Source of the DNA: Acidobacteriota bacterium
GTDB taxonomy: Bacteria; Acidobacteriota; Thermoanaerobaculia; Multivoradales; JBCCEF01
Direction of reading: 5' to 3'
Assembly (NCBI GenBank): GCA_039028635.1
Contig: JBCCHV010000057.1
Location: forward strand, 1-45,604
Length of the DNA stretch: 45,604 nt
Shown here: in pieces, positions 1-45,604 of the stretch
Layout of the letters: the number at the start of each line of letters is the position of its first letter
Position numbering within the stretch: position 1 is the first letter of the stretch
The notes under the pieces: generated by a model
The model's input: the letters and a program-made list of their open reading frames with translations, nothing else
Database searches by the model: none
Told to the model about the DNA's origin: nothing
Program-made: the position numbers and the translations under genes

Positions 1-381
1 GCGGCCGCCGAGCGCACCGGCGACCCGGAGCAGGCGGCCATCGCCCATCGCGACCTGCTGCAGGCCCTTATTCGCGACCGATCGGCGGACGAGCTGCCAA
101 AGAGCGTCGCCGAAGTCGAGGCCTACCTCGCCTCCCTCGACCTCGACCAACCCAGCCTGCAATTCGGTCAGTGGTCCGAATCGGGCCGGCTGATGGCCCT
201 GCTGGGGGCTCGCGACGAGCTGCGTCAGCATCCTCGGCGGCGCCCTCGGCCCGCGGGCCTCGAATTGGTCGAGCGGCCAGTCGCGGAGATCGACCGCCTT
301 TCGGCCGGGCCTCTCGACGAAGCCGCCCTCGGCGAGTTGGCAGCGAACTACGGCGAGATCAACGATCTGTTCAGCAAGTGA
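1..381 (+). CDS. C-terminal part of an unknown protein (5' end outside window)
   Basis: An open frame enters from the left edge and ends at TGA 379-381, giving the last 126 residues. The fragment is charged and Ala/Leu/Asp/Glu-rich, with helical stretches (AIAHRDLLQALIRDRSADEL, VAEVEAYLASLDL) and an Arg/Pro-rich linker. I see no signal peptide, membrane segment or recognisable motif, and I do not recognise the family. An ATG at 193 is internal to the longer frame and need not be the start. The next gene follows after about 145 nt containing a promoter, so this gene is probably the end of its own transcript. Confidence 0.55.
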   Translation, partial: AAAERTGDPEQAAIAHRDLLQALIRDRSADELPKSVAEVEAYLASLDLDQPSLQFGQWSESGRLMALLGARDELRQHPRRRPRPAGLELVERPVAEIDRLSAGPLDEAALGELAANYGEINDLFSK

Positions 382-387
382 CCTTTC

Positions 388-416
388 TTGAGTCTCGCAG
401 GGCCCCCTGCTAAGCT
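388..416 (+). promoter_or_regulatory. Sigma70-type promoter for the RRM gene with a palindrome in its spacer
   Basis: TTGAGT (388-393) and TAAGCT (411-416) are separated by exactly 17 bp. This predicts a start near 423 and a leader of about 105 nt before the RRM gene. The spacer contains a perfect inverted repeat, GCAGGG-CC-CCCTGC (397-410). It could be an operator or a residual hairpin behind the upstream gene, although no T-run follows. Confidence 0.5.
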
Positions 417-527
417 TTCATCGAGACTCTTCGACGAGTGTGGCTGCGAGTTCAGCACGGTCGAGGGTCGGAGCTCGTTTCCGAACGGCGACGCTCCATG
501 GATCGTCTGCAACTAAGGAGAAAGACC

Positions 528-1001
528 ATTTCCGCCAAAGTCTTCGTCGGCAACCTGAACTTCCAAACCACTAAAGACGAGCTCAGGGCCTACCTGTCGG
601 AAGCCGGCGAGGTCGTCGATGTCTACCTCCCGACGGACCGAGCCACCGGGCGCCCGCGAGGCTTTGCCTTCGTCGAGTTCGCCAGCCCGGATCTCGCGGC
701 GGCAGCGATCGAAAAGTTCAACGGCACCGAGCTCGCCGGGCGGCGGCTCAACATCAACGAAGCGCAGGACAAGCCGCGCCGTTCGCCGGGCGGTGGCGGC
801 CCACCGCGGCCGCCGCGCACCGAGTACCGGCCGCAGCCGGGAGATTTCGCCGACTTCCAGGGCTTCGGCCAGCCCGACAGCGGTGGCGGCGGTGGTGGCG
901 GCGGCGGTGGCGGTGGCGGAGCGCCGGGACGCCGCGGCGGCATGGGTGGCAAGCCCAAGGGCAGCCGCCGAGGTCTGCGCGGCCGAAAGCGCAGCTTGTA
1001 G
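528..1001 (+). CDS. RNA-binding protein with one RRM domain and a Gly/Arg-rich tail
   Basis: This is a single-RRM, cold-shock/Rbp-like RNA-binding protein of about 157 aa. RNP2 (VFVGNL, residues 5-10) and RNP1 (RGFAFVEF, residues 44-51) are both intact. The second half is a disordered Pro/Gly/Arg tail with a run of 13 Gly and a basic C terminus ending RGRKRSL, a usual nucleic-acid-binding tail. Start choice: a strong Shine-Dalgarno AAGGAG (515-520) lies 7 nt before ATT 528, placing the start directly before SAKVFVGN, where homologues begin. The in-frame ATG at 498 has no SD and adds ten residues, and the ATG at 438 adds more unrelated sequence. Function is probably RNA chaperone or post-transcriptional control; the target is unknown. 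It is monocistronic, followed by a strong terminator. Confidence 0.85.
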   Translation: MSAKVFVGNLNFQTTKDELRAYLSEAGEVVDVYLPTDRATGRPRGFAFVEFASPDLAAAAIEKFNGTELAGRRLNINEAQDKPRRSPGGGGPPRPPRTEYRPQPGDFADFQGFGQPDSGGGGGGGGGGGGGAPGRRGGMGGKPKGSRRGLRGRKRSL

Positions 1002-1034
1002 ACACCGCGCTCCTACTTTTCTGCCCCCAATAGC

Positions 1035-1073
1035 AAAACGGGCGACGCGCCGAGTGGCTGCGTCGCCCGTTTT
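1035..1073. terminator. Bidirectional rho-independent terminator
   Basis: There are perfect 14-nt inverted arms, AAAACGGGCGACGC (1035-1048) and GCGTCGCCCGTTTT (1060-1073), around an 11-nt loop. The A-tract on the left and T-tract on the right make it work on both strands. It lies between the convergent RRM (+) and PDZ (-) genes. Confidence 0.9.
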
Positions 1074-1109
1074 CTTTGCCCCGAAGAATCTCGAGGTTGC
1101 GCGGTCGTC

Positions 1110-1583
1110 CTAGCGAGCGGCGACGGTGACGTAGGAATGCTGGTCGACCATGTGTTCACCGATCCACTGCGCCAACACCGTGTCGGGCACCTCGGCGAGC
1201 CAGGCCGTCAGGTTCTTCTTGCCGCCGGAGCGCTTGACCGTGTACTCGGCCTTGACGTTGGGACCGAGGCTCTTCTTGACCTTGGCAAGCTTCTTCTTGT
1301 TTTCCTTCGACAGCTCGACACCGTTGAGGGCGACCAGCACGTCCCCGGCCTGGAATCCGGCCTTTTCTGCCGGGCTACCCGCCGTCACCGCCTTCACCGC
1401 ATAGCGGCCCTCGGCCGTCTTCTCGGTTTCGATTCCAAGCCAGCCCTTGGCCTTGATCTTCGTGACCATGGCGTTCAGACACTCCTCGGCTCCCTTGTCA
1501 CACTTGTAGTGCTCTCCGGCGAAGGCCGTACCTGCCAGGGCAACGAGAACCGTCAACGCGACCAACCAAGTGGAAATCTTCAT
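1110..1583 (-). CDS. Secreted small PDZ-domain protein
   Basis: This is a 157-aa exported protein. A Sec signal peptide (residues 1-22, hydrophobic core then GTAFA-G) is followed by a short Cys-containing segment (YKCDKGAEEC) and one PDZ domain. The PDZ core is visible as KGWLGIETEK, VTAGSPAEKAGFQAGDVL and ALNGVEL. No protease domain is attached, so it is a stand-alone peptide-binding or scaffold protein in the periplasm. The start at 1583 is preceded by GGAGGA at good spacing; the longer frame to 1754 has no such support. It is divergent from the kinase/regulator pair and has a promoter of its own. The Lys-rich region after the PDZ (KENKKKLAKVKK) is unusual. The partner is unknown. Confidence 0.8.
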   Translation of the reverse strand: MKISTWLVALTVLVALAGTAFAGEHYKCDKGAEECLNAMVTKIKAKGWLGIETEKTAEGRYAVKAVTAGSPAEKAGFQAGDVLVALNGVELSKENKKKLAKVKKSLGPNVKAEYTVKRSGGKKNLTAWLAEVPDTVLAQWIGEHMVDQHSYVTVAAR

Positions 1584-1668
1584 TCTCGGATCCTCCGAAA
1601 CTCTTCGGACATCCCGGAGAGGGCGTCCGATGGGATTGATGGCGACGGATGCCTTTTCCGTCTTCAGC

Positions 1669-1697
1669 AGTCTAGGAAGGGCGAATGTGAATGTCCT
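1669..1697 (-). promoter_or_regulatory. Probable promoter of the PDZ-protein gene
   Basis: On the minus strand, AGGACA (1697-1692) and TAGACT (1674-1669) are separated by 17 bp. Predicted transcription starts near 1662, giving a leader of about 80 nt before the ATG at 1583. Confidence 0.4.
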
Positions 1698-1712
1698 GGA
1701 CGAAGCGTCAAA

Positions 1713-1735
1713 ACTTGTAACGGTTGTAAACAAGT
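1713..1735. promoter_or_regulatory. Candidate operator in the divergent PDZ / kinase intergenic region
   Basis: ACTTGT (1713-1718) and ACAAGT (1730-1735) form a perfect inverted repeat with an 11-nt spacer. The same stretch contains the direct repeat TTGTAACGGTTGTAA (1715-1729). It is an AT-richer island between divergent promoters, a likely place for regulator binding. The adjacent OmpR-type regulator is the natural candidate, but that is inference. Confidence 0.3.
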
Positions 1736-1770
1736 CGTCAACGCAGCGGCCCAAGGCCCGACCTGTGGGC

Positions 1771-1776
1771 TATATT
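1771..1776 (+). promoter_or_regulatory. -10 box TATATT for a probably leaderless kinase/regulator mRNA
   Basis: TATATT ends 8 nt before the ATG at 1785. That is where transcription from such a box would start, and no SD lies in front of this ATG. I see no convincing -35 hexamer. Confidence 0.4.
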
Positions 1777-1784
1777 GCCGCCCT

Positions 1785-3437
1785 ATGAACCGGGCCTCTT
1801 CTCGTCGCGATGGTCTGCCGCTGCGCCGCGCCCGCGCCCAGCGCCGCGGCCTGCTTCTCGCCTTCGCCGGCGCCCTGGTTCCCCTGCTGATCCTGCTCGG
1901 CCTGCAGTACCGCTGGCTCTCGGAGCTCGAGAAGAGCTCCCGGGTAGCTCGCGAGTCCTCCCTCGGCGCCTACTTGAGCTCCATTTCGAAGGACATCTCC
2001 TACTTCTACTGGAAGGAAGGGCAAAGCGCCCTCGCCCTGCCGTCCCAGGCCTTCGCCGCCGAGGATCCGGCGGCCAAGTTCTGCCGCTTCTTCTCCAGGG
2101 CCGAAAGGCGCTTCAGCGGCGCCCGGCCCTTTTTCGTCGCCAGCTTCGGTGACGACCCCAAAGTCTCGGTCCACGACTCCGTCGCCGGAAAGATGGTGCC
2201 CGCGGAGGAGGGGCCGGAAACGGATGCCATCCTGGCGGCGGTGATTCCCTGGCATCTGCGCAGCCAGTCGGGCCGCACCTTCGAGGAAGTCGACGTCGAG
2301 CTCAACGACTCCGATCCTCGCTTCCGCACGATGGTCAAGCCGGTGATCGACGAGGAATCCCACCTGGTCGGCTTGGTGGGCTTCGTCCTCGACCAGGACT
2401 ATCTGAAGAACAAGGTCCTGCCCAAAGCAGTCGATGAGATCGTCGGCGAGTTGCCGGATCTGGTGGTGACGGTCTGGGATCGCAATGGCGAGCTCATCCT
2501 CGGCGAGGAACAGACCTCGAAGCCGGCCCGCTCCCTGTACGACTCGGTGAGTGGTTGGAAGCTCACCATCCACAGTCGATCAGCGACGCCGGAGCAGTGG
2601 GCGCGAGCCAACTTCCTGTTCAACCTGACGCTGTCGGCGGTCCTCGCCCTCGTCCTGCTGGCGGCGATCGCCTTTGCCCTGCGCACCGCCTCGCGAGAGC
2701 TCCACCTGTCGGAGATGAAGAACGACTTCGTCTCCAATGTCTCGCACGAGCTGCGCACTCCGCTGTCGTCGATTCGAGTCTTCGGTGAGTTCATGCGCCT
2801 CGACCGGGTGAGCGACCCGGCCAAGGTGCGCGAGTATGGCGAGTACATCGAGACCGAGAGCCGGCGCCTGACCCAGCTGATCGACAACATTCTCGACTTC
2901 TCGCGTATCGAATCCGGTGGCAAGGTCTACCACTTCGAGGAGTGCGATCTCGTCGAAGTGGTGACCGAGGCCCTCAAGACCTTCGAGATCAGGCTCCGGC
3001 AGAAGGGCTTCCGGCTCTACTTCGACGGCCCCGAGGAGGAGCTCCCGCCGGTCGCCGTCGATCCCGGAGCCCTCGCCCAGGCGATCTGCAATCTGATCGA
3101 CAACGCGGTCAAGTACTCGAACGGCGCCCGCGAGATCCAGGTAGCCGTCGGGCGCACCGACGGCCATGCAGAGATCGCCGTCACGGACCACGGCATCGGC
3201 ATCTCGCGCGATCAGCAGAAGCGCATCTTCGATCGCTTCCATCGCGTCAGCACGGGCCTGGTTCACGACGTCAAGGGAGCCGGTCTCGGCCTGTCGATCG
3301 TGCAGCACATCGTCCAGGCCCATGGCGGCAAGATCAGCGTGCGCAGCGAGCTCGGCCGCGGCAGCACCTTCACCGTCCACCTGCCGTTCACGCCGTCCGC
3401 CCCGGTGGAGCCGTCGGCCCCGGAGGAGAAGTCATGA
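1785..3437 (+). CDS. Membrane sensor histidine kinase
   Basis: This is a 550-aa sensor kinase. TM1 spans about residues 22-42 after a basic N terminus. An extracytoplasmic sensor region (about 43-276) of a type I do not recognise is followed by TM2 (277-299). HisKA has phospho-acceptor His321 in SHELRTP. HATPase_c shows the N-box [12 protein letters not shown]1 DHGIGI, F-box FDRFHR and G2 GAGLGLSIV. Only 21 residues separate TM2 from His321, so there is no HAMP or PAS module, and signalling must go directly through the TM2-DHp helix. The start at 1785 is chosen because the basic-plus-TM1 pattern begins there; the upstream extension overlaps the divergent PDZ gene. The stop overlaps the regulator start by ATGA. 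The likely role is sensing envelope or extracellular conditions. Confidence 0.9.
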
Positions 3438-4117
3438 GCCCGCGAGTCCTGATCGTCGAGGACGACGAAGCCATGGCCGTCGCGCTGCGCGATGGCTTCG
3501 AGTACGAAGGCTATGAAGTGATCGCCGCCACCGACGGCGAGGCCGGCCTCACCGCCGCTCGGGAGCGTGCTCCGGCACTGATCGTCCTCGACGTCATGCT
3601 GCCGCGCATGACCGGCCTCGATGTCTGCAAGGAGCTGCGCCGCGGCGGCGACTCGGTGCCGATCATCATGCTGACGGCGCGCGGCCAGGAGATCGACAAG
3701 ATCCTCGGCCTCAAGCTCGGGGCCGACGACTACATCACCAAGCCCTTCAGTTTTCTCGAGCTGTTCGCCCGCGCCGAGGCGGTGCTGCGACGCACCTCCG
3801 GCCACTCCCCCGGCGCCGCCATCGCGCGCTTCGGCGACGTCACCATCGACTTCCGGCGCCACGAGGCGACCAAAGGCGACCAGTCCCTCGAGCTCTCACC
3901 GCGCGAATTCCATCTCCTCGAGTACTTCGTCGCCCACCGCGGCGAAGTCATCTCCCGCGATCGCCTGCTCGACGCCGTCTGGGGCTACGACTCCATCCCT
4001 TACACCCGCACCGTCGACACCCACATCGCCAAACTGCGCAAGAAGATCGAAGACACGCCATCGGACCCGAAGTGGCTGGTGACCATCCACCGCCTGGGCT
4101 ACAAATTCACCGGCTAA
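3434..4117 (+). CDS. OmpR/PhoB-family response regulator
   Basis: This 227-aa two-domain regulator has a receiver domain with acidic pair Asp10/Asp11, phospho-acceptor Asp53 (VLDVMLP), Thr81 and Lys103 (ITKPF). A C-terminal winged-helix DNA-binding domain follows, with [20 protein letters not shown] and the recognition-helix region [16 protein letters not shown]. It starts inside the stop of the kinase gene (ATGA) behind a GGAGGAG SD, so the two are translationally coupled and form a cognate pair. Targets are unknown; the inverted/direct repeat at 1713-1735 upstream of its own operon is a candidate autoregulatory site. Confidence 0.93.
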
Positions 4118-4146
4118 GGGCCCGGCGACGCACCTGTCGCGCCCGA

Positions 4147-4695
4147 GCCGCGTAGGCGGGGGGGCGCCTTTAGCCCCGAAGTCCCTGTCGGCAGAATGAA
4201 GCCGTCGGCTACAAAGCAGCGGGCCCCCGAGCGCGCAAGCGCGAGGCGGCGGCAAAGCCGCCGAGGACGAGGCCGCCCTGGATTGGGGTGAGGCCGCACG
4301 ACACGTGCGTGCGGCCCGGGCCGCGTAGATTACGTGAGCGCCTTTAGCCCCGAAGCACCTATCTTTCGGCAGAAAGAAGCCGTCTGCTAACCAGCAGACG
4401 GCCCCCGAGCCCGATCAGGGCGAGGGCAGCGGCCTCTGGCCGCTGAGGACGGGGGTGCCTGGCCGGCCGCGAGCCGCACGACATGTGCGTGCGGCTCGGG
4501 CCGCGTAGGCGAGGGGGGCGCCTTTAGCCCCGAAGTTCCTGTCGGCAGAAAGCAGGCGTCTGCTAACCAGCAGACGGCCCCCGAGCGCGGAAGCGCGAGG
4601 GCAGCGGCGAAAGCCGCTGAGGACGGGGCCGCCCTGGATTGGGGTGAAGCCGCACGACATGTGCGTGCGGCTGAGGGGGGCGCCTTTAGCCCCCC
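4147..4695. repeat. Three-unit tandem repeat of hairpin-rich noncoding DNA
   Basis: The 582-bp gap between the convergent regulator and sulfatase-like genes is filled by three degenerate units starting at GCCGCGTAG (4147, 4320, 4500; 173 and 180 bp apart), plus a closing half-unit. The core GCCTTTAGCCCC recurs at 4166, 4340, 4520 and 4682. Each unit contains nested hairpins: a GCCGTCTGCT/AGCAGACGGC type (perfect at 4379-4402), a CAGCGGC/GCCGCTG type, and GCCGCAC/GTGCGGC around ACATGT (best at 4648-4672). The last hairpin, GGGGGGC/GCCCCCC (4675-4695), may end the minus-strand transcript. The small open frames here are repeat by-products. It is not a CRISPR array: there are no short identical repeats with unique spacers. 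Confidence 0.85.
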
Positions 4696-4699
4696 TGAA

Positions 4700-6262
4700 T
4701 CAGAGATACCCGAGGGACTTCAGGAGGTCGCGGGTCTCGCCCTGCATCGAGCGCTCGTCGCCGCAGGCGCCGCCAATCTCGTCGATCTCGGCGTTGTAGC
4801 GGTCGGCTCCGTTCCAGGCCGACAGCAGGCGCTGCAGGCGCTCGAGGGCTTGCGGGTTCTCCTCCGCGACATTGCGCGTTTCCTCGGGATCGGCCTGCAG
4901 GTCGAAGAGGGTGAAGCGCACCCCTTCTCCACCGATCCAGCGCTGCTCCGGCCGGGTCTGGGCGAAGATCAGCTTGTGGCGCTCGTCGCGCACGATCTTC
5001 TGCCACTTGTTCTTGGTCTCCCAGCCGGCCTCCGAGTAGGCCACCGTATCCGCCGGCGCGGCTTCGCCGAGGAGCCGCGGGGTCAGACTCGCCCCCTGGT
5101 TCCAGCGCCCCTCGTCGAGGCCGATGCCGGCGGCTTCGAGAAGGGTCGGCGAGAGATGGATCAGCTCGACCGGTGCCTCGTCGACGCGCGGCTCGAGGAC
5201 TCCCGGATAGTGCACGATGAAGGGCACCCGCACACAGGTCTGAAAGCCGAAGCGGCCGTGGTCGAAGTAGTAGCGATGCTCGCCCAGGGATTCGCCGTGA
5301 TCCGAGGTGAAGACGGTCAGCGTGCGCTCGCGCAGGCGACGCTCGTCGAGAGCCTCCAGGAGGTGGCCGATCTGGGCGTCGTTATAGGCGATCTCAGCGT
5401 CGTAGCGGGCGACATAGAAGGCCAGATCGTCGCGACCATCGATCACCTGATCGCGACCGATACCGGTCATCTGTTGACGCGGCTTGTCGGCGATGTTGAT
5501 CTTGACCGTGTCGTCGAAGAACTCGTCGTTCTGGAAGCGATCCCGCCATTCGCCGGGAGCGCCATAGGGGGCGTGAGGATCGAGATAGTGGACCCAGAGG
5601 AAGTAGGGCTCGTCGCTGTCGGCGATCTGATCGAGCAGGCCGATGGCGAGGTTGGTGACCGCCTCGGCGGTATTGGGATCGTGGTCGGGGTCGTTGGACT
5701 CGAGCTTCCAGGTCTCGATGTAGGTATCGAAGCCCTGGTCGAAGTAGAAATCGCTCGCCAGAGCGGCATTCGCCACCACCGCATGGGTCTGGTAGCCGGC
5801 GCGCTGCAGGCGCTCCGCCAGCATTTCGAAGCGGCACGGCAGCGGCTGACCGATGCGGCGCACGATGCCGTTGTCCTTGGGATAGATGGCGGTGAACATC
5901 GAGGCCATCGAGGGCCCCGTTTTCGGCCACTGCACGGCGGGCTGGTCGAAACGCACCCCTTCCGCCGCCAGCTGGTCGATCACCGGCGAGGTCTGCCGTT
6001 CATAGCCGTAGGCCGAGAGATGGTCGGCGCGCAGCGTATCGACGGTGATCAGCAGGATGTTGCTGCGCGGCGGCAGCGGCGGCTCACCACAGCCGGCCAG
6101 GAAGACGAGGAGCGGGAGCAGGGCGGACAGACGGCCGAGAGTCGACTTGATCAATTGCAGCGTGCCGTGGTTCGGAATCTTCGTGATGCGCGCCCGCCGG
6201 GCCGATCCGGCTCGCCGAGCGCACGATGGCTGGCAACCGATTCTAGCAGCCGAATGCGTCAT
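4700..6262 (-). CDS. Sulfatase-like lipoprotein of the alkaline-phosphatase superfamily (Thr in nucleophile position)
   Basis: This 520-aa protein has an unusually long basic N terminus, a hydrophobic segment and the lipobox LAGC (Cys58), so it is probably a lipoprotein. The catalytic domain shows NILLITVDTLRADH (metal Asp75), HYLDPHAPY and TSDHGESLGEH. The position that is Cys/Ser in formylglycine sulfatases is Thr115 (TGPSMASMFT), and the usual Arg is Met. Family members of this sort are annotated as sulfatase, but the substrate is unknown. It ends exactly at SLGYL, where its two paralogues in the window continue into TPR repeats. It starts one base after the recQ stop behind GGAAGG; a later start nearer the signal segment is possible. 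Confidence 0.82.
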   Translation of the reverse strand: MTHSAARIGCQPSCARRAGSARRARITKIPNHGTLQLIKSTLGRLSALLPLLVFLAGCGEPPLPPRSNILLITVDTLRADHLSAYGYERQTSPVIDQLAAEGVRFDQPAVQWPKTGPSMASMFTAIYPKDNGIVRRIGQPLPCRFEMLAERLQRAGYQTHAVVANAALASDFYFDQGFDTYIETWKLESNDPDHDPNTAEAVTNLAIGLLDQIADSDEPYFLWVHYLDPHAPYGAPGEWRDRFQNDEFFDDTVKINIADKPRQQMTGIGRDQVIDGRDDLAFYVARYDAEIAYNDAQIGHLLEALDERRLRERTLTVFTSDHGESLGEHRYYFDHGRFGFQTCVRVPFIVHYPGVLEPRVDEAPVELIHLSPTLLEAAGIGLDEGRWNQGASLTPRLLGEAAPADTVAYSEAGWETKNKWQKIVRDERHKLIFAQTRPEQRWIGGEGVRFTLFDLQADPEETRNVAEENPQALERLQRLLSAWNGADRYNAEIDEIGGACGDERSMQGETRDLLKSLGYL

Positions 6263-6263
6263 C

Positions 6264-8138
6264 TCAGCCTTCCACCAGACGACTCAGCAGCAGCCCGACA
6301 TTGCGCTCCAGGCTGCGCTCGGCGCAGTAGCCTTCGATCAGCGGCAGGAAGGTCGGTCCCAAGCGCTCGGCCTTGCGATCGCCGATGCCGTGCACCTGCA
6401 GCAGAGCTTGCGGGGTGGTCGGCCGGACCTTCGCCAGCTGGCGCAGAACGCTGTCGTGAAACACCACGTAGGGCGGCACGCCGCGCTCCCGGGCGATGCT
6501 CAAGCGAGCCTCCCGCAGACGCTCGAACAGACCGCGATCGACGCCCTCCCAATCTTCCCCACGGCCACCACCCCGACGGCGCCGCCGGGCGGTGGGCGCC
6601 GGCTGCCGAAAGAGCGCGAAGTCATCGCCCGGAAGCTGCCCCTTGAGGAGATCGACGCCCGCCGCAGTGAGCTGCAACACCGGATAGCGATCCCCGACCG
6701 CCTGCAGGGTCCCCTGGTCGCGCAACTGATCGACGAAGCCCTTGAGCTCGGCGACGGAGAGGCTGGCCAACAGGCCGAAGGTCGACACCTGGTCATGGCC
6801 TTGAGTGACCACCTTTTCGGTCGCCCGCCCTCGCAGGACATCGATCACCTGGCCGGCTCCCCAACGCTGACCGAGGCGGGCGACGCAGGAGAGAATCTTC
6901 TGCGCCAAGGTGAGGGAATCTTCCACCCGCTCGAGCTCGTCGAGACACCAGTCGCAGGCGGCGCAGTTGTCGTCCTCGTAGGTCTGACCGAAGTACTCGC
7001 ACAGGGCCCGATGGCGGCAGGTGGTGGCACCGGCATAGGCCTGCATGGCGCGCAGCAGCTGGCGCGCCCCGGCGCTGAGCTCGCCATCGGCTTCCAAGAG
7101 GCGGCGCCAGGTGGCGAAGTCACCCGGTGAATAGAGCAGCAGGCATTCGGCCTCGAGACCGTCGCGGCCGGCGCGGCCGGCTTCCTGCTGATAGTGCTCC
7201 GGCGACCGCGGGGCGCCGATGTGGATGACATAGCGGACATTCGAGCGATCGATGCCCATCCCGAAGGCCACCGTCGCCACCACCACGTCAACGCGCTCTT
7301 CGAGAAAAGCCTCCTGGCAGCGATGGCGCTCCTCGGCATCGAGGCCGGCGTGGTAGGCGAGCGCTCGGTGGCCCCAGTCGCGCAGCTTCTGGGCCACCGA
7401 CTCGACTTCCTTGCGGGAAATGCAATAGATGATGCCGGCCTCGTCGCGATGGCGCGCCAGGGCCTCCTGGAGTTGCTGATCGACCCGACGTTTGCGCCGC
7501 GAGCGGTAGATCAGGTTCGGCCGGTCGAAGGAGCCGATCAGGATCTCGGCGTCACGCAGGGCGAGCTGCTCGACGATGTCACGCTGCACCTGCTCCGTCG
7601 CCGTCGCCGTGTAGGCGTGGATGGCGATCTCCGGAAAGCGCTCCTTGAGCCGGCCGAGCTCGCGGTAAGGGGGGCGGAAGTCGTGTCCCCACTGGCTGAT
7701 GCAGTGCGCCTCGTCGACCGCCATATAGGCCGGCGAGCAGTCCTCGAGGAAGCTCTGGAAGCCCTGCCCGACGAGGCGCTCCGGGGAGACATAGAGCAGG
7801 CGGTAGTCGCCCCGCCGCAGGCCTTCGCGAATCGCGCGGCGCTCCTCCGGATCCTGGCTCGAGTTGAGACAAGCGGCCGACACGCCGTGGGCTCGCAGGG
7901 CGTCCACCTGGTCCTTCATCAGCGAGATCAATGGCGAGACCACGACCGCCAACCGGCCTTCCCCAAGCAGCGCCGGGGCCTGGAAACAGAGCGATTTCCC
8001 GCCCCCGGTGGGCAGCACGACGAGGGAGTCTCGGCCGGCCACCACGGCTTCCATCGCCTCCCGCTGGAGGGGTCGAAACTCGTCGTAACCCCAGGTGTGG
8101 CGGAGGACTTCGCGGAGAGAATCGGCAGCGGCTGGCAT
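6264..8138 (-). CDS. recQ: ATP-dependent DNA helicase RecQ
   Basis: This is a 624-aa 3'-5' superfamily 2 helicase, close to the usual RecQ length. Motif 0 is YDEFRPLQ, Walker A is PTGGGKS (43-49), and DEAH is at residues 142-145 followed by the RecQ aromatic loop [11 protein letters not shown]. Motif VI is [12 protein letters not shown]. The RecQ zinc cluster ([20 protein letters not shown]) and the RQC winged helix are present, and a C-terminal HRDC domain covers about 530-605 ([20 protein letters not shown]). The role is processing of forks and recombination intermediates. A TAGAAT -10 box lies just upstream. The downstream sulfatase-like gene is only one base away and is probably co-transcribed, though functionally unrelated. 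Confidence 0.96.
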
Positions 8139-8158
8139 GGTCGGCGACGGACTGGCCT

Positions 8159-8164
8159 ATTCTA
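8159..8164 (-). promoter_or_regulatory. -10 box TAGAAT upstream of recQ
   Basis: TAGAAT on the minus strand lies 20 nt before the recQ ATG at 8138, in the 86-bp divergent gap with glycerate kinase. No clear -35 is visible. Confidence 0.35.
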
Positions 8165-8224
8165 GTCTCTCGGCAGCCCCGCCGGCGGATCACCTTCGCC
8201 GCTCCGCCGACTGCCGTCACCACG

Positions 8225-9325
8225 ATGAGAATCCACCTCGCCTTCGATGCCTTCAAGGGCACCCTCAGCGCCGCCGAAGCTTGCCGAGCCGTCGCCCTCG
8301 GCCTCGCCGAGGCGCAGCCCGCGGGCGTCCTTCTCTCCTGGCCCTTGGCGGACGGCGGCGAAGGAACGGCGCGGCGCCTGGCAGCCCTCGCCGCGGCTCC
8401 CTGGCGCAGCCGCACGGTGACCGGTCCACTGCCCAACCGCCCGGCGCGAGCCGGCTTCGCCCTCGATCAGCGCCGCAGTCTCGCCTGGCTCGACGCCGCC
8501 TCCGCCTGTGGCCTGCCCCTCCTCGCGCCGGCGGAGCGCGATCCCCGTCTGACCACCAGCCGCGGCGTTGGCGAGCTGCTGGAGGCGGCCCGCTTGGCCG
8601 GGGCCACCGCGCTGCGAGTGGGTATCGGTGGCACGGCGACGGTGGACGGCGGCTGCGGCGCCGCCACCGCCCTCGGCTGGCGCTTCCTCGACGCTTTCGG
8701 CTCTCCCCTGCCCCCGGGAGGCGCGGCCCTGCGACGGTTGGCCCGCATCGTTCCGCCGAGGCCGCGGCCGACGATGGCGATCGAAGCCCTCTGCGATGTC
8801 GAAAATCCCCTCGACGGCGCCAACGGCGCGGCCGCCGTCTTCGCGCCCCAGAAAGGCGCTGACCCGGCGACCGTCGAGGTCCTCCGGGAAGCTCTCGAAA
8901 ATCTCGCCACGCGAGCGCGAGAAGATCTCGGCCTCGACCTGCGCGGCAAGGCCCGGGACGGCGCCGGCGGCGGTCTCGGGGCCGGCCTGCGGGCCTTCTT
9001 CGGCGCCCGCCTGGTCGCCGGTGCCGAGGCGGTGCTCAACGCCTCCGGATTGCCGGCGGCGATGGCGCCGGGAGACTGGGTGATCACCGGCGAAGGCCGC
9101 CTCGACGAGACCTCCTTCGCCGGCAAGGTGGTGGGCACGGTGAGCGAGCTCGCCCGCCGGCGGGGCGCTCGCCTGGCCTACCTCGTCGGCACGGTCGAGG
9201 GCGATTGGGTGCCGCCCGACGACCGCCTTTGGGAGGCCGCCGGTGCGGTCCGCAACCAGCCCTTCGACGACCTCCGGGAGGCGGCTCGGAGGCTCGGTCA
9301 TCGCCTGTCTTCGCAGGCCAGCTGA
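8225..9325 (+). CDS. Glycerate 2-kinase (GlxK/GarK family)
   Basis: This 366-aa protein covers the whole glycerate kinase family 1 fold. Landmarks are the N-terminal FDAFKGTLSAAEA, PLADGGEGT, GIGGTATVDGG, FAPQKGAD, GAGGGLGAGLRAF and TGEGRLDETSFAGKV. The enzyme phosphorylates D-glycerate to 2-phosphoglycerate with ATP in the cytoplasm, feeding glycolysis from glyoxylate, glycolate or sugar-acid breakdown. The ATG at 8225 is chosen because the conserved N terminus begins there; the frame extends further upstream but overlaps recQ. No other glycerate or glyoxylate pathway gene is adjacent. It converges with the amidohydrolase gene across 13 bp. Confidence 0.93.
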   Translation: MRIHLAFDAFKGTLSAAEACRAVALGLAEAQPAGVLLSWPLADGGEGTARRLAALAAAPWRSRTVTGPLPNRPARAGFALDQRRSLAWLDAASACGLPLLAPAERDPRLTTSRGVGELLEAARLAGATALRVGIGGTATVDGGCGAATALGWRFLDAFGSPLPPGGAALRRLARIVPPRPRPTMAIEALCDVENPLDGANGAAAVFAPQKGADPATVEVLREALENLATRAREDLGLDLRGKARDGAGGGLGAGLRAFFGARLVAGAEAVLNASGLPAAMAPGDWVITGEGRLDETSFAGKVVGTVSELARRRGARLAYLVGTVEGDWVPPDDRLWEAAGAVRNQPFDDLREAARRLGHRLSSQAS

Positions 9326-9338
9326 TCGTTCGACGACG

Positions 9339-10436
9339 CTACTCCGGCAGTGCCGGAAAGAGCGCAGTCTCGGGCACGTCGAGGAGACGCAGGGCGTTGC
9401 CGTAGTAGAGCTTGCGCAGCACCTCGTCGGGCAGATCGAGACCGTAGAGCTTCCAGTGGGCGTGGCGCTTGCGGTAGTAGTCGAAGTACTCGTCGGCGGT
9501 CTCGAGGGTGCGAAAGTAGACCGGATACTCCTCCGGCCGCCAGGAGTCCTTGCCGAACAGGATGCGGTCCTGGTAGCGCACCAGGAACTGCCGCGCCATG
9601 CGCGGCTGGCGGCCGAGCTCGGCGAGCACCGCGCCAATCTCGCTGTAGACGTTGGGCAGGTCGTCGAGGAGATCCCCGAGGCGCGCCAGATCGCCCCCCA
9701 GCCAGCCGAGATGGGCGGCGATGAAGGCCGTCTCCGGGTGACGGCGGAAGAGGCTCCACTGCTCCTCCATCACCTGCTCCCAGGGCGGGAACCGATCCGG
9801 CGGCCGAGCCCGGTTCGGGCGCTGCTTGAGCTCCAGCCAACGCTCGTTGAAGCGGTCATGGGGCGCGAAGAAAGAGGCCGGCTCGCCGGTGTGGATGAGC
9901 ACCGGGATGCCGAGCTCTGCGCACTTGCGCCAGATCGGGTCGAGGCGCGGGTCGTCCGTCGGTACCCGTTGGCCGGCGCTGTCCGTCAAGGTCAGGCCGA
10001 GATTCTTGAAGATCTTCAGGCCGCGGGCACCGGCGCGGTAGTCGGCCTCGAGGCGCTGCGCGGCGCGGGCCCCGAAGCCCGGCTCGCCGATGCCGTCGAA
10101 GTCGACCGTCGCGAAGGTCAGAAAGCGCCCCGGGAAACGACCTTCGAAGGCCGCGACGCTGGCCTCGAGGCGCTCTCCCGTGCCGCCACTGAGGTTGACC
10201 AACAGCGCGATGTTGAGGGCGTCCATGTCGGCGACCACGGCGGCCACCTCGGCCGCCGACATGTCCGCCGCCCGATGATGGGAGTGGACATCGACCAGCG
10301 GGTAGCGGGCGCGCTCGACGGGGTTCTCGGGAACCACCAGGGTCGATCGCGGCTCATACTCCTCGAAGGACATCTCCTGGGCCGCCAACATCGGCACCAG
10401 CAGGAACAGACTCAAGCTCCCGATCATCGACCGCAC
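9339..10436 (-). CDS. Secreted amidohydrolase-family (TIM-barrel) enzyme
   Basis: The protein is about 365 aa with a Sec signal peptide (SLSLFLLVPMLAAQ) and an amidohydrolase-2-type metal barrel. The first strand carries DVHSHH (HxH ligands); later landmarks are GLKIFKNLG, VLIHTGEP, FIAAHLGW and the C-terminal LFGKDSW. The substrate is not predictable: relatives act on decarboxylation or hydrolysis of ring and lactone substrates, and the acting site here is outside the cytoplasm. The start is taken as the GTG at 10436, five nt after AGGAGG; an in-frame GTG at 10442 overlaps that SD and is less likely. Residues before the barrel (FEEYEPRSTLVVPENP) form a short linker. The gene stands alone. 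Confidence 0.85.
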   Translation of the reverse strand: MRSMIGSLSLFLLVPMLAAQEMSFEEYEPRSTLVVPENPVERARYPLVDVHSHHRAADMSAAEVAAVVADMDALNIALLVNLSGGTGERLEASVAAFEGRFPGRFLTFATVDFDGIGEPGFGARAAQRLEADYRAGARGLKIFKNLGLTLTDSAGQRVPTDDPRLDPIWRKCAELGIPVLIHTGEPASFFAPHDRFNERWLELKQRPNRARPPDRFPPWEQVMEEQWSLFRRHPETAFIAAHLGWLGGDLARLGDLLDDLPNVYSEIGAVLAELGRQPRMARQFLVRYQDRILFGKDSWRPEEYPVYFRTLETADEYFDYYRKRHAHWKLYGLDLPDEVLRKLYYGNALRLLDVPETALFPALPE

Positions 10437-10557
10437 CGCCACCTCCTTCTCTCACCCAAACCCTCGGAACTAGATTCCGCAAGCTCTATTCACCGCGGAT
10501 CCCTACGACCTCCGTAGTAGGATGGCACACGTCGACCAACCCGCGGAAGGAGATTCC

Positions 10558-11898
10558 ATGAGAAAGCTCATCTTGCTCGTCGCCCTGGCTTCGGCTCTGT
10601 TCGCCGTCGCCGCCGCCACCGCCGCCGATTGGCCTTCGTTCCGCGGCCCCAATGGATCCGGAGTCGCCGACGGCGCCGCCCTCGCCACCTCCTGGGATGC
10701 CGACGGCGGTCGCAACGTGTTGTGGCGCACCGAGCTCGCCGGCGGCGGTTTCGCCAGCCCGGTGCTGTGGCAGAACCGGCTCTACGTGACCACCTTCGAA
10801 GAAGTCGCCGGGAAAGACGACACCCTGCGCTGGAATCTGCTCGCCATCGATCGCGCCAGCGGCAAGGTGCAGTGGTCGAAGACCGTCGTCGAAGAGCCGC
10901 GGCGCCTCGATCAGCACCGCGCCTCGAGCCAGGCCAACGCCTCGCCGGCGGTCGACGGCAAGCGCATCGTCACCATCGTCGGCGCCTCGACCCTGGCCGC
11001 CTACGATCTCTCCGGCAAGGAGCTGTGGCGCAAGGACCTCGGGCTCCTCGACCAGGGCATGGCCTCGGACCGCAACTCGCAATGGGGCCACGCCAGCTCG
11101 CCCTTGCTGTGGCAGGACAAGGTCTACGTCCAGGTCGACCGACACCGCGACTCCTACCTCGCCGCCTACGACGCCGCCAGCGGCAAGGAGCTATGGCGCG
11201 ACGCTCGCCAGGAGAAGCCTTCCTGGAGCACCCCGGCGATCTATCGCAGCGACGCCGCTCCCGGCGGCGTCGGTCTGGTCACCGCCTCACCGGGCTATAC
11301 CCGCGGCTACGATCCCAACACCGGTGCCGAGCTCTGGCGCTTCAACATCGGCCTGCAGGTGATGGTGCCCGTGCCGGTGGTCTCCGACGACCTGATCTAC
11401 ATCGCCGGGGGCTATCCCCGCGGCCAACCGATTCGCGCCATCCGCACCAGCGCCAAGGGTGACGTTTCCGTTCCCGAGAACGCCCGCCAGGGCGAGCACG
11501 TCGCCTTCATCAGCGATCGCGGTGGGCCCTATGTGCCGTCACTCCTGCTCTATCGCGGAACGCTCTACGGCTGCACCGACGAAGGCATCCTGTCGGCCTA
11601 CGACGCCGCCAGTGGCAAACGTCTCTGGCGCGAACGGGTCGGCGGCACCTACAGCGCCTCGCCGGTGGCCGGCGACGGCAAGATCTATCTCGCCAGCGAA
11701 GAAGGCGACGTCCGGGTGGTGCGGGCCGGCGAGCGCTACGAGCTGTTGGCCACCATCCCCCACGGCGAGCGCCTGATGGCGACGCCGGCGATCGGCGACG
11801 GCACCCTCTACGTGCGCGGCGGCAGCTTCCTGCTGGCGGTCCAAGAGGGCGCCGGCAGCAAGGCCGCCAGCGATCAGAAGAAGGCCCGAAAGCGGTAG
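10558..11898 (+). CDS. Exported PQQ-type beta-propeller protein
   Basis: This 446-aa protein has a Sec signal peptide (residues 1-21, ending ATA-AD) followed by WPSFRGPNGSG, the opening motif of a large family of outer-membrane/periplasmic PQQ-like propellers. About seven blades follow the pattern Y(D/A)xxSGKxLW: IDRASGKVQWSK, YDLSGKELWRK, YDAASGKELWRD, YDPNTGAELWRF and YDAASGKRLWRE. It lacks the calcium/PQQ-binding set of true quinoprotein dehydrogenases, so it is more likely a binding or scaffold protein, BamB-like in fold, than an enzyme. The start is supported by GGAAGGAG seven to eight nt upstream. A TAGGAT box at 10518-10523 could be its -10. The C terminus is short and basic. Confidence 0.87.
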   Translation: MRKLILLVALASALFAVAAATAADWPSFRGPNGSGVADGAALATSWDADGGRNVLWRTELAGGGFASPVLWQNRLYVTTFEEVAGKDDTLRWNLLAIDRASGKVQWSKTVVEEPRRLDQHRASSQANASPAVDGKRIVTIVGASTLAAYDLSGKELWRKDLGLLDQGMASDRNSQWGHASSPLLWQDKVYVQVDRHRDSYLAAYDAASGKELWRDARQEKPSWSTPAIYRSDAAPGGVGLVTASPGYTRGYDPNTGAELWRFNIGLQVMVPVPVVSDDLIYIAGGYPRGQPIRAIRTSAKGDVSVPENARQGEHVAFISDRGGPYVPSLLLYRGTLYGCTDEGILSAYDAASGKRLWRERVGGTYSASPVAGDGKIYLASEEGDVRVVRAGERYELLATIPHGERLMATPAIGDGTLYVRGGSFLLAVQEGAGSKAASDQKKARKR

Positions 11899-11909
11899 GT
11901 CCGGGCGCC

Positions 11910-11951
11910 GCAGGCTGCCGAGTCAGACTCTCGACTGGCTCAGCAGCCTGC
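11910..11951. terminator. Convergent-gene hairpin (possible terminator or solo repeat)
   Basis: GCAGGCTGC (11910-11918) pairs with GCAGCCTGC (11943-11951), with inner GAGTC/GACT pairing. It lies between the convergent PQQ-propeller and Cys-rich genes and includes the end of the latter. There is no T-run, so intrinsic termination is uncertain. The arms match the core of the terminal repeats of the elements at 34359 and 45018. Confidence 0.35.
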
Positions 11952-12656
11952 GTCCCCTGCCGGCGAGGCGATGACGCTGCACTGCGGCCGGCCATCGATC
12001 CACAAGCAGTACCCGCCCTTGGCGCAGCCCTCTTCATCGCCGTCACAGGGCGTGCCGTGCCGGACGCCTTGATGCGTACAGCGACCCGCTTGGCAGATGT
12101 CGCGCGTACAGCAATCGCCATCGGAAGGACAGATGGCGCCATCGAGGGCCACCGAACGCACACAGCGAGCCCGCTCGTTGCAGGTGTGCGAGGTGCACGG
12201 CTCGCCGTCTTCGGCACAGACCGTCCCCTGGGGAAGAATCAGGTGCTCGCACTGACCGCGCAGGCACTGATCCGCCGTACAGGGATTGTCATCGCTCGTG
12301 CAAGGAGTCTCGTTGTCGAGCATCGGATGGGTACAGGCACCCGCGGCACAGATGTCGTCGGTGCACTCGTTGCCGTCGTCTTCGCAACCATGGCCGTCGC
12401 GGGCTGGCTCATGGCGGCACTGCTCGGCGCGACAGATATCGCGCGTGCAGACCGTGCCGTCGTCCGGACAGCGGACGCCATCGGCCTTGCCGGCGCAGGG
12501 ATTGACCGGTGATTCTCCTGGCGGACCGTCATCGGTTGGGGTCCCCTGCTCGGTGCCCGGTCCGATCTCGGGGCGCTCCTGAGATGCCAGTGGAATCGCC
12601 ACCAGAAGCGAGAGAAGCAGGACCCAGTGCCAAGCCCGGTGTCGCACGGCCACCAT
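11940..12656 (-). CDS. Secreted Cys-rich repeat protein
   Basis: This 238-aa protein has a signal peptide (HWVLLLSLLVAIPLASQ), a Pro/Gly/Glu linker and about six tandem units of 28-30 residues. Each carries spaced cysteines in the pattern C-x2-DxxxC-T-x-D-x-C-x3-x-C, for example CEDDGNECTDDICAAGACTH. About 27 Cys are present, nearly all placeable in disulfides. The pattern resembles the CTDC/Dictyostelium-type repeats found in secreted proteins of myxobacteria and other environmental bacteria. The last unit is divergent (GCAKGGYCLW). The protein is probably a surface or extracellular binding module; no enzyme domain is attached. It follows pepQ by four bases in a three-gene operon. Confidence 0.8.
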   Translation of the reverse strand: MVAVRHRAWHWVLLLSLLVAIPLASQERPEIGPGTEQGTPTDDGPPGESPVNPCAGKADGVRCPDDGTVCTRDICRAEQCRHEPARDGHGCEDDGNECTDDICAAGACTHPMLDNETPCTSDDNPCTADQCLRGQCEHLILPQGTVCAEDGEPCTSHTCNERARCVRSVALDGAICPSDGDCCTRDICQAGRCTHQGVRHGTPCDGDEEGCAKGGYCLWIDGRPQCSVIASPAGDAGC

Positions 12657-12660
12657 CGGC

Positions 12661-13998
12661 TCAGTCGTTGGGACCGGGCAGATGCTCCCGGCTCAGGTCA
12701 TGAGCACCGTCCTCGGTACACAGGACATCGTCTTCGATGCGGATCCCGCCGCAAGGCCGCAGGCGATCGACCAGGGCCCAGTCGACGGCTTCCCGGTTCG
12801 GCCCCTCGGCGAGCTCGTCGAGGAGCACCGGAGCAAAGTAGATCCCCGGCTCGATGGTCACCAGGTGACCGACCTCGAGGGGGCGCGTGGTGCGCAGATG
12901 AGGCGCCCCGTCCGGCGCCGCCACCTCGGAGCCGGCGAGATCCCCCTGGCGTCCCCCGACATCGTGCACCTGGATGCCGAGGTGGTGACCGACCCCATGG
13001 GGGAAGAACGGACGCACCAGATCCCGGGCCAGAGCCTCGTCGGAGCCGACGTGCAGAACCCCCGCCGCCACCAGAAGATCGGCGACGCCGCGCTGAGCAG
13101 CGCCGTGGATCTCGGGATAGGAGCGCCCCGGGGTGACCATCGCCACCAGGTCGCGCTCCAGGCGATCGACCCCTTCGACCAGCGCTGCGAAGACCGGCTC
13201 GACCCCCTCCCCGACCCATGTCCGGGTGAGATCGGAAGCGTAGCCCTGGTAGCCGGCTCCGGCGTCGAGCAGCAGCACCTTGCCCGGCGCCGCCTCGAGG
13301 CCGCGACGGTTCTCGTAGTGCAGCACCGACGCCTTGTCGTCGAAGGCGCAGATCGGATCGAAGGGCAGATCCTTGTCGGTCTGATCAGAGCCCTCGAGGA
13401 AGGCCCAGTAGATCTCCCGCTCGCTGGCGCCGGCATCGAACAGCTCGCGACCGGCGAGGTGACCGCTGGCGGCCTTCTCCACCGCCACCTGCACCAGGGC
13501 GACCTCCCAGGGCGTCTTGTAGGCGCGAAACCAGTCGAGGGCGGCCATCAGCTCCGGCGGTTCATTGCGCTCGGCCGCGATCCCGGCCTGCTCGGCAGCC
13601 TCCGGCGAGTTGCCGACGTAGGCGACTCGCGATGGCAGAGCGAGGGCCTCCACCGCGGCCTCGTAGGACTCGCGCTCGTCGAAGTCGACCGCCTCCTGCC
13701 AGTAGGCCGGCGGTGGCGGCGAGCAGTCGTACCAGTAGTCCCGAGGGCGAACCCGGATCACCCGCGGCGGCCTGCCGGGCCGAGCGAGAACGACGTGCTC
13801 CTTGCCGGGCAGCGGGCACCAGCGACGGAAATGGGGCGTCGACCAGAAGGTGATCTCGCGATCGTCGGCATGGTAGTGATCGACCCGGCCAGCATGAAAG
13901 AGAACCGCCTCGTAGCGACTGCCGGCAGCCTCCAAGGCTTCCGCCAACATGCGGTCGAGGGTCGTCAGGTGATCGCGGTAGAGATCAAGGGTGGTCAT
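12661..13998 (-). CDS. pepQ: Xaa-Pro dipeptidase PepQ (prolidase)
   Basis: This 445-aa protein matches the PepQ length of about 443. The N-terminal creatinase-like domain is followed by the M24 pita-bread domain. Metal ligands are in place: the two Asp in DAGAGYQGYASDLTRTW, the His in HGVGHHLGIQVHDVGG, the Glu in TIEPGIYF and the Glu in GIRIEDDVL. It cleaves Xaa-Pro dipeptides in the cytoplasm with two Mn/Co ions, and relatives also hydrolyse organophosphate triesters. The start at 13998 has AGGAG eight nt upstream and overlaps the end of the upstream beta-propeller gene by 14 nt, suggesting coupled translation. No signal peptide is present. Confidence 0.95.
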   Translation of the reverse strand: MTTLDLYRDHLTTLDRMLAEALEAAGSRYEAVLFHAGRVDHYHADDREITFWSTPHFRRWCPLPGKEHVVLARPGRPPRVIRVRPRDYWYDCSPPPPAYWQEAVDFDERESYEAAVEALALPSRVAYVGNSPEAAEQAGIAAERNEPPELMAALDWFRAYKTPWEVALVQVAVEKAASGHLAGRELFDAGASEREIYWAFLEGSDQTDKDLPFDPICAFDDKASVLHYENRRGLEAAPGKVLLLDAGAGYQGYASDLTRTWVGEGVEPVFAALVEGVDRLERDLVAMVTPGRSYPEIHGAAQRGVADLLVAAGVLHVGSDEALARDLVRPFFPHGVGHHLGIQVHDVGGRQGDLAGSEVAAPDGAPHLRTTRPLEVGHLVTIEPGIYFAPVLLDELAEGPNREAVDWALVDRLRPCGGIRIEDDVLCTEDGAHDLSREHLPGPND

Positions 13999-15481
13999 TG
14001 CGGGAGCTCCTGTCTGGGCTTGAATTCGGCGGCAGCATAGCAAGGCGTCGGCGCCGACGGACCCACCAGCGGCCGGGAATCCAAACGGCGATCAGAACCA
14101 GCAGCAGGATCGCAGGCAGAGGCCACCGCGGGCGGTGCCGAAAGCTCATCACGGTGCCGTCCTGACGCAGCCCGGACCATGCGAAAGCACCCAGCAGAAA
14201 GTCCCGAAGACCGCGATCGGTGGCCTCGGCGAGACGACTGAAGCCGACCTCCAAGGTCACCAGCCAGCCGCTCCGGAGATCCTCGAGGATGACCTCCGGA
14301 TCCCCCACCTGGTTCAACCGCCGCACCTGGAAACGGTCGTTTCGCGCTGGTGGACAGCGAACGGCGGCGGACGGCGGCAGCGCCCGAGGCGCCACCATCG
14401 AAGGCTGCCAGCGCAGGCGCTCGCCGGAGCGCAGCCAGATCCCGAGGTCGCCGGCCTCCAGAAACCGCAGGCAGGTGGCGGCTCCCGAGGACAAAAAGAG
14501 ACCACCCCGGCGCTCGCCCTGCTGCCGGTCGAACCAGGTCACCTGGCCGACTCCGGCCAGGCCCGGGCCCTGGGAGAGCACCAGCCAGCGACCGTCGGGG
14601 CTCGTCGCCAGGCCGACGACGGGAGCACCGAGGAGCGACCGCCGACCGCGATCGAGGTCCCGCAGCAGCAGCGAGCCGTCGTCCCCACCGAGGGCCAGGA
14701 TCGCTCCTTGGCCGGCGAAGGCGGCGCGACGCGGCGGTCTGCCGAGGGCCGCCGCCACCTCGGTGACCACCGTGCCCGGAGATTCCTCGTGCACCGCTCC
14801 GCCGGCATCGACCCAGCGCCAGCCGCCAGCCCGATTGCCGGTGACCGCCAGCGGCGCCTCGGCCCGCGTGATCTCGCCGACCGGTTGCAGACCCGGATAG
14901 GCCCAGCGGCGCAGTACCCCACCAGCGGAGACCGAGAGCAGCTCGCCGCCGGCCAGCCACGCAAGCTGTCGAATCGCTCCGGCAGGCTCTCCGGGCAGGT
15001 GGCCGGCAGCCTCGGCGAGCGCTTCACCACCGTCGTCGAGCACCGCAATCGCACCCTTGGCCGTGCCGTAGGCGACGAGGTTCCCGGGGCCCGAGCCGAG
15101 GGCGGTCGCCGGAGACGCCACCGGCACGCGCAACGGGACCGCGGCGAGATCGCCCGCCGGCCAGCGCAGCAGCTCGCCGGCCTCGCTGCCGGCGAGCAGG
15201 TCGCCCGCTGCCGTCCACGCGAGGGACAGCAAGCCCTCGGCCGGGCTTTCACCGAGCAGCGCGCCATCCACCTGCCAGACCTTCAAAGTACCGCCGGCAT
15301 CGAGCGCCGCCAGCCGTCCGCCGTCGTCGGAAGGTGCCAGCAAGACGATTGCCCGCTGATGGCCCGGATCCGGCAGCTCGAGGAGGACCCTGCCCTGCCA
15401 GCCACCGAATCCCGGCGGGAAAAAGGCCAGCAGGCCGGCCACCAGAGCCAGCGCGACAAAGGTCGTCAGTACCTTCCCCAT
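13985..15481 (-). CDS. Membrane-anchored WD40-like beta-propeller protein
   Basis: This 498-aa protein has an N-terminal membrane segment (residues 5-22) followed by a long Ala/Gly/Leu-rich region with loose WD40/YVTN-like repeats, such as GGTLKVWQVDG, GSEAGELLRWPAG, GGVLRRWAYPG, GDDGSLLLRDLDRG and TSPDGRWLVLSQG. A C-terminal membrane helix (PAILLLVLIAVWIPG) is followed by WWVRRRRR. The two ends anchor it so that the propeller probably sits outside the cytoplasmic membrane. No catalytic motif is seen. The start at 15481 is chosen because the membrane segment begins there, and TAGACT lies 7 nt before it. It is first in an operon with pepQ and the Cys-rich protein. Confidence 0.75.
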   Translation of the reverse strand: MGKVLTTFVALALVAGLLAFFPPGFGGWQGRVLLELPDPGHQRAIVLLAPSDDGGRLAALDAGGTLKVWQVDGALLGESPAEGLLSLAWTAAGDLLAGSEAGELLRWPAGDLAAVPLRVPVASPATALGSGPGNLVAYGTAKGAIAVLDDGGEALAEAAGHLPGEPAGAIRQLAWLAGGELLSVSAGGVLRRWAYPGLQPVGEITRAEAPLAVTGNRAGGWRWVDAGGAVHEESPGTVVTEVAAALGRPPRRAAFAGQGAILALGGDDGSLLLRDLDRGRRSLLGAPVVGLATSPDGRWLVLSQGPGLAGVGQVTWFDRQQGERRGGLFLSSGAATCLRFLEAGDLGIWLRSGERLRWQPSMVAPRALPPSAAVRCPPARNDRFQVRRLNQVGDPEVILEDLRSGWLVTLEVGFSRLAEATDRGLRDFLLGAFAWSGLRQDGTVMSFRHRPRWPLPAILLLVLIAVWIPGRWWVRRRRRLAMLPPNSSPDRSSRNDHP

Positions 15482-15488
15482 AGTCCCG

Positions 15489-15494
15489 AGTCTA
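15489..15494 (-). promoter_or_regulatory. -10 box TAGACT for a probably leaderless transcript
   Basis: TAGACT ends 7 nt before the ATG at 15481 (minus strand) of the beta-propeller gene. There is only a weak GGGAC in place of an SD. Confidence 0.35.
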
Positions 15495-15619
15495 TGGTGC
15501 CGGCCGTGCAGGTGGCGGCGCCGCGCAGCGAGGGTGATGAATCGGAGCGGGAGTGAGCGCGCAGGAAGAACCGGCCACGATCGCGGCAGAGGTCGCCTCC
15601 CGACGGCTCCGGCGGCTGA

Positions 15620-15625
15620 TAGGGT
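15620..15625 (+). promoter_or_regulatory. -10-like box TAGGGT for a probably leaderless transcript
   Basis: TAGGGT is followed by 7 nt (gccgcca) and the ATG at 15633 of the permease gene. There is no SD and no clear -35. Confidence 0.3.
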
Positions 15626-15632
15626 GCCGCCA

Positions 15633-16925
15633 ATGGCCGCCTCCGATCTCCGACGGTCCGTTTCACGCTGGCAGGTCGTCGGCTTGTCGATCAACGATGT
15701 CGTCGGCAGCGGCATCTACCTGCTGCCCGCCGCCGCCGCGGCCTATCTCGGCAGCGCCAGCCTGTGGGCGGTCGCCCTCGCCGGCCTCACGGTTCTGCTG
15801 ATGGTGCTCTGCTTCAGCGAGGCGGCAACCTACTTCGAGGGCACCGGCGGAGCCTACCTCTACACCCGGGCCGCCTTTGGCGATTTCGTCGGCTTCGAGG
15901 TCGGCTGGATGACCTGGCTGGCGCGGGTCGCCTCGATCGCTTCCCTTTCGGTGGGCTTCGCCCAGGCGGTCTGCTACCTCTGGCCGGCGGCAGCGGCCGG
16001 CACCAGCCTCCGTCCCCTGGTGATCGTGGTGCCACTGCTGGTCCTCACCTATCTCAACTGGATCGGCGTCGGCTCCGGCGCCCGCACCGCCGTCGTTCTG
16101 GTGATCGCCAAGCTGGTTCCGCTGGCGGTCTTCGTGGCCGCGGGCATCTTCGCCTTCTCGCGCCAGACCTTCAGCGCGCAGGCGTCGACCGGGCCAACGG
16201 AGCTCGGCAACGCGGCCTTGCTGCTGCTGTTCGCCTATGCCGGCTTCGAGAACACCACCGCCCCGGCCGGCGAGTACCGCCAGCCGCGCCGCGACATTCC
16301 TTTTGCCCTGATCACCCAGATCACCTTCGTCACCCTGCTCTACTGCGCCGTTCAGGCGGTCGCCCTCGGCACCCTGCCGGAAGTGGCCCGCTCGGAAACC
16401 CCGTTGGCCGATGCGGCCGGCCTCTTCCTCGGCTCCTGGGGAGGCATCTTGCTGACCTTCGGGGCCGCCGTCTCCATACTCGGCACCAACGGCAACTCGG
16501 TGCTCGCCGGGCCGCGCTACCTCTTCGCCCTGTCGCGCCACGGCTACGGCCCGCGGGCCCTCGCCTCGGTGCACCCGCGCTATCGCACCCCGGGAAAGGC
16601 CCTCTGGCTGCAGACCGCCATCGCCCTACCGCTGGCCCTGAGCGGCTCCTTCACCGGCCTGGCGGCGCTGTCCATCATCGCGCGCCTGACAGGCTACTTC
16701 GGCACTGCCGTGGCGATTCCGGTGCTGCGTCGGAGGCAGGCCTCGCCGGACGGATCCTTCCGCATCCCCGGGGGTCTCATCGTGCCGGTGCTCGCCGCTC
16801 TGCTGGCCCTCGGACTCGCGGCCAGCGCCGGCCGCAAGAACCTCCTTGCCGGCGCCATCGCCCTCGCCGTGGGGGCAGCCATCTACGCCCTCCGGCGGCC
16901 GGTCGAAGAACGCCTCGAAGACTGA
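15633..16925 (+). CDS. APC-superfamily amino-acid permease
   Basis: This is a 430-aa polytopic membrane protein with about 12 hydrophobic segments. TM1 carries the APC substrate loop INDVVGSGIYLLP, and TM6 carries LLLLFAYAGFENTTAPAGE; the PAGE-like acidic site is typical of the family. A conserved EYRQPRRDIPFAL loop follows TM6. It would import or exchange amino acids or related amines across the cytoplasmic membrane; the specificity is not readable. The start at 15633 directly precedes the soluble N terminus MAASDLRRSVSRWQ. It is divergent from the beta-propeller operon and convergent with mltA across 24 bp. Confidence 0.92.
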   Translation: MAASDLRRSVSRWQVVGLSINDVVGSGIYLLPAAAAAYLGSASLWAVALAGLTVLLMVLCFSEAATYFEGTGGAYLYTRAAFGDFVGFEVGWMTWLARVASIASLSVGFAQAVCYLWPAAAAGTSLRPLVIVVPLLVLTYLNWIGVGSGARTAVVLVIAKLVPLAVFVAAGIFAFSRQTFSAQASTGPTELGNAALLLLFAYAGFENTTAPAGEYRQPRRDIPFALITQITFVTLLYCAVQAVALGTLPEVARSETPLADAAGLFLGSWGGILLTFGAAVSILGTNGNSVLAGPRYLFALSRHGYGPRALASVHPRYRTPGKALWLQTAIALPLALSGSFTGLAALSIIARLTGYFGTAVAIPVLRRRQASPDGSFRIPGGLIVPVLAALLALGLAASAGRKNLLAGAIALAVGAAIYALRRPVEERLED

Positions 16926-16949
16926 GCCGGCAGCCGCCCCGGATCAAGC

Positions 16950-18194
16950 TCACCGCGCCTCGGGCGGTCCCTCACCGGTAGCGTTGGGATCGAGGCCTCG
17001 CGGCAGCAGCAGCCACAGGAGCGCCGGGCTCTTCATGCGCCCCGCCACCTCGGCGGCGGCGGCGCCGGGCCCCCAAAAAACGTCGCCCCGCACCGGACCG
17101 CGGATCGCGCCGCCAGTGTCCTGGGCGATCAGCAGCCGCCGCAGGGGCAGGTCCGCTTCGCCAATGCGCGGTGAGGGAGCCGTGCTGTCGATCCAGATCG
17201 GCGCCCCGAGGGGCAAGAACTGGCGATCCACGGCCAGCGAGCGCTCGGGGGTCAACACCACCCCTTGACTCCCGATCGGCCCCGCCTGGTCGAGCTCGCG
17301 AAAGAAGATGTAGGAACGGTTTTCGGCCATCAGCGCGGCCGCCGCCGCGCCGTTCTGCTCCAGCCAGCGCCGAATCGACTGCATCGAAACCTCTTCCCGC
17401 AGGAGCTCGCCCCGGTCCACGAGAGAGCGTCCGATGGCGTGGTAGGGATGGCCGTTCTGCGCCGCATAGCCCACCCGCATCGCCGTCCCGTCATCGAGCT
17501 CGAGCCGCCCCGAGCCCTGGATGTGGAGGAAGAAGGCGTCGATCGGATCGTCGACCCAGGCCAGCTCGAGACCACGGCCGGCGAGGGAACCGGTGTCGAG
17601 GGCGGCGCGATCGTCGAAGGGTCGCAGCTTGCCAGCCTGAATTCGCCCCGCCAGCCGCCGCCCCTCGAGGTCGTCACGGAACTGGCCGAGATCGACCGAG
17701 ACCAGCTCCGGTGGTCGCCGATAAAGGGGGTGGGCGAAGCGCTCCGAGGGGCGCCGGCTGCCGTTCAAGGTGGGCTCGTAGTAGCCCGTCAACAGGCCTT
17801 CCTCGGTCTCGCCATCGAGCACCTGCCAGGGCCGGAAGTGGCGCTCGAAGAATTCCCGCGGCGCGTTCTCGGCGCCGGCCACGGAGTCGCAGGCCGGACG
17901 CCAGTCGGCGAGCGTCCCGGCCAAACCGTCGGAGCTCACCGAGTTGCCGTCGTCGCGCCGGCTCCAGCGCCGGCAGGTGCGCTCGAAGGCGACCAGGGCC
18001 GCCCCATGATCGTCCTCGGCCCAGCCGGCGAGGGCCGAGAGCTCGGCCGCCACCAGCACCCGCTGCGGCGGCGCGGGCAGCTCGGTTTCGGTGCTGGCCG
18101 GTGGCTCGACCTCTGCCGGCGGGGGCCAGAAGGTCGCCGCCAGCGCCCACAGCAGGAGCACGGCACACAGGCCTTGCCAGATCCGGAGAGTCAT
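16950..18194 (-). CDS. mltA: MltA-type membrane-bound lytic murein transglycosylase
   Basis: This 414-aa protein has an N-terminal membrane anchor (IWQGLCAVLLLWALAATFW) without a proper lipobox, unlike E. coli MltA. The MltA double-psi barrel and 3D domain follow: LTGYYEPTLNGSR, FFLHIQGSGRLELDDG, GYAAQNGHPYHAIGR, NRSYIFFRE, VDRQFLPLGAPIW, and AQDTGGAIRGPVRGDVFWG. The last contains the catalytic Asp359, equivalent to Asp308 of E. coli MltA. It cleaves the MurNAc-GlcNAc glycan bond to form 1,6-anhydroMurNAc. It is the last gene of a five-gene envelope operon; its ATG overlaps the stop of the preceding phosphodiesterase gene (ATGA). Confidence 0.94.
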   Translation of the reverse strand: MTLRIWQGLCAVLLLWALAATFWPPPAEVEPPASTETELPAPPQRVLVAAELSALAGWAEDDHGAALVAFERTCRRWSRRDDGNSVSSDGLAGTLADWRPACDSVAGAENAPREFFERHFRPWQVLDGETEEGLLTGYYEPTLNGSRRPSERFAHPLYRRPPELVSVDLGQFRDDLEGRRLAGRIQAGKLRPFDDRAALDTGSLAGRGLELAWVDDPIDAFFLHIQGSGRLELDDGTAMRVGYAAQNGHPYHAIGRSLVDRGELLREEVSMQSIRRWLEQNGAAAAALMAENRSYIFFRELDQAGPIGSQGVVLTPERSLAVDRQFLPLGAPIWIDSTAPSPRIGEADLPLRRLLIAQDTGGAIRGPVRGDVFWGPGAAAAEVAGRMKSPALLWLLLPRGLDPNATGEGPPEAR

Positions 18195-20161
18195 GGTGCG
18201 GGATCGAGCAGTGCCGTCACCACCCGTCCTTCGGCCTGCGCCGGGGCCGGAATGCCGAGCACCGCGGCGAGGGTCGGGGCGAAGTCGATGTGGCGCATGG
18301 CGGGAGCGACGACACCGCGAGCGAAGCCCGGGCCCTGGGCATAGAAGATGGCGTGCATCGAGCGCCGACGGGGCGGAAAGCCGTGCTGTCCGGCTCCCCA
18401 GGGCAGGCGAGTCGGCGCCACCACCGCCTCACCGCGCCACGCGCGCGGATAGTAGCCGGGAGCGGGGTCGAAGTAGAGATCACCGCCGGCGACACCTCCG
18501 CCGCCGAGCTCCGGCTCCTCCTCCGGACGGAAGACCCGTCGCACCAGCGCCTCGCCGGTCAATGGATCGCGCGCCGCGAGCAATGCCGCCGCCGCTTGGT
18601 CGAGGACCCGCGAGCGCTGGTCGAGGGGAACGATGCCCTGCTTCCAAGAAACGTCGTTGACCTTGATCGAGAAGGCATCGCCGAAGGCCGGTGCCAGAGC
18701 CCGGGTGCGGCCGAGGTCGATGCCCCCGTCGGCGCGCCACACCAGCAGTCCGGCCGCTGCGAGCACCTCGTTGACCAGCAGGTTCTGGCCGACGCCGGCC
18801 ATGCCGTGATCGCTGGTCAAAGCCACCGAGGATCCGGCCGGCAACGCCGCGGTGATCGCTCCCAACCAGTCGTCCAGCAGGACGAAGACACGGTGATAGT
18901 AGGGCTCGATGCGGGCCGCCATCGCGGCATCGTGGCGCGGCGAGGCCGGATCGAGGAGCCCCATCCAGGTATGCCCGGCGGGATCCGCCATCGGAAGGTA
19001 GTGAAAAACCACCTCCGGGCGCCAGCGCTGCAGGGCCCACAGGGTGGCGCGCCGGCTGAGCTCGACATCGAGAGCGGTGAGCTCGAGCACCCGGTCCTCG
19101 GCTTCGCCGCTTCCCCCCATCATCATCGGGGGCCCGAGGGCGCCATCCTCGTAGAGCCGGAACTGGGTATCGTGGAATCCCGGGTAGGCGCGGCGGTAGG
19201 CCTCGAGCTCGGCCTCCGGGGCCAGTCCGTCGAGGTGGTGGACGGCGCGGCGGTAGAGCATCACGTCGCGGCCGTCCGGCGACAGCGCGAAGAGACGGAA
19301 GAGGGTATGACCGCGCTGCTCGCCATCGCTGACCGCCACGGCCTTGCTCCAGCTTCCGAGATCGCTCGCGGTGGCGCTCGCGGGCCGCAACCGGAAGCCA
19401 CACTCGGGAGATGCCTCGCCCTGACAGACGCGCGCCGTGTCGAGACCTTGGGTGGCGACCTCGGGATCGTCGAAGAGCAGAGTCAGAAATCTGCTGTCCC
19501 CCACCTCCTCGACGATTTCGAGGCTGCCCGGCGGCGCCCGCCAGGCCTCGCGGGCCGGTTGCGCCGCGGCGGCGGTCAAGACCCGGCTCCTGGCGATCAC
19601 GTTCTCGAAGCCACTCACCGAGAGATAGCGTTCGGCGGGCACCCCGGCGGCGACCAGCTCGCGGCGATGGGGTTGCGGTGGGTAGGACTGGGTGGCCGAG
19701 AGCACCACCACCCGCTTGCCGGCTTTCGCCGCCGTGACGTACAGCGGCTCGGCGAGCAGCGCTTCCGAGCTGAAGCCACGACGCCGCTCGAGCAAGGTGT
19801 GCTCAGCGGCGGGCAGCAGGGGTGTCGAGTTGCCGCTGATGCCGTTGCAGCTCGCGCCGCAGCCAGTCCACAAGACGGCATGGCCAACGGCGGTCTTCGA
19901 AGGTAGGCCGACAATGCTGTGCTCGGCACCGGCTCCCGCCTCCGCCAGGCGAGCCAGATGGGGCAGCCGGCCGTCTGCCAGCAGCTCGTCGACGACCAGA
20001 TCGCCGGCGCCATCCCACGAGACGATCAGCATCAAGGGTGGTGCGGGGAGCGCTCGCCCCTCGTCAAGGGCCCGAAGCTCGCCCGGAGACGTCGCCCGCG
20101 GGGCCTGGCTGCAAGCGAGAGCCAGAGCGGCGACGCCCAGCATCGTCGCCCACGCTCTCAT
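18191..20161 (-). CDS. Nucleotide pyrophosphatase/phosphodiesterase-like lipoprotein
   Basis: This 656-aa protein has the lipobox LALAC (Cys17), then an alkaline-phosphatase-superfamily domain of the type I phosphodiesterase/NPP kind. Metal Asp50 is in MLIVSWDGAG, nucleophile Thr90 in GLPSKTAVGH, then YLPMADPAGHTWMG, ALTSDHGMAG and late metal His in WGAGQHGF and MRHIDFAPT. Known relatives hydrolyse phosphodiester or pyrophosphate bonds in nucleotides or lipid head groups; the substrate here is unknown. At 656 aa it is longer than a minimal NPP domain because of an insertion between the nucleophile and the central metal motif. It lies 6 nt after the DUF2147 gene and overlaps mltA, suggesting a job at the cell envelope. 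Confidence 0.85.
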   Translation of the reverse strand: MRAWATMLGVAALALACSQAPRATSPGELRALDEGRALPAPPLMLIVSWDGAGDLVVDELLADGRLPHLARLAEAGAGAEHSIVGLPSKTAVGHAVLWTGCGASCNGISGNSTPLLPAAEHTLLERRRGFSSEALLAEPLYVTAAKAGKRVVVLSATQSYPPQPHRRELVAAGVPAERYLSVSGFENVIARSRVLTAAAAQPAREAWRAPPGSLEIVEEVGDSRFLTLLFDDPEVATQGLDTARVCQGEASPECGFRLRPASATASDLGSWSKAVAVSDGEQRGHTLFRLFALSPDGRDVMLYRRAVHHLDGLAPEAELEAYRRAYPGFHDTQFRLYEDGALGPPMMMGGSGEAEDRVLELTALDVELSRRATLWALQRWRPEVVFHYLPMADPAGHTWMGLLDPASPRHDAAMAARIEPYYHRVFVLLDDWLGAITAALPAGSSVALTSDHGMAGVGQNLLVNEVLAAAGLLVWRADGGIDLGRTRALAPAFGDAFSIKVNDVSWKQGIVPLDQRSRVLDQAAAALLAARDPLTGEALVRRVFRPEEEPELGGGGVAGGDLYFDPAPGYYPRAWRGEAVVAPTRLPWGAGQHGFPPRRRSMHAIFYAQGPGFARGVVAPAMRHIDFAPTLAAVLGIPAPAQAEGRVVTALLDPAP

Positions 20162-20167
20162 CGGACC

Positions 20168-20677
20168 TCAGCCTCCGCTCGGCAGCGAGCCGGCCTGGAC
20201 CTGCCGTCGAACGCGGCTCCAGCGGGTGCTGCGACCGAGCAACGAGATGCCCACGAAGCCGCGCAGACCGAGGACATCATCGGACTCCAACCAGGCCTTG
20301 GAGCGATAGGTCTTGCCGTTGTCCGGATCGTAGATGGTGGCGCCATTCCAGCCACCGTCGCCGTCGTAGCGGAAGCCTTCGAGGATCTCGAGGCCGACGA
20401 GCGGTCGACCGCGCCGGTCGGGATCGGGGTTCTCGCGATCGACCTTCTGCATTCCAGCCATGCCGTGACGATCTTCGGGGCCGTAGTTGGGCTTTTCGAG
20501 CCAGACGATGCGCCCGCCGTAGGTGTCCCCGCGGCGAAAGATTTCGACATGGGCGATGCCGTCGTCGCTCGGGGCGGAGGCCCAAATACCCAGGATTCGA
20601 TCACCATCGCTAGCGAGAAGGGGAGCTCCTGACAAACAGAAAAACAGACAACAAAACAACATCCACCGTACCTTCAT
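20168..20677 (-). CDS. Exported DUF2147-family protein
   Basis: This is a 169-aa secreted protein. The signal peptide MLFCCLFFCLSGAPLLAS contains several Cys but no clear lipobox. The DUF2147 beta-barrel pattern follows: ILGIWAS, HVEIFRRGDTYGGRIVWLE, NPDPDRRGRPLVGLEILEGF, and DPDNGKTYRSKAWLE. The function of DUF2147 is not established; members are exported and often occur with lipid or envelope genes. It is translationally coupled to the upstream methyltransferase (ATGA overlap at 20674-20677) and followed by the phosphodiesterase gene after 6 nt. Confidence 0.88.
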   Translation of the reverse strand: MKVRWMLFCCLFFCLSGAPLLASDGDRILGIWASAPSDDGIAHVEIFRRGDTYGGRIVWLEKPNYGPEDRHGMAGMQKVDRENPDPDRRGRPLVGLEILEGFRYDGDGGWNGATIYDPDNGKTYRSKAWLESDDVLGLRGFVGISLLGRSTRWSRVRRQVQAGSLPSGG

Positions 20678-21846
20678 CTCTTGGTCTCCGTCCTGGATCC
20701 AGGGTAGAGGTCAAAGGGCAATATGCGGGCATCGAGGGGCCCATTGCGGACCGCGACTCGCCGTCGCGGCTTCAGCCCGATGTGCTTGCCTCGGCTGTCG
20801 CCACCGGCCAGCACGACGGCCTGCCAGCCAGAATACCGCCCTTTCAACAAATCCCCCAAGCGCCGCCACTGCTCCGGTCCGGCGTCGAGGCGCTCACCGT
20901 AGGGCGGGTTGATCAGCACCAAACCCGGTCGCGCCGGAGGATCGAGGGCAAAGCCGTCACCCACCTGCAATCGACTCACCGCGTCCAGGCCCGCCCGGGT
21001 GAGGTTCTCCCGCGCCGCCGACACCGCTTCCGGATCGTGATCGACCCCGACGATTTCGAGCTCCGAGCAGGCGCCCTGCGAGCGCTCCCCCTTGATCGCC
21101 GTCAAGGCCCGGCGATCGAGGTTCGGCAGGCGTTCGAAGGCGAAGCCCCGGCGAGTCTCCCCCGGTGCCCGTCCCGAGGCCCAAAGGGCCGCTTCGACGA
21201 GCAGGGTGCCGGTGCCACACATCGGATCGACCACCGGACCTCGGCCATCCCAGGCGGAGGCCAGCACACAGGCCGCCGCCAAGGTCTCGCGCAGCGGCGC
21301 CGTGCCGCTGGATTGGCGATAGCCGCGCCGGTCGAGGGGCTCGCCGGAAGTATCGAGCAGCAGCGTCGCGCGGTCGCGGTGGAGCCAAACTCGCAGGGGA
21401 ACGTCGGGCCGCCGGCGATCGATCGACGAGCGCCGCCGAAAGCGGCCCCGCTGGCCATCCACCAGACCATCCTTGACCCGCAAGCCGACCCAGCGCGTGT
21501 CGCGCACCGCCGAAGCTGTCGAGGTGGCGTGCAGGGCCAGGGTGCGGCCGGGATCGAACAGCTCTTCGACCTTCAGGCCATCCCAATGGCCGCCGCGATG
21601 CCCAATCAACCGCCGCGCTCCGGTGGCGAGGGCATCACCGTCATGGCCCTGCCAACGGCCGAGCTCCACCAGCACGCGATTGGCCGTTCGCAACCACCAG
21701 TTGGCCCGCCAGATATCGCGCCATCGGCCCTCGAAGCGCACCGCCCCGCGCCCCACCGCCACCCCCTTCATGGCGAGATCGCGCAGCTCCTGCTCGAGGA
21801 ACTCCTCGAGACCGAGAGCGCAAGTGGCGACGATTCGCAAGGCCAT
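20674..21846 (-). CDS. THUMP-domain RNA methyltransferase (RlmL/COG0116 family)
   Basis: This 390-aa protein has an N-terminal ferredoxin-like/THUMP region (residues 1-160, opening MALRIVATCALGLEEFLEQE), then a UPF0020-type class I methyltransferase. The methyltransferase shows PLRETLAAACV, the SAM site VVDPMCGTGTLLVEAA, VGVDHDPEAVSAARENL and the catalytic LINPPYGERL motif of N2-guanine methyltransferases. It corresponds to the RlmL half of the E. coli RlmKL fusion, which makes m2G2445 in 23S rRNA; the exact target here is not proven. It starts 5 nt after the sulfatase-like gene stop, and its stop overlaps the DUF2147 start. A housekeeping RNA enzyme inside an envelope operon is odd. Confidence 0.9.
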   Translation of the reverse strand: MALRIVATCALGLEEFLEQELRDLAMKGVAVGRGAVRFEGRWRDIWRANWWLRTANRVLVELGRWQGHDGDALATGARRLIGHRGGHWDGLKVEELFDPGRTLALHATSTASAVRDTRWVGLRVKDGLVDGQRGRFRRRSSIDRRRPDVPLRVWLHRDRATLLLDTSGEPLDRRGYRQSSGTAPLRETLAAACVLASAWDGRGPVVDPMCGTGTLLVEAALWASGRAPGETRRGFAFERLPNLDRRALTAIKGERSQGACSELEIVGVDHDPEAVSAARENLTRAGLDAVSRLQVGDGFALDPPARPGLVLINPPYGERLDAGPEQWRRLGDLLKGRYSGWQAVVLAGGDSRGKHIGLKPRRRVAVRNGPLDARILPFDLYPGSRTETKR

Positions 21847-21851
21847 CCGAG

Positions 21852-23792
21852 TCAGGGCTCCTGGCGGGCAGCGAGCTCGGCCAGCCAGCGCCGGGCCTGG
21901 CGCCCTTCCGGCGCCTCAGGAGCCAGCTCGACGGTGCGCTCGAGGACCCGCTTGGCGGCGGGCCAGTCGCCGCGGGCCAGGTGCACCTGGCCGAGGACCA
22001 GCCAGACCGTCGGCCAGCTCGGCAGCAGCTCCGTGGCACGGCGCAATCGTTGCGCGGCGGCGGTCGTGTCCCCAGCCGCCAGCTCGACCTGCGCCAGCCG
22101 CGTCAGGAGCGCCGCGCTGTCGGCTCCGGCCTGGGCGGCGGCGGTCAACAGGCGGCGTTCTTCCACCGCCCGCCCGGCACGGGCCGCCAGCTCGGCCCGG
22201 CGCAGCCAGGCCGAAGCCGAACGCGGATCGAGCTCGATGGCACGCCGGTACTCGGCTTCGGCCGCCGGCAGATCGCCGACCTCGGCGAGGGCGTCGCCGA
22301 GGCTGATCCGCAGCAGGTCGAGACCCGGGTTGAGGCGCACCGCCTGGCGGTAGGAAGCCACCGCCCCGGCAAGATCACCGCCGGCCCCTTGGGCGCGCGC
22401 CAGATTGGTCCAGAAGGGCAGGTTCTTGGGGTCGACCTTCACCAACTCCCGCAGGGTCGCCAGGGCGACCGGAACGTCGCCTCGCTGGAGCTGCTCCTTG
22501 GCCTCGGCGAGGCGGTTCAAGAGCACCATGCCGTCCTTGGGGTCACGCCGCCGGTCGCCGACACCGCCGGCGGTGTAGCCCAGGCTGCGCACCGCGGCGG
22601 CGAGCTCGGCGTCGACCCCGGCGGGCTCGGCCTGGCGGTCGCCCATCTCCGCCTCGAGGCGGCGTAGCTGGCGCTTGAGGCGGCGCGCGACGCGACTTTC
22701 CTCGGCCAGCCGATTGTGATCTTCGGCGGGGTCCCGAGCGACGTCGAAGAGCTCCGGCTTCGGCGCCACCACCAACCTCCAAGCACCGTCCGTCAGGGCC
22801 GTCAGGGGCGACCAGCCGTAGGCCCGCGCCGGCAGGGTCGACTCGCTGAACACCGCCTCCGGCGGAGGCTTCGGTCGCTGCGGAAAAACCCCCGGTAGAA
22901 CCGTACCGGGCAGCTCTCCGACCCGCGCCAGCGCCGTCAGGGTGGGCGCCAGGCGCCGAGCCGCCACCGTCTCCGTCACCACCTTGCCGGTCGGGACCCC
23001 GGGACCGGCGAGCATCAGCGGCACCTCGACCACGGCGCGGTAGAGGAAGATGCCATGGCCTTTTTCTCCGTGCTCACCAAGGGACTCGCCGTGATCCGCC
23101 ACCACCGCCACCAGGGCACCATCGGGGATGGCCGCGAGCAAGCGACCGAGCTCGGTGTCGACCTTCTCGATTTCCCCTCGGTAACCGTCGCGGGCCTCGG
23201 CCGCCGGCTGGTAAGGAGCATGGGGGTCGTAGTAGTGCACCCAGAGAAAGAATGGCTTGCCGCCGGCACGGCCGGCCAGCCAGCGACGCGCTGCTGCCGT
23301 GACCGCGGTCGCATCGCGCTCCGCATAGCCGTACTCGCCGGTGACCTCGGCAGCCATCGAGTCGTCGTAGTGGTCGAAACCACGAGCCAAGCCGAAGCGC
23401 CGGTCGAGCACCCGCGAGGCCACCACCGCCGCGGTGGCATAGCCGGCGGCGGCGAACCGCGTCGCCAGCGTCGGAAGATCGCCGGGCAGGGCGCTCAGGC
23501 CGTTGTCGCGCACGCCGTGTTCCGGAGGATCGAGGCCGGTGAGCAGCGAGGCATGGGCCGGCAACGTGATGGGAGCGGCGGTGATGGCGCGATCGAAGCG
23601 CACGCCGCGTTCGGCGATGCCGTCGAGATTCGGCGTCCGCGCGGCGCCGCCGTAGGCACCGAGGGCATCGCTGCGGGTCGTGTCGAGGGTCACCAAGAGG
23701 ACATTCGGCGGGCCTTCGGCAGCGACCGATCCGCTGCTCCCGAGAAGGGCTAGGACCAGTGCAACGGCCGGCGAAATGGGCTTGTTCATCAT
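21852..23792 (-). CDS. Exported sulfatase-like protein with C-terminal TPR repeats
   Basis: This is a 646-aa protein. The signal peptide MNKPISPAVALVLALLGSSG ends near SVAA-EG. The alkaline-phosphatase-superfamily domain has Asp37 in NVLLVTLDTTRSD, Thr76 in the nucleophile position (TLPAHASLLTG; formylglycine Cys/Ser and the following Arg are absent, Arg replaced by His80), WVHYYDPHAPY and ADHGESLGEH. The domain closes with SLGYT, after which five to six TPR-like repeats run to the end, for example LAEVGDLPAAEAEYRRAIEL. The likely location is periplasmic, and the substrate is unknown. The start at 23792 has GAGG seven nt upstream. It is first in the five-gene operon with the methyltransferase, DUF2147, phosphodiesterase and mltA. 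Confidence 0.87.
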   Translation of the reverse strand: MMNKPISPAVALVLALLGSSGSVAAEGPPNVLLVTLDTTRSDALGAYGGAARTPNLDGIAERGVRFDRAITAAPITLPAHASLLTGLDPPEHGVRDNGLSALPGDLPTLATRFAAAGYATAAVVASRVLDRRFGLARGFDHYDDSMAAEVTGEYGYAERDATAVTAAARRWLAGRAGGKPFFLWVHYYDPHAPYQPAAEARDGYRGEIEKVDTELGRLLAAIPDGALVAVVADHGESLGEHGEKGHGIFLYRAVVEVPLMLAGPGVPTGKVVTETVAARRLAPTLTALARVGELPGTVLPGVFPQRPKPPPEAVFSESTLPARAYGWSPLTALTDGAWRLVVAPKPELFDVARDPAEDHNRLAEESRVARRLKRQLRRLEAEMGDRQAEPAGVDAELAAAVRSLGYTAGGVGDRRRDPKDGMVLLNRLAEAKEQLQRGDVPVALATLRELVKVDPKNLPFWTNLARAQGAGGDLAGAVASYRQAVRLNPGLDLLRISLGDALAEVGDLPAAEAEYRRAIELDPRSASAWLRRAELAARAGRAVEERRLLTAAAQAGADSAALLTRLAQVELAAGDTTAAAQRLRRATELLPSWPTVWLVLGQVHLARGDWPAAKRVLERTVELAPEAPEGRQARRWLAELAARQEP

Positions 23793-23808
23793 GGAAGTGC
23801 CTCGGGGA

Positions 23809-23835
23809 GGCCGATACCTCGGCCCAGGGATCCCT
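23809..23835 (-). promoter_or_regulatory. Structured 5' leader of the sulfatase-like/mltA operon
   Basis: Two adjacent perfect inverted repeats lie just before the SD: GGCCGA-TACC-TCGGCC (23809-23824) and AGGGATCCCT (23826-23835). A TAGCAT box follows upstream (plus-strand ATGCTA at about 23837-23842). They could shape translation of the first gene. Confidence 0.35.
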
Positions 23836-23917
23836 ATGCTATCGTCGAAAGTCAGTCGATCGACCGAAGGAATGTCCTTCTCCGCCCACACGCGATGGGT
23901 TGTCTGCTGGAATCGAG

Positions 23918-23933
23918 GGATTGGGGCCAATCC
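23918..23933. promoter_or_regulatory. Palindrome in the divergent intergenic region
   Basis: GGATTGG-GG-CCAATCC forms a perfect 7-bp dyad. It lies between the minus-strand sulfatase-like operon and the plus-strand protease gene, where an operator would be expected. No regulator is assigned. Confidence 0.25.
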
Positions 23934-24015
23934 TTGATGACGGTGGTGAGCTTCGAAGCGCGCCTGGCGGGACCGGTCGACAGGTTTTGATTTATTTGTC
24001 AAGGAGACCGCTACG

Positions 24016-27000
24016 ATGGTTCGCAACCGCTGGTTTGCCGTGGGGACGGTTGTCCTCGCGGTGCTCGTCACTGCCCCACTCTTCGCCTTTCGCCAGCCGG
24101 ACGAGTCGCCGGCTCGCCAGAAGTCCTACCGCCACGCCGACCTCTACATCGGCAACCTTCTGTTTCCGGCGGAGAGCCTTCCGGTTGGAGCCGTGGCGAC
24201 GGCCCAGCAAAGCCTCGCGAGCCTCGGCCTGCCCGCCAGCAAGGCCCGCATGGACATCCGCAGCGGCCGCTGGGGCACTCTCCTGCCCTCCGACCCGATC
24301 CTTCCCGGCCGCGGCAACAGCCTGACCTGGCAGAGCCTGCGAACCGCCGCCCCGGCATCTCAGGAAGACTATGAATCGGTCGCCTGGGACGCCTTCTATG
24401 GTTACCTGTCGGCGCGCCAGAACGCTCTCGGCCTCGACCTCGACGAACTGCAGAATCCCGGCCGCGTGGCGGTTCACGGGGACGGAAAGATCGTCCAGAT
24501 CAACGTGCCACGCGAGTACCACGGCATTCGGGTCCGCGACAGCTTCCTGACCGCCGTCATCAACAACGGCAATCTGGTGCTGTTCGGCGCCCAGAAGTGG
24601 GGCGACCTCGGCATTTCGACGATTCCGGCTCTCACCGCCGAGGAGGCCAGGGACAAGGTCGGCCGCTACCTCTCGCCGCTGATCGCCGACGCGACCTGGC
24701 GCAAGCCCCACCTCGAGATCATTCCGATGGCCGTCGGCACCGAGATGTCGCGCATCGCCGTCGGCCAGGGCTACACCTATCGTTTGGTCTGGGTGATCAG
24801 CCCGAAATTCTCGACCGACCTCGCCAACTGGGAGAGCCTGGTCGACGCCCAGACCGGTGAGCTCCTGTCCTTCGAGGACATGACCGCCTACGCCAGCACC
24901 CGCGCGGTCGAAGGCGGCGTCTTCCCGATCTCCAACGACGGCCTGGCGCCGGACGGTGTCGAGGTGACCTACTCGCTGCCGTTCGTCGATGTGACCAACA
25001 ACGGCGTCACCCGCTTCACCGACACCGGCGGCAACATCCAGTCCTGCATCGATGGCACCATCTCGTCGAGACTCCAGGGTCGCTACATCCAGATGAACGA
25101 CAACTGCGGCGCGATCAGCGAGAGCACCACCGGTGACGTCCTCGACTTCGGCGGCAATCCGCCGCCGAGCATCGACTGTCAGGTCGCCGCCGGCCGCTCG
25201 CCGGGTAACACCCACTCGAGCCGCTCCGGCTACTACGAGCTGACTCGCCTCAACGAGATGGCCCGCAGCCACACGCCGGGCGACAGCTGGCTCAACACGC
25301 CGCTGACCGCCACCATGAACATCAACTCCAACTGCAACGCCTCCGGCGGCGCCGGCGGGGTCAACTTCTTCACCTCCGGCGGCGGCTGCAGCAACACCGG
25401 CGAGCTCGCCGGTGTGTTCGACCACGAGTGGGGTCACGGTCGCGACGCCACCGACCTCGCCCCCGGCTTCTCGTCACCGAGCGAGGGTATTGCCGACATC
25501 TATGCCTCGCTGCGCCTCAACACCTCGTGCATCGGTCGCAACTTCCGCCTCGGCAACCCCTGCAATGGCTACGGTGACCCCTGCAACACCTGCGACGGCG
25601 TGCGCGACATCGACTGGGCGAATCGCAACTCCGGCGTGCCCCACGGCATCGCCTTCATCGACGCCGCCTGCGGTAGCGGTGGCGGCACCCCCTGCGGCGG
25701 CTCGACCCACTGCGAGGGCGCCGTCTACGCCGAGGCCGTGTGGGACCTGTGGAATCGTGACCTGCAGTCGAACTACGGCATGAGCCTCGACACGGCTCGC
25801 GAGATCGCCTCGCGACTGACCTTCCTGGGCGCCAGCCCGGTGGGGAACTGGTACAACTGCGTCGATGGCGCCGGTACCGGCGATGGCTGCAACGCCGATG
25901 GCGGCTACCTCAACTACCTGGCGATCGATGACGACAACGGCGACCTCACCGACGGTACGCCGCACATGCAGGCGATCTTCGACGCCTACGACCGTCATGA
26001 CATCGCTTGCCCGACGCCGGCCGTGCAAGACGCCGGCTGCTCCGGTGCGCCGACAGTGGCGCCGGTGGTCAGCAGCAGCACCTCGGATCGCGCCGCGACC
26101 CTCACCTGGGGCGCCGTGGCCGGCGCGTCGAGCTACCGCATTTTCCGCACCGAGGGCGTCCACGGCTGCGACTTCGGCAAGACCATCGTCGGCGACACGA
26201 CCGATCTCAGCTTCACGGACACCGGCCTGCGCAACGGCGAAGAGTACTTCTACGTCGTCGCAGCGATGGGTGCCACGGGCGAGACCTGCATGAGCCCGGT
26301 GAGCGCCTGCACCAACGTGACGCCGACCGGCTCCGCCAATCTGGTGGTCGACGAGTCGACCGCCGGGGTTCAGATCTTCACCGGTGACGGCGATATCTTC
26401 CTCGACAACTGCGAGGACGCCCGCATCGCCTTCGAGCTGCAGAACATCGGTACCGGCAGCTTGACCAACGTGCGCATCGATTCGGTGACCTCGCCGAGCC
26501 ACCCGGCGATCGACGCTTCGATCACCTTCCCGGCGGTCTCGGCGGCGACGCTGGCGGACGGTTGCGGCATCGCCATCGGCCAGTTCGATTTCCGACCGAC
26601 GGGCTTGGCCCACAACGACACCGTCGAGTTCACCATCGAGGTGACCAGCGACGAGCTGTCGCCGGCAACCAAGACCCACACGGTTCTGGTGCCCTTCACG
26701 GAGTCGGATTTCTCGGCGCCGAGCAACAACCTCTTCGACTTCGAGACCGACTTCGAGAACTGGTCAGTCTTCGAGGGCACCTTCAACCGCACTTCCGCCA
26801 ACGGTGGCGGCAACGGCACCGCCTTCGGCGTCGCGTCGTCCGGTGGCATCGACAATGCCTGCGATCGTGCGCGCTCGCCCCTGGTGTCGCTGAACAACGG
26901 GTCGACCCTGTCGCTGTGGAACAACTTCACCATCGAGAACGTCTCCGGCGGCACCTGGTACGACCGCGCCAACGTCGCGATCGTCGAGACGAACGGCGAC

Positions 27001-27360
27001 CGTACAGCGGTCGAGCCCGACGGGGGACGCGCCTACAACACCACCAACCAGGCCAACTACAACGGCTGTAACCCGTCCAACGGTTGGGCCGGCACGGCCA
27101 ACACCTGGGCCGCCAGCACCTGGACCGCCGCAGCTCTGCAGTCGTCCACTTTCGCTGGTGATGCGGTGCAGATCGAGGTGACCTACGGCACGGACGGTGG
27201 TCTGGCCCTCGCCGGCTTCAACTTCGACCAGGTCTTGGTGACCAACTCGTCGCTCCAGATTCCGGACGCGCAGTCCGATGTCTGCGGAGTCAGCGGGCTG
27301 ATCTTCGTCGACGGCTTCGAGAGTGGGAACACGTCGGCCTGGACGGCGACCGTGCAGTAA
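24016..27360 (+). CDS. Secreted fungalysin-like zinc metalloprotease with C-terminal tail tag
   Basis: This large exported protein has 1114 aa. The signal peptide (residues 3-23, VVLAVLVTAPLFA) is followed by an FTP/PepSY-type propeptide (about 30-290) and a catalytic domain with HEWGH (His470, Glu471, His474) and third ligand Glu490 in SEGIADIYA, the gluzincin/M36-like arrangement. The catalytic domain is rich in Cys pairs. An FN3-like domain (about 685-775, TLTWGAVAGASSYRIFRTEG) and two further beta-rich domains follow. The protein ends with IFVDGFESGNTSAWTATVQ, a tail shared with two other exported proteins here. The start has AAGGAG nine nt upstream. It is probably secreted as a zymogen for extracellular protein breakdown, and is monocistronic or weakly linked to the next gene. 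Confidence 0.9.
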   Translation: MVRNRWFAVGTVVLAVLVTAPLFAFRQPDESPARQKSYRHADLYIGNLLFPAESLPVGAVATAQQSLASLGLPASKARMDIRSGRWGTLLPSDPILPGRGNSLTWQSLRTAAPASQEDYESVAWDAFYGYLSARQNALGLDLDELQNPGRVAVHGDGKIVQINVPREYHGIRVRDSFLTAVINNGNLVLFGAQKWGDLGISTIPALTAEEARDKVGRYLSPLIADATWRKPHLEIIPMAVGTEMSRIAVGQGYTYRLVWVISPKFSTDLANWESLVDAQTGELLSFEDMTAYASTRAVEGGVFPISNDGLAPDGVEVTYSLPFVDVTNNGVTRFTDTGGNIQSCIDGTISSRLQGRYIQMNDNCGAISESTTGDVLDFGGNPPPSIDCQVAAGRSPGNTHSSRSGYYELTRLNEMARSHTPGDSWLNTPLTATMNINSNCNASGGAGGVNFFTSGGGCSNTGELAGVFDHEWGHGRDATDLAPGFSSPSEGIADIYASLRLNTSCIGRNFRLGNPCNGYGDPCNTCDGVRDIDWANRNSGVPHGIAFIDAACGSGGGTPCGGSTHCEGAVYAEAVWDLWNRDLQSNYGMSLDTAREIASRLTFLGASPVGNWYNCVDGAGTGDGCNADGGYLNYLAIDDDNGDLTDGTPHMQAIFDAYDRHDIACPTPAVQDAGCSGAPTVAPVVSSSTSDRAATLTWGAVAGASSYRIFRTEGVHGCDFGKTIVGDTTDLSFTDTGLRNGEEYFYVVAAMGATGETCMSPVSACTNVTPTGSANLVVDESTAGVQIFTGDGDIFLDNCEDARIAFELQNIGTGSLTNVRIDSVTSPSHPAIDASITFPAVSAATLADGCGIAIGQFDFRPTGLAHNDTVEFTIEVTSDELSPATKTHTVLVPFTESDFSAPSNNLFDFETDFENWSVFEGTFNRTSANGGGNGTAFGVASSGGIDNACDRARSPLVSLNNGSTLSLWNNFTIENVSGGTWYDRANVAIVETNGDRTAVEPDGGRAYNTTNQANYNGCNPSNGWAGTANTWAASTWTAAALQSSTFAGDAVQIEVTYGTDGGLALAGFNFDQVLVTNSSLQIPDAQSDVCGVSGLIFVDGFESGNTSAWTATVQ

Positions 27361-27364
27361 CGCC

Positions 27365-29467
27365 ATGGAGCTCGGCGATCCTCGTCTCCGATGGGGGTCG
27401 CCGCTCTCGCCTGCTTTGTTTCGCTGGATCTCGACGGCCTGCGTCTTCTTGGCGCAGGCCGTTTTCGTTCTCGCCGAAGCGCCGCCAGCGCCGCCGCGAC
27501 CGAACGTCCTCCTGATCACCGTCGACACCCTACGGCCGGATGCCCTCGGCTGGATCGGCGGCGGTGACCACACTCCGGCCCTCGATCGCCTGGCAGCCTC
27601 CGGAGTGCGCTTTCCGCGCGCCCTCTCCCCCGCTCCGCTGACCCTGCCGAGCCATACCTCGATACTCACCGGCCTGCTGCCGCGACGCCACGGCGTACGC
27701 GACAACGGTCAGACCGTCGCCCCCGATCTCGTCACCCTCGGCCAAAGCCTCAAGGCCGTCGGCTATCGCAGCGCCGCCTTCGTCAGCGGCTTTCCCCTGG
27801 TTGCCGACTTCGGCCTCGACGGCGGCTTCGATCACTACGACGACGATCTCGGTGAGAGCGGGCTCGAGCGTCCGGCCGCAGCCACCGTCGACGCCGCCCT
27901 CGAGTGGTTGCGCTCGGAAGACACCGGTCCCTGGTTTCTGTGGCTACACCTCTATGATCCGCACGATCCCTACGAGCCGCCCGCGGAGCTCCGGCGCCCC
28001 GGACCGCGGGGTGCCTACCTCGGCGAAGTGGCGGCCGTCGACCGTGCCCTCGGCCGGCTGCTCGCCGCCACCGCGGGCAAATCGACGCTGACCGTCTTCA
28101 CCTCCGATCACGGCGAGAGTCTCGGGGAGCACGGCGAGCAGACCCACGGCTTCTTCGCCTACCAGGCGACCCTCGAGGTTCCGCTGGTGATCTCCTGGCC
28201 GGGGCGACTGGCGCCGGCCGAAAGAAGCCACCGGATCCAGCTCGTCGACCTCTTCCCCACCCTCGCCGGCCTGCTCTCCCTGGAGACACCGCAAGACCTC
28301 GATGGCGTCGACCTCACGCCGACCCTCGAAGGTCGCGAGCAGCCCGTCGCCGCCGCCTACCTCGAGTCGTTGCGGCCCTGGATCTCCTACGGTTGGGCAC
28401 CGCTGCGGGCGGTGATCGCGGAGGGCTGGAAGCTGATCGCCGCGCCGCGGGCGGAGCTCTACGACCTCGACGCCGATCCCCAGGAAAAGAACAACCTGGT
28501 CGACCAGGAGCGGCGCCGTGCCCGTGCCCTGCAGCAGCGCCTGCGCGAGATCGAGGCGTTACCGGCCCGCCAGAGCGATCAACGGCTCGACCGCGAGACG
28601 CGCGGCAAGCTGCGTGCTCTGGGCTACCTCGGTGGCAGCTCGCGGCGGGGTGAGGCACCGGCCGACGCCCCTGATCCCAAGGACCGCCTCGACGTCTGGA
28701 ACCTCCTCGGTTCGGCCGAGGCGGAGATCGACGCCGGCCGGCCGCGAGAAGCGCTGGCGCTGTTCGACCGCGCCCTCGGGCGTGATCCCGACAATCGCTT
28801 CGCCCTGGCGCGGTCGGCGGACACCCTTCTGGGCCTCGGTCGGCCGCGCGAAGCCGCGCAGCGGGCCCGGCGCGCCACCGACCTCGACCCCGATCAACCG
28901 GAGGCTCACCGCACCCTGGCCCTCGCCCTCGGCCGACTCGGCGATGGCAAGGCGGCCGCCAAGGCCTGGATGGAGGTGGTGCGCTTGCAGCCCCGTCGCG
29001 CCGATGGCTGGATGGCCCTGGGCTCGAGCCTCGGCCTCGCCGGAGAAGGGGCGCGGGCGACGGCCGCCTTCGAGCGCGCCGTCGAGCTGGCTCCCGACGA
29101 TCCTCAAACCCATCTCCGGCTGGGCTTTGCCCGCCATGGTCAGGGCGATCGCAGCGGCGCCATTCGGGCCCTCGAGGAGGCCGCTCGGCGAAGCGGCGCG
29201 AGCTTCGCCCACAACAGCTCGCTGGGCCTGCTGCTGGTCGCCGCCGGCTCTCCCGACGAGGCCCGTCCGTGGCTCACCCGGGCGACTCCGAGGGAGCCCG
29301 ACTTCGTCCCCGCCAGGCTGGCCCTCGCCCGCCTCGAGCTCGCCGCCGAGCGACGGCCGCAGGCTCGCCGAGCCTTGAGCGATGCCCTCGCCCAGGCTCC
29401 GGCCCTGCGTGACCAGCTCGCCGACGACCCCGCCCTCGGTCCCCTGCTCGCCGAAGCCGACCCCTGA
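27365..29467 (+). CDS. Exported sulfatase-like protein with C-terminal TPR repeats (second copy)
   Basis: This protein is about 700 aa. The signal segment (ALFRWISTACVFLAQAVFVLAEA) is followed by the alkaline-phosphatase-superfamily domain: Asp54 in NVLLITVDTLRPD, Thr93 in the nucleophile slot (TLPSHTSILTG), WLHLYDPHDPYEP and TSDHGESLGEH. The domain closes with ALGYLGG, then a DPKD linker and about seven TPR repeats (for example AGRPREALALFDRALGRDPDN). It is paralogous to the protein at 21852-23792 and to the TPR-less one at 4700. The ATG at 27365 lies 4 nt after the protease stop but has no SD; TTG codons at 27414 and 27450 are alternatives. A terminator-like hairpin sits inside the signal-peptide codons. 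Confidence 0.84.
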   Translation: MELGDPRLRWGSPLSPALFRWISTACVFLAQAVFVLAEAPPAPPRPNVLLITVDTLRPDALGWIGGGDHTPALDRLAASGVRFPRALSPAPLTLPSHTSILTGLLPRRHGVRDNGQTVAPDLVTLGQSLKAVGYRSAAFVSGFPLVADFGLDGGFDHYDDDLGESGLERPAAATVDAALEWLRSEDTGPWFLWLHLYDPHDPYEPPAELRRPGPRGAYLGEVAAVDRALGRLLAATAGKSTLTVFTSDHGESLGEHGEQTHGFFAYQATLEVPLVISWPGRLAPAERSHRIQLVDLFPTLAGLLSLETPQDLDGVDLTPTLEGREQPVAAAYLESLRPWISYGWAPLRAVIAEGWKLIAAPRAELYDLDADPQEKNNLVDQERRRARALQQRLREIEALPARQSDQRLDRETRGKLRALGYLGGSSRRGEAPADAPDPKDRLDVWNLLGSAEAEIDAGRPREALALFDRALGRDPDNRFALARSADTLLGLGRPREAAQRARRATDLDPDQPEAHRTLALALGRLGDGKAAAKAWMEVVRLQPRRADGWMALGSSLGLAGEGARATAAFERAVELAPDDPQTHLRLGFARHGQGDRSGAIRALEEAARRSGASFAHNSSLGLLLVAAGSPDEARPWLTRATPREPDFVPARLALARLELAAERRPQARRALSDALAQAPALRDQLADDPALGPLLAEADP
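27434..27465 (+). terminator. Intrinsic terminator hairpin 74 nt after the protease gene, inside the next coding region
   Basis: ACGGCCTGCG (27434-27443) and CGCAGGCCGT (27453-27462) form a perfect 10-bp stem with a 9-nt loop, followed by TTTC then GTTC. The geometry is that of an intrinsic terminator. It falls within the first codons of the following sulfatase-like gene, so it could act as an attenuator. Confidence 0.5.
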
Positions 29468-29490
29468 GCGAATACGGCGACCCAGTGGGC

Positions 29491-29511
29491 ATCAGTAGTA
29501 CAAATACTGAT
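29491..29511. promoter_or_regulatory. Inverted repeat in the intergenic region upstream of the hydrolase-methyltransferase operon
   Basis: ATCAGTA (29491-29497) and TACTGAT (29505-29511) are perfect arms around a 7-nt loop. This is an AT-rich island just after the sulfatase-like gene. It may be an operator or a weak terminator without a T-run. Confidence 0.3.
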
Positions 29512-29680
29512 CACAGAATGTGCAGTCGTGATTCGCCGTCGCGGCACGGCATCCTCTAGAAGTGACCTGAAAAGGCCTGGAAATCATAGGTTTTGGCGCC
29601 TTGCCGCGGCGTGGCATCGATCTTGACCTAGTGGAGGCCCGAACTCAATGGCCCAGGAAGGGCCCGAGGAGGGTACGACC

Positions 29681-31483
29681 ATGAAGCAAGCTGCGATGTC
29701 TGCAAAACTTCGATCCGCCGACCTCACCGAGAGCCAGCATCGGGTCACGCTGCGCGACGGCCTCGACCTTTTCTACCGTGTTTGGCGGCCAGCGGGAGCG
29801 GTCCGCCGGCACCTCATCGTGCTGCATCGCGGCCACGAGCATTCCGGGCGCCTCGAGGACGTCGTCCAGGGCCTCGCCCTCGAAGACACCGCCGTCTACG
29901 CCTGGGACGCCCGCGGCCACGGCCGTTCCGGCGGCGACCGCGGCTGGGCCGAGAGCTTCATGGAGCTGGTCCGGGACCTCGAGGAGTGGGTCGGGCACCT
30001 GCAGGCCGAGCACGACCTCGAGCTCGAGCGGACGGTGCTCTGCGGCCACAGCGTCGGCGCCATCGTGGCGGCGACCTGGGCGCAGGCCTTCGCTCCCCCC
30101 CTCGCCGGCCAGATTCTGGTCACGCCGGCCTTCAGGATTCGCCTCTACGTGCCCTTCGCCCGGGCCGGCCTCAAACTCCTGCGGCGGCTGCGCGGCGACC
30201 GGCGAACCTACGTCAAGAGCTATGTCAAGGCTGGCCTGCTGACTCACGACAAGGCGCAGGCGCGTCAGTACGAGAGCGACCCGCTGATCACCCGCGACAT
30301 CGCCGTCAACGTCCTCCTCGATCTGCGCCACGCCGCCGGTCGTCTGATCGCCGACGCACCGGCGATGCGTACTCCAACCCTGGTGCTCGCCGGCGGCTCC
30401 GACTGGGTGGTCGACCTGGCCACCGAGAAGCGCTTCTTCGAGCGCCTCGGCGCAAGCCACAAGAGCCTGCGGGTGTTTCCCGGCATGTACCACGACATCC
30501 TCCATGAAGTGGATCGCGACCTGGTGCTCGATGAGATGCGTCGCTTTTTGACCGGCCTCGACCACCAGTCGACGAGCCCGACTCCCCTCGACGCCGACCA
30601 GAGTGGCCCGAGCCGCGACGAGCAGCTCGAGCTCGAGCGACCGCTCCCCTGGTACTCGCCGCGCCGCTGGTTCTTCGCCGGCCAGCGCTTGGCCCTCGCC
30701 ACCTTCGGCCGAGCCAGCGCCGGCATTCGCCTCGGCTGGGAGACCGGTTTCGACTCCGGACGCAGCCTCGACTATGTCTATGAGAACCAACCCCGCGGGC
30801 TCGGCCTCTTCGGCCGCTGGGCCGATCGCATCTACCTCGACAGTCCGGGATGGCGCGGCATTCGCCAGCGCCGCCAGCATCTCGAGGGCCTCCTCGAGCG
30901 CGCCCTCGACGAGCGCCACTGCGCGAGCCGACCGGTCCACCTGGTGGACATCGCCACCGGCGCCGGACGCTACGTCCTCTCGACCCTGGCGCGGCGGCGG
31001 TCCGGCACGGTGACCGCCTGCCTGCGCGACAACACCGAGGGCAACCTGCGACAGGGCCGGGCGACGGCCCTCCGCCTCGGCCTCGAAGGGATTTCCTTCG
31101 AGCTCGGCGACGCTTTCGACGAAGAAGCCCTCGCTCGCCTGCAGCCGGCGCCGGACGTCGCCATTGTCTCCGGCCTCTACGAGCTGTTTCCGGACAACCT
31201 GCCGGTGCTGACCTCGCTCCAGGGGCTGGCGCGGGCGATGCCCGCCGGAGCGCTGCTGATCTACACCGGTCAGCCGTGGCACCCTCAGCTCGAGACCATC
31301 GCCCGCGTCCTGCGCAACCGCGATGGCGCCCGCTGGGTGATGCGCCGGCGCAGCCAGGAAGAGCTCGACGCCCTGGTGCGGGCGGCGGGCTTCGACAAGG
31401 TCGCCATGGAGATCGGCGACGACGGCATCTTCACCGTCTCCCTCGCCCGTCGCCGGGCGGACCGCGCCGGAGGTGCGCAATGA
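29681..31483 (+). CDS. Bifunctional alpha/beta-hydrolase / SAM-methyltransferase fusion
   Basis: This is a 600-aa fusion. Residues 20-292 are a monoglyceride-lipase-like (Hydrolase_4) alpha/beta hydrolase with nucleophile Ser124 (GHSVG), Asp241 (GGSDWVVD), His271 (MYHDILHE) and oxyanion region LHRGHEHSGR. After a Ser/Pro/Asp linker (295-325), residues 326-600 form a class I methyltransferase with SAM loop VDIATGAGRYV (422-432). The pairing is known from other bacteria and suggests lipid acyl or ester chemistry linked to methylation, but no substrate is established. The start at 29681 has AGGAGG eight nt upstream; an ATG at 29648 is an alternative with a weaker SD. No signal peptide is present. 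It is coupled to the next methyltransferase by an ATGA overlap. Confidence 0.88.
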   Translation: MKQAAMSAKLRSADLTESQHRVTLRDGLDLFYRVWRPAGAVRRHLIVLHRGHEHSGRLEDVVQGLALEDTAVYAWDARGHGRSGGDRGWAESFMELVRDLEEWVGHLQAEHDLELERTVLCGHSVGAIVAATWAQAFAPPLAGQILVTPAFRIRLYVPFARAGLKLLRRLRGDRRTYVKSYVKAGLLTHDKAQARQYESDPLITRDIAVNVLLDLRHAAGRLIADAPAMRTPTLVLAGGSDWVVDLATEKRFFERLGASHKSLRVFPGMYHDILHEVDRDLVLDEMRRFLTGLDHQSTSPTPLDADQSGPSRDEQLELERPLPWYSPRRWFFAGQRLALATFGRASAGIRLGWETGFDSGRSLDYVYENQPRGLGLFGRWADRIYLDSPGWRGIRQRRQHLEGLLERALDERHCASRPVHLVDIATGAGRYVLSTLARRRSGTVTACLRDNTEGNLRQGRATALRLGLEGISFELGDAFDEEALARLQPAPDVAIVSGLYELFPDNLPVLTSLQGLARAMPAGALLIYTGQPWHPQLETIARVLRNRDGARWVMRRRSQEELDALVRAAGFDKVAMEIGDDGIFTVSLARRRADRAGGAQ

Positions 31484-32463
31484 GCCGTCGACAGCACGGC
31501 CTCGACCACTACTTTCGCCTGATGGATGCCTACGGCGCCGCTCGGGTCTACGACACGGCGCTCCAGATCGGCCTGCTCGACGCCCTCGGCAGGGAGCCGC
31601 GCACGCCGGCGGACCTGGCCGGCGAGCTCGGTTTGCAGGCCGCACCGCTGGCCGGCGTTCTCGAGGTCCTCCAGGTGCTCGGCCTGGTCGAGCCCGAGGG
31701 CGATGGATTCGTTCTCGGCGACCTCGGGGAGCGCTTGGCCGCCGGCCCCTACCGCCGCCTCGGCGGCGAGTTCTGGGACCACCTGCCGGTCCTGCTGCGC
31801 ACCGGCGAGCCGCTGGTACAGGCCGACGCGGCCGCCGCCGGCGAAGCCTTCTACGCCACCCAAGCGGCCTCCCTGGGCTGGATGCTGGCACCGGCCGCCG
31901 ACCTCGCCGCTCGCCGTTTGCGGGTCGGGGACGAGCTGCGCGCGCCGGCGATTCTCGATCTCGGCGCCGGTTCGGCGGTTTGGAGCTTGGCGATGGCGAG
32001 CCACGATCCGGCGGCGCGGGTGGTCGCCGTCGATCGGCCGGCGGTGCTCAGCGTCGCCACCCGGCGCGCCGCCAGCCTCGGTCTCGAGGGGCAGCTCGCG
32101 GTCCGCCCCGGGGATTACCACCAGGTTTCCCTGGAGCCCCAAGGCTACGACCTGGCGGTGCTCGGCAACGTCACCCACCTCGAGGACTACGAGGGGCTCA
32201 GGAGCCTTCTCCGGCGCGTCCGAGAGGCGCTCCGCAGCGGCGGTCGGGCAGTGATCTTCGATATCTTTCCGCGCTCGCCGGAGGGCGCCCTCAGCGGCGC
32301 TCTCTACGGCCTCGGCCTAGCCTTGCGCACCCAGCAGGGTCGAGTCCACTCGGAGACCGAGCTGGCCGCCCTCCTCGCCGAGTGCGGCTTCGGCCCGGCT
32401 CGTCTCACGGACCTGCCGGTGCCACCCCAAGCGGTGGGCATGTTGGTGGCCGAGAAGAGCTGA
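31480..32463 (+). CDS. SAM-dependent O-methyltransferase-like protein
   Basis: This 327-aa protein has an N-terminal winged-helix dimerisation domain (residues 1-100, with YDTALQIGLLDALGREPRTP and LAGELGLQAAPLAGVLEVL), then a class I methyltransferase with ILDLGAGSAVWSLA, VVAVDRPAVLSVA, VLGNVTHLEDYEGL and the FDIFPRSPEG loop. The arrangement is that of plant/polyketide-type small-molecule O-methyltransferases, though the substrate is unknown. Its start is embedded in the stop of the hydrolase-methyltransferase fusion, so the two are co-expressed and probably act on the same or a related molecule. Confidence 0.88.
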   Translation: MSRRQHGLDHYFRLMDAYGAARVYDTALQIGLLDALGREPRTPADLAGELGLQAAPLAGVLEVLQVLGLVEPEGDGFVLGDLGERLAAGPYRRLGGEFWDHLPVLLRTGEPLVQADAAAAGEAFYATQAASLGWMLAPAADLAARRLRVGDELRAPAILDLGAGSAVWSLAMASHDPAARVVAVDRPAVLSVATRRAASLGLEGQLAVRPGDYHQVSLEPQGYDLAVLGNVTHLEDYEGLRSLLRRVREALRSGGRAVIFDIFPRSPEGALSGALYGLGLALRTQQGRVHSETELAALLAECGFGPARLTDLPVPPQAVGMLVAEKS

Positions 32464-32565
32464 CGCCGGTACTTCCCGCAGCCCCCGACCATCGCGATAG
32501 GATGTCGTCTCGCCGGCCTCCCGGACGAACCGGGAAGGCCGGCGCGGCATTTTCGAGGACCTGCG

Positions 32566-34362
32566 GTGGAAAACGTACGCAACTTCTGCATCATTGCCCA
32601 TATCGACCACGGCAAGTCGACCCTCGCGGATCGCCTGATCCAGCGCTGCGGCGGCGTCGCCGAGCGCGAGTTCCGGGACCAGATCCTCGACTCGATGGAT
32701 CTCGAGCGCGAGCGGGGCATCACCATCAAGAGCAACACGGTCACCCTCAGCTACCGCGCCCAGGACGGCGAGGAGTACATCCTCAACCTGATCGACACGC
32801 CGGGCCACGTCGACTTCTCGCACGAGGTGCGCCGCTCGTTGATGTCCTGCGAGGGCGCGCTGCTGCTGGTGGACGCCTCTCAAGGGGTCGAGGCCCAGAC
32901 CGTCGCCAACCTCTATCTCGCCCTCGAGTACGACCTCGAGCTGGCGCCGGTGATCAACAAGATCGATCTGCCGTCGGCGGACATCGACCGGGTCAACGAA
33001 GAGATCGCCGAAGACCTCGGTCTCGATCCCTTCGAGGCCGCCCACGCTTCGGCCAAGACCGGCCAGGGCATCGACGATGTGCTGGAGACCATCGTCCGTC
33101 AGCTACCGGCTCCCAAGGGGCAGGTCGACTCCCCCCTCCAGGCCCTGATCTTCGACGCCCAGTACGACGCCTATCGCGGCGTGGTGATGCTGGTGCGGGT
33201 CAAGGAAGGCACGCTGCGCCCAGGGGCCACCATCCGACTGATGCACACCGAGAAGAGCTACGAGGTCGAGGAGGTCGGCCTGCTCAAGCTCAAGCGGGTC
33301 AAGACCAAGGAGCTGACGGCGGGCTCCGTCGGCTACGTCATCGCCGGCATCAAGACCGTCCGGGACATCGCCATCGGCGACACCATCACGGACGAGCAGA
33401 ACCCCGCCGCGGAGCCGCTGCCGGGCTACAAGGAGGCCAAGCCGGTGGTCTTCTCGTCGATCTACCCGATGTCGACGGACGATTACGAGGACCTCGGTCG
33501 GGCCCTCGACAAGCTGGCCCTCAACGATGCCGCCCTGACCTACGAGAAGGATTCCTCGAGCGCCCTCGGCTTCGGCTATCGCTGTGGCTTCCTCGGCCTG
33601 CTCCATCTCGACGTCGTCCAGGAACGGCTGCATCGCGAGTACGACCTCGCCCTGCTGCTCTCGGCACCCTCCGTGGAGTACCACCTGACCCTCGAGAACG
33701 GCGAGTTTCACCGCATCGACAACCCGGCCCTCTATCCCGACCCGACCAGCATTCAGCGCGCCGAGGAACCTTTCATCAAGGCTTCGATCATGATGCCCGA
33801 GCGCTACGTCGGCGCGGTCATGGAGCTCTGCCGCGAGCGTCGGGGCGAGAACACCACCTTCTCCTATCTCTCGGTGGGTCGCGTCGAGCTGACCTCGGAG
33901 CTGCCCCTCGGCGAAGTGATGTTCGACTTCTACGACCGCCTGAAGACGGTCACCCAGGGTTACGGCTCCTTCGACTACGAGATCATCGGCTACCGCGAAG
34001 CGCGGCTGGTCAAGGTCGACATCCTGGTCAATGGCGAGCCGGTCGATGCCCTCTCCCAGCTGGTCCACGAGGAGAAGGCCCGAGGCCGGGCCCTGCGCTA
34101 CTGCGAAAAGCTCGCCGAGACCATCCCGCGACAACAGTTCAAGATCGCCATCCAGGGCGCCATCGGTGGCAAGGTGATCGCCCGTACCACCATCAATGCC
34201 TACCGCAAGGACGTCACCGCCAAGTGCTACGGCGGCGACATCAGCCGTAAGCGCAAGCTGCTCGAGAAGCAGAAGGAAGGCAAGAAGCGGATGAAGATGG
34301 TGGGCGCCGTCGAAATCCCCCAGTCGGCCTTCGTGGCAGTGCTCAAGAGCGACGACAACTAG
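32566..34362 (+). CDS. lepA: Translation elongation factor 4 (LepA)
   Basis: This 598-aa protein matches LepA length (599 in E. coli). The GTPase domain shows AHIDHGKST (G1), RERGITIKS, DTPGHVDFS (G3) and NKIDLPSAD (G4). Domains II and III and the LepA-specific C-terminal domain follow, with RKRKLLEKQKEGKKRMKM and the ending VEIPQSAFVAVLK. It binds ribosomes and promotes back-translocation or remodelling under stress. The start is GTG at 32566 with GAGG seven nt upstream. A TAGGAT box at 32498-32503 is a possible -10. The TAG stop lies inside the left inverted repeat of a mobile-looking element. Confidence 0.97.
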   Translation: MENVRNFCIIAHIDHGKSTLADRLIQRCGGVAEREFRDQILDSMDLERERGITIKSNTVTLSYRAQDGEEYILNLIDTPGHVDFSHEVRRSLMSCEGALLLVDASQGVEAQTVANLYLALEYDLELAPVINKIDLPSADIDRVNEEIAEDLGLDPFEAAHASAKTGQGIDDVLETIVRQLPAPKGQVDSPLQALIFDAQYDAYRGVVMLVRVKEGTLRPGATIRLMHTEKSYEVEEVGLLKLKRVKTKELTAGSVGYVIAGIKTVRDIAIGDTITDEQNPAAEPLPGYKEAKPVVFSSIYPMSTDDYEDLGRALDKLALNDAALTYEKDSSSALGFGYRCGFLGLLHLDVVQERLHREYDLALLLSAPSVEYHLTLENGEFHRIDNPALYPDPTSIQRAEEPFIKASIMMPERYVGAVMELCRERRGENTTFSYLSVGRVELTSELPLGEVMFDFYDRLKTVTQGYGSFDYEIIGYREARLVKVDILVNGEPVDALSQLVHEEKARGRALRYCEKLAETIPRQQFKIAIQGAIGGKVIARTTINAYRKDVTAKCYGGDISRKRKLLEKQKEGKKRMKMVGAVEIPQSAFVAVLKSDDN

Positions 34363-34554
34363 CCGGCTGCTGAAGAAGTCCGCTTTGCGATTTTTCCCGC
34401 TGCCAGCTGGTTCTTCCGAGAGGGGCTACGCGCCCCTCTCCGGTCCACGAAACGGGGTTCTGGGACCTCCTCTCCCATCGCGGCGGCGAGGCCGCCGCCG
34501 GGCCCTTCCGGGCCCGGAAGCAGGTTGCCGATGAGTTTTTCAGCAACCTGCTAG
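34359..34554. repeat. MITE-like element with terminal inverted repeats (copy 1)
   Basis: This 196-bp element begins CTAGCCGGCTGCTGAAGAA and ends with the inverse of CTAGCAGGTTGCTGAAAAA; the two ends match at 16 of 19 positions. It contains internal hairpins, GAGAGGGGC/GCCCCTCTC (34418-34440) and GGGCCC/GGGCCC near 34505. It has no coding capacity and abuts the lepA stop. It matches the element at 45018-45235 at both ends and in the GGGCCC hairpin. It may also end lepA transcription. Confidence 0.75.
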
Positions 34555-34569
34555 CTCGAGCGAGCCCCT

Positions 34570-35469
34570 TTGGTTTCTCCTGCTCTTGCCGGCACTGCCG
34601 CCTGCCTGCTGGCCGCCGGCGCTTGGGCAGTGGCGGTGCTCTGGTTCCGCGGCGCCATCGCCGATTACGGCCCTTGGACCGTCAACCTGGCGAAGTGCGG
34701 CCTCGCCACTGTCCTGCTGGCGATCACCGTTCTGGTCGTCGGCCAGGGCAGCGTGCTGCTGCAGGCACCGCTGGTAGCCCTCGGCTGGATCGCCGTTTCC
34801 GGGCTGGTCGGCATGACCCTCGGCGACACGGCCCTGTTCGCCGCCGTGCCCCATCTCGGCGTTCATCGCACCCTGCTACTGCAAACCCTCAATCCCCTCT
34901 TCACCGCCCTCGGCGCCCTGCTGCTCCTCGGCGAAGACCTCGCCGGAACCACCCTCGCCGGCGGCGCCACGGTGCTCGCCGGCGTCGCCCTGGTGATCGC
35001 CAGGGACTCCGCGACACAGGTTCCCGGGAGCCTGTTGCGCGGCGGCCTGTTGGCCCTGCTGGCGGCCTTCGGTCAGGGCCTCGGAGTGGTGCTCGCCAAG
35101 CTCGGTATGGTCTCGCTGCCCTTCCTCTCGGCGGCCCTGGTGCGTCTCGCCACCGCCACCGCCGGGCTGGTGATCGTGCTCGCCTGCGCCGGCGCTGTGG
35201 CGCGCCACCTTCGGCCCCTCGGCAAGGGCGCCACCTGGCGGCGGGTCGCCGCCCCCTCGGTGCTCGGCACCTACCTGGCGATTTTGCTGATGATGGCCGG
35301 CATCGCCTGGTCACCGGCGGCGGTGGCGGCCGTTCTGCTCTCCACCAGCCCGATCTTCAGCCTCTTTCTCGAGGCCAGGATCGACCGCACCGCGCTGACC
35401 CCGCGAGCCCTCGCCGGCACCCTCCTCGCAGTCGCCGGCGTGGCGATCATCTCCTGGCCGGCGACGTGA
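34570..35469 (+). CDS. DMT-superfamily (EamA) transporter
   Basis: This 299-aa protein has ten hydrophobic helices forming two EamA repeats, with the first repeat opening LLAAGAWAVAVLWFRGAIADYG. The conserved loop SGLVGMTLGDTALFAAVPHLG precedes a Leu-rich helix pair, and the second repeat ends SPIFSLFLEARIDR. Members export amino acids, metabolites or drugs across the inner membrane; the substrate is not assignable. The start is TTG at 34570, 15 bp behind the repeat element, with only a weak GAGCGAG SD, so the repeat may have replaced the original upstream region. The stop overlaps the next gene (GTGA). Confidence 0.88.
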   Translation: MVSPALAGTAACLLAAGAWAVAVLWFRGAIADYGPWTVNLAKCGLATVLLAITVLVVGQGSVLLQAPLVALGWIAVSGLVGMTLGDTALFAAVPHLGVHRTLLLQTLNPLFTALGALLLLGEDLAGTTLAGGATVLAGVALVIARDSATQVPGSLLRGGLLALLAAFGQGLGVVLAKLGMVSLPFLSAALVRLATATAGLVIVLACAGAVARHLRPLGKGATWRRVAAPSVLGTYLAILLMMAGIAWSPAAVAAVLLSTSPIFSLFLEARIDRTALTPRALAGTLLAVAGVAIISWPAT

Positions 35470-36167
35470 TCGACCAAGCGTCAACGGAGGCGGAGCGAGA
35501 GCTCACCGTCCTGCACCAGGACGCCGACCTGCTGGTCGTCGACAAGCCTTCCGGGATGGTGGTGCACCGCGGCTGGGCCCGCGACCGGCGCACCGCCCTC
35601 GACGTCGCCCGCGACCTCTCCGGGGGCCCGGTCTTCCCGCTGCACCGCCTCGATCGCGGCACCAGCGGCGTGCTGCTCTTCGCCCGCCACCCACAGGCCG
35701 CCCGAGACGGACAGCAGGCGCTGGCCGACGAACGGACAGTCAAGGTCTACTGGGCACTGGTGCGCGGCATCGCTCCCGAGGAAGGTGTCATCGACCACCC
35801 GGTTCCGCGCTCTCCGAAAGGCCCCCGGATCGACGCCGTCACGGCCTTCCGCCGGTTGGCCACCTTCGAGCGCTACTCGCTGGTCGAAGCCCGCCCACGG
35901 ACCGGTCGCCTGCACCAGGTGCGTCGGCACCTCAAGCACTTGAGCCTGCCCTTGATCGGCGACGTGCGCTACGGCAAAGGCGAGCACAACCGCCTCTTTC
36001 GGAAGCGCTTCGGGCTCCATCGGCTGGCCCTCCACGCCTTCCGACTCGAGCTCCCCGGCGGGCAGCCGTCAAGCTGGACGGCGCCCCTGCCGGCCAGCCT
36101 CGCCGGGCCCTTTCATGCAATGGGATTGCCCACCGACCTGGCTCAGCCGGCCCCGGCCTCGCCCTGA
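35466..36167 (+). CDS. truC: tRNA pseudouridine synthase C (TruC-like, RluA family)
   Basis: This 233-aa pseudouridine synthase has catalytic Asp63 in HRLDRGTSGVLLFA. The TruC-type N terminus VDKPSGMVVHRGW and the C-terminal ARPRTGRLHQVRRHLKHL, LIGDVRYGKGEHNR and GLHRLALHAFRLEL closely follow the pattern of E. coli TruC, which isomerises U65 in tRNA. No S4 domain is present, as in TruC. The start is GTG at 35466 inside the stop of the transporter gene. It converges with the DUF1501 gene, stop to stop, over 4 bp. Confidence 0.9.
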   Translation: MIDQASTEAERELTVLHQDADLLVVDKPSGMVVHRGWARDRRTALDVARDLSGGPVFPLHRLDRGTSGVLLFARHPQAARDGQQALADERTVKVYWALVRGIAPEEGVIDHPVPRSPKGPRIDAVTAFRRLATFERYSLVEARPRTGRLHQVRRHLKHLSLPLIGDVRYGKGEHNRLFRKRFGLHRLALHAFRLELPGGQPSSWTAPLPASLAGPFHAMGLPTDLAQPAPASP

Positions 36168-36171
36168 GGCG

Positions 36172-37524
36172 CTACTCGACGCTGGTGGTCCAGGCCGTCG
36201 TATTGCCGCGTTCGAAGCCGTCGGCGAAGATGGTTTCGGCGCCGTAGTCGGGGGTCAGATCCGGTCCGCTGACCAATCCCAAGGGGGAGTACCCGCTGTA
36301 TCCCGGGAAGACCTCGCCGAGCTTGTTGTTGCCCATGCGGCGGATCAGGATCTCGCTCAGCACGCGCCGGTAGTCGGTGGTGATGGCGAGGTCGGCGTTG
36401 TCGAAGAGCTGGTCCGTCGCCAGCCCCGGCCAGGCGCCGTAGAGACCACCGTTGGCGTTGCCCGACATCACCATCATGACGTTGCCGTGGCCGTGGTCGC
36501 TGCCGCGGTCAGCATTCTCCCGCAGCCGGCGCCCGAACTCGCTCTGCACGCAGACGGTGAGCCGAGAGGTGTAGTTCGAGCCCCCGGGGCCGTCGAGATC
36601 GAGGTACAAGGCCGCCAGCCCGCGAGCGAGCTGATCGACCAGGCCGGCGAAATAGCCGCCGCTGCCGTCGCCCTGACCATCGTGCGTATCCCAGCCGCCG
36701 AGATCGACTGTCGCCACCCGCACGCCGAGGTCCTTCTTGATCATCTGGGCCACCGTCTGGAGGTGGTTGCCGAAGGAGGTGTTGGGATATTCCGCTCCAT
36801 TCGCCGGCGTGTAGTCGCCGGCATCGGACAGCTCGACGATATCCATCGCATCGAGCGCCTGGCGGCCGGTGGCGTGGAGCTCGGTGTCGTCGAGGTTGTA
36901 GAGCCGACGCAGGGCGATGCGCTGGGTCTCGCGCCAGGCGGACGGCCCGCGATCGATGCGGAAGTCGTCCGGGTCGTTCATGTTGAGGGTCTCGCGATTG
37001 CCCAACAGCGAGAGGTGCTGATTGCTGCCGATCGCCAGGGAGGGCACGATGATCTCCGCCGGCAGGTTGGTCGCCGAGGCGAAGTGCCGGGTCAGCCAAC
37101 CATCGTTGGTCGAACGGCTGCCGGGCGTGCCGAGCTCCATGAAATCCATGGCGTCGAAATGGCTGCGGGTGTCGTAGTCGAGACCGGCGGCGTGGACGAT
37201 GGCGAGGTTGCCGTTCTGGAAGAGATCGTGGAGGGGCGCCGCCGAAGGGTGCAGGCCGAAGGGCTCGGTGCCCAGGGGCAGCGCCGCGTCGGGCCCCGTC
37301 GCCGGCACCTGCAGGCGCGGCCGCGCGGTCTCGTAGAGCCCGCGGTCGACGCCACCGATGGGTGGCACGAAGTTGAGTCCGTCCATACCGCCGCGCAGGA
37401 ACACCGAGACGAAGATCTCGTCGTTCGGGCCGCCGCCGAGGGCCAGACTGTTGAAGCGTGCTCCCGCCATCCCAGCGATGGCGGCCGAGCAACCCACCAG
37501 AAATCCGCGTCGCGTCGTTTTCAT
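36172..37524 (-). CDS. Tat-exported DUF1501 protein with C-terminal tail tag
   Basis: This 450-aa protein has the twin-arginine signal KTTRRGFLVGCSAA (Arg5-Arg6), so it is exported folded. The DUF1501 domain shows VSVFLRGGMDGLNFVPP, GLHPSAAPL, GWLTRHF, VDLGGWDTHDGQGDGSG and QSEFGRRLRENADRGSDHG. The fold is related to alkaline phosphatases/sulfatases, but the role is unknown. It ends IFADGFERGNTTAWTTSVE, the tail shared with the two secreted proteases here. The start follows a short leader 72 bp after the DUF1800 gene, its usual partner. The pair is common in Acidobacteriota, Planctomycetes and others. Confidence 0.9.
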   Translation of the reverse strand: MKTTRRGFLVGCSAAIAGMAGARFNSLALGGGPNDEIFVSVFLRGGMDGLNFVPPIGGVDRGLYETARPRLQVPATGPDAALPLGTEPFGLHPSAAPLHDLFQNGNLAIVHAAGLDYDTRSHFDAMDFMELGTPGSRSTNDGWLTRHFASATNLPAEIIVPSLAIGSNQHLSLLGNRETLNMNDPDDFRIDRGPSAWRETQRIALRRLYNLDDTELHATGRQALDAMDIVELSDAGDYTPANGAEYPNTSFGNHLQTVAQMIKKDLGVRVATVDLGGWDTHDGQGDGSGGYFAGLVDQLARGLAALYLDLDGPGGSNYTSRLTVCVQSEFGRRLRENADRGSDHGHGNVMMVMSGNANGGLYGAWPGLATDQLFDNADLAITTDYRRVLSEILIRRMGNNKLGEVFPGYSGYSPLGLVSGPDLTPDYGAETIFADGFERGNTTAWTTSVE

Positions 37525-37596
37525 CTCACCAATCCTCCAAAAGAAATCAAGCGGGCTCGCGGACGAGCCCAGGGCCTGCCGGGAGCTCCCGGCCGC

Positions 37597-39261
37597 TCAG
37601 CTCCAGAGGAAGTCCGGCGCCAGCACGATCAGGCCGATCATGCTGCGCAGACGGTCTTCCGTCGTTTCGCTGGTGTCGAGGGGCAGATCGAGATCGGGAT
37701 TGCGTCCGGCGGCCATGAACTCGACCACCTCCTGGCGACTCGCGGCGGTCATCGGCCGCCCCAGGATGCGGTTGATCCAATAGTCCGCCAGGGCGTTGGC
37801 GGAACGCACCCCGGCAGGGGTCTCACCGACCACGTTCATGCGATGCACGCCGCCGTCGTCGGTGACGTCCGTGAGCCAGTTGCAGACCCGCCAGGCCCCC
37901 ACCCGCGGCGTCGCGCTCATCCAGTCGTCCTTGTCGTCCGAGTAACCGTCCGGCGCCGGCCAGTAGAACAGCCGATGGCCGGCGTCGCGCAGGTAGCCGA
38001 GCAGCGTCGAGGTGTCACTCTCACCCATCCGGAAGGGCAGGTTGGCGCGCGTCGTCCGCATCGTTCCGGCGGCGATCTCCGTCGGGCGCTTGACCCGGCC
38101 GCCCCAGGTGTTCTTGAAGGCGTCCGACAGGATGATGGTGCGCACCACCTGCTTGAGCTGGTCCGGCGCCGCCGCCTGGGCCGTGAACAGCGCCGCCGCC
38201 TGGTCGATGATCGACTGCGGCGCGTTCTCGCCGATCAGGCGCCGGCAGAGCTTGCCGGCGATGTAGCGCCCGGTGCCGGGATGGGCGGCGAGGGCATCGT
38301 AGACGTCCTCGCCGTCCTTCAGAGCCGGCTGATCGGCCGGAATGAACTCCCCCAGGACGGTCTTCTGGAAGCGATCGTGCCAGTCGGCGCGGTAGTAGAA
38401 GGCACCGGTGTTGCCGACCGTCGTATCGCTGCTGCTGTTGCTCACCGTCCAGCCGGTGAAACAGCGCGTCGCTTCGTAAACGTCGGCGTCGACATAGCCG
38501 ATCGGCCGGCCCATGCCGTCCGTCGGCACCTCGTTCTGTTGCCGTACTCCGAGGTAGTTCTCTCGCCCCATCGCGTGGATCTCGAACAGCTCGCGCGAGT
38601 AGTTCTCGTTGGGACCGGCGTTCGACGAGGTGTAGTTGTCGAGGTAATAAAGCATCGCCGTGCTGCGCCCGACGTCCTCGAGCATCTGGCGGAAGTTGCC
38701 GAAGACGTTGCCGCGAATGACGTCGCGGTCGTAGTGCACCATCATTGGCAGCACGATGCCGTGGCGCCCGTAGACGTTGAAGTGGTTGTGCCAGAAGTCG
38801 GTCATCACCTCGAGGAGCTGGCGGCGGCTGTAGACCATCCGCAACATGGTGACGCGCTCGGTCTCTTCGAAGGGCAGCGCGCGGAAGCTGAAGTCCGGCG
38901 CGTTGACAAAGTGCTCGTCCCACAGCTCGGTGCGGCTCTTGTCGAGGGTGACATAGCCGGCGGCGGCGATCCTGGCGTCGGCGTTGGGATCGGTGATGGC
39001 GCCCGGGTTGAGCTGTTGGTCGACCCAGGCGGTCAAGCGCGCATCGTCGTTGGGGCCGAGGTTGTTGAAGGCCGCGATGTCGGCCGGCCGGGGCCCGAAG
39101 GCCAGCCGGTTCAATACGATCACCGCCAGCGGTGGCAGGGGCGGTGCAGTTCCCGCAGCGGGAACCGATTGGGCGCGGCGTAGGGCCGGAGCCGGGGATC
39201 CGAGATCGGCAACCAAGCGGCGGCGGGATCGCAAGGAATGGCGGGACTGCTCTCGCTCCAT
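37597..39261 (-). CDS. DUF1800-family protein
   Basis: This 554-aa protein has the DUF1800 signatures LNRLAFGPRPADI near the N terminus, MTDFWHNHFNVYG, ENYSRELFEIHAMGRENY, GWTVSNSSSD, AGKLCRRLIGE and the C-terminal GRPMTAASRQEVVEFM. The first 40 residues are basic (HSLRSRRRLVADLG) with no clear Sec signal or Tat motif, so export, if any, is not explained by the sequence. The start at 39261 is set by AGGAGGAG just upstream; the ATG at 39297 is a longer alternative. Function is unknown. It is the first gene of an operon with the Tat-exported DUF1501 protein. Confidence 0.9.
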   Translation of the reverse strand: MEREQSRHSLRSRRRLVADLGSPAPALRRAQSVPAAGTAPPLPPLAVIVLNRLAFGPRPADIAAFNNLGPNDDARLTAWVDQQLNPGAITDPNADARIAAAGYVTLDKSRTELWDEHFVNAPDFSFRALPFEETERVTMLRMVYSRRQLLEVMTDFWHNHFNVYGRHGIVLPMMVHYDRDVIRGNVFGNFRQMLEDVGRSTAMLYYLDNYTSSNAGPNENYSRELFEIHAMGRENYLGVRQQNEVPTDGMGRPIGYVDADVYEATRCFTGWTVSNSSSDTTVGNTGAFYYRADWHDRFQKTVLGEFIPADQPALKDGEDVYDALAAHPGTGRYIAGKLCRRLIGENAPQSIIDQAAALFTAQAAAPDQLKQVVRTIILSDAFKNTWGGRVKRPTEIAAGTMRTTRANLPFRMGESDTSTLLGYLRDAGHRLFYWPAPDGYSDDKDDWMSATPRVGAWRVCNWLTDVTDDGGVHRMNVVGETPAGVRSANALADYWINRILGRPMTAASRQEVVEFMAAGRNPDLDLPLDTSETTEDRLRSMIGLIVLAPDFLWS

Positions 39262-39302
39262 CTCGCTCCTCCTGACAAAAAATTCAAAATCCGACAACGG
39301 TC

Positions 39303-39332
39303 ATTCTAAAATTCCAATAAGCGAAGGCGCAA
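39303..39332 (-). promoter_or_regulatory. Promoter of the DUF1800-DUF1501 operon
   Basis: On the minus strand, TTGCGC (39332-39327) and TAGAAT (39308-39303) are separated by 18 bp in an AT-rich stretch. The predicted start is near 39296, about 35 nt before the ATG at 39261. Confidence 0.55.
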
Positions 39333-39551
39333 GCCGTCTCTGTGGTCACCAGTGTACAGGACGCGCCAGAGGCCCCGGCCGAGGAGCTCGCCCTCGCCGC
39401 GAGCGCAGCAGTACTTGCGGGCGTGACGATTTCCGCATACTCACAAGAGCTCAGCTCACAATGCTTCGGGATACACTTCCGTCGGGGCCGAGTAGGACTC
39501 CCTTGGGCCGGACTCCATTCTTTCCGGTCGAGACTTGTGATGGAGGCATTC

Positions 39552-40994
39552 ATGACACGGCAACACCGATCGATTCCCCTGCTTCTCGCTTTTCTCCTCA
39601 CCGCCACCGCGGCCTGGGCCGCGATCCCGTTGAAGACGGTCACCGGGACCCTCGATACGATCTGGGGCGACAGCCCCGACGGCGACACCTATCAGCGCTG
39701 GTTCCTCACCGACGATCAGGGCGCTTCCATCGAGCTGATGGTCGAGCAGCTACCGCCGCGCGGCTTCGCCGAGTGGAACCGCCAGCGAGCCGAAGTCACC
39801 TTCGAAGACGATCCCCTGCTCTCCGGCCCGAAGCGGGTGCGGGCGGTGCGGCTCGTCGACGTCGGTGAAAACAACCTGCGGGCCGACGGCAGCGCGCCGA
39901 TCAGCGGCTCGAAGCCCTGGGTGTCGATTCTCTGCAAGTTCAGCGACATCGCCGCCGAGCCCGAGAATCTGAGCTTCTTCCAGAACATGTACGGCAACAA
40001 CCCAGGACAGCTCGACCACTACTGGCGTGAGGTCTCCTACGGCGCCATCGACGTGGTCGGCAGCACCGCCATCGCCTGGGTCGACCTGCCGCGTCCCCAG
40101 ACCGGCTACATCCCGACCCCGGGGAGCGGCTCCAACGCCAATCTCAGCCTGCTGTTCAATGAGTGCACTGCCGCCGCCGATCCCTTCGTCGACTTCTCCA
40201 ATGGCGGCTCGCCCTTCGAAGGCATCAACATGATGTTCAACGGCGTCCTCGACTGCTGTGCTTGGGGCGGTAGCCGCTTCGCCACCCTCGACGGCACATC
40301 GCGCTCCTGGCGCACCACCTGGGAGCCGCCCTGGGGCTATCGCGACGCCGGCGTCATCGCCCACGAGATGGGTCACGGCTTCGGCCTGCCCCATTCCAAC
40401 AACTCCGACGGCGATTCGAATCCCTACGACAGTCCGTGGGACGTGATGTCGGCGGCGGTCGCCTACTCGATTTCGGACGCCACCTACGGCCGCCTCGGCA
40501 AGCACACCGTCTCGTACCACAAGGATCGCCTCGACTGGATTCCAGCGAACAAGATCTACACCGCCGATTCGGACGGCCAGCATGTGGTGACGGTCGACGA
40601 CCTGGCCCAGGCCACCGTCTCGAACTACCGCATGATCAAGATTCCGCTGGGCGGCAATGTGCTCTACACCGTCGAGGTGCGCGACCGTACCGGTGGCTAT
40701 GACGGCAACGTGCCCGGCCGGGCGGTGATCATCCACCACGTCGACCCCGCCCGCGCCGCCGACGCCGAGGTGATCGATGGCGACTCACCGGCCGCCAACT
40801 TCGCCGACACCGAGGGGGTCATGTGGAAGGTCGGAGAGACCTTCGAGGACTCCGGCAATGAGATCACCGTACGGGTCGACAGCTCGACCGCCGACGGCTT
40901 CCGGGTGACCGTGACCCGCGGCAGCGCCACCGACATCTTCGCCGACGGCTTCGAGTCCGGGAACACCTCCGCCTGGAGCGACAGTCAGTCGTGA
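39552..40994 (+). CDS. Secreted metzincin-type zinc protease with C-terminal tail tag
   Basis: This is a 480-aa protein. The signal peptide (residues 7-23, LLLAFLLTATAAWA) is followed by a beta-rich region (24-115). The catalytic domain has the full metzincin site HEMGHGFGLPH (His271, Glu272, His275, His281) and a Met-turn in WDVMSA (Met299). A C-terminal beta domain (about 340-455) follows, and the protein ends IFADGFESGNTSAWSDSQS. It is probably an extracellular metallopeptidase; the exact family (M6/M10-like) is not clear. The start at 39552 has GGAGG five nt upstream; the ATG at 39540 lies in the same frame. The stop overlaps the convergent LCAT-like gene by 10 bp. Confidence 0.87.
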   Translation: MTRQHRSIPLLLAFLLTATAAWAAIPLKTVTGTLDTIWGDSPDGDTYQRWFLTDDQGASIELMVEQLPPRGFAEWNRQRAEVTFEDDPLLSGPKRVRAVRLVDVGENNLRADGSAPISGSKPWVSILCKFSDIAAEPENLSFFQNMYGNNPGQLDHYWREVSYGAIDVVGSTAIAWVDLPRPQTGYIPTPGSGSNANLSLLFNECTAAADPFVDFSNGGSPFEGINMMFNGVLDCCAWGGSRFATLDGTSRSWRTTWEPPWGYRDAGVIAHEMGHGFGLPHSNNSDGDSNPYDSPWDVMSAAVAYSISDATYGRLGKHTVSYHKDRLDWIPANKIYTADSDGQHVVTVDDLAQATVSNYRMIKIPLGGNVLYTVEVRDRTGGYDGNVPGRAVIIHHVDPARAADAEVIDGDSPAANFADTEGVMWKVGETFEDSGNEITVRVDSSTADGFRVTVTRGSATDIFADGFESGNTSAWSDSQS

Positions 40995-42370
40995 GGTGAA
41001 GTCGCGCCGGCGGAGCCCGTCGGCGCGATCAGAAACTCCAGCAGGCGGCGTTTGGTGCCGGCTTCGAGAATCAGCTCGAAATGTCCGCCTCGGATATAGA
41101 ACGGTTCCGCCGCCAGCGCCGCCAGCTCTGATCGCGACAGCCAGAGCTGGCTGTCGCGGGTGGCGTGCTCATCCCCCGGAGCGGTCGCGCGATAGCGCAG
41201 GTAGGAGCGCGACTTCAGCCAGCGATCGCCGGTGAACTGCAACCGCCAGCCCTCCCGGTGGCGCCGCAGCACGGCGCGATCCGGGGTTTCGCGATAGGCG
41301 TTCTGGAGCAAGAAGATCGGGGGCATCGGACCTCCGACGGTCCCCTCCGGATCCTGCTTCAAAACCGCTTGGAAACGCTTCGCCCGATCGAGCTGCTGCT
41401 GCAAGAAGCGCCGCCGGGCGCCGGCGTCGCCGAACAGCTCCGGCCGCGGGTCGCGCTGCAGGCGAGCGGCCGCCCGGCGACCGAAGACGGACCAGCCATA
41501 GCGCTCCCACTCGGCGGCGTCCCAGAGGTCGATGGCGAGCGGGTTGCCATCTGCGTCGAGGAAGAAGTCCCGTTCGCGATAGGCCGGCAGCTCCTGGTAG
41601 AGAGAAGGAAAGGTGAACAGAACCTCGGGATGGAGGCTCCGGCCCACCAGCGGCAGGTAGACCCGGCCGCGATCGAGCTCGCGCAGGATGCGCAGGCTGC
41701 CACCGTTGGCGCTCCCCACCAGCACCAGCCGAGTGATGTCGAGACCGCTCGGAGGCCTGCCCCGGCCGGCCTCGACATCCTCCAGTGAAGCCTCTCCGAA
41801 GCGGCTCAAGTAGCGGCAGATGTGGGCCCCGTTGCTCTGGCAGACGAGAGCCACCCTGAGAGTCTCTAGGCCGCGGGCTCGGCGCAGCCGATCGAGCTGA
41901 TCGAAGAGCTGGCGGGCCGAAACCACGTTGTCCTGTCGCCAGTCATAGGGAAACGGGAAGAGGGTCGCCTGTGGATCCGGTCGGGCCAGCTCGCCGGTGC
42001 GGTAGCCGGCGGTCTCGAGGAGCTCGACGATCGGGCCATAGATCGGCTTGGTGACGCCGGCGAGACGAACTTGGGACAGGATGCGCGGTGCCACCACCCG
42101 CGGATCGCTCGGTGGACTGGCGATCGAGCGGGCCAGCGCGTAGCCGCCATCGCGCGGCAACAGCAGCCGGCTGCCGGTTCCCCACAGCACCTCGCCACTT
42201 TCGGCGTCGGTCAGCAGCGAGCCGGTGACACCCGGCACGAAGACCACCAGGGTGCGCTCGTCGGAGGTCTCGAATGGGCCCGGAATGGCGACCGGCTCGG
42301 GGCCACGACAAGCGCCCAGAAGAAAGCCGATGGCAAGGCTGGAAACGAAGCGAAGGGAGCGCCGCGACAC
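40985..42370 (-). CDS. LCAT-like alpha/beta-hydrolase lipoprotein
   Basis: This 461-aa protein has the lipobox LGAC (Cys21) after a hydrophobic segment. The hydrolase domain opens with FVPGVTGSLL (oxyanion loop) and continues with FPFPYDWRQ, an LCAT-family hallmark, and the nucleophile elbow VCQSNGAHICRY (Ser179). The first Gly of GxSxG is replaced by Cys, so the elbow is atypical. Family relatives transfer or hydrolyse acyl chains of phospholipids. It would sit on the envelope as a lipid acyl hydrolase or transferase. The start is GTG at 42370 without a strong SD. It is divergent from ytoQ. Confidence 0.78.
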   Translation of the reverse strand: MSRRSLRFVSSLAIGFLLGACRGPEPVAIPGPFETSDERTLVVFVPGVTGSLLTDAESGEVLWGTGSRLLLPRDGGYALARSIASPPSDPRVVAPRILSQVRLAGVTKPIYGPIVELLETAGYRTGELARPDPQATLFPFPYDWRQDNVVSARQLFDQLDRLRRARGLETLRVALVCQSNGAHICRYLSRFGEASLEDVEAGRGRPPSGLDITRLVLVGSANGGSLRILRELDRGRVYLPLVGRSLHPEVLFTFPSLYQELPAYRERDFFLDADGNPLAIDLWDAAEWERYGWSVFGRRAAARLQRDPRPELFGDAGARRRFLQQQLDRAKRFQAVLKQDPEGTVGGPMPPIFLLQNAYRETPDRAVLRRHREGWRLQFTGDRWLKSRSYLRYRATAPGDEHATRDSQLWLSRSELAALAAEPFYIRGGHFELILEAGTKRRLLEFLIAPTGSAGATSPHD

Positions 42371-42448
42371 GGCGCGCAGGCTATCATCGCCCTGGTCGGC
42401 ACCAGCCCTCGGATGCCGGTCGAAATCGAAACCTCAGGAGAGCTCGCG

Positions 42449-42916
42449 ATGAGCACGAAAATCTGGCAGGTCTACCTTTCGGGTGAGATTCACAGTGACT
42501 GGCGGGAGCGCATTCGCAGCGGCATCGAGGCCGCCGACCTGCCGGTCGAGCTCACCGCCCCGGTCACCGACCACGGGGCCAGCGACGACTGTGGAACCAC
42601 CCTTCTCGGCGATGAAGCGAAGCCCTTCTGGCGCGATCACAAGGGCGCCAAGGTCAACGCCATCCGCACCCGCACCCTGCTCGCCGAGGCGGACATCGTG
42701 GTGGTGCGCTTCGGCGACCAGTACCGGCAGTGGAACGCCGCTTTCGATGCCGGCTTCACCGCCGCCCTGGGGACACCGCTGATCGTGCTGCACGACCCGC
42801 AGCACACCCATGCCCTCAAAGAGGTCGATGCCGCCGCCCTCGCCGTGGCGGAGACCCCCGAGCAGGTGGTCGGGATTCTGCGCTACGTGATCACCGGACG
42901 GCTCGCGACCCCGTGA
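42449..42916 (+). CDS. ytoQ: YtoQ-family protein
   Basis: This 155-aa cytoplasmic protein matches the YtoQ family: VYLSGEIHSDWRERI at the N terminus, PVTDHGASDDCG, FWRDHKGAKVNAIRTRTLL, ADIVVVRFGDQYRQWNAAFDAG and LIVLHDPQHTHALKEVD. The fold is related to nucleoside 2-deoxyribosyltransferases, but the reaction is not established. The start has AGGAG eight nt upstream, and a TATCAT box at 42382-42387 is a candidate -10. It converges with the TolB-like gene across 15 bp. Confidence 0.9.
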   Translation: MSTKIWQVYLSGEIHSDWRERIRSGIEAADLPVELTAPVTDHGASDDCGTTLLGDEAKPFWRDHKGAKVNAIRTRTLLAEADIVVVRFGDQYRQWNAAFDAGFTAALGTPLIVLHDPQHTHALKEVDAAALAVAETPEQVVGILRYVITGRLATP

Positions 42917-42931
42917 CCGCAGCCTCCCGAC

Positions 42932-43960
42932 TCAAGGCGCCGCGCCGCGCGGCCGCCAGGCGGCCATGCCATCGAGTCCCGGACGCCGGGTCAGGCGGCG
43001 GATGTCGCGGCCGGCGCGATCGCACACGAACAGCTCGCGATCGTCGTCGATCTCACGGCTGAAAACGATCCAACGGCCGTCCGGAGAGTAGCTGGCGCGG
43101 TACTGCTCGACGGCACCGTTGTCGTTGTCCCAGGGATCGATCAAGGCGGTCTTGGTGAAGCCCGCCTCCTCCGCTGCCGACGACTGCAGGACTCGTCGCG
43201 GGCTATCTCCTCCGGCGGCTGCCAGCTCGTAGAGCTCGAAGCTGCCGTCGCGGTTCGAGTAAAACAACAGGTGCCGGCCATCCGGCGACCAGGCGGGAGC
43301 CAGATTCCAGCCCTTGCCAGAGGTCAACTGGCGGCGGTCTTTGCCGGCCCGGTCCACCGTGTAGAGGTGGACACTGTCATCGCTCTCGCGAAAGCCGGCG
43401 AAGGCGATGCGTTCGCCGTCGGGAGAGGCCACCGGCGCAATCTCGTAGAGGTCCGGCGTGGCGGCTCCGATGCGACCGGACTTCTGCGAACGCAGCGGCA
43501 CCCGGTAGAGATCGAAGTCGCGAATCATCACCACCGTTTCACCGTCCGGCGCGAAGCTGGGATCGAACTCGTAGTTTCGCGGGCTGCCTCCCGGCAAGTT
43601 GCTGACTCGCCGCGCGTTGCCGCCGTCGGCATCCATCACCCAGGGATGCCAGCCGCCCTTGCGATAGGACTCGAAGACGATGCGCTCACCGTCCGGGGAC
43701 CATTGCGGATAGTGGTCGGGGCGGCTGCCGGAGCGGCCGACGGGTCGAATCTCACCGCCACCCAGCTCGAGCAGGTAGAGCTGGCCCTTGCCGCCGTGCT
43801 CACTGTAGAAGAGGATCTCGCCCTGCGGTTCCGCCGCCTGCGCCGGCGCCGGACCGAAGTAGAGCATGAGGATCAGCAGGGCCAACCCGAGCGGGATCGA
43901 GCCTCGCCCAGGGCGTCGCCACGTGCCAACGGAAGCTCGGAGTGCGCGCACGGTATCCAT
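42932..43960 (-). CDS. Exported TolB-like beta-propeller (PD40 repeats)
   Basis: This 342-aa protein has a signal peptide (IPLGLALLILMLYFGPAPAQA) and then at least five PD40 blades with the SPDGxxI/VxF pattern: WSPDGERIVFES, FAPDGETVVMI, ASPDGERIAFAG, WSPDGRHLLFYSN and YSPDGRWIVFSRE. It lacks the N-terminal TolB domain, so it is a stand-alone propeller, probably a periplasmic binding or interaction protein. The next gene upstream on the same strand is the RdgC-like gene, 42 bp away. Confidence 0.85.
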   Translation of the reverse strand: MDTVRALRASVGTWRRPGRGSIPLGLALLILMLYFGPAPAQAAEPQGEILFYSEHGGKGQLYLLELGGGEIRPVGRSGSRPDHYPQWSPDGERIVFESYRKGGWHPWVMDADGGNARRVSNLPGGSPRNYEFDPSFAPDGETVVMIRDFDLYRVPLRSQKSGRIGAATPDLYEIAPVASPDGERIAFAGFRESDDSVHLYTVDRAGKDRRQLTSGKGWNLAPAWSPDGRHLLFYSNRDGSFELYELAAAGGDSPRRVLQSSAAEEAGFTKTALIDPWDNDNGAVEQYRASYSPDGRWIVFSREIDDDRELFVCDRAGRDIRRLTRRPGLDGMAAWRPRGAAP

Positions 43961-44002
43961 GCCCCAGAGCTACGCCCTGCCGGCCGGGAAGTTCCGCCGC
44001 GA

Positions 44003-44926
44003 TCAGTTCTGGGTCTCGGAGCGGCGTGCCTTGGGCTTGAGGCTCGAGTACTTGCGGTCGAGCAGCTCGTAGACGTCGGCAATCTTTTCGAGACGCTCGT
44101 CGAGGAGGTCGGTCCAGTGGTCGTGGCGACCGGTTTCGATCCGCAAGCTGCCGATGCGCCAGGAGAGGGCGTCGAAGCGAAAGCCGCTCTCCCCCGCCAC
44201 CAGCTTGGCGGCCAGCACTTCGGCATCGCGCTCGACATAGCGGCGCAGATCGTTGAGCACCGCCCCGGTGAGAGTGATGCGGGCATCGCGGGTCTGCAGC
44301 CGAACGTAGCCGCTCTCGGGCTCCACCATGATGTCCCGGTCACCCAGCAGGTTGCGCAGAAAGCGGCAGCCGAGGATCGACTGGCCGGGCTCGGTGGTCT
44401 CGACGATCTCGCCATCGACCTCGGGCTCGTCGAGGTCGATCCAGGGGGTCTTGTAGTCGGCGACGACGTCGATCTGCCGCATCAGCTGGAGCACCGTTCC
44501 GAGGTAGGCCTTGGCGGTGCTGCCGACGTAGACCAGGTCGCCGTCGATGCAGCCTTCGATGATGTGGCTGCGCGGCGAAGACTGAACGATCAGCTCTTCC
44601 TCCGCCAGCTCGCGCAGCCGCTTGCGCTTCTTGGGACCGACGAAGGGCGCCCCGGTCTCCTCCATCTCGGTCTGCACCAGCAGCTTGAGCCGCTCCTTGA
44701 CGGCGATCGGGTCCGGGCGCAGCTTGTCGATGCGCACCCGGAAGGCGTAACGCCGCGTTCCCACTTCCCAGGGCGCCCCCGGCTCGAAGGGAATGAAGCC
44801 GACCGCCTCGCGCACCTCCGAGCCGGCCATGATGCCGTGGAAGGCGGCGCGCTCGAAGTCGGGCGGTTCCGGGGCATGGACGAGGTTGAAGCGGGTCACG
44901 CTGGCGGAGCCGCTGATCAAGGCCAT
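44003..44926 (-). CDS. RdgC-like protein (tentative)
   Basis: This 307-aa protein has no signal peptide. The N terminus (MALISGSASVTRFNLVHAPE), a central KKRKRLRELAEEELIVQSSP segment, then HIIEGCIDGDLVYVGSTAKAY and a C-terminal GFRFDALSWRIGSLRIE follow the pattern and length (about 303 aa) of RdgC, a DNA-binding ring protein linked to recombination in proteobacteria. This is pattern recognition only, without an alignment. Start: AAGGA lies six to seven nt before the ATG at 44926; the longer frame to 44998 has no support. It is followed by the TolB-like gene. Confidence 0.6.
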   Translation of the reverse strand: MALISGSASVTRFNLVHAPEPPDFERAAFHGIMAGSEVREAVGFIPFEPGAPWEVGTRRYAFRVRIDKLRPDPIAVKERLKLLVQTEMEETGAPFVGPKKRKRLRELAEEELIVQSSPRSHIIEGCIDGDLVYVGSTAKAYLGTVLQLMRQIDVVADYKTPWIDLDEPEVDGEIVETTEPGQSILGCRFLRNLLGDRDIMVEPESGYVRLQTRDARITLTGAVLNDLRRYVERDAEVLAAKLVAGESGFRFDALSWRIGSLRIETGRHDHWTDLLDERLEKIADVYELLDRKYSSLKPKARRSETQN

Positions 44927-45017
44927 CTCGAGTCCTTCTCGGGTGGTGGAGGGTCGATCGGAAGCATCGGCGAAAGCGGGAGAGTACCACCATCTCACGG
45001 TGGCGATCGGCCACCCG

Positions 45018-45235
45018 CTAGCAGGCTGCTGAAAAGTCCGCTTTGCGGCTTTTCCAGCGCTGCTAGCTGTTTATTTCAGGGGGCTAAGCGCCCCCCCTCG
45101 CCCGAAAAAGTGCGATTTTCGGCGGCCCGCGTAGGGGCTCACCCCGTCCAGGGCTCACCCCGTCTCACGGCTTCGCCGCCGGGCCCTCTCGGGCCCGGAC
45201 GCAGGTTGCCGATGAGTTTTTCAGCAACCTGCTAG
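45018..45235. repeat. MITE-like element with terminal inverted repeats (copy 2)
   Basis: This 218-bp element begins CTAGCAGGCTGCTGAAAAG and ends with the inverse of CTAGCAGGTTGCTGAAAAA. Internal hairpins are GGGGGGC/GCCCCCC-like (near 45080), CCGAAAA/TTTTCGG (around 45105) and GGGCCC/GGGCCC (near 45185). Its last 60 bp are nearly identical to copy 1 at 34359. It lies between the divergent RdgC-like and hydrolase genes. The only open frames in it are short shadows. Confidence 0.75.
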
Positions 45236-45264
45236 CCGACGACCGCGGGATGCCGACCGCGGGA

Positions 45265-45270
45265 TAGAGT
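45265..45270 (+). promoter_or_regulatory. -10-like box TAGAGT for a probably leaderless transcript
   Basis: TAGAGT is followed by cccgcc and then the ATG at 45277. It sits at the end of a direct repeat GACCGCGGGAT (45241-45251 and 45255-45265). No SD is present. Confidence 0.3.
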
Positions 45271-45276
45271 CCCGCC

Positions 45277-45604
45277 ATGACCAGCGACACCCGATCCCTG
45301 CGCTTCGCGATCCCCGAGATCGACCAGGAGGTCTCGGCCCTCCTCGACCTGCCGGAGAATCCCCGAGCCCTGCTACTCCTCGCCCACGGCGCCGGCGCCG
45401 GCATGCAGCACCGCTTCTTCGAAGCCCTGGTGCCGCGTCTGACGGCGGCGGATCTGGGCGTCTTTCGCTATCAGTTTCCCTACATGGAGAAGGGCCGTCG
45501 GGCGCCCGATCGTGCCCCCAAGCTGGAGGCGACGGTGCGCGCCCCCCGCCCCCCCGCGGGGCCGGCCAGCCCCCACCAGCCCCGACAACCCCGCGGCAAA
45601 AACA
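45277..45604 (+). CDS. Alpha/beta-hydrolase family protein, 3' end missing and probably corrupted
   Basis: The frame opens with an N terminus leading to LLLLAHGAGAGMQHRFFEAL, then VFRYQFPYMEKGRRAPDRAPK. This is the opening of the small alpha/beta-hydrolase family (TEX30/KANL3-like) in which the nucleophile motif GGKSMGG follows shortly after. The last 60 bases become runs of C and encode a Pro-rich stretch with no match to that pattern, though GKN at the edge may be a damaged version of it. The frame runs off the window. Substrate is unknown; the protein is cytoplasmic. Confidence 0.7.
   Translation, partial: MTSDTRSLRFAIPEIDQEVSALLDLPENPRALLLLAHGAGAGMQHRFFEALVPRLTAADLGVFRYQFPYMEKGRRAPDRAPKLEATVRAPRPPAGPASPHQPRQPRGKN

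Follow-up and report, generated by a model that had tools for sequence, protein, structure and literature searches.

A CTAG-associated family of short hairpin elements, probably IS5-type MITEs, and a tandem array of its inner module in an Acidobacteriota genome

Bacterial MITEs such as RUP, NEMIS/Correia and ERIC are short, non-coding sequences with inverted ends and hairpins, present as many intergenic copies, and the family of elements described here is like them in each of these respects. One account ties RUP to IS630-Spn1 through its ends, reports that ERIC RNA destabilizes upstream transcripts and proposes that NEMIS RNA is handled by RNase III (PMC2229807). A second class of repeat, the GTAG-tagged REPs of the RAYT and TIRYT systems, is described as consisting of palindromes that lie at the 3' ends of genes, in convergent and unidirectional gaps, and often provide the TAG stop of ORFs (PMC3733652); the association of a repeat with stop codons is thus a known phenomenon for another repeat class, and our elements resemble these REPs in location and in the stop codon. 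Tandem repetition inside a MITE, a further point of likeness, is mentioned for Porphyromonas gingivalis in the form of an internal minisatellite (PMC4596501). The target duplication reported for IS5 is YTAR (PMC10359306).

The window (the whole stretch of 45,604 nucleotides that was analyzed) contains an array that fills the gap between the convergent genes of a response regulator, which ends at 4117 on the forward strand, and a sulfatase, whose stop codon occupies 4700-4702 on the reverse strand. A preliminary description made from the letters alone had placed a three-unit tandem repeat of nested hairpins between convergent genes here, and the later analysis bears out both the repeat and its setting: TRF reports a tandem repeat at 4147-4672 with a period of 176, 3.0 copies, 77% matches and 5% indels, and the core GCGCCTTTAGCCCC occurs four times (at 4164, 4338, 4518 and 4680), spaced by 174, 180 and 162. 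The order of hairpins in each unit also agrees with that description, and the stretch folds better than 100 of 100 shuffles on both strands (z of -7.4 and -5.8). A further claim, that stems stay paired in units 2 and 3 despite changes in unit 1, survives in part. Two stems are altered on both sides with pairing kept: the CGCG stem, where unit 2 has GCCC/GGGC in place of GCGC/GCGC, and the AGCGGC stem, where the G-C of unit 1 is A-T in the other two units. The GTCTGCT stem, by contrast, is simply decaying in unit 1, with 7 of 10 pairs there against 10 of 10 in unit 2 and 9 of 10 in unit 3. In the hairpin numbering used below, H2 and H3 carry both-sided changes with pairing kept across the three window units, and H1 of unit 1 has decayed. 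A scan for the end sequence of the family gave no terminal-repeat match in the array itself; profile matches lie inside it at 4216-4310 and 4563-4704, and a covariance model recovers the inner module in all three units (Table 1).

Table 1. Elements, array units and inner modules located in the window
Feature	Position	Strand	Evidence
Tandem array of three inner-module units, without CTAGCAGG terminal repeats	4141..4696	+	TRF, repeat families, no end match, profile matches
Unit 1, from leading core to next core, first stem decayed	4164..4337	+	Repeat and stem comparison
Unit 2	4338..4517	+	Repeat and stem comparison
Unit 3, closed by the fourth core (4680-4693)	4518..4696	+	Repeat and stem comparison
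Inner module H2-H5 of unit 1	4226..4318	+	Covariance-model match, E 2.7e-6
Inner module of unit 2, partial match	4404..4460	+	Covariance model, E 1.5e-4
Inner module of unit 3	4580..4696	+	Covariance model, E 2.4e-8
Complete element, inverted ends on both sides, immediately following lepA	34359..34554	-	End scan, profile E 2.3e-40, covariance model
TAG of the element's CTAG end, serving as the lepA stop codon (lepA 32566-34362)	34360..34362	+	Gene calls
Complete element, inverted ends on both sides, flanked by divergent called genes and not at a stop codon	45018..45235	-	End scan, profile E 1.6e-45, covariance model

The array belongs to a large dispersed family. A 202-bp unit has 54 matches in the source genome, and the core, one mismatch being allowed, is found there 94 times against 2 for the reversed pattern. 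Reading around the core copies revealed a second conserved sequence, CTAGCAGGCTGCTGAAAA, which is the element end and occurs 329 times in the source genome with up to three mismatches, against 1 in the control. Complete elements carry it inverted at both sides, mostly about 190-215 bp apart, each end consisting of CTAG followed by the imperfect inverted repeat CAGGYTGCTGAAAA; complete members thus measure about 190-215 bp and hold six hairpins between inverted ends CTAGCAGGYTGCTGAAAA. They are short and densely packed with hairpins, and no gene was called within the elements of the window. Tandem arrangement recurs as well: among 81 sequences (80 loci selected because they hold the core or the unit, plus the window), 16 have same-strand core or mid-hairpin marks 120-240 bp apart, two of these being doubtful (a pair without an adjoining core at L128 and marks on another hairpin at L070), and a looser count of 41 arrays includes chance pairs and was not used. 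The window array is one of several tandem arrays in the family. Some draft contigs (for example contigs 22, 34, 37 and 90 of the source genome, with the core in their first 50 bases) begin or end inside elements, which probably break the draft assembly.

Read on the forward strand, an element consists of a left hairpin, an inner module of four hairpins (H2-H3-H4-H5), a short tail and a right hairpin with A and T runs. H2 pairs GAGCCC with GGGC(GAG or CTC), H3 is built around GGCGSC with GSCGCC, H4 joins GCCCGAAAA with TTTTCGGGC or GCCGCAC with GTGCGGC and is followed by GA, and H5 has the form GGGGGCGCC..AGCCCCC. The GGGGTGA between H3 and H4 is highly conserved; the window element at 34359 has GAGAGGA instead. 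By eye, GA often stands on both sides of H2 and H4, where tandem G-A pairs are possible, and in H2 GA..GA alternates with a fully paired GAG..CTC. In the sister species the right hairpin (about 50 bp; L200, L212, L226 and others) varies widely in sequence between copies while its long stem is still paired.

The inner module is kept as a structure. A profile built from 46 seed elements, minus 3 of ambiguous orientation, gave 118 near-full matches, of which 67 from the two species were aligned (A1); RNAalifold predicts 22 pairs in these, 15 of them changed on both sides. Counted on this structure, 96.4% of cells are paired and 133 show a double change; the figure for shuffled alignments is 35.1, none of 500 reaching 133, and sliding the partners gives no more than 42. 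The structure was derived from the same alignment and the copies are related, so that the shuffle figure is not a probability. Further alignments comprise 46 of the 67 rows (A2, leaving out 21) and 20 of those left-out rows together with 6 from G016/G023 (A3). Paired columns contain G-U 46 times and A-C 19 times (p 0.001, the cells not being independent), or in 16 against 11 column pairs; in the source genome alone the counts are 9 and 4, which is not significant. This excess leans towards selection on RNA of the forward strand. Rfam gave no match in the whole window at the gathering score, and at six loci with E up to 1 only two tRNAs. In consensus scans, intrinsic terminators, defined as a GC-rich hairpin plus T run, numbered 0 against 0.5 in shuffles and 1 against 0.4, nothing above shuffles and no support for a simple terminator; the right hairpin does, by eye, have an inner GC stem plus a T run.

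Ends with up to one mismatch were counted across 72 genomes of the order, with 230 in the source genome, 40 in the sister species and one match each in two others. The covariance model of the inner module, with 58 candidates scored per genome, matched 4 of the 72: the source and sister genomes with at least 58 each and, in another family, two genomes with 6 and 4 matches. Three copies viewed in each of the latter have the same order of parts; the primary sequence and terminal hairpins differ from those of the source and sister species, and some copies have ends like CAGGG.GCTGAAGAA with a stop codon beside the right side. In these genomes the palindrome adjoining the module (L239, L243) seems, by eye, to include the neighbor's last codons or stop codon in its stem or loop. 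Across the phylum (396 genomes) matches were confined to the two original species, in a search that scored 10 candidates per genome and whose negatives are therefore weak. DNA similarity searches of two complete elements against plasmids and of a window unit against phages returned no match.

Between the two species, the positions of the elements differ. Best protein hits matched 72 adjacent gene pairs, of which 8 hold an element only in the source genome, 11 only in the sister species, none in both and 53 in neither. At two loci (L156/L226 and L171/L202) the empty allele is a single CTAG serving as the neighbor's stop and the filled allele is CTAG-element-CTAG; in several other pairs TGA, and not CTAG, closes the empty allele, the stop differing between the species. 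The insertion polymorphism is one between species, among dispersed copies (329 ends), with none at common positions in the 72 pairs. The preliminary description had hinted at selection on structure or recent amplification of a mobile unit, and at the level of the family both are supported: the former by strong compensatory change across copies and by the same architecture in a third genus, the latter by many dispersed copies at positions not common to two species of one genus. The three window units alone would not show either, and the absence of other copies and of covariation that would have spoken against the idea is not what the genome search and stem analysis found.

Elements lie preferentially at gene 3' ends. 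With genes called by a simple codon-usage caller (88% coding; 361 TGA, 177 TAG and 32 TAA stops in 40 stretches, which were chosen for containing elements, so that densities are not genome averages), 44 of 100 classifiable element loci found by the profile in the source genome lie between convergent genes, compared with 84 of 590 pairs in the background (p 6e-13; of 139 loci, 39 edge cases dropped), and 23 of 68 against 90 of 600 in the sister species (p 1e-4; 72 loci, 3 edge and 1 in-gene dropped). Divergent gaps hold 6 of the 100 (p 0.008) and 5 of the 68 (p 0.12). End clusters fall inside a called gene in 3 of 52 cases in the source genome and 5 of 63 in the sister species. A gene 3' end lies no more than 10 bp from the element 3' end in 51 of 63 cases in the source genome and 45 of 52 in the sister species, the corresponding figures for the element 5' end being 25 of 63 and 8 of 29. 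At unidirectional genes, orientation is even in the source genome (22 sense, 22 antisense) and skewed in the sister species (9 sense, 32 antisense; p 4e-4).

The ends of the elements also coincide with stop codons: the TAG of a CTAG end is the neighbor's stop at 33 of 63 gene 3' sides in the source genome and at 31 of 71 in the sister species. CTAG occurs at one-sixth of the frequency expected from base composition (384 against 2314 in source-genome stretches) and, outside elements, falls in genes, at stop codons and in other intergenic positions 84, 68 and 112 times in the source genome and 239, 88 and 162 times in the sister species. It stands at 140 of 188 source-genome ends, with another YTAR at 5, and at 52 of 80 sister ends, with another YTAR at 3. 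Identical 4-mers flank 34 of 49 source-genome end pairs (33 of them CTAG/CTAG), and 15 of the 49, as well as 2 of 6 sister pairs, are without them; because CTAG is palindromic, a duplication looks the same as part of the element end. YTAR carries a TAR stop on both strands. Duplication of YTAR at a stop would leave the protein intact, so that such copies could persist, and since CTAGs also occur in genes, selection against gene disruption must presumably act as well. Persistence through intact proteins may thus be the reason for the coincidence.

A likely mover was met in viral contigs, in which a scan for the end sequence gave 14 loci. At one of these (L272), two facing ends 1.3 kb apart, with CTAG on both sides, enclose a 365-aa transposase that matches NCBIfam IS5_4 at 291 bits (cut-off 140) together with Pfam DUF772 and DDE_Tnp_1, and this complete insertion sequence has the same 19-nt start as the elements. 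Five of the 14 loci, two of them on a single contig, have an end that runs into the start of an IS5_4-type transposase, and many others reach the limit of the stretch. Plasmid relatives numbered at least 15 among the matches listed (1714 records); the seven examined, from Bradyrhizobium, Skermanella, Azospirillum (including ISAzs10) and Novosphingobium, have ends close to CAGG.TGC.GAAAAA, and six have identical 4-bp flanks (TTAG, CTAA, TTAG, CTAA, CTAT and TTAG), the seventh CTAG/TTAG. The link to IS5 that these data suggest is drawn from ends and target only. In the source genome, Pfam found no IS5_4-type transposase and one DDE_Tnp_1 gene, of the IS4 family; tblastn of 1.99 Mb of fetched stretches of both species gave no transposase match below E 2.9; no Y1, DDE_Tnp_1, DDE_Tnp_1_6 or DDE_3 gene of the source genome was found with these ends; and where a transposase was sought between facing ends 0.6-4.5 kb apart in fetched stretches, the enclosed genes look ordinary by eye. 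DDE_Tnp_1 and DDE_Tnp_1_6 (searched in the source genome) and DDE_3 (searched in the source and sister genomes) were rejected as local partners, the search having yielded one IS4-family copy, itself inside an element. This insertion sequence (L235, contig 54, match 33030-33647) interrupts the H5 hairpin of an element that directly follows the TAG stop codon of a gene which, by eye, resembles that of an efflux pump.

We regard the family as probably an IS5-type MITE, non-autonomous and moved in trans at CTAG, with a possible target duplication and a putative cognate transposase, and the window array as, with comparable likelihood, a tandem run of its inner module that has come without terminal repeats. 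An IS5-family transposase (NCBIfam IS5_4, ISAzs10-like group) would recognize the element ends in trans, a step proposed from sequence comparison, and the element would be inserted at CTAG with CTAG left on both sides; as CTAG is rare and often a stop, insertions at gene ends would leave the protein intact and persist. In the window array the terminal repeats would then have been lost and the inner module copied in tandem, probably by recombination or slippage; since the ends are missing from the array, any mobility of its own would be conjectural. A different mover is conceivable, in which the terminal hairpins are REP-like palindromes tagged (C)TAG, moved as single-stranded DNA in the manner of REPs or REPINs by a RAYT or TIRYT tyrosine transposase. 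Y1_Tnp genes are present (2 in the source genome, 4 in the sister species, one a weak REP_Tyr_transpos match below the cut-off), GTAG REPs often give TAG stops, and the GGGGTGA(G) of the inner module fits the GGGGWSAS that is common to the TIRs of some TIRYT genes (PMC3733652). Yet facing element ends flank not one of the six Y1_Tnp loci, where the only matches are weak, partial and scattered; there is no excess of GGGGWSAS beside these genes and no inverted repeat holding it; L229 has a different 17-nt flanking repeat; and the element ends match a DDE-type IS5 element instead, so that we think this route unlikely. Near three of the six loci (L229-L234, both species) stand GGTGGCACC repeats, and the 17-nt inverted repeat of L229 holds GTGGCAC; these are perhaps a separate REP-like family.

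The MITE reading must also be set against further explanations. Hairpins acting as a functional RNA or terminator, inherited vertically and often lost, would account for the covariation, the G-U over A-C excess on the forward strand (46 to 19), the 3' location with its convergent bias and the same architecture in another family; they would leave unexplained why 0 of 19 occupied positions are common to the two species, whose compared neighbors are mostly 60-90% identical, and why conserved inverted ends are common to the elements and an insertion sequence, and we hold this to be less likely again than the tyrosine-transposase route. That the tandem units arose from collapsed or misjoined repeats in a 117-contig draft, some of whose contigs begin or end in elements, is highly improbable, given that the three units differ by many substitutions and that tandem units occur at other loci too. 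Within the IS5-type MITE reading, as a first guess prompted by the 3' location and convergent bias, the inner module would most likely serve as a hairpin barrier at gene 3' ends, a stabilizer or insulator; by analogy with the ERIC and NEMIS reports, an effect of the element at the RNA level is a reasonable expectation. Nearly as likely, the hairpins would meet a structural need of the element alone (folding while it transposes, or protection against read-through transcription) and have no part in host functions: a real possibility, consistent with an arrangement kept in both gene orientations in the source genome, against which stands the module's persistence and multiplication in arrays without ends, as in the window. 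A bolder and rather doubtful proposal is that H2-H5 form an undescribed structured RNA carried on IS5-type mobile ends, selected on one strand (the G-U excess), present in two families of the order, mostly antisense at sister gene 3' ends (32 against 9) and acting on transcript ends; window-type arrays would then be amplified RNA cargo without mobile ends.

If our preferred reading holds, the IS5-type MITE family suggests a simple route by which a mobile element could fill a dense genome with little damage, through a rare target tetranucleotide with a stop on both strands. A bacterial MITE with measurable inner covariation and a likely parent IS family would also make the role of MITE hairpins at gene ends testable. 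No publication describing the family was found in searches of the open-licence PMC literature, and it departs from each of its closest described counterparts. The IS5_4 and ISAzs10-like insertion sequences have the same ends (CTAGCAGGYTGCTGAAAA in L272) and, in relatives, YTAR-type 4-bp flanks, but theirs are about 1.3 kb long with a transposase, whereas the element, which carries a conserved hairpin module, is about 200 bp and non-coding and shows a narrower target choice than the plasmid relatives, being flanked almost only by CTAG. RUP uses TA-ended targets and IS630 in place of CTAG and IS5-type ends, and the stop-codon coincidence, the several covarying hairpins and the tandem arrays of the inner module set the family apart from RUP, NEMIS/Correia and ERIC alike. 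GTAG-tagged REPs measure 20-40 bp and have GTAG unpaired at one end, in contrast to about 200 bp with CTAG at both ends, and, unlike in the RAYT and TIRYT systems, no tyrosine transposase lies beside the repeats. Unlike the P. gingivalis MITE with its internal minisatellite, the present family repeats the hairpin module of 150-180 bp as a whole, with the terminal repeats lost.

Follow-up and report, generated by a model that had tools for sequence, protein, structure and literature searches.

Threonine-type PF00884 proteins of an Acidobacteriota genome are probably phospho-transfer enzymes rather than sulfatases

The window analysed here, a stretch of 45,604 nucleotides from an Acidobacteriota bacterium, encodes three PF00884 proteins, which we name after the positions of their genes as the 4700, 21852 and 27365 proteins (Table 1). 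Their Pfam matches to the alpha/beta fold of the family are strong (E 2e-54, 4e-36 and 2e-39, respectively), and all three display export or lipid-anchor signals with a single hydrophobic N-terminal segment directly before the catalytic domain. The likely start of the 21852 protein, which provides a signal peptide, is MMNKPIS at 23792, the open frame reaching 24071. As an earlier sequence-only reading of this DNA had described, the 4700 protein stops at SLGYL while the other two run on from the same LGY (SLGYT in the 21852 protein, ALGYL in the 27365 protein) into TPR repeats, which are matched by several Pfam TPR families and appear as helical repeats in the AlphaFold model of the 27365 protein (pLDDT 93.4, pTM 0.86). 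The model of the 4700 protein is of similar quality (pLDDT 92.9).

Table 1. Positions of the three Thr-type genes and their motifs in the window
Feature	Coordinates	Strand	Remark
Thr-type PF00884 lipoprotein, 520 aa (4700 protein)	4700..6262	-	Lipobox LAGC aa 55-58; C-terminal end SLGYL
Thr115 codon of 4700 protein, same column as formylglycine Cys	5918..5920	-	Alignment; QWPKTGPSMASMFTAI
DHGES motif of 4700 protein (predicted metal Asp-His pair)	5288..5302	-	Alignment
LGY motif, C-terminus of 4700 protein	4706..4714	-	Invariant in class
21852 protein, Thr-type PF00884 domain + TPR repeats	21852..23792	-	Pfam
Thr76 codon of 21852 protein, nucleophile position	23565..23567	-	ITLPAHASLLTG; numbered from MMNKPIS at nt 23792
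DHGES motif of 21852 protein	23082..23096	-	
LGY motif of 21852 protein, ahead of TPRs	22575..22583	-	
TPR repeats of 21852 protein	21888..22511	-	Pfam TPR families
27365 protein, Thr-type PF00884 domain + TPR repeats	27365..29467	+	Open frame from 27323
Thr93 codon of 27365 protein, nucleophile position	27641..27643	+	LTLPSHTSILTG
DHGES motif of 27365 protein	28106..28120	+	
LGY motif of 27365 protein, ahead of TPRs	28619..28627	+	
TPR superhelix of 27365 protein	28703..29464	+	Pfam + helices in AlphaFold model

Translations and alignments place Thr115, Thr76 and Thr93 exactly where the sequence-only reading had put them, at the Cys/Ser position of formylglycine sulfatases, and the Arg of the sulfatase motif C/S-x-P-x-R is indeed replaced by Met in the 4700 protein and by His in the other two. 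No rival Cys or Ser occupies the nucleophile position. The Thr shares its column with the Cys of the three Cys sulfatases encoded by the same genome, which rules out a chance occurrence or a misalignment. The Asp-Asp and Asp-Asn calcium ligands and the Lys sulfate contact of sulfatases are also missing, D-T, D-H and His standing in the aligned columns. Across the family, the Thr is invariant in the 26 paralogues of the host genome and in 117/117 homologues, the latter alignment being made of selected Thr-type rows.

The host genome encodes about 26 Thr-type paralogues versus three Cys sulfatases, together with an FGE-domain protein. The lack of a formylglycine-generating enzyme is thus an unlikely reason for the Thr, and a genome devoid of formylglycine machinery is ruled out by the FGE-domain protein and the three Cys sulfatases. 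In a single degenerate paralogue, L035, the Thr has become Gly, D-T-L reads N-G-L and D-H reads L-Y; it is the only member of the genome's own set without the active-site residues, all of which were lost together.

The exchange of the nucleophile is coupled to that of the other residues. In an unselected PF00884-based sample across the phylum, all 46 Thr proteins carry DH, 45 of them His where sulfatases have Lys and 43 of them LGY, while the 45 Cys proteins carry Arg (45/45), D-D (44/45) and DN (41/45), with no aligned LGY (0/45). The Thr type is marked by D-T, D-H-G-E, a His in place of the sulfatase Lys and a C-terminal LGY, and the Cys type by D-D, Arg, D-N and Lys/Arg without LGY in the aligned samples. 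The same coupled pattern was found when ten genomes from outside the phylum were examined, and also in a larger set in which Thr rows are over-represented. Since a 26-row profile of the own paralogues gave no conserved stretch, the loci of relatives were searched with a four-row profile, and the retrieved set is consequently biased to DHGE[SM]LG and FLW[LV]H. One Thr row, L311, seemed to combine the Thr with sulfatase residues but in fact reads C-T-P-S-R one column out of register. Another row, L262, is mixed in the same way and is gapped within the motif; an equal misalignment was presumed, but the motif was not found on checking. Thr-type proteins represent about half of the PF00884 proteins in the sampled genomes of the phylum and around two thirds in the ten genomes of other phyla, which were picked for holding a Thr member. 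In the tree, Thr and Cys types appear to be separated by one switch.

In the structural comparison, the 4700 model shows the fold of sulfatases and phosphonate monoester hydrolases: among the 50 VIA matches listed, it reaches a Z of 40 with an S1_25 sulfatase, 35 with a phosphonate monoester hydrolase and 34 with PbgA/YejM. EptA and LtaS structures are not among these 50 matches, which says nothing of differing folds. Whole-sequence comparison with hhalign gives E values of 5e-43 for YidJ, 8e-14 for EptA and 2e-7 for OpgB. Judged from alignments and the model, the nearest relatives in backbone and fold are Cys sulfatases, phosphonate monoester hydrolases and choline sulfatase. Since the overall sequence is far nearer to Cys sulfatases than to EptA or OpgB, the assignment to phosphate chemistry hangs on a handful of residues. 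These residues are those of E. coli EptA and EptB, while AslA and YidJ display Ser/Cys, Arg and Lys. The joint switch of the nucleophile and the other sulfatase-specific residues to an EptA/MCR-type set gives good support to the earlier proposal of phospho-transfer or hydrolysis enzymes rather than sulfatases. The affinity to the phosphoethanolamine-transferase and lipoteichoic-acid-synthase branches that went with it holds for the catalytic residues but not for the scaffold, which is sulfatase/phosphonate monoester hydrolase-like and has no multi-pass membrane domain.

Altogether, the three proteins probably belong to a large PF00884 class that uses threonine instead of formylglycine and acts on phosphate esters. 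The reading that best fits their sequences is that of exported or lipid-anchored, metal-dependent phospho-transfer enzymes with a putative phosphothreonine intermediate, more likely phosphodiesterases/phosphatases than lipid transferases. What the sequences show are signals for export or lipid anchoring, a fold as predicted and residues that change together; the scheme proposed here extends this to the metal, the chemistry, the substrate and the roles of the LGY and TPR elements. With the protein outside the cytoplasm, either exported or tethered by a lipid, the Asp of VDT, the Thr and the Asp and His of DHGE would hold a metal, probably Zn, which would activate the Thr hydroxyl. The D/E-x-H pair of the 'WLHxxDPH' loop and the THG His following DHGE, at positions where sulfatases use His and Lys, may contact either the phosphate of the substrate or another metal. 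Attack of the Thr on the phosphate would then yield phosphothreonine, to be resolved either by water, as in a phosphodiesterase/phosphatase, or, with less likelihood, by the hydroxyl of an acceptor, as in a transferase. The C-terminal helix that is specific to the class and has LGY at its end would close the domain (in choline sulfatase, a tail is linked to oligomer state or activity; PMC5870055), and the TPR superhelix that follows it in two of the three proteins is presumably devoted to protein binding. A wider proposal is possible but rather doubtful as a whole: Thr, D-H, His and LGY would mark one class that equals true sulfatases in frequency among the PF00884 proteins of the phylum. Its phosphodiesterase site would hold two metals, the second liganded by D/E-x-H and the THG His, and its LGY tail would be required. 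Formylglycine sulfatases would have emerged once from within this class, all active-site residues being exchanged in concert.

A function as transferases of phosphoethanolamine or phosphoglycerol to envelope glycans or lipids, equivalent to EptA, OpgB or LtaS and using a membrane lipid as donor, is unlikely, even though the catalytic residue set is that of EptA/EptB and the D-x-H pair aligns with OpgB. The multi-pass membrane domain is absent, and the backbone is nearer to hydrolases. Genomic context speaks on both sides. Contig C61 carries four Thr-type genes in the midst of glycosyltransferase genes, and proximity to such genes is weakly enriched genome-wide at 10 kb (5/18 clusters versus 1.9 expected, P 0.03), an enrichment that is not significant at 15 kb (lengths of some contigs being interpolated). 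However, the genes of the window adjoin neither glycosyltransferase nor lipid-modification operons; their neighbours (mixed housekeeping genes, MltA, DUF2147, a LepA-like GTPase and peptidases) form no envelope operon. The part of the sequence-only reading that assigned the substrates to the envelope is thus weakly suggested by export or lipid anchoring and by the slight genome-wide proximity to glycosyltransferases, but not by this locus. It is quite improbable that the proteins are non-catalytic binding or scaffold proteins: the TPR fusion, the existence of L035 and the annotation of the same-fold E. coli LapC/YejM as a lipopolysaccharide signal transducer would suit such a role, but the class shows almost no variation at Thr, Asp, Asp-His and His. 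True sulfatases in which Thr acts directly or is modified in a novel manner are hardly credible in spite of the nearest sequence and fold, since the Arg, Lys, Asn and second Asp devoted to sulfate binding and formylglycine are gone along with the Cys and since, according to the SulfAtlas paper, Thr oxidation would yield a ketone and not formylglycine (PMC5066984).

The preferred assignment to phosphate esters has practical consequences, as automatic annotation labels Thr-type proteins as sulfatases. With a different catalytic core in many PF00884 proteins, sulfatase counts in such bacteria, and hence the inferred degradation of sulfated glycans, may be overestimated. The LGY tail offers a simple sequence mark to separate the Thr class from Cys sulfatases. 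If the single-switch tree is true, the Thr class would also provide living relatives for testing the origin of formylglycine catalysis by mutagenesis.

The presence of Thr in many PF00884 proteins is already known. As far as the accessible text of the SulfAtlas paper goes (PMC5066984, 2016), Thr replaces Cys/Ser in 30/59 sequences of the PF00884 seed, which were rejected as sulfatases, and a TXNXE subset is named, with no mention of residues that change together, of LGY or of a fusion to TPRs. In the open-access literature, we found no characterised class member and no account of the residue coupling, the LGY tail or the tree position. Type I phosphodiesterases/NPPs (PF01663) also belong to the alkaline phosphatase superfamily and likewise use a Thr as nucleophile, in a motif of the T-x-P-x-H kind. 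Their HMM matches our proteins partially but above the cut-off (E 3e-14 to 3e-15), PF00884 scoring far higher, and for the two TPR proteins the best stretch is limited to the first ∼66 profile positions. With EptA/EptB/MCR, the class shares an acidic residue followed by T-x-R, the Thr nucleophile, DHGE, a His 13 residues past the Asp and a His in an x-H-x-P loop. In MCR-1, Zn1 is held by Glu246, Thr285, Asp465 and His466, with His395 and His478 near Zn2 (PMC5031297); the spacing from Asp465 to His478 equals that from Asp206 to His219 in the 27365 protein (domain numbering), and the candidate zinc ligands share the columns of those of E. coli EptA/EptB, with Asp for Glu. The class differs by its single hydrophobic segment in place of the N-terminal multi-pass membrane domain, by a D/E two residues before the loop His where EptB and EptC have Gly, by its sulfatase-like C-terminal subdomain with the LGY tail and by the weak whole-sequence similarity to EptA; the 4700 protein scores at most 43 bits with NCBIfam phosphoethanolamine transferase models, versus cut-offs of ∼500-660. 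Finally, sulfatases (SulfAtlas S1), choline sulfatase, SpAS1/SpAS2 and phosphonate monoester hydrolases have in common with the Thr class PF00884, the whole fold, the nucleophile-loop position, the first metal Asp and the conserved His of the xPH loop. Compared with this group, the Thr class displays Thr for Cys/Ser, Met, His or another residue for Arg, D-T for D-D, His for Lys and an LGY tail that the Cys types of the aligned samples lack, together with DH for DN, a pair that also occurs in phosphonate monoester hydrolases and YidJ.

All three window proteins match Pfam PF00884 (Sulfatase), and the 21852 and 27365 proteins additionally match TPR families. The sequence-only reading had placed Thr115, Thr76 and Thr93 at the formylglycine position, taken one protein for a lipoprotein ending in SLGYL and let the other two run past the same point into TPRs. 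It is correct in every part: read from the window, the Thr residues stand as numbered (Thr76 counted from start nucleotide 23792), the 4700 protein carries a lipobox and terminates in SLGYL, and the others continue through SLGYT and ALGYL into TPRs. The trait is neither local to the window nor due to chance. In the host genome (6.28 Mb, 95% complete, with the window as one entire contig), the Pfam family search returned ∼31 PF00884 proteins, and the 29 that were aligned divide into 26 Thr types versus three Cys types (L002, L003 and L020). The latter carry D-D and D-N, and their Cys is followed four residues later by Arg; the Thr types carry D-T (D-A in one), Thr, varied residues at the Arg column, D-H-G-E and His. 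The family alignment that had been proposed as a check of Thr invariance found Thr51 (27365 domain numbering) constant in all 26, along with columns including Asp12, His158, Asp206, His207, Glu209 and His219. Since Leu377-Gly378-Tyr379 is likewise among the invariant columns, the LGY motif is as constant as the catalytic residues; it is absent from all three Cys types. Many Thr-type proteins end only a few residues past LGY, and the remainder carry additional sequence, with TPRs in those checked. Another PF00884 paralogue, L035, has N-G-L for D-T-L, Gly for Thr and L-Y-G for D-H-G, and this joint loss of the catalytic set makes it a probable pseudoenzyme.

Coordinates of genes and loci discussed in the text
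Feature	Position	Strand	Detail
PF01663 phosphodiesterase	18191-20161	-	E 2e-22; lipobox-like N-terminus
MltA gene	16950-18194		directly adjoins the PF01663 gene
Exported-looking protein	24016-27360	+	C-terminal tag DGFESGNTSAWTATVQ
Exported-looking protein	36172-37524	-	C-terminal tag DGFERGNTTAWTTSVE
Exported-looking protein	39342-40994	+	C-terminal tag DGFESGNTSAWSDSQS
L035, PF00884 paralogue	G000:C12:91500-93800		
L036, phosphodiesterase-like	G000:C59:300-4400		LRELVALGYIS before repeats
L243, Thr-type cluster	G000:C61:1-20000		
Three-gene arrangement	L243:3203-5446		
Three-gene arrangement	L244:14173-16435		

Across the phylum, a PF00884 search of 60 genomes, sampled by Pfam family membership regardless of Thr, gave 94 proteins (Thr 46, Cys 45, Ser 1 and gap 2 at the nucleophile column), and ten genomes reached via loci titled as other phyla, picked for holding a Thr-type member, gave 75 (52 Thr, 21 Cys); the Thr:Cys ratios are only rough because the counts come from the best-scoring matches listed. 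In the phylum sample, the residue after Asp is His in 46/46 Thr proteins, which also have Glu in 44/46, His in place of Lys in 45/46, LGY in 43/46 and an acidic residue (Asp or Glu) two positions ahead of the loop His in 41/46; among Cys proteins, Arg is present in 45/45, D-D in 44/45 and D-N in 41/45, with an aligned LGY in 0/45. The coupling is the same in the other-phyla sample, with two full-length exceptions, one of them a Cys type whose alignment is shifted by one column. The sole Ser protein among the 94, L164, retains the Thr-class residues; together with L304 (S-Q-G-S-Y) it represents rare Ser variants that also keep the tail and provide a natural test of the nucleophile. Two metagenome-assembled records bearing the names Bifidobacterium breve and Klebsiella pneumoniae (L119 and L141) also contain Thr-type genes of a kind typical for environmental phyla; these record titles are probably wrong. 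In a tree of 125 domains, mostly from one phylum and with the trait columns removed, the Cys-class rows form one clade with AslA and YidJ (SH-aLRT 99), and the Thr rows are arranged as a grade lying between it and EptB/EptC. With long branches and many unsupported inner branches, this tree is compatible with a single switch between Thr and Cys, and if it is rooted on the Ept proteins, Thr would be the ancestral state.

Profile comparison with solved structures ranks chains of Cys sulfatases, choline sulfatase and phosphonate monoester hydrolases as nearest. For the 4700 protein, the AlphaFold model (pLDDT 92.9) has choline sulfatase as its top Foldseek match (E 4e-31), and VIA gives Z 40.3 against an S1_25 sulfatase module, 38.6 against SpAS2, 35 against a phosphonate monoester hydrolase and 34 against PbgA/YejM. 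Its LGY helix (residues 447–455 of 459) lies outside the region matched by most solved sulfatases, as most alignments stop near residue 433. Both choline sulfatase and the phosphonate monoester hydrolases use C-terminal tails to join protomers, and those of choline sulfatase additionally close the neighbour's active site (PMC5870055); by analogy, we hypothesize that the LGY tail may play such a role. The 27365 model (pLDDT 93.4, pTM 0.86) has a single helix at the N-terminus, then the catalytic domain, then a TPR superhelix. By eye, an LGY-like stretch also precedes the TPR-like repeats of L036, so the tail may extend beyond PF00884.

Within the window, the neighbours of the trio give no pointer to a substrate. 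The window also encodes a fourth alkaline-phosphatase-superfamily protein (PF01663), and a C-terminal tag resembling a sorting signal is common to three different proteins that look exported. On contig C61, four Thr-type genes lie among glycosyltransferase genes within 14 kb; one of these glycosyltransferases is a 910-aa GT4-GT2 fusion. Genome-wide, 5 of 18 Thr-type clusters are ≤10 kb from glycosyltransferase genes versus 1.9 expected (P 0.03), a weak trend. Two same-genus genomes share an uncharacterized ∼240-aa gene that is followed by a Thr-type gene and then by a large gene downstream (L243, L244); the ∼240-aa gene in L243 has no Pfam match.

The bare Thr observation is already known, since the 2016 SulfAtlas paper reports Thr in 30 of 59 PF00884 seed sequences and argues that, without experiment, such proteins cannot be regarded as functional sulfatases (PMC5066984). 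A search of the open-access literature turned up no description of the residue coupling, of the LGY tail or of the TPR fusion. Phosphate-ester hydrolysis or transfer via phosphothreonine is the likeliest chemistry of the Thr class, and we infer hydrolysis to be the more likely, because the proteins have no membrane domain like that of lipid transferases and the scaffold is hydrolase-like.

In the same alignment columns, E. coli MG1655 EptA and EptB show E-T, Thr, D-H, E and His, as in the Thr class, whereas AslA has D-D, Ser, Arg, D-N and Lys, and YidJ has D-T, Cys, Arg, D-H and Lys. Since YidJ, a Cys type, has both D-T and D-H, these alone do not define the class; judged from the aligned columns, its defining features are Thr, the missing Arg and a His in place of Lys. 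The query Thr aligns between two EptA Thr residues, and sequence alone leaves the equivalent one ambiguous. In MCR-1, the zinc ligands are Glu246, Asp465, His466 and a phosphorylated Thr285, and a second zinc lies close to His395 and His478 (PMC5031297); the spacing from Asp to the last His is 13 both there and in the 27365 protein. Two residues before the loop His, the Thr class has Asp/Glu where EptB/EptC have Gly, and OpgB likewise reads D-x-H at this position, which suggests that its second-metal site may be fuller and phosphatase-like.
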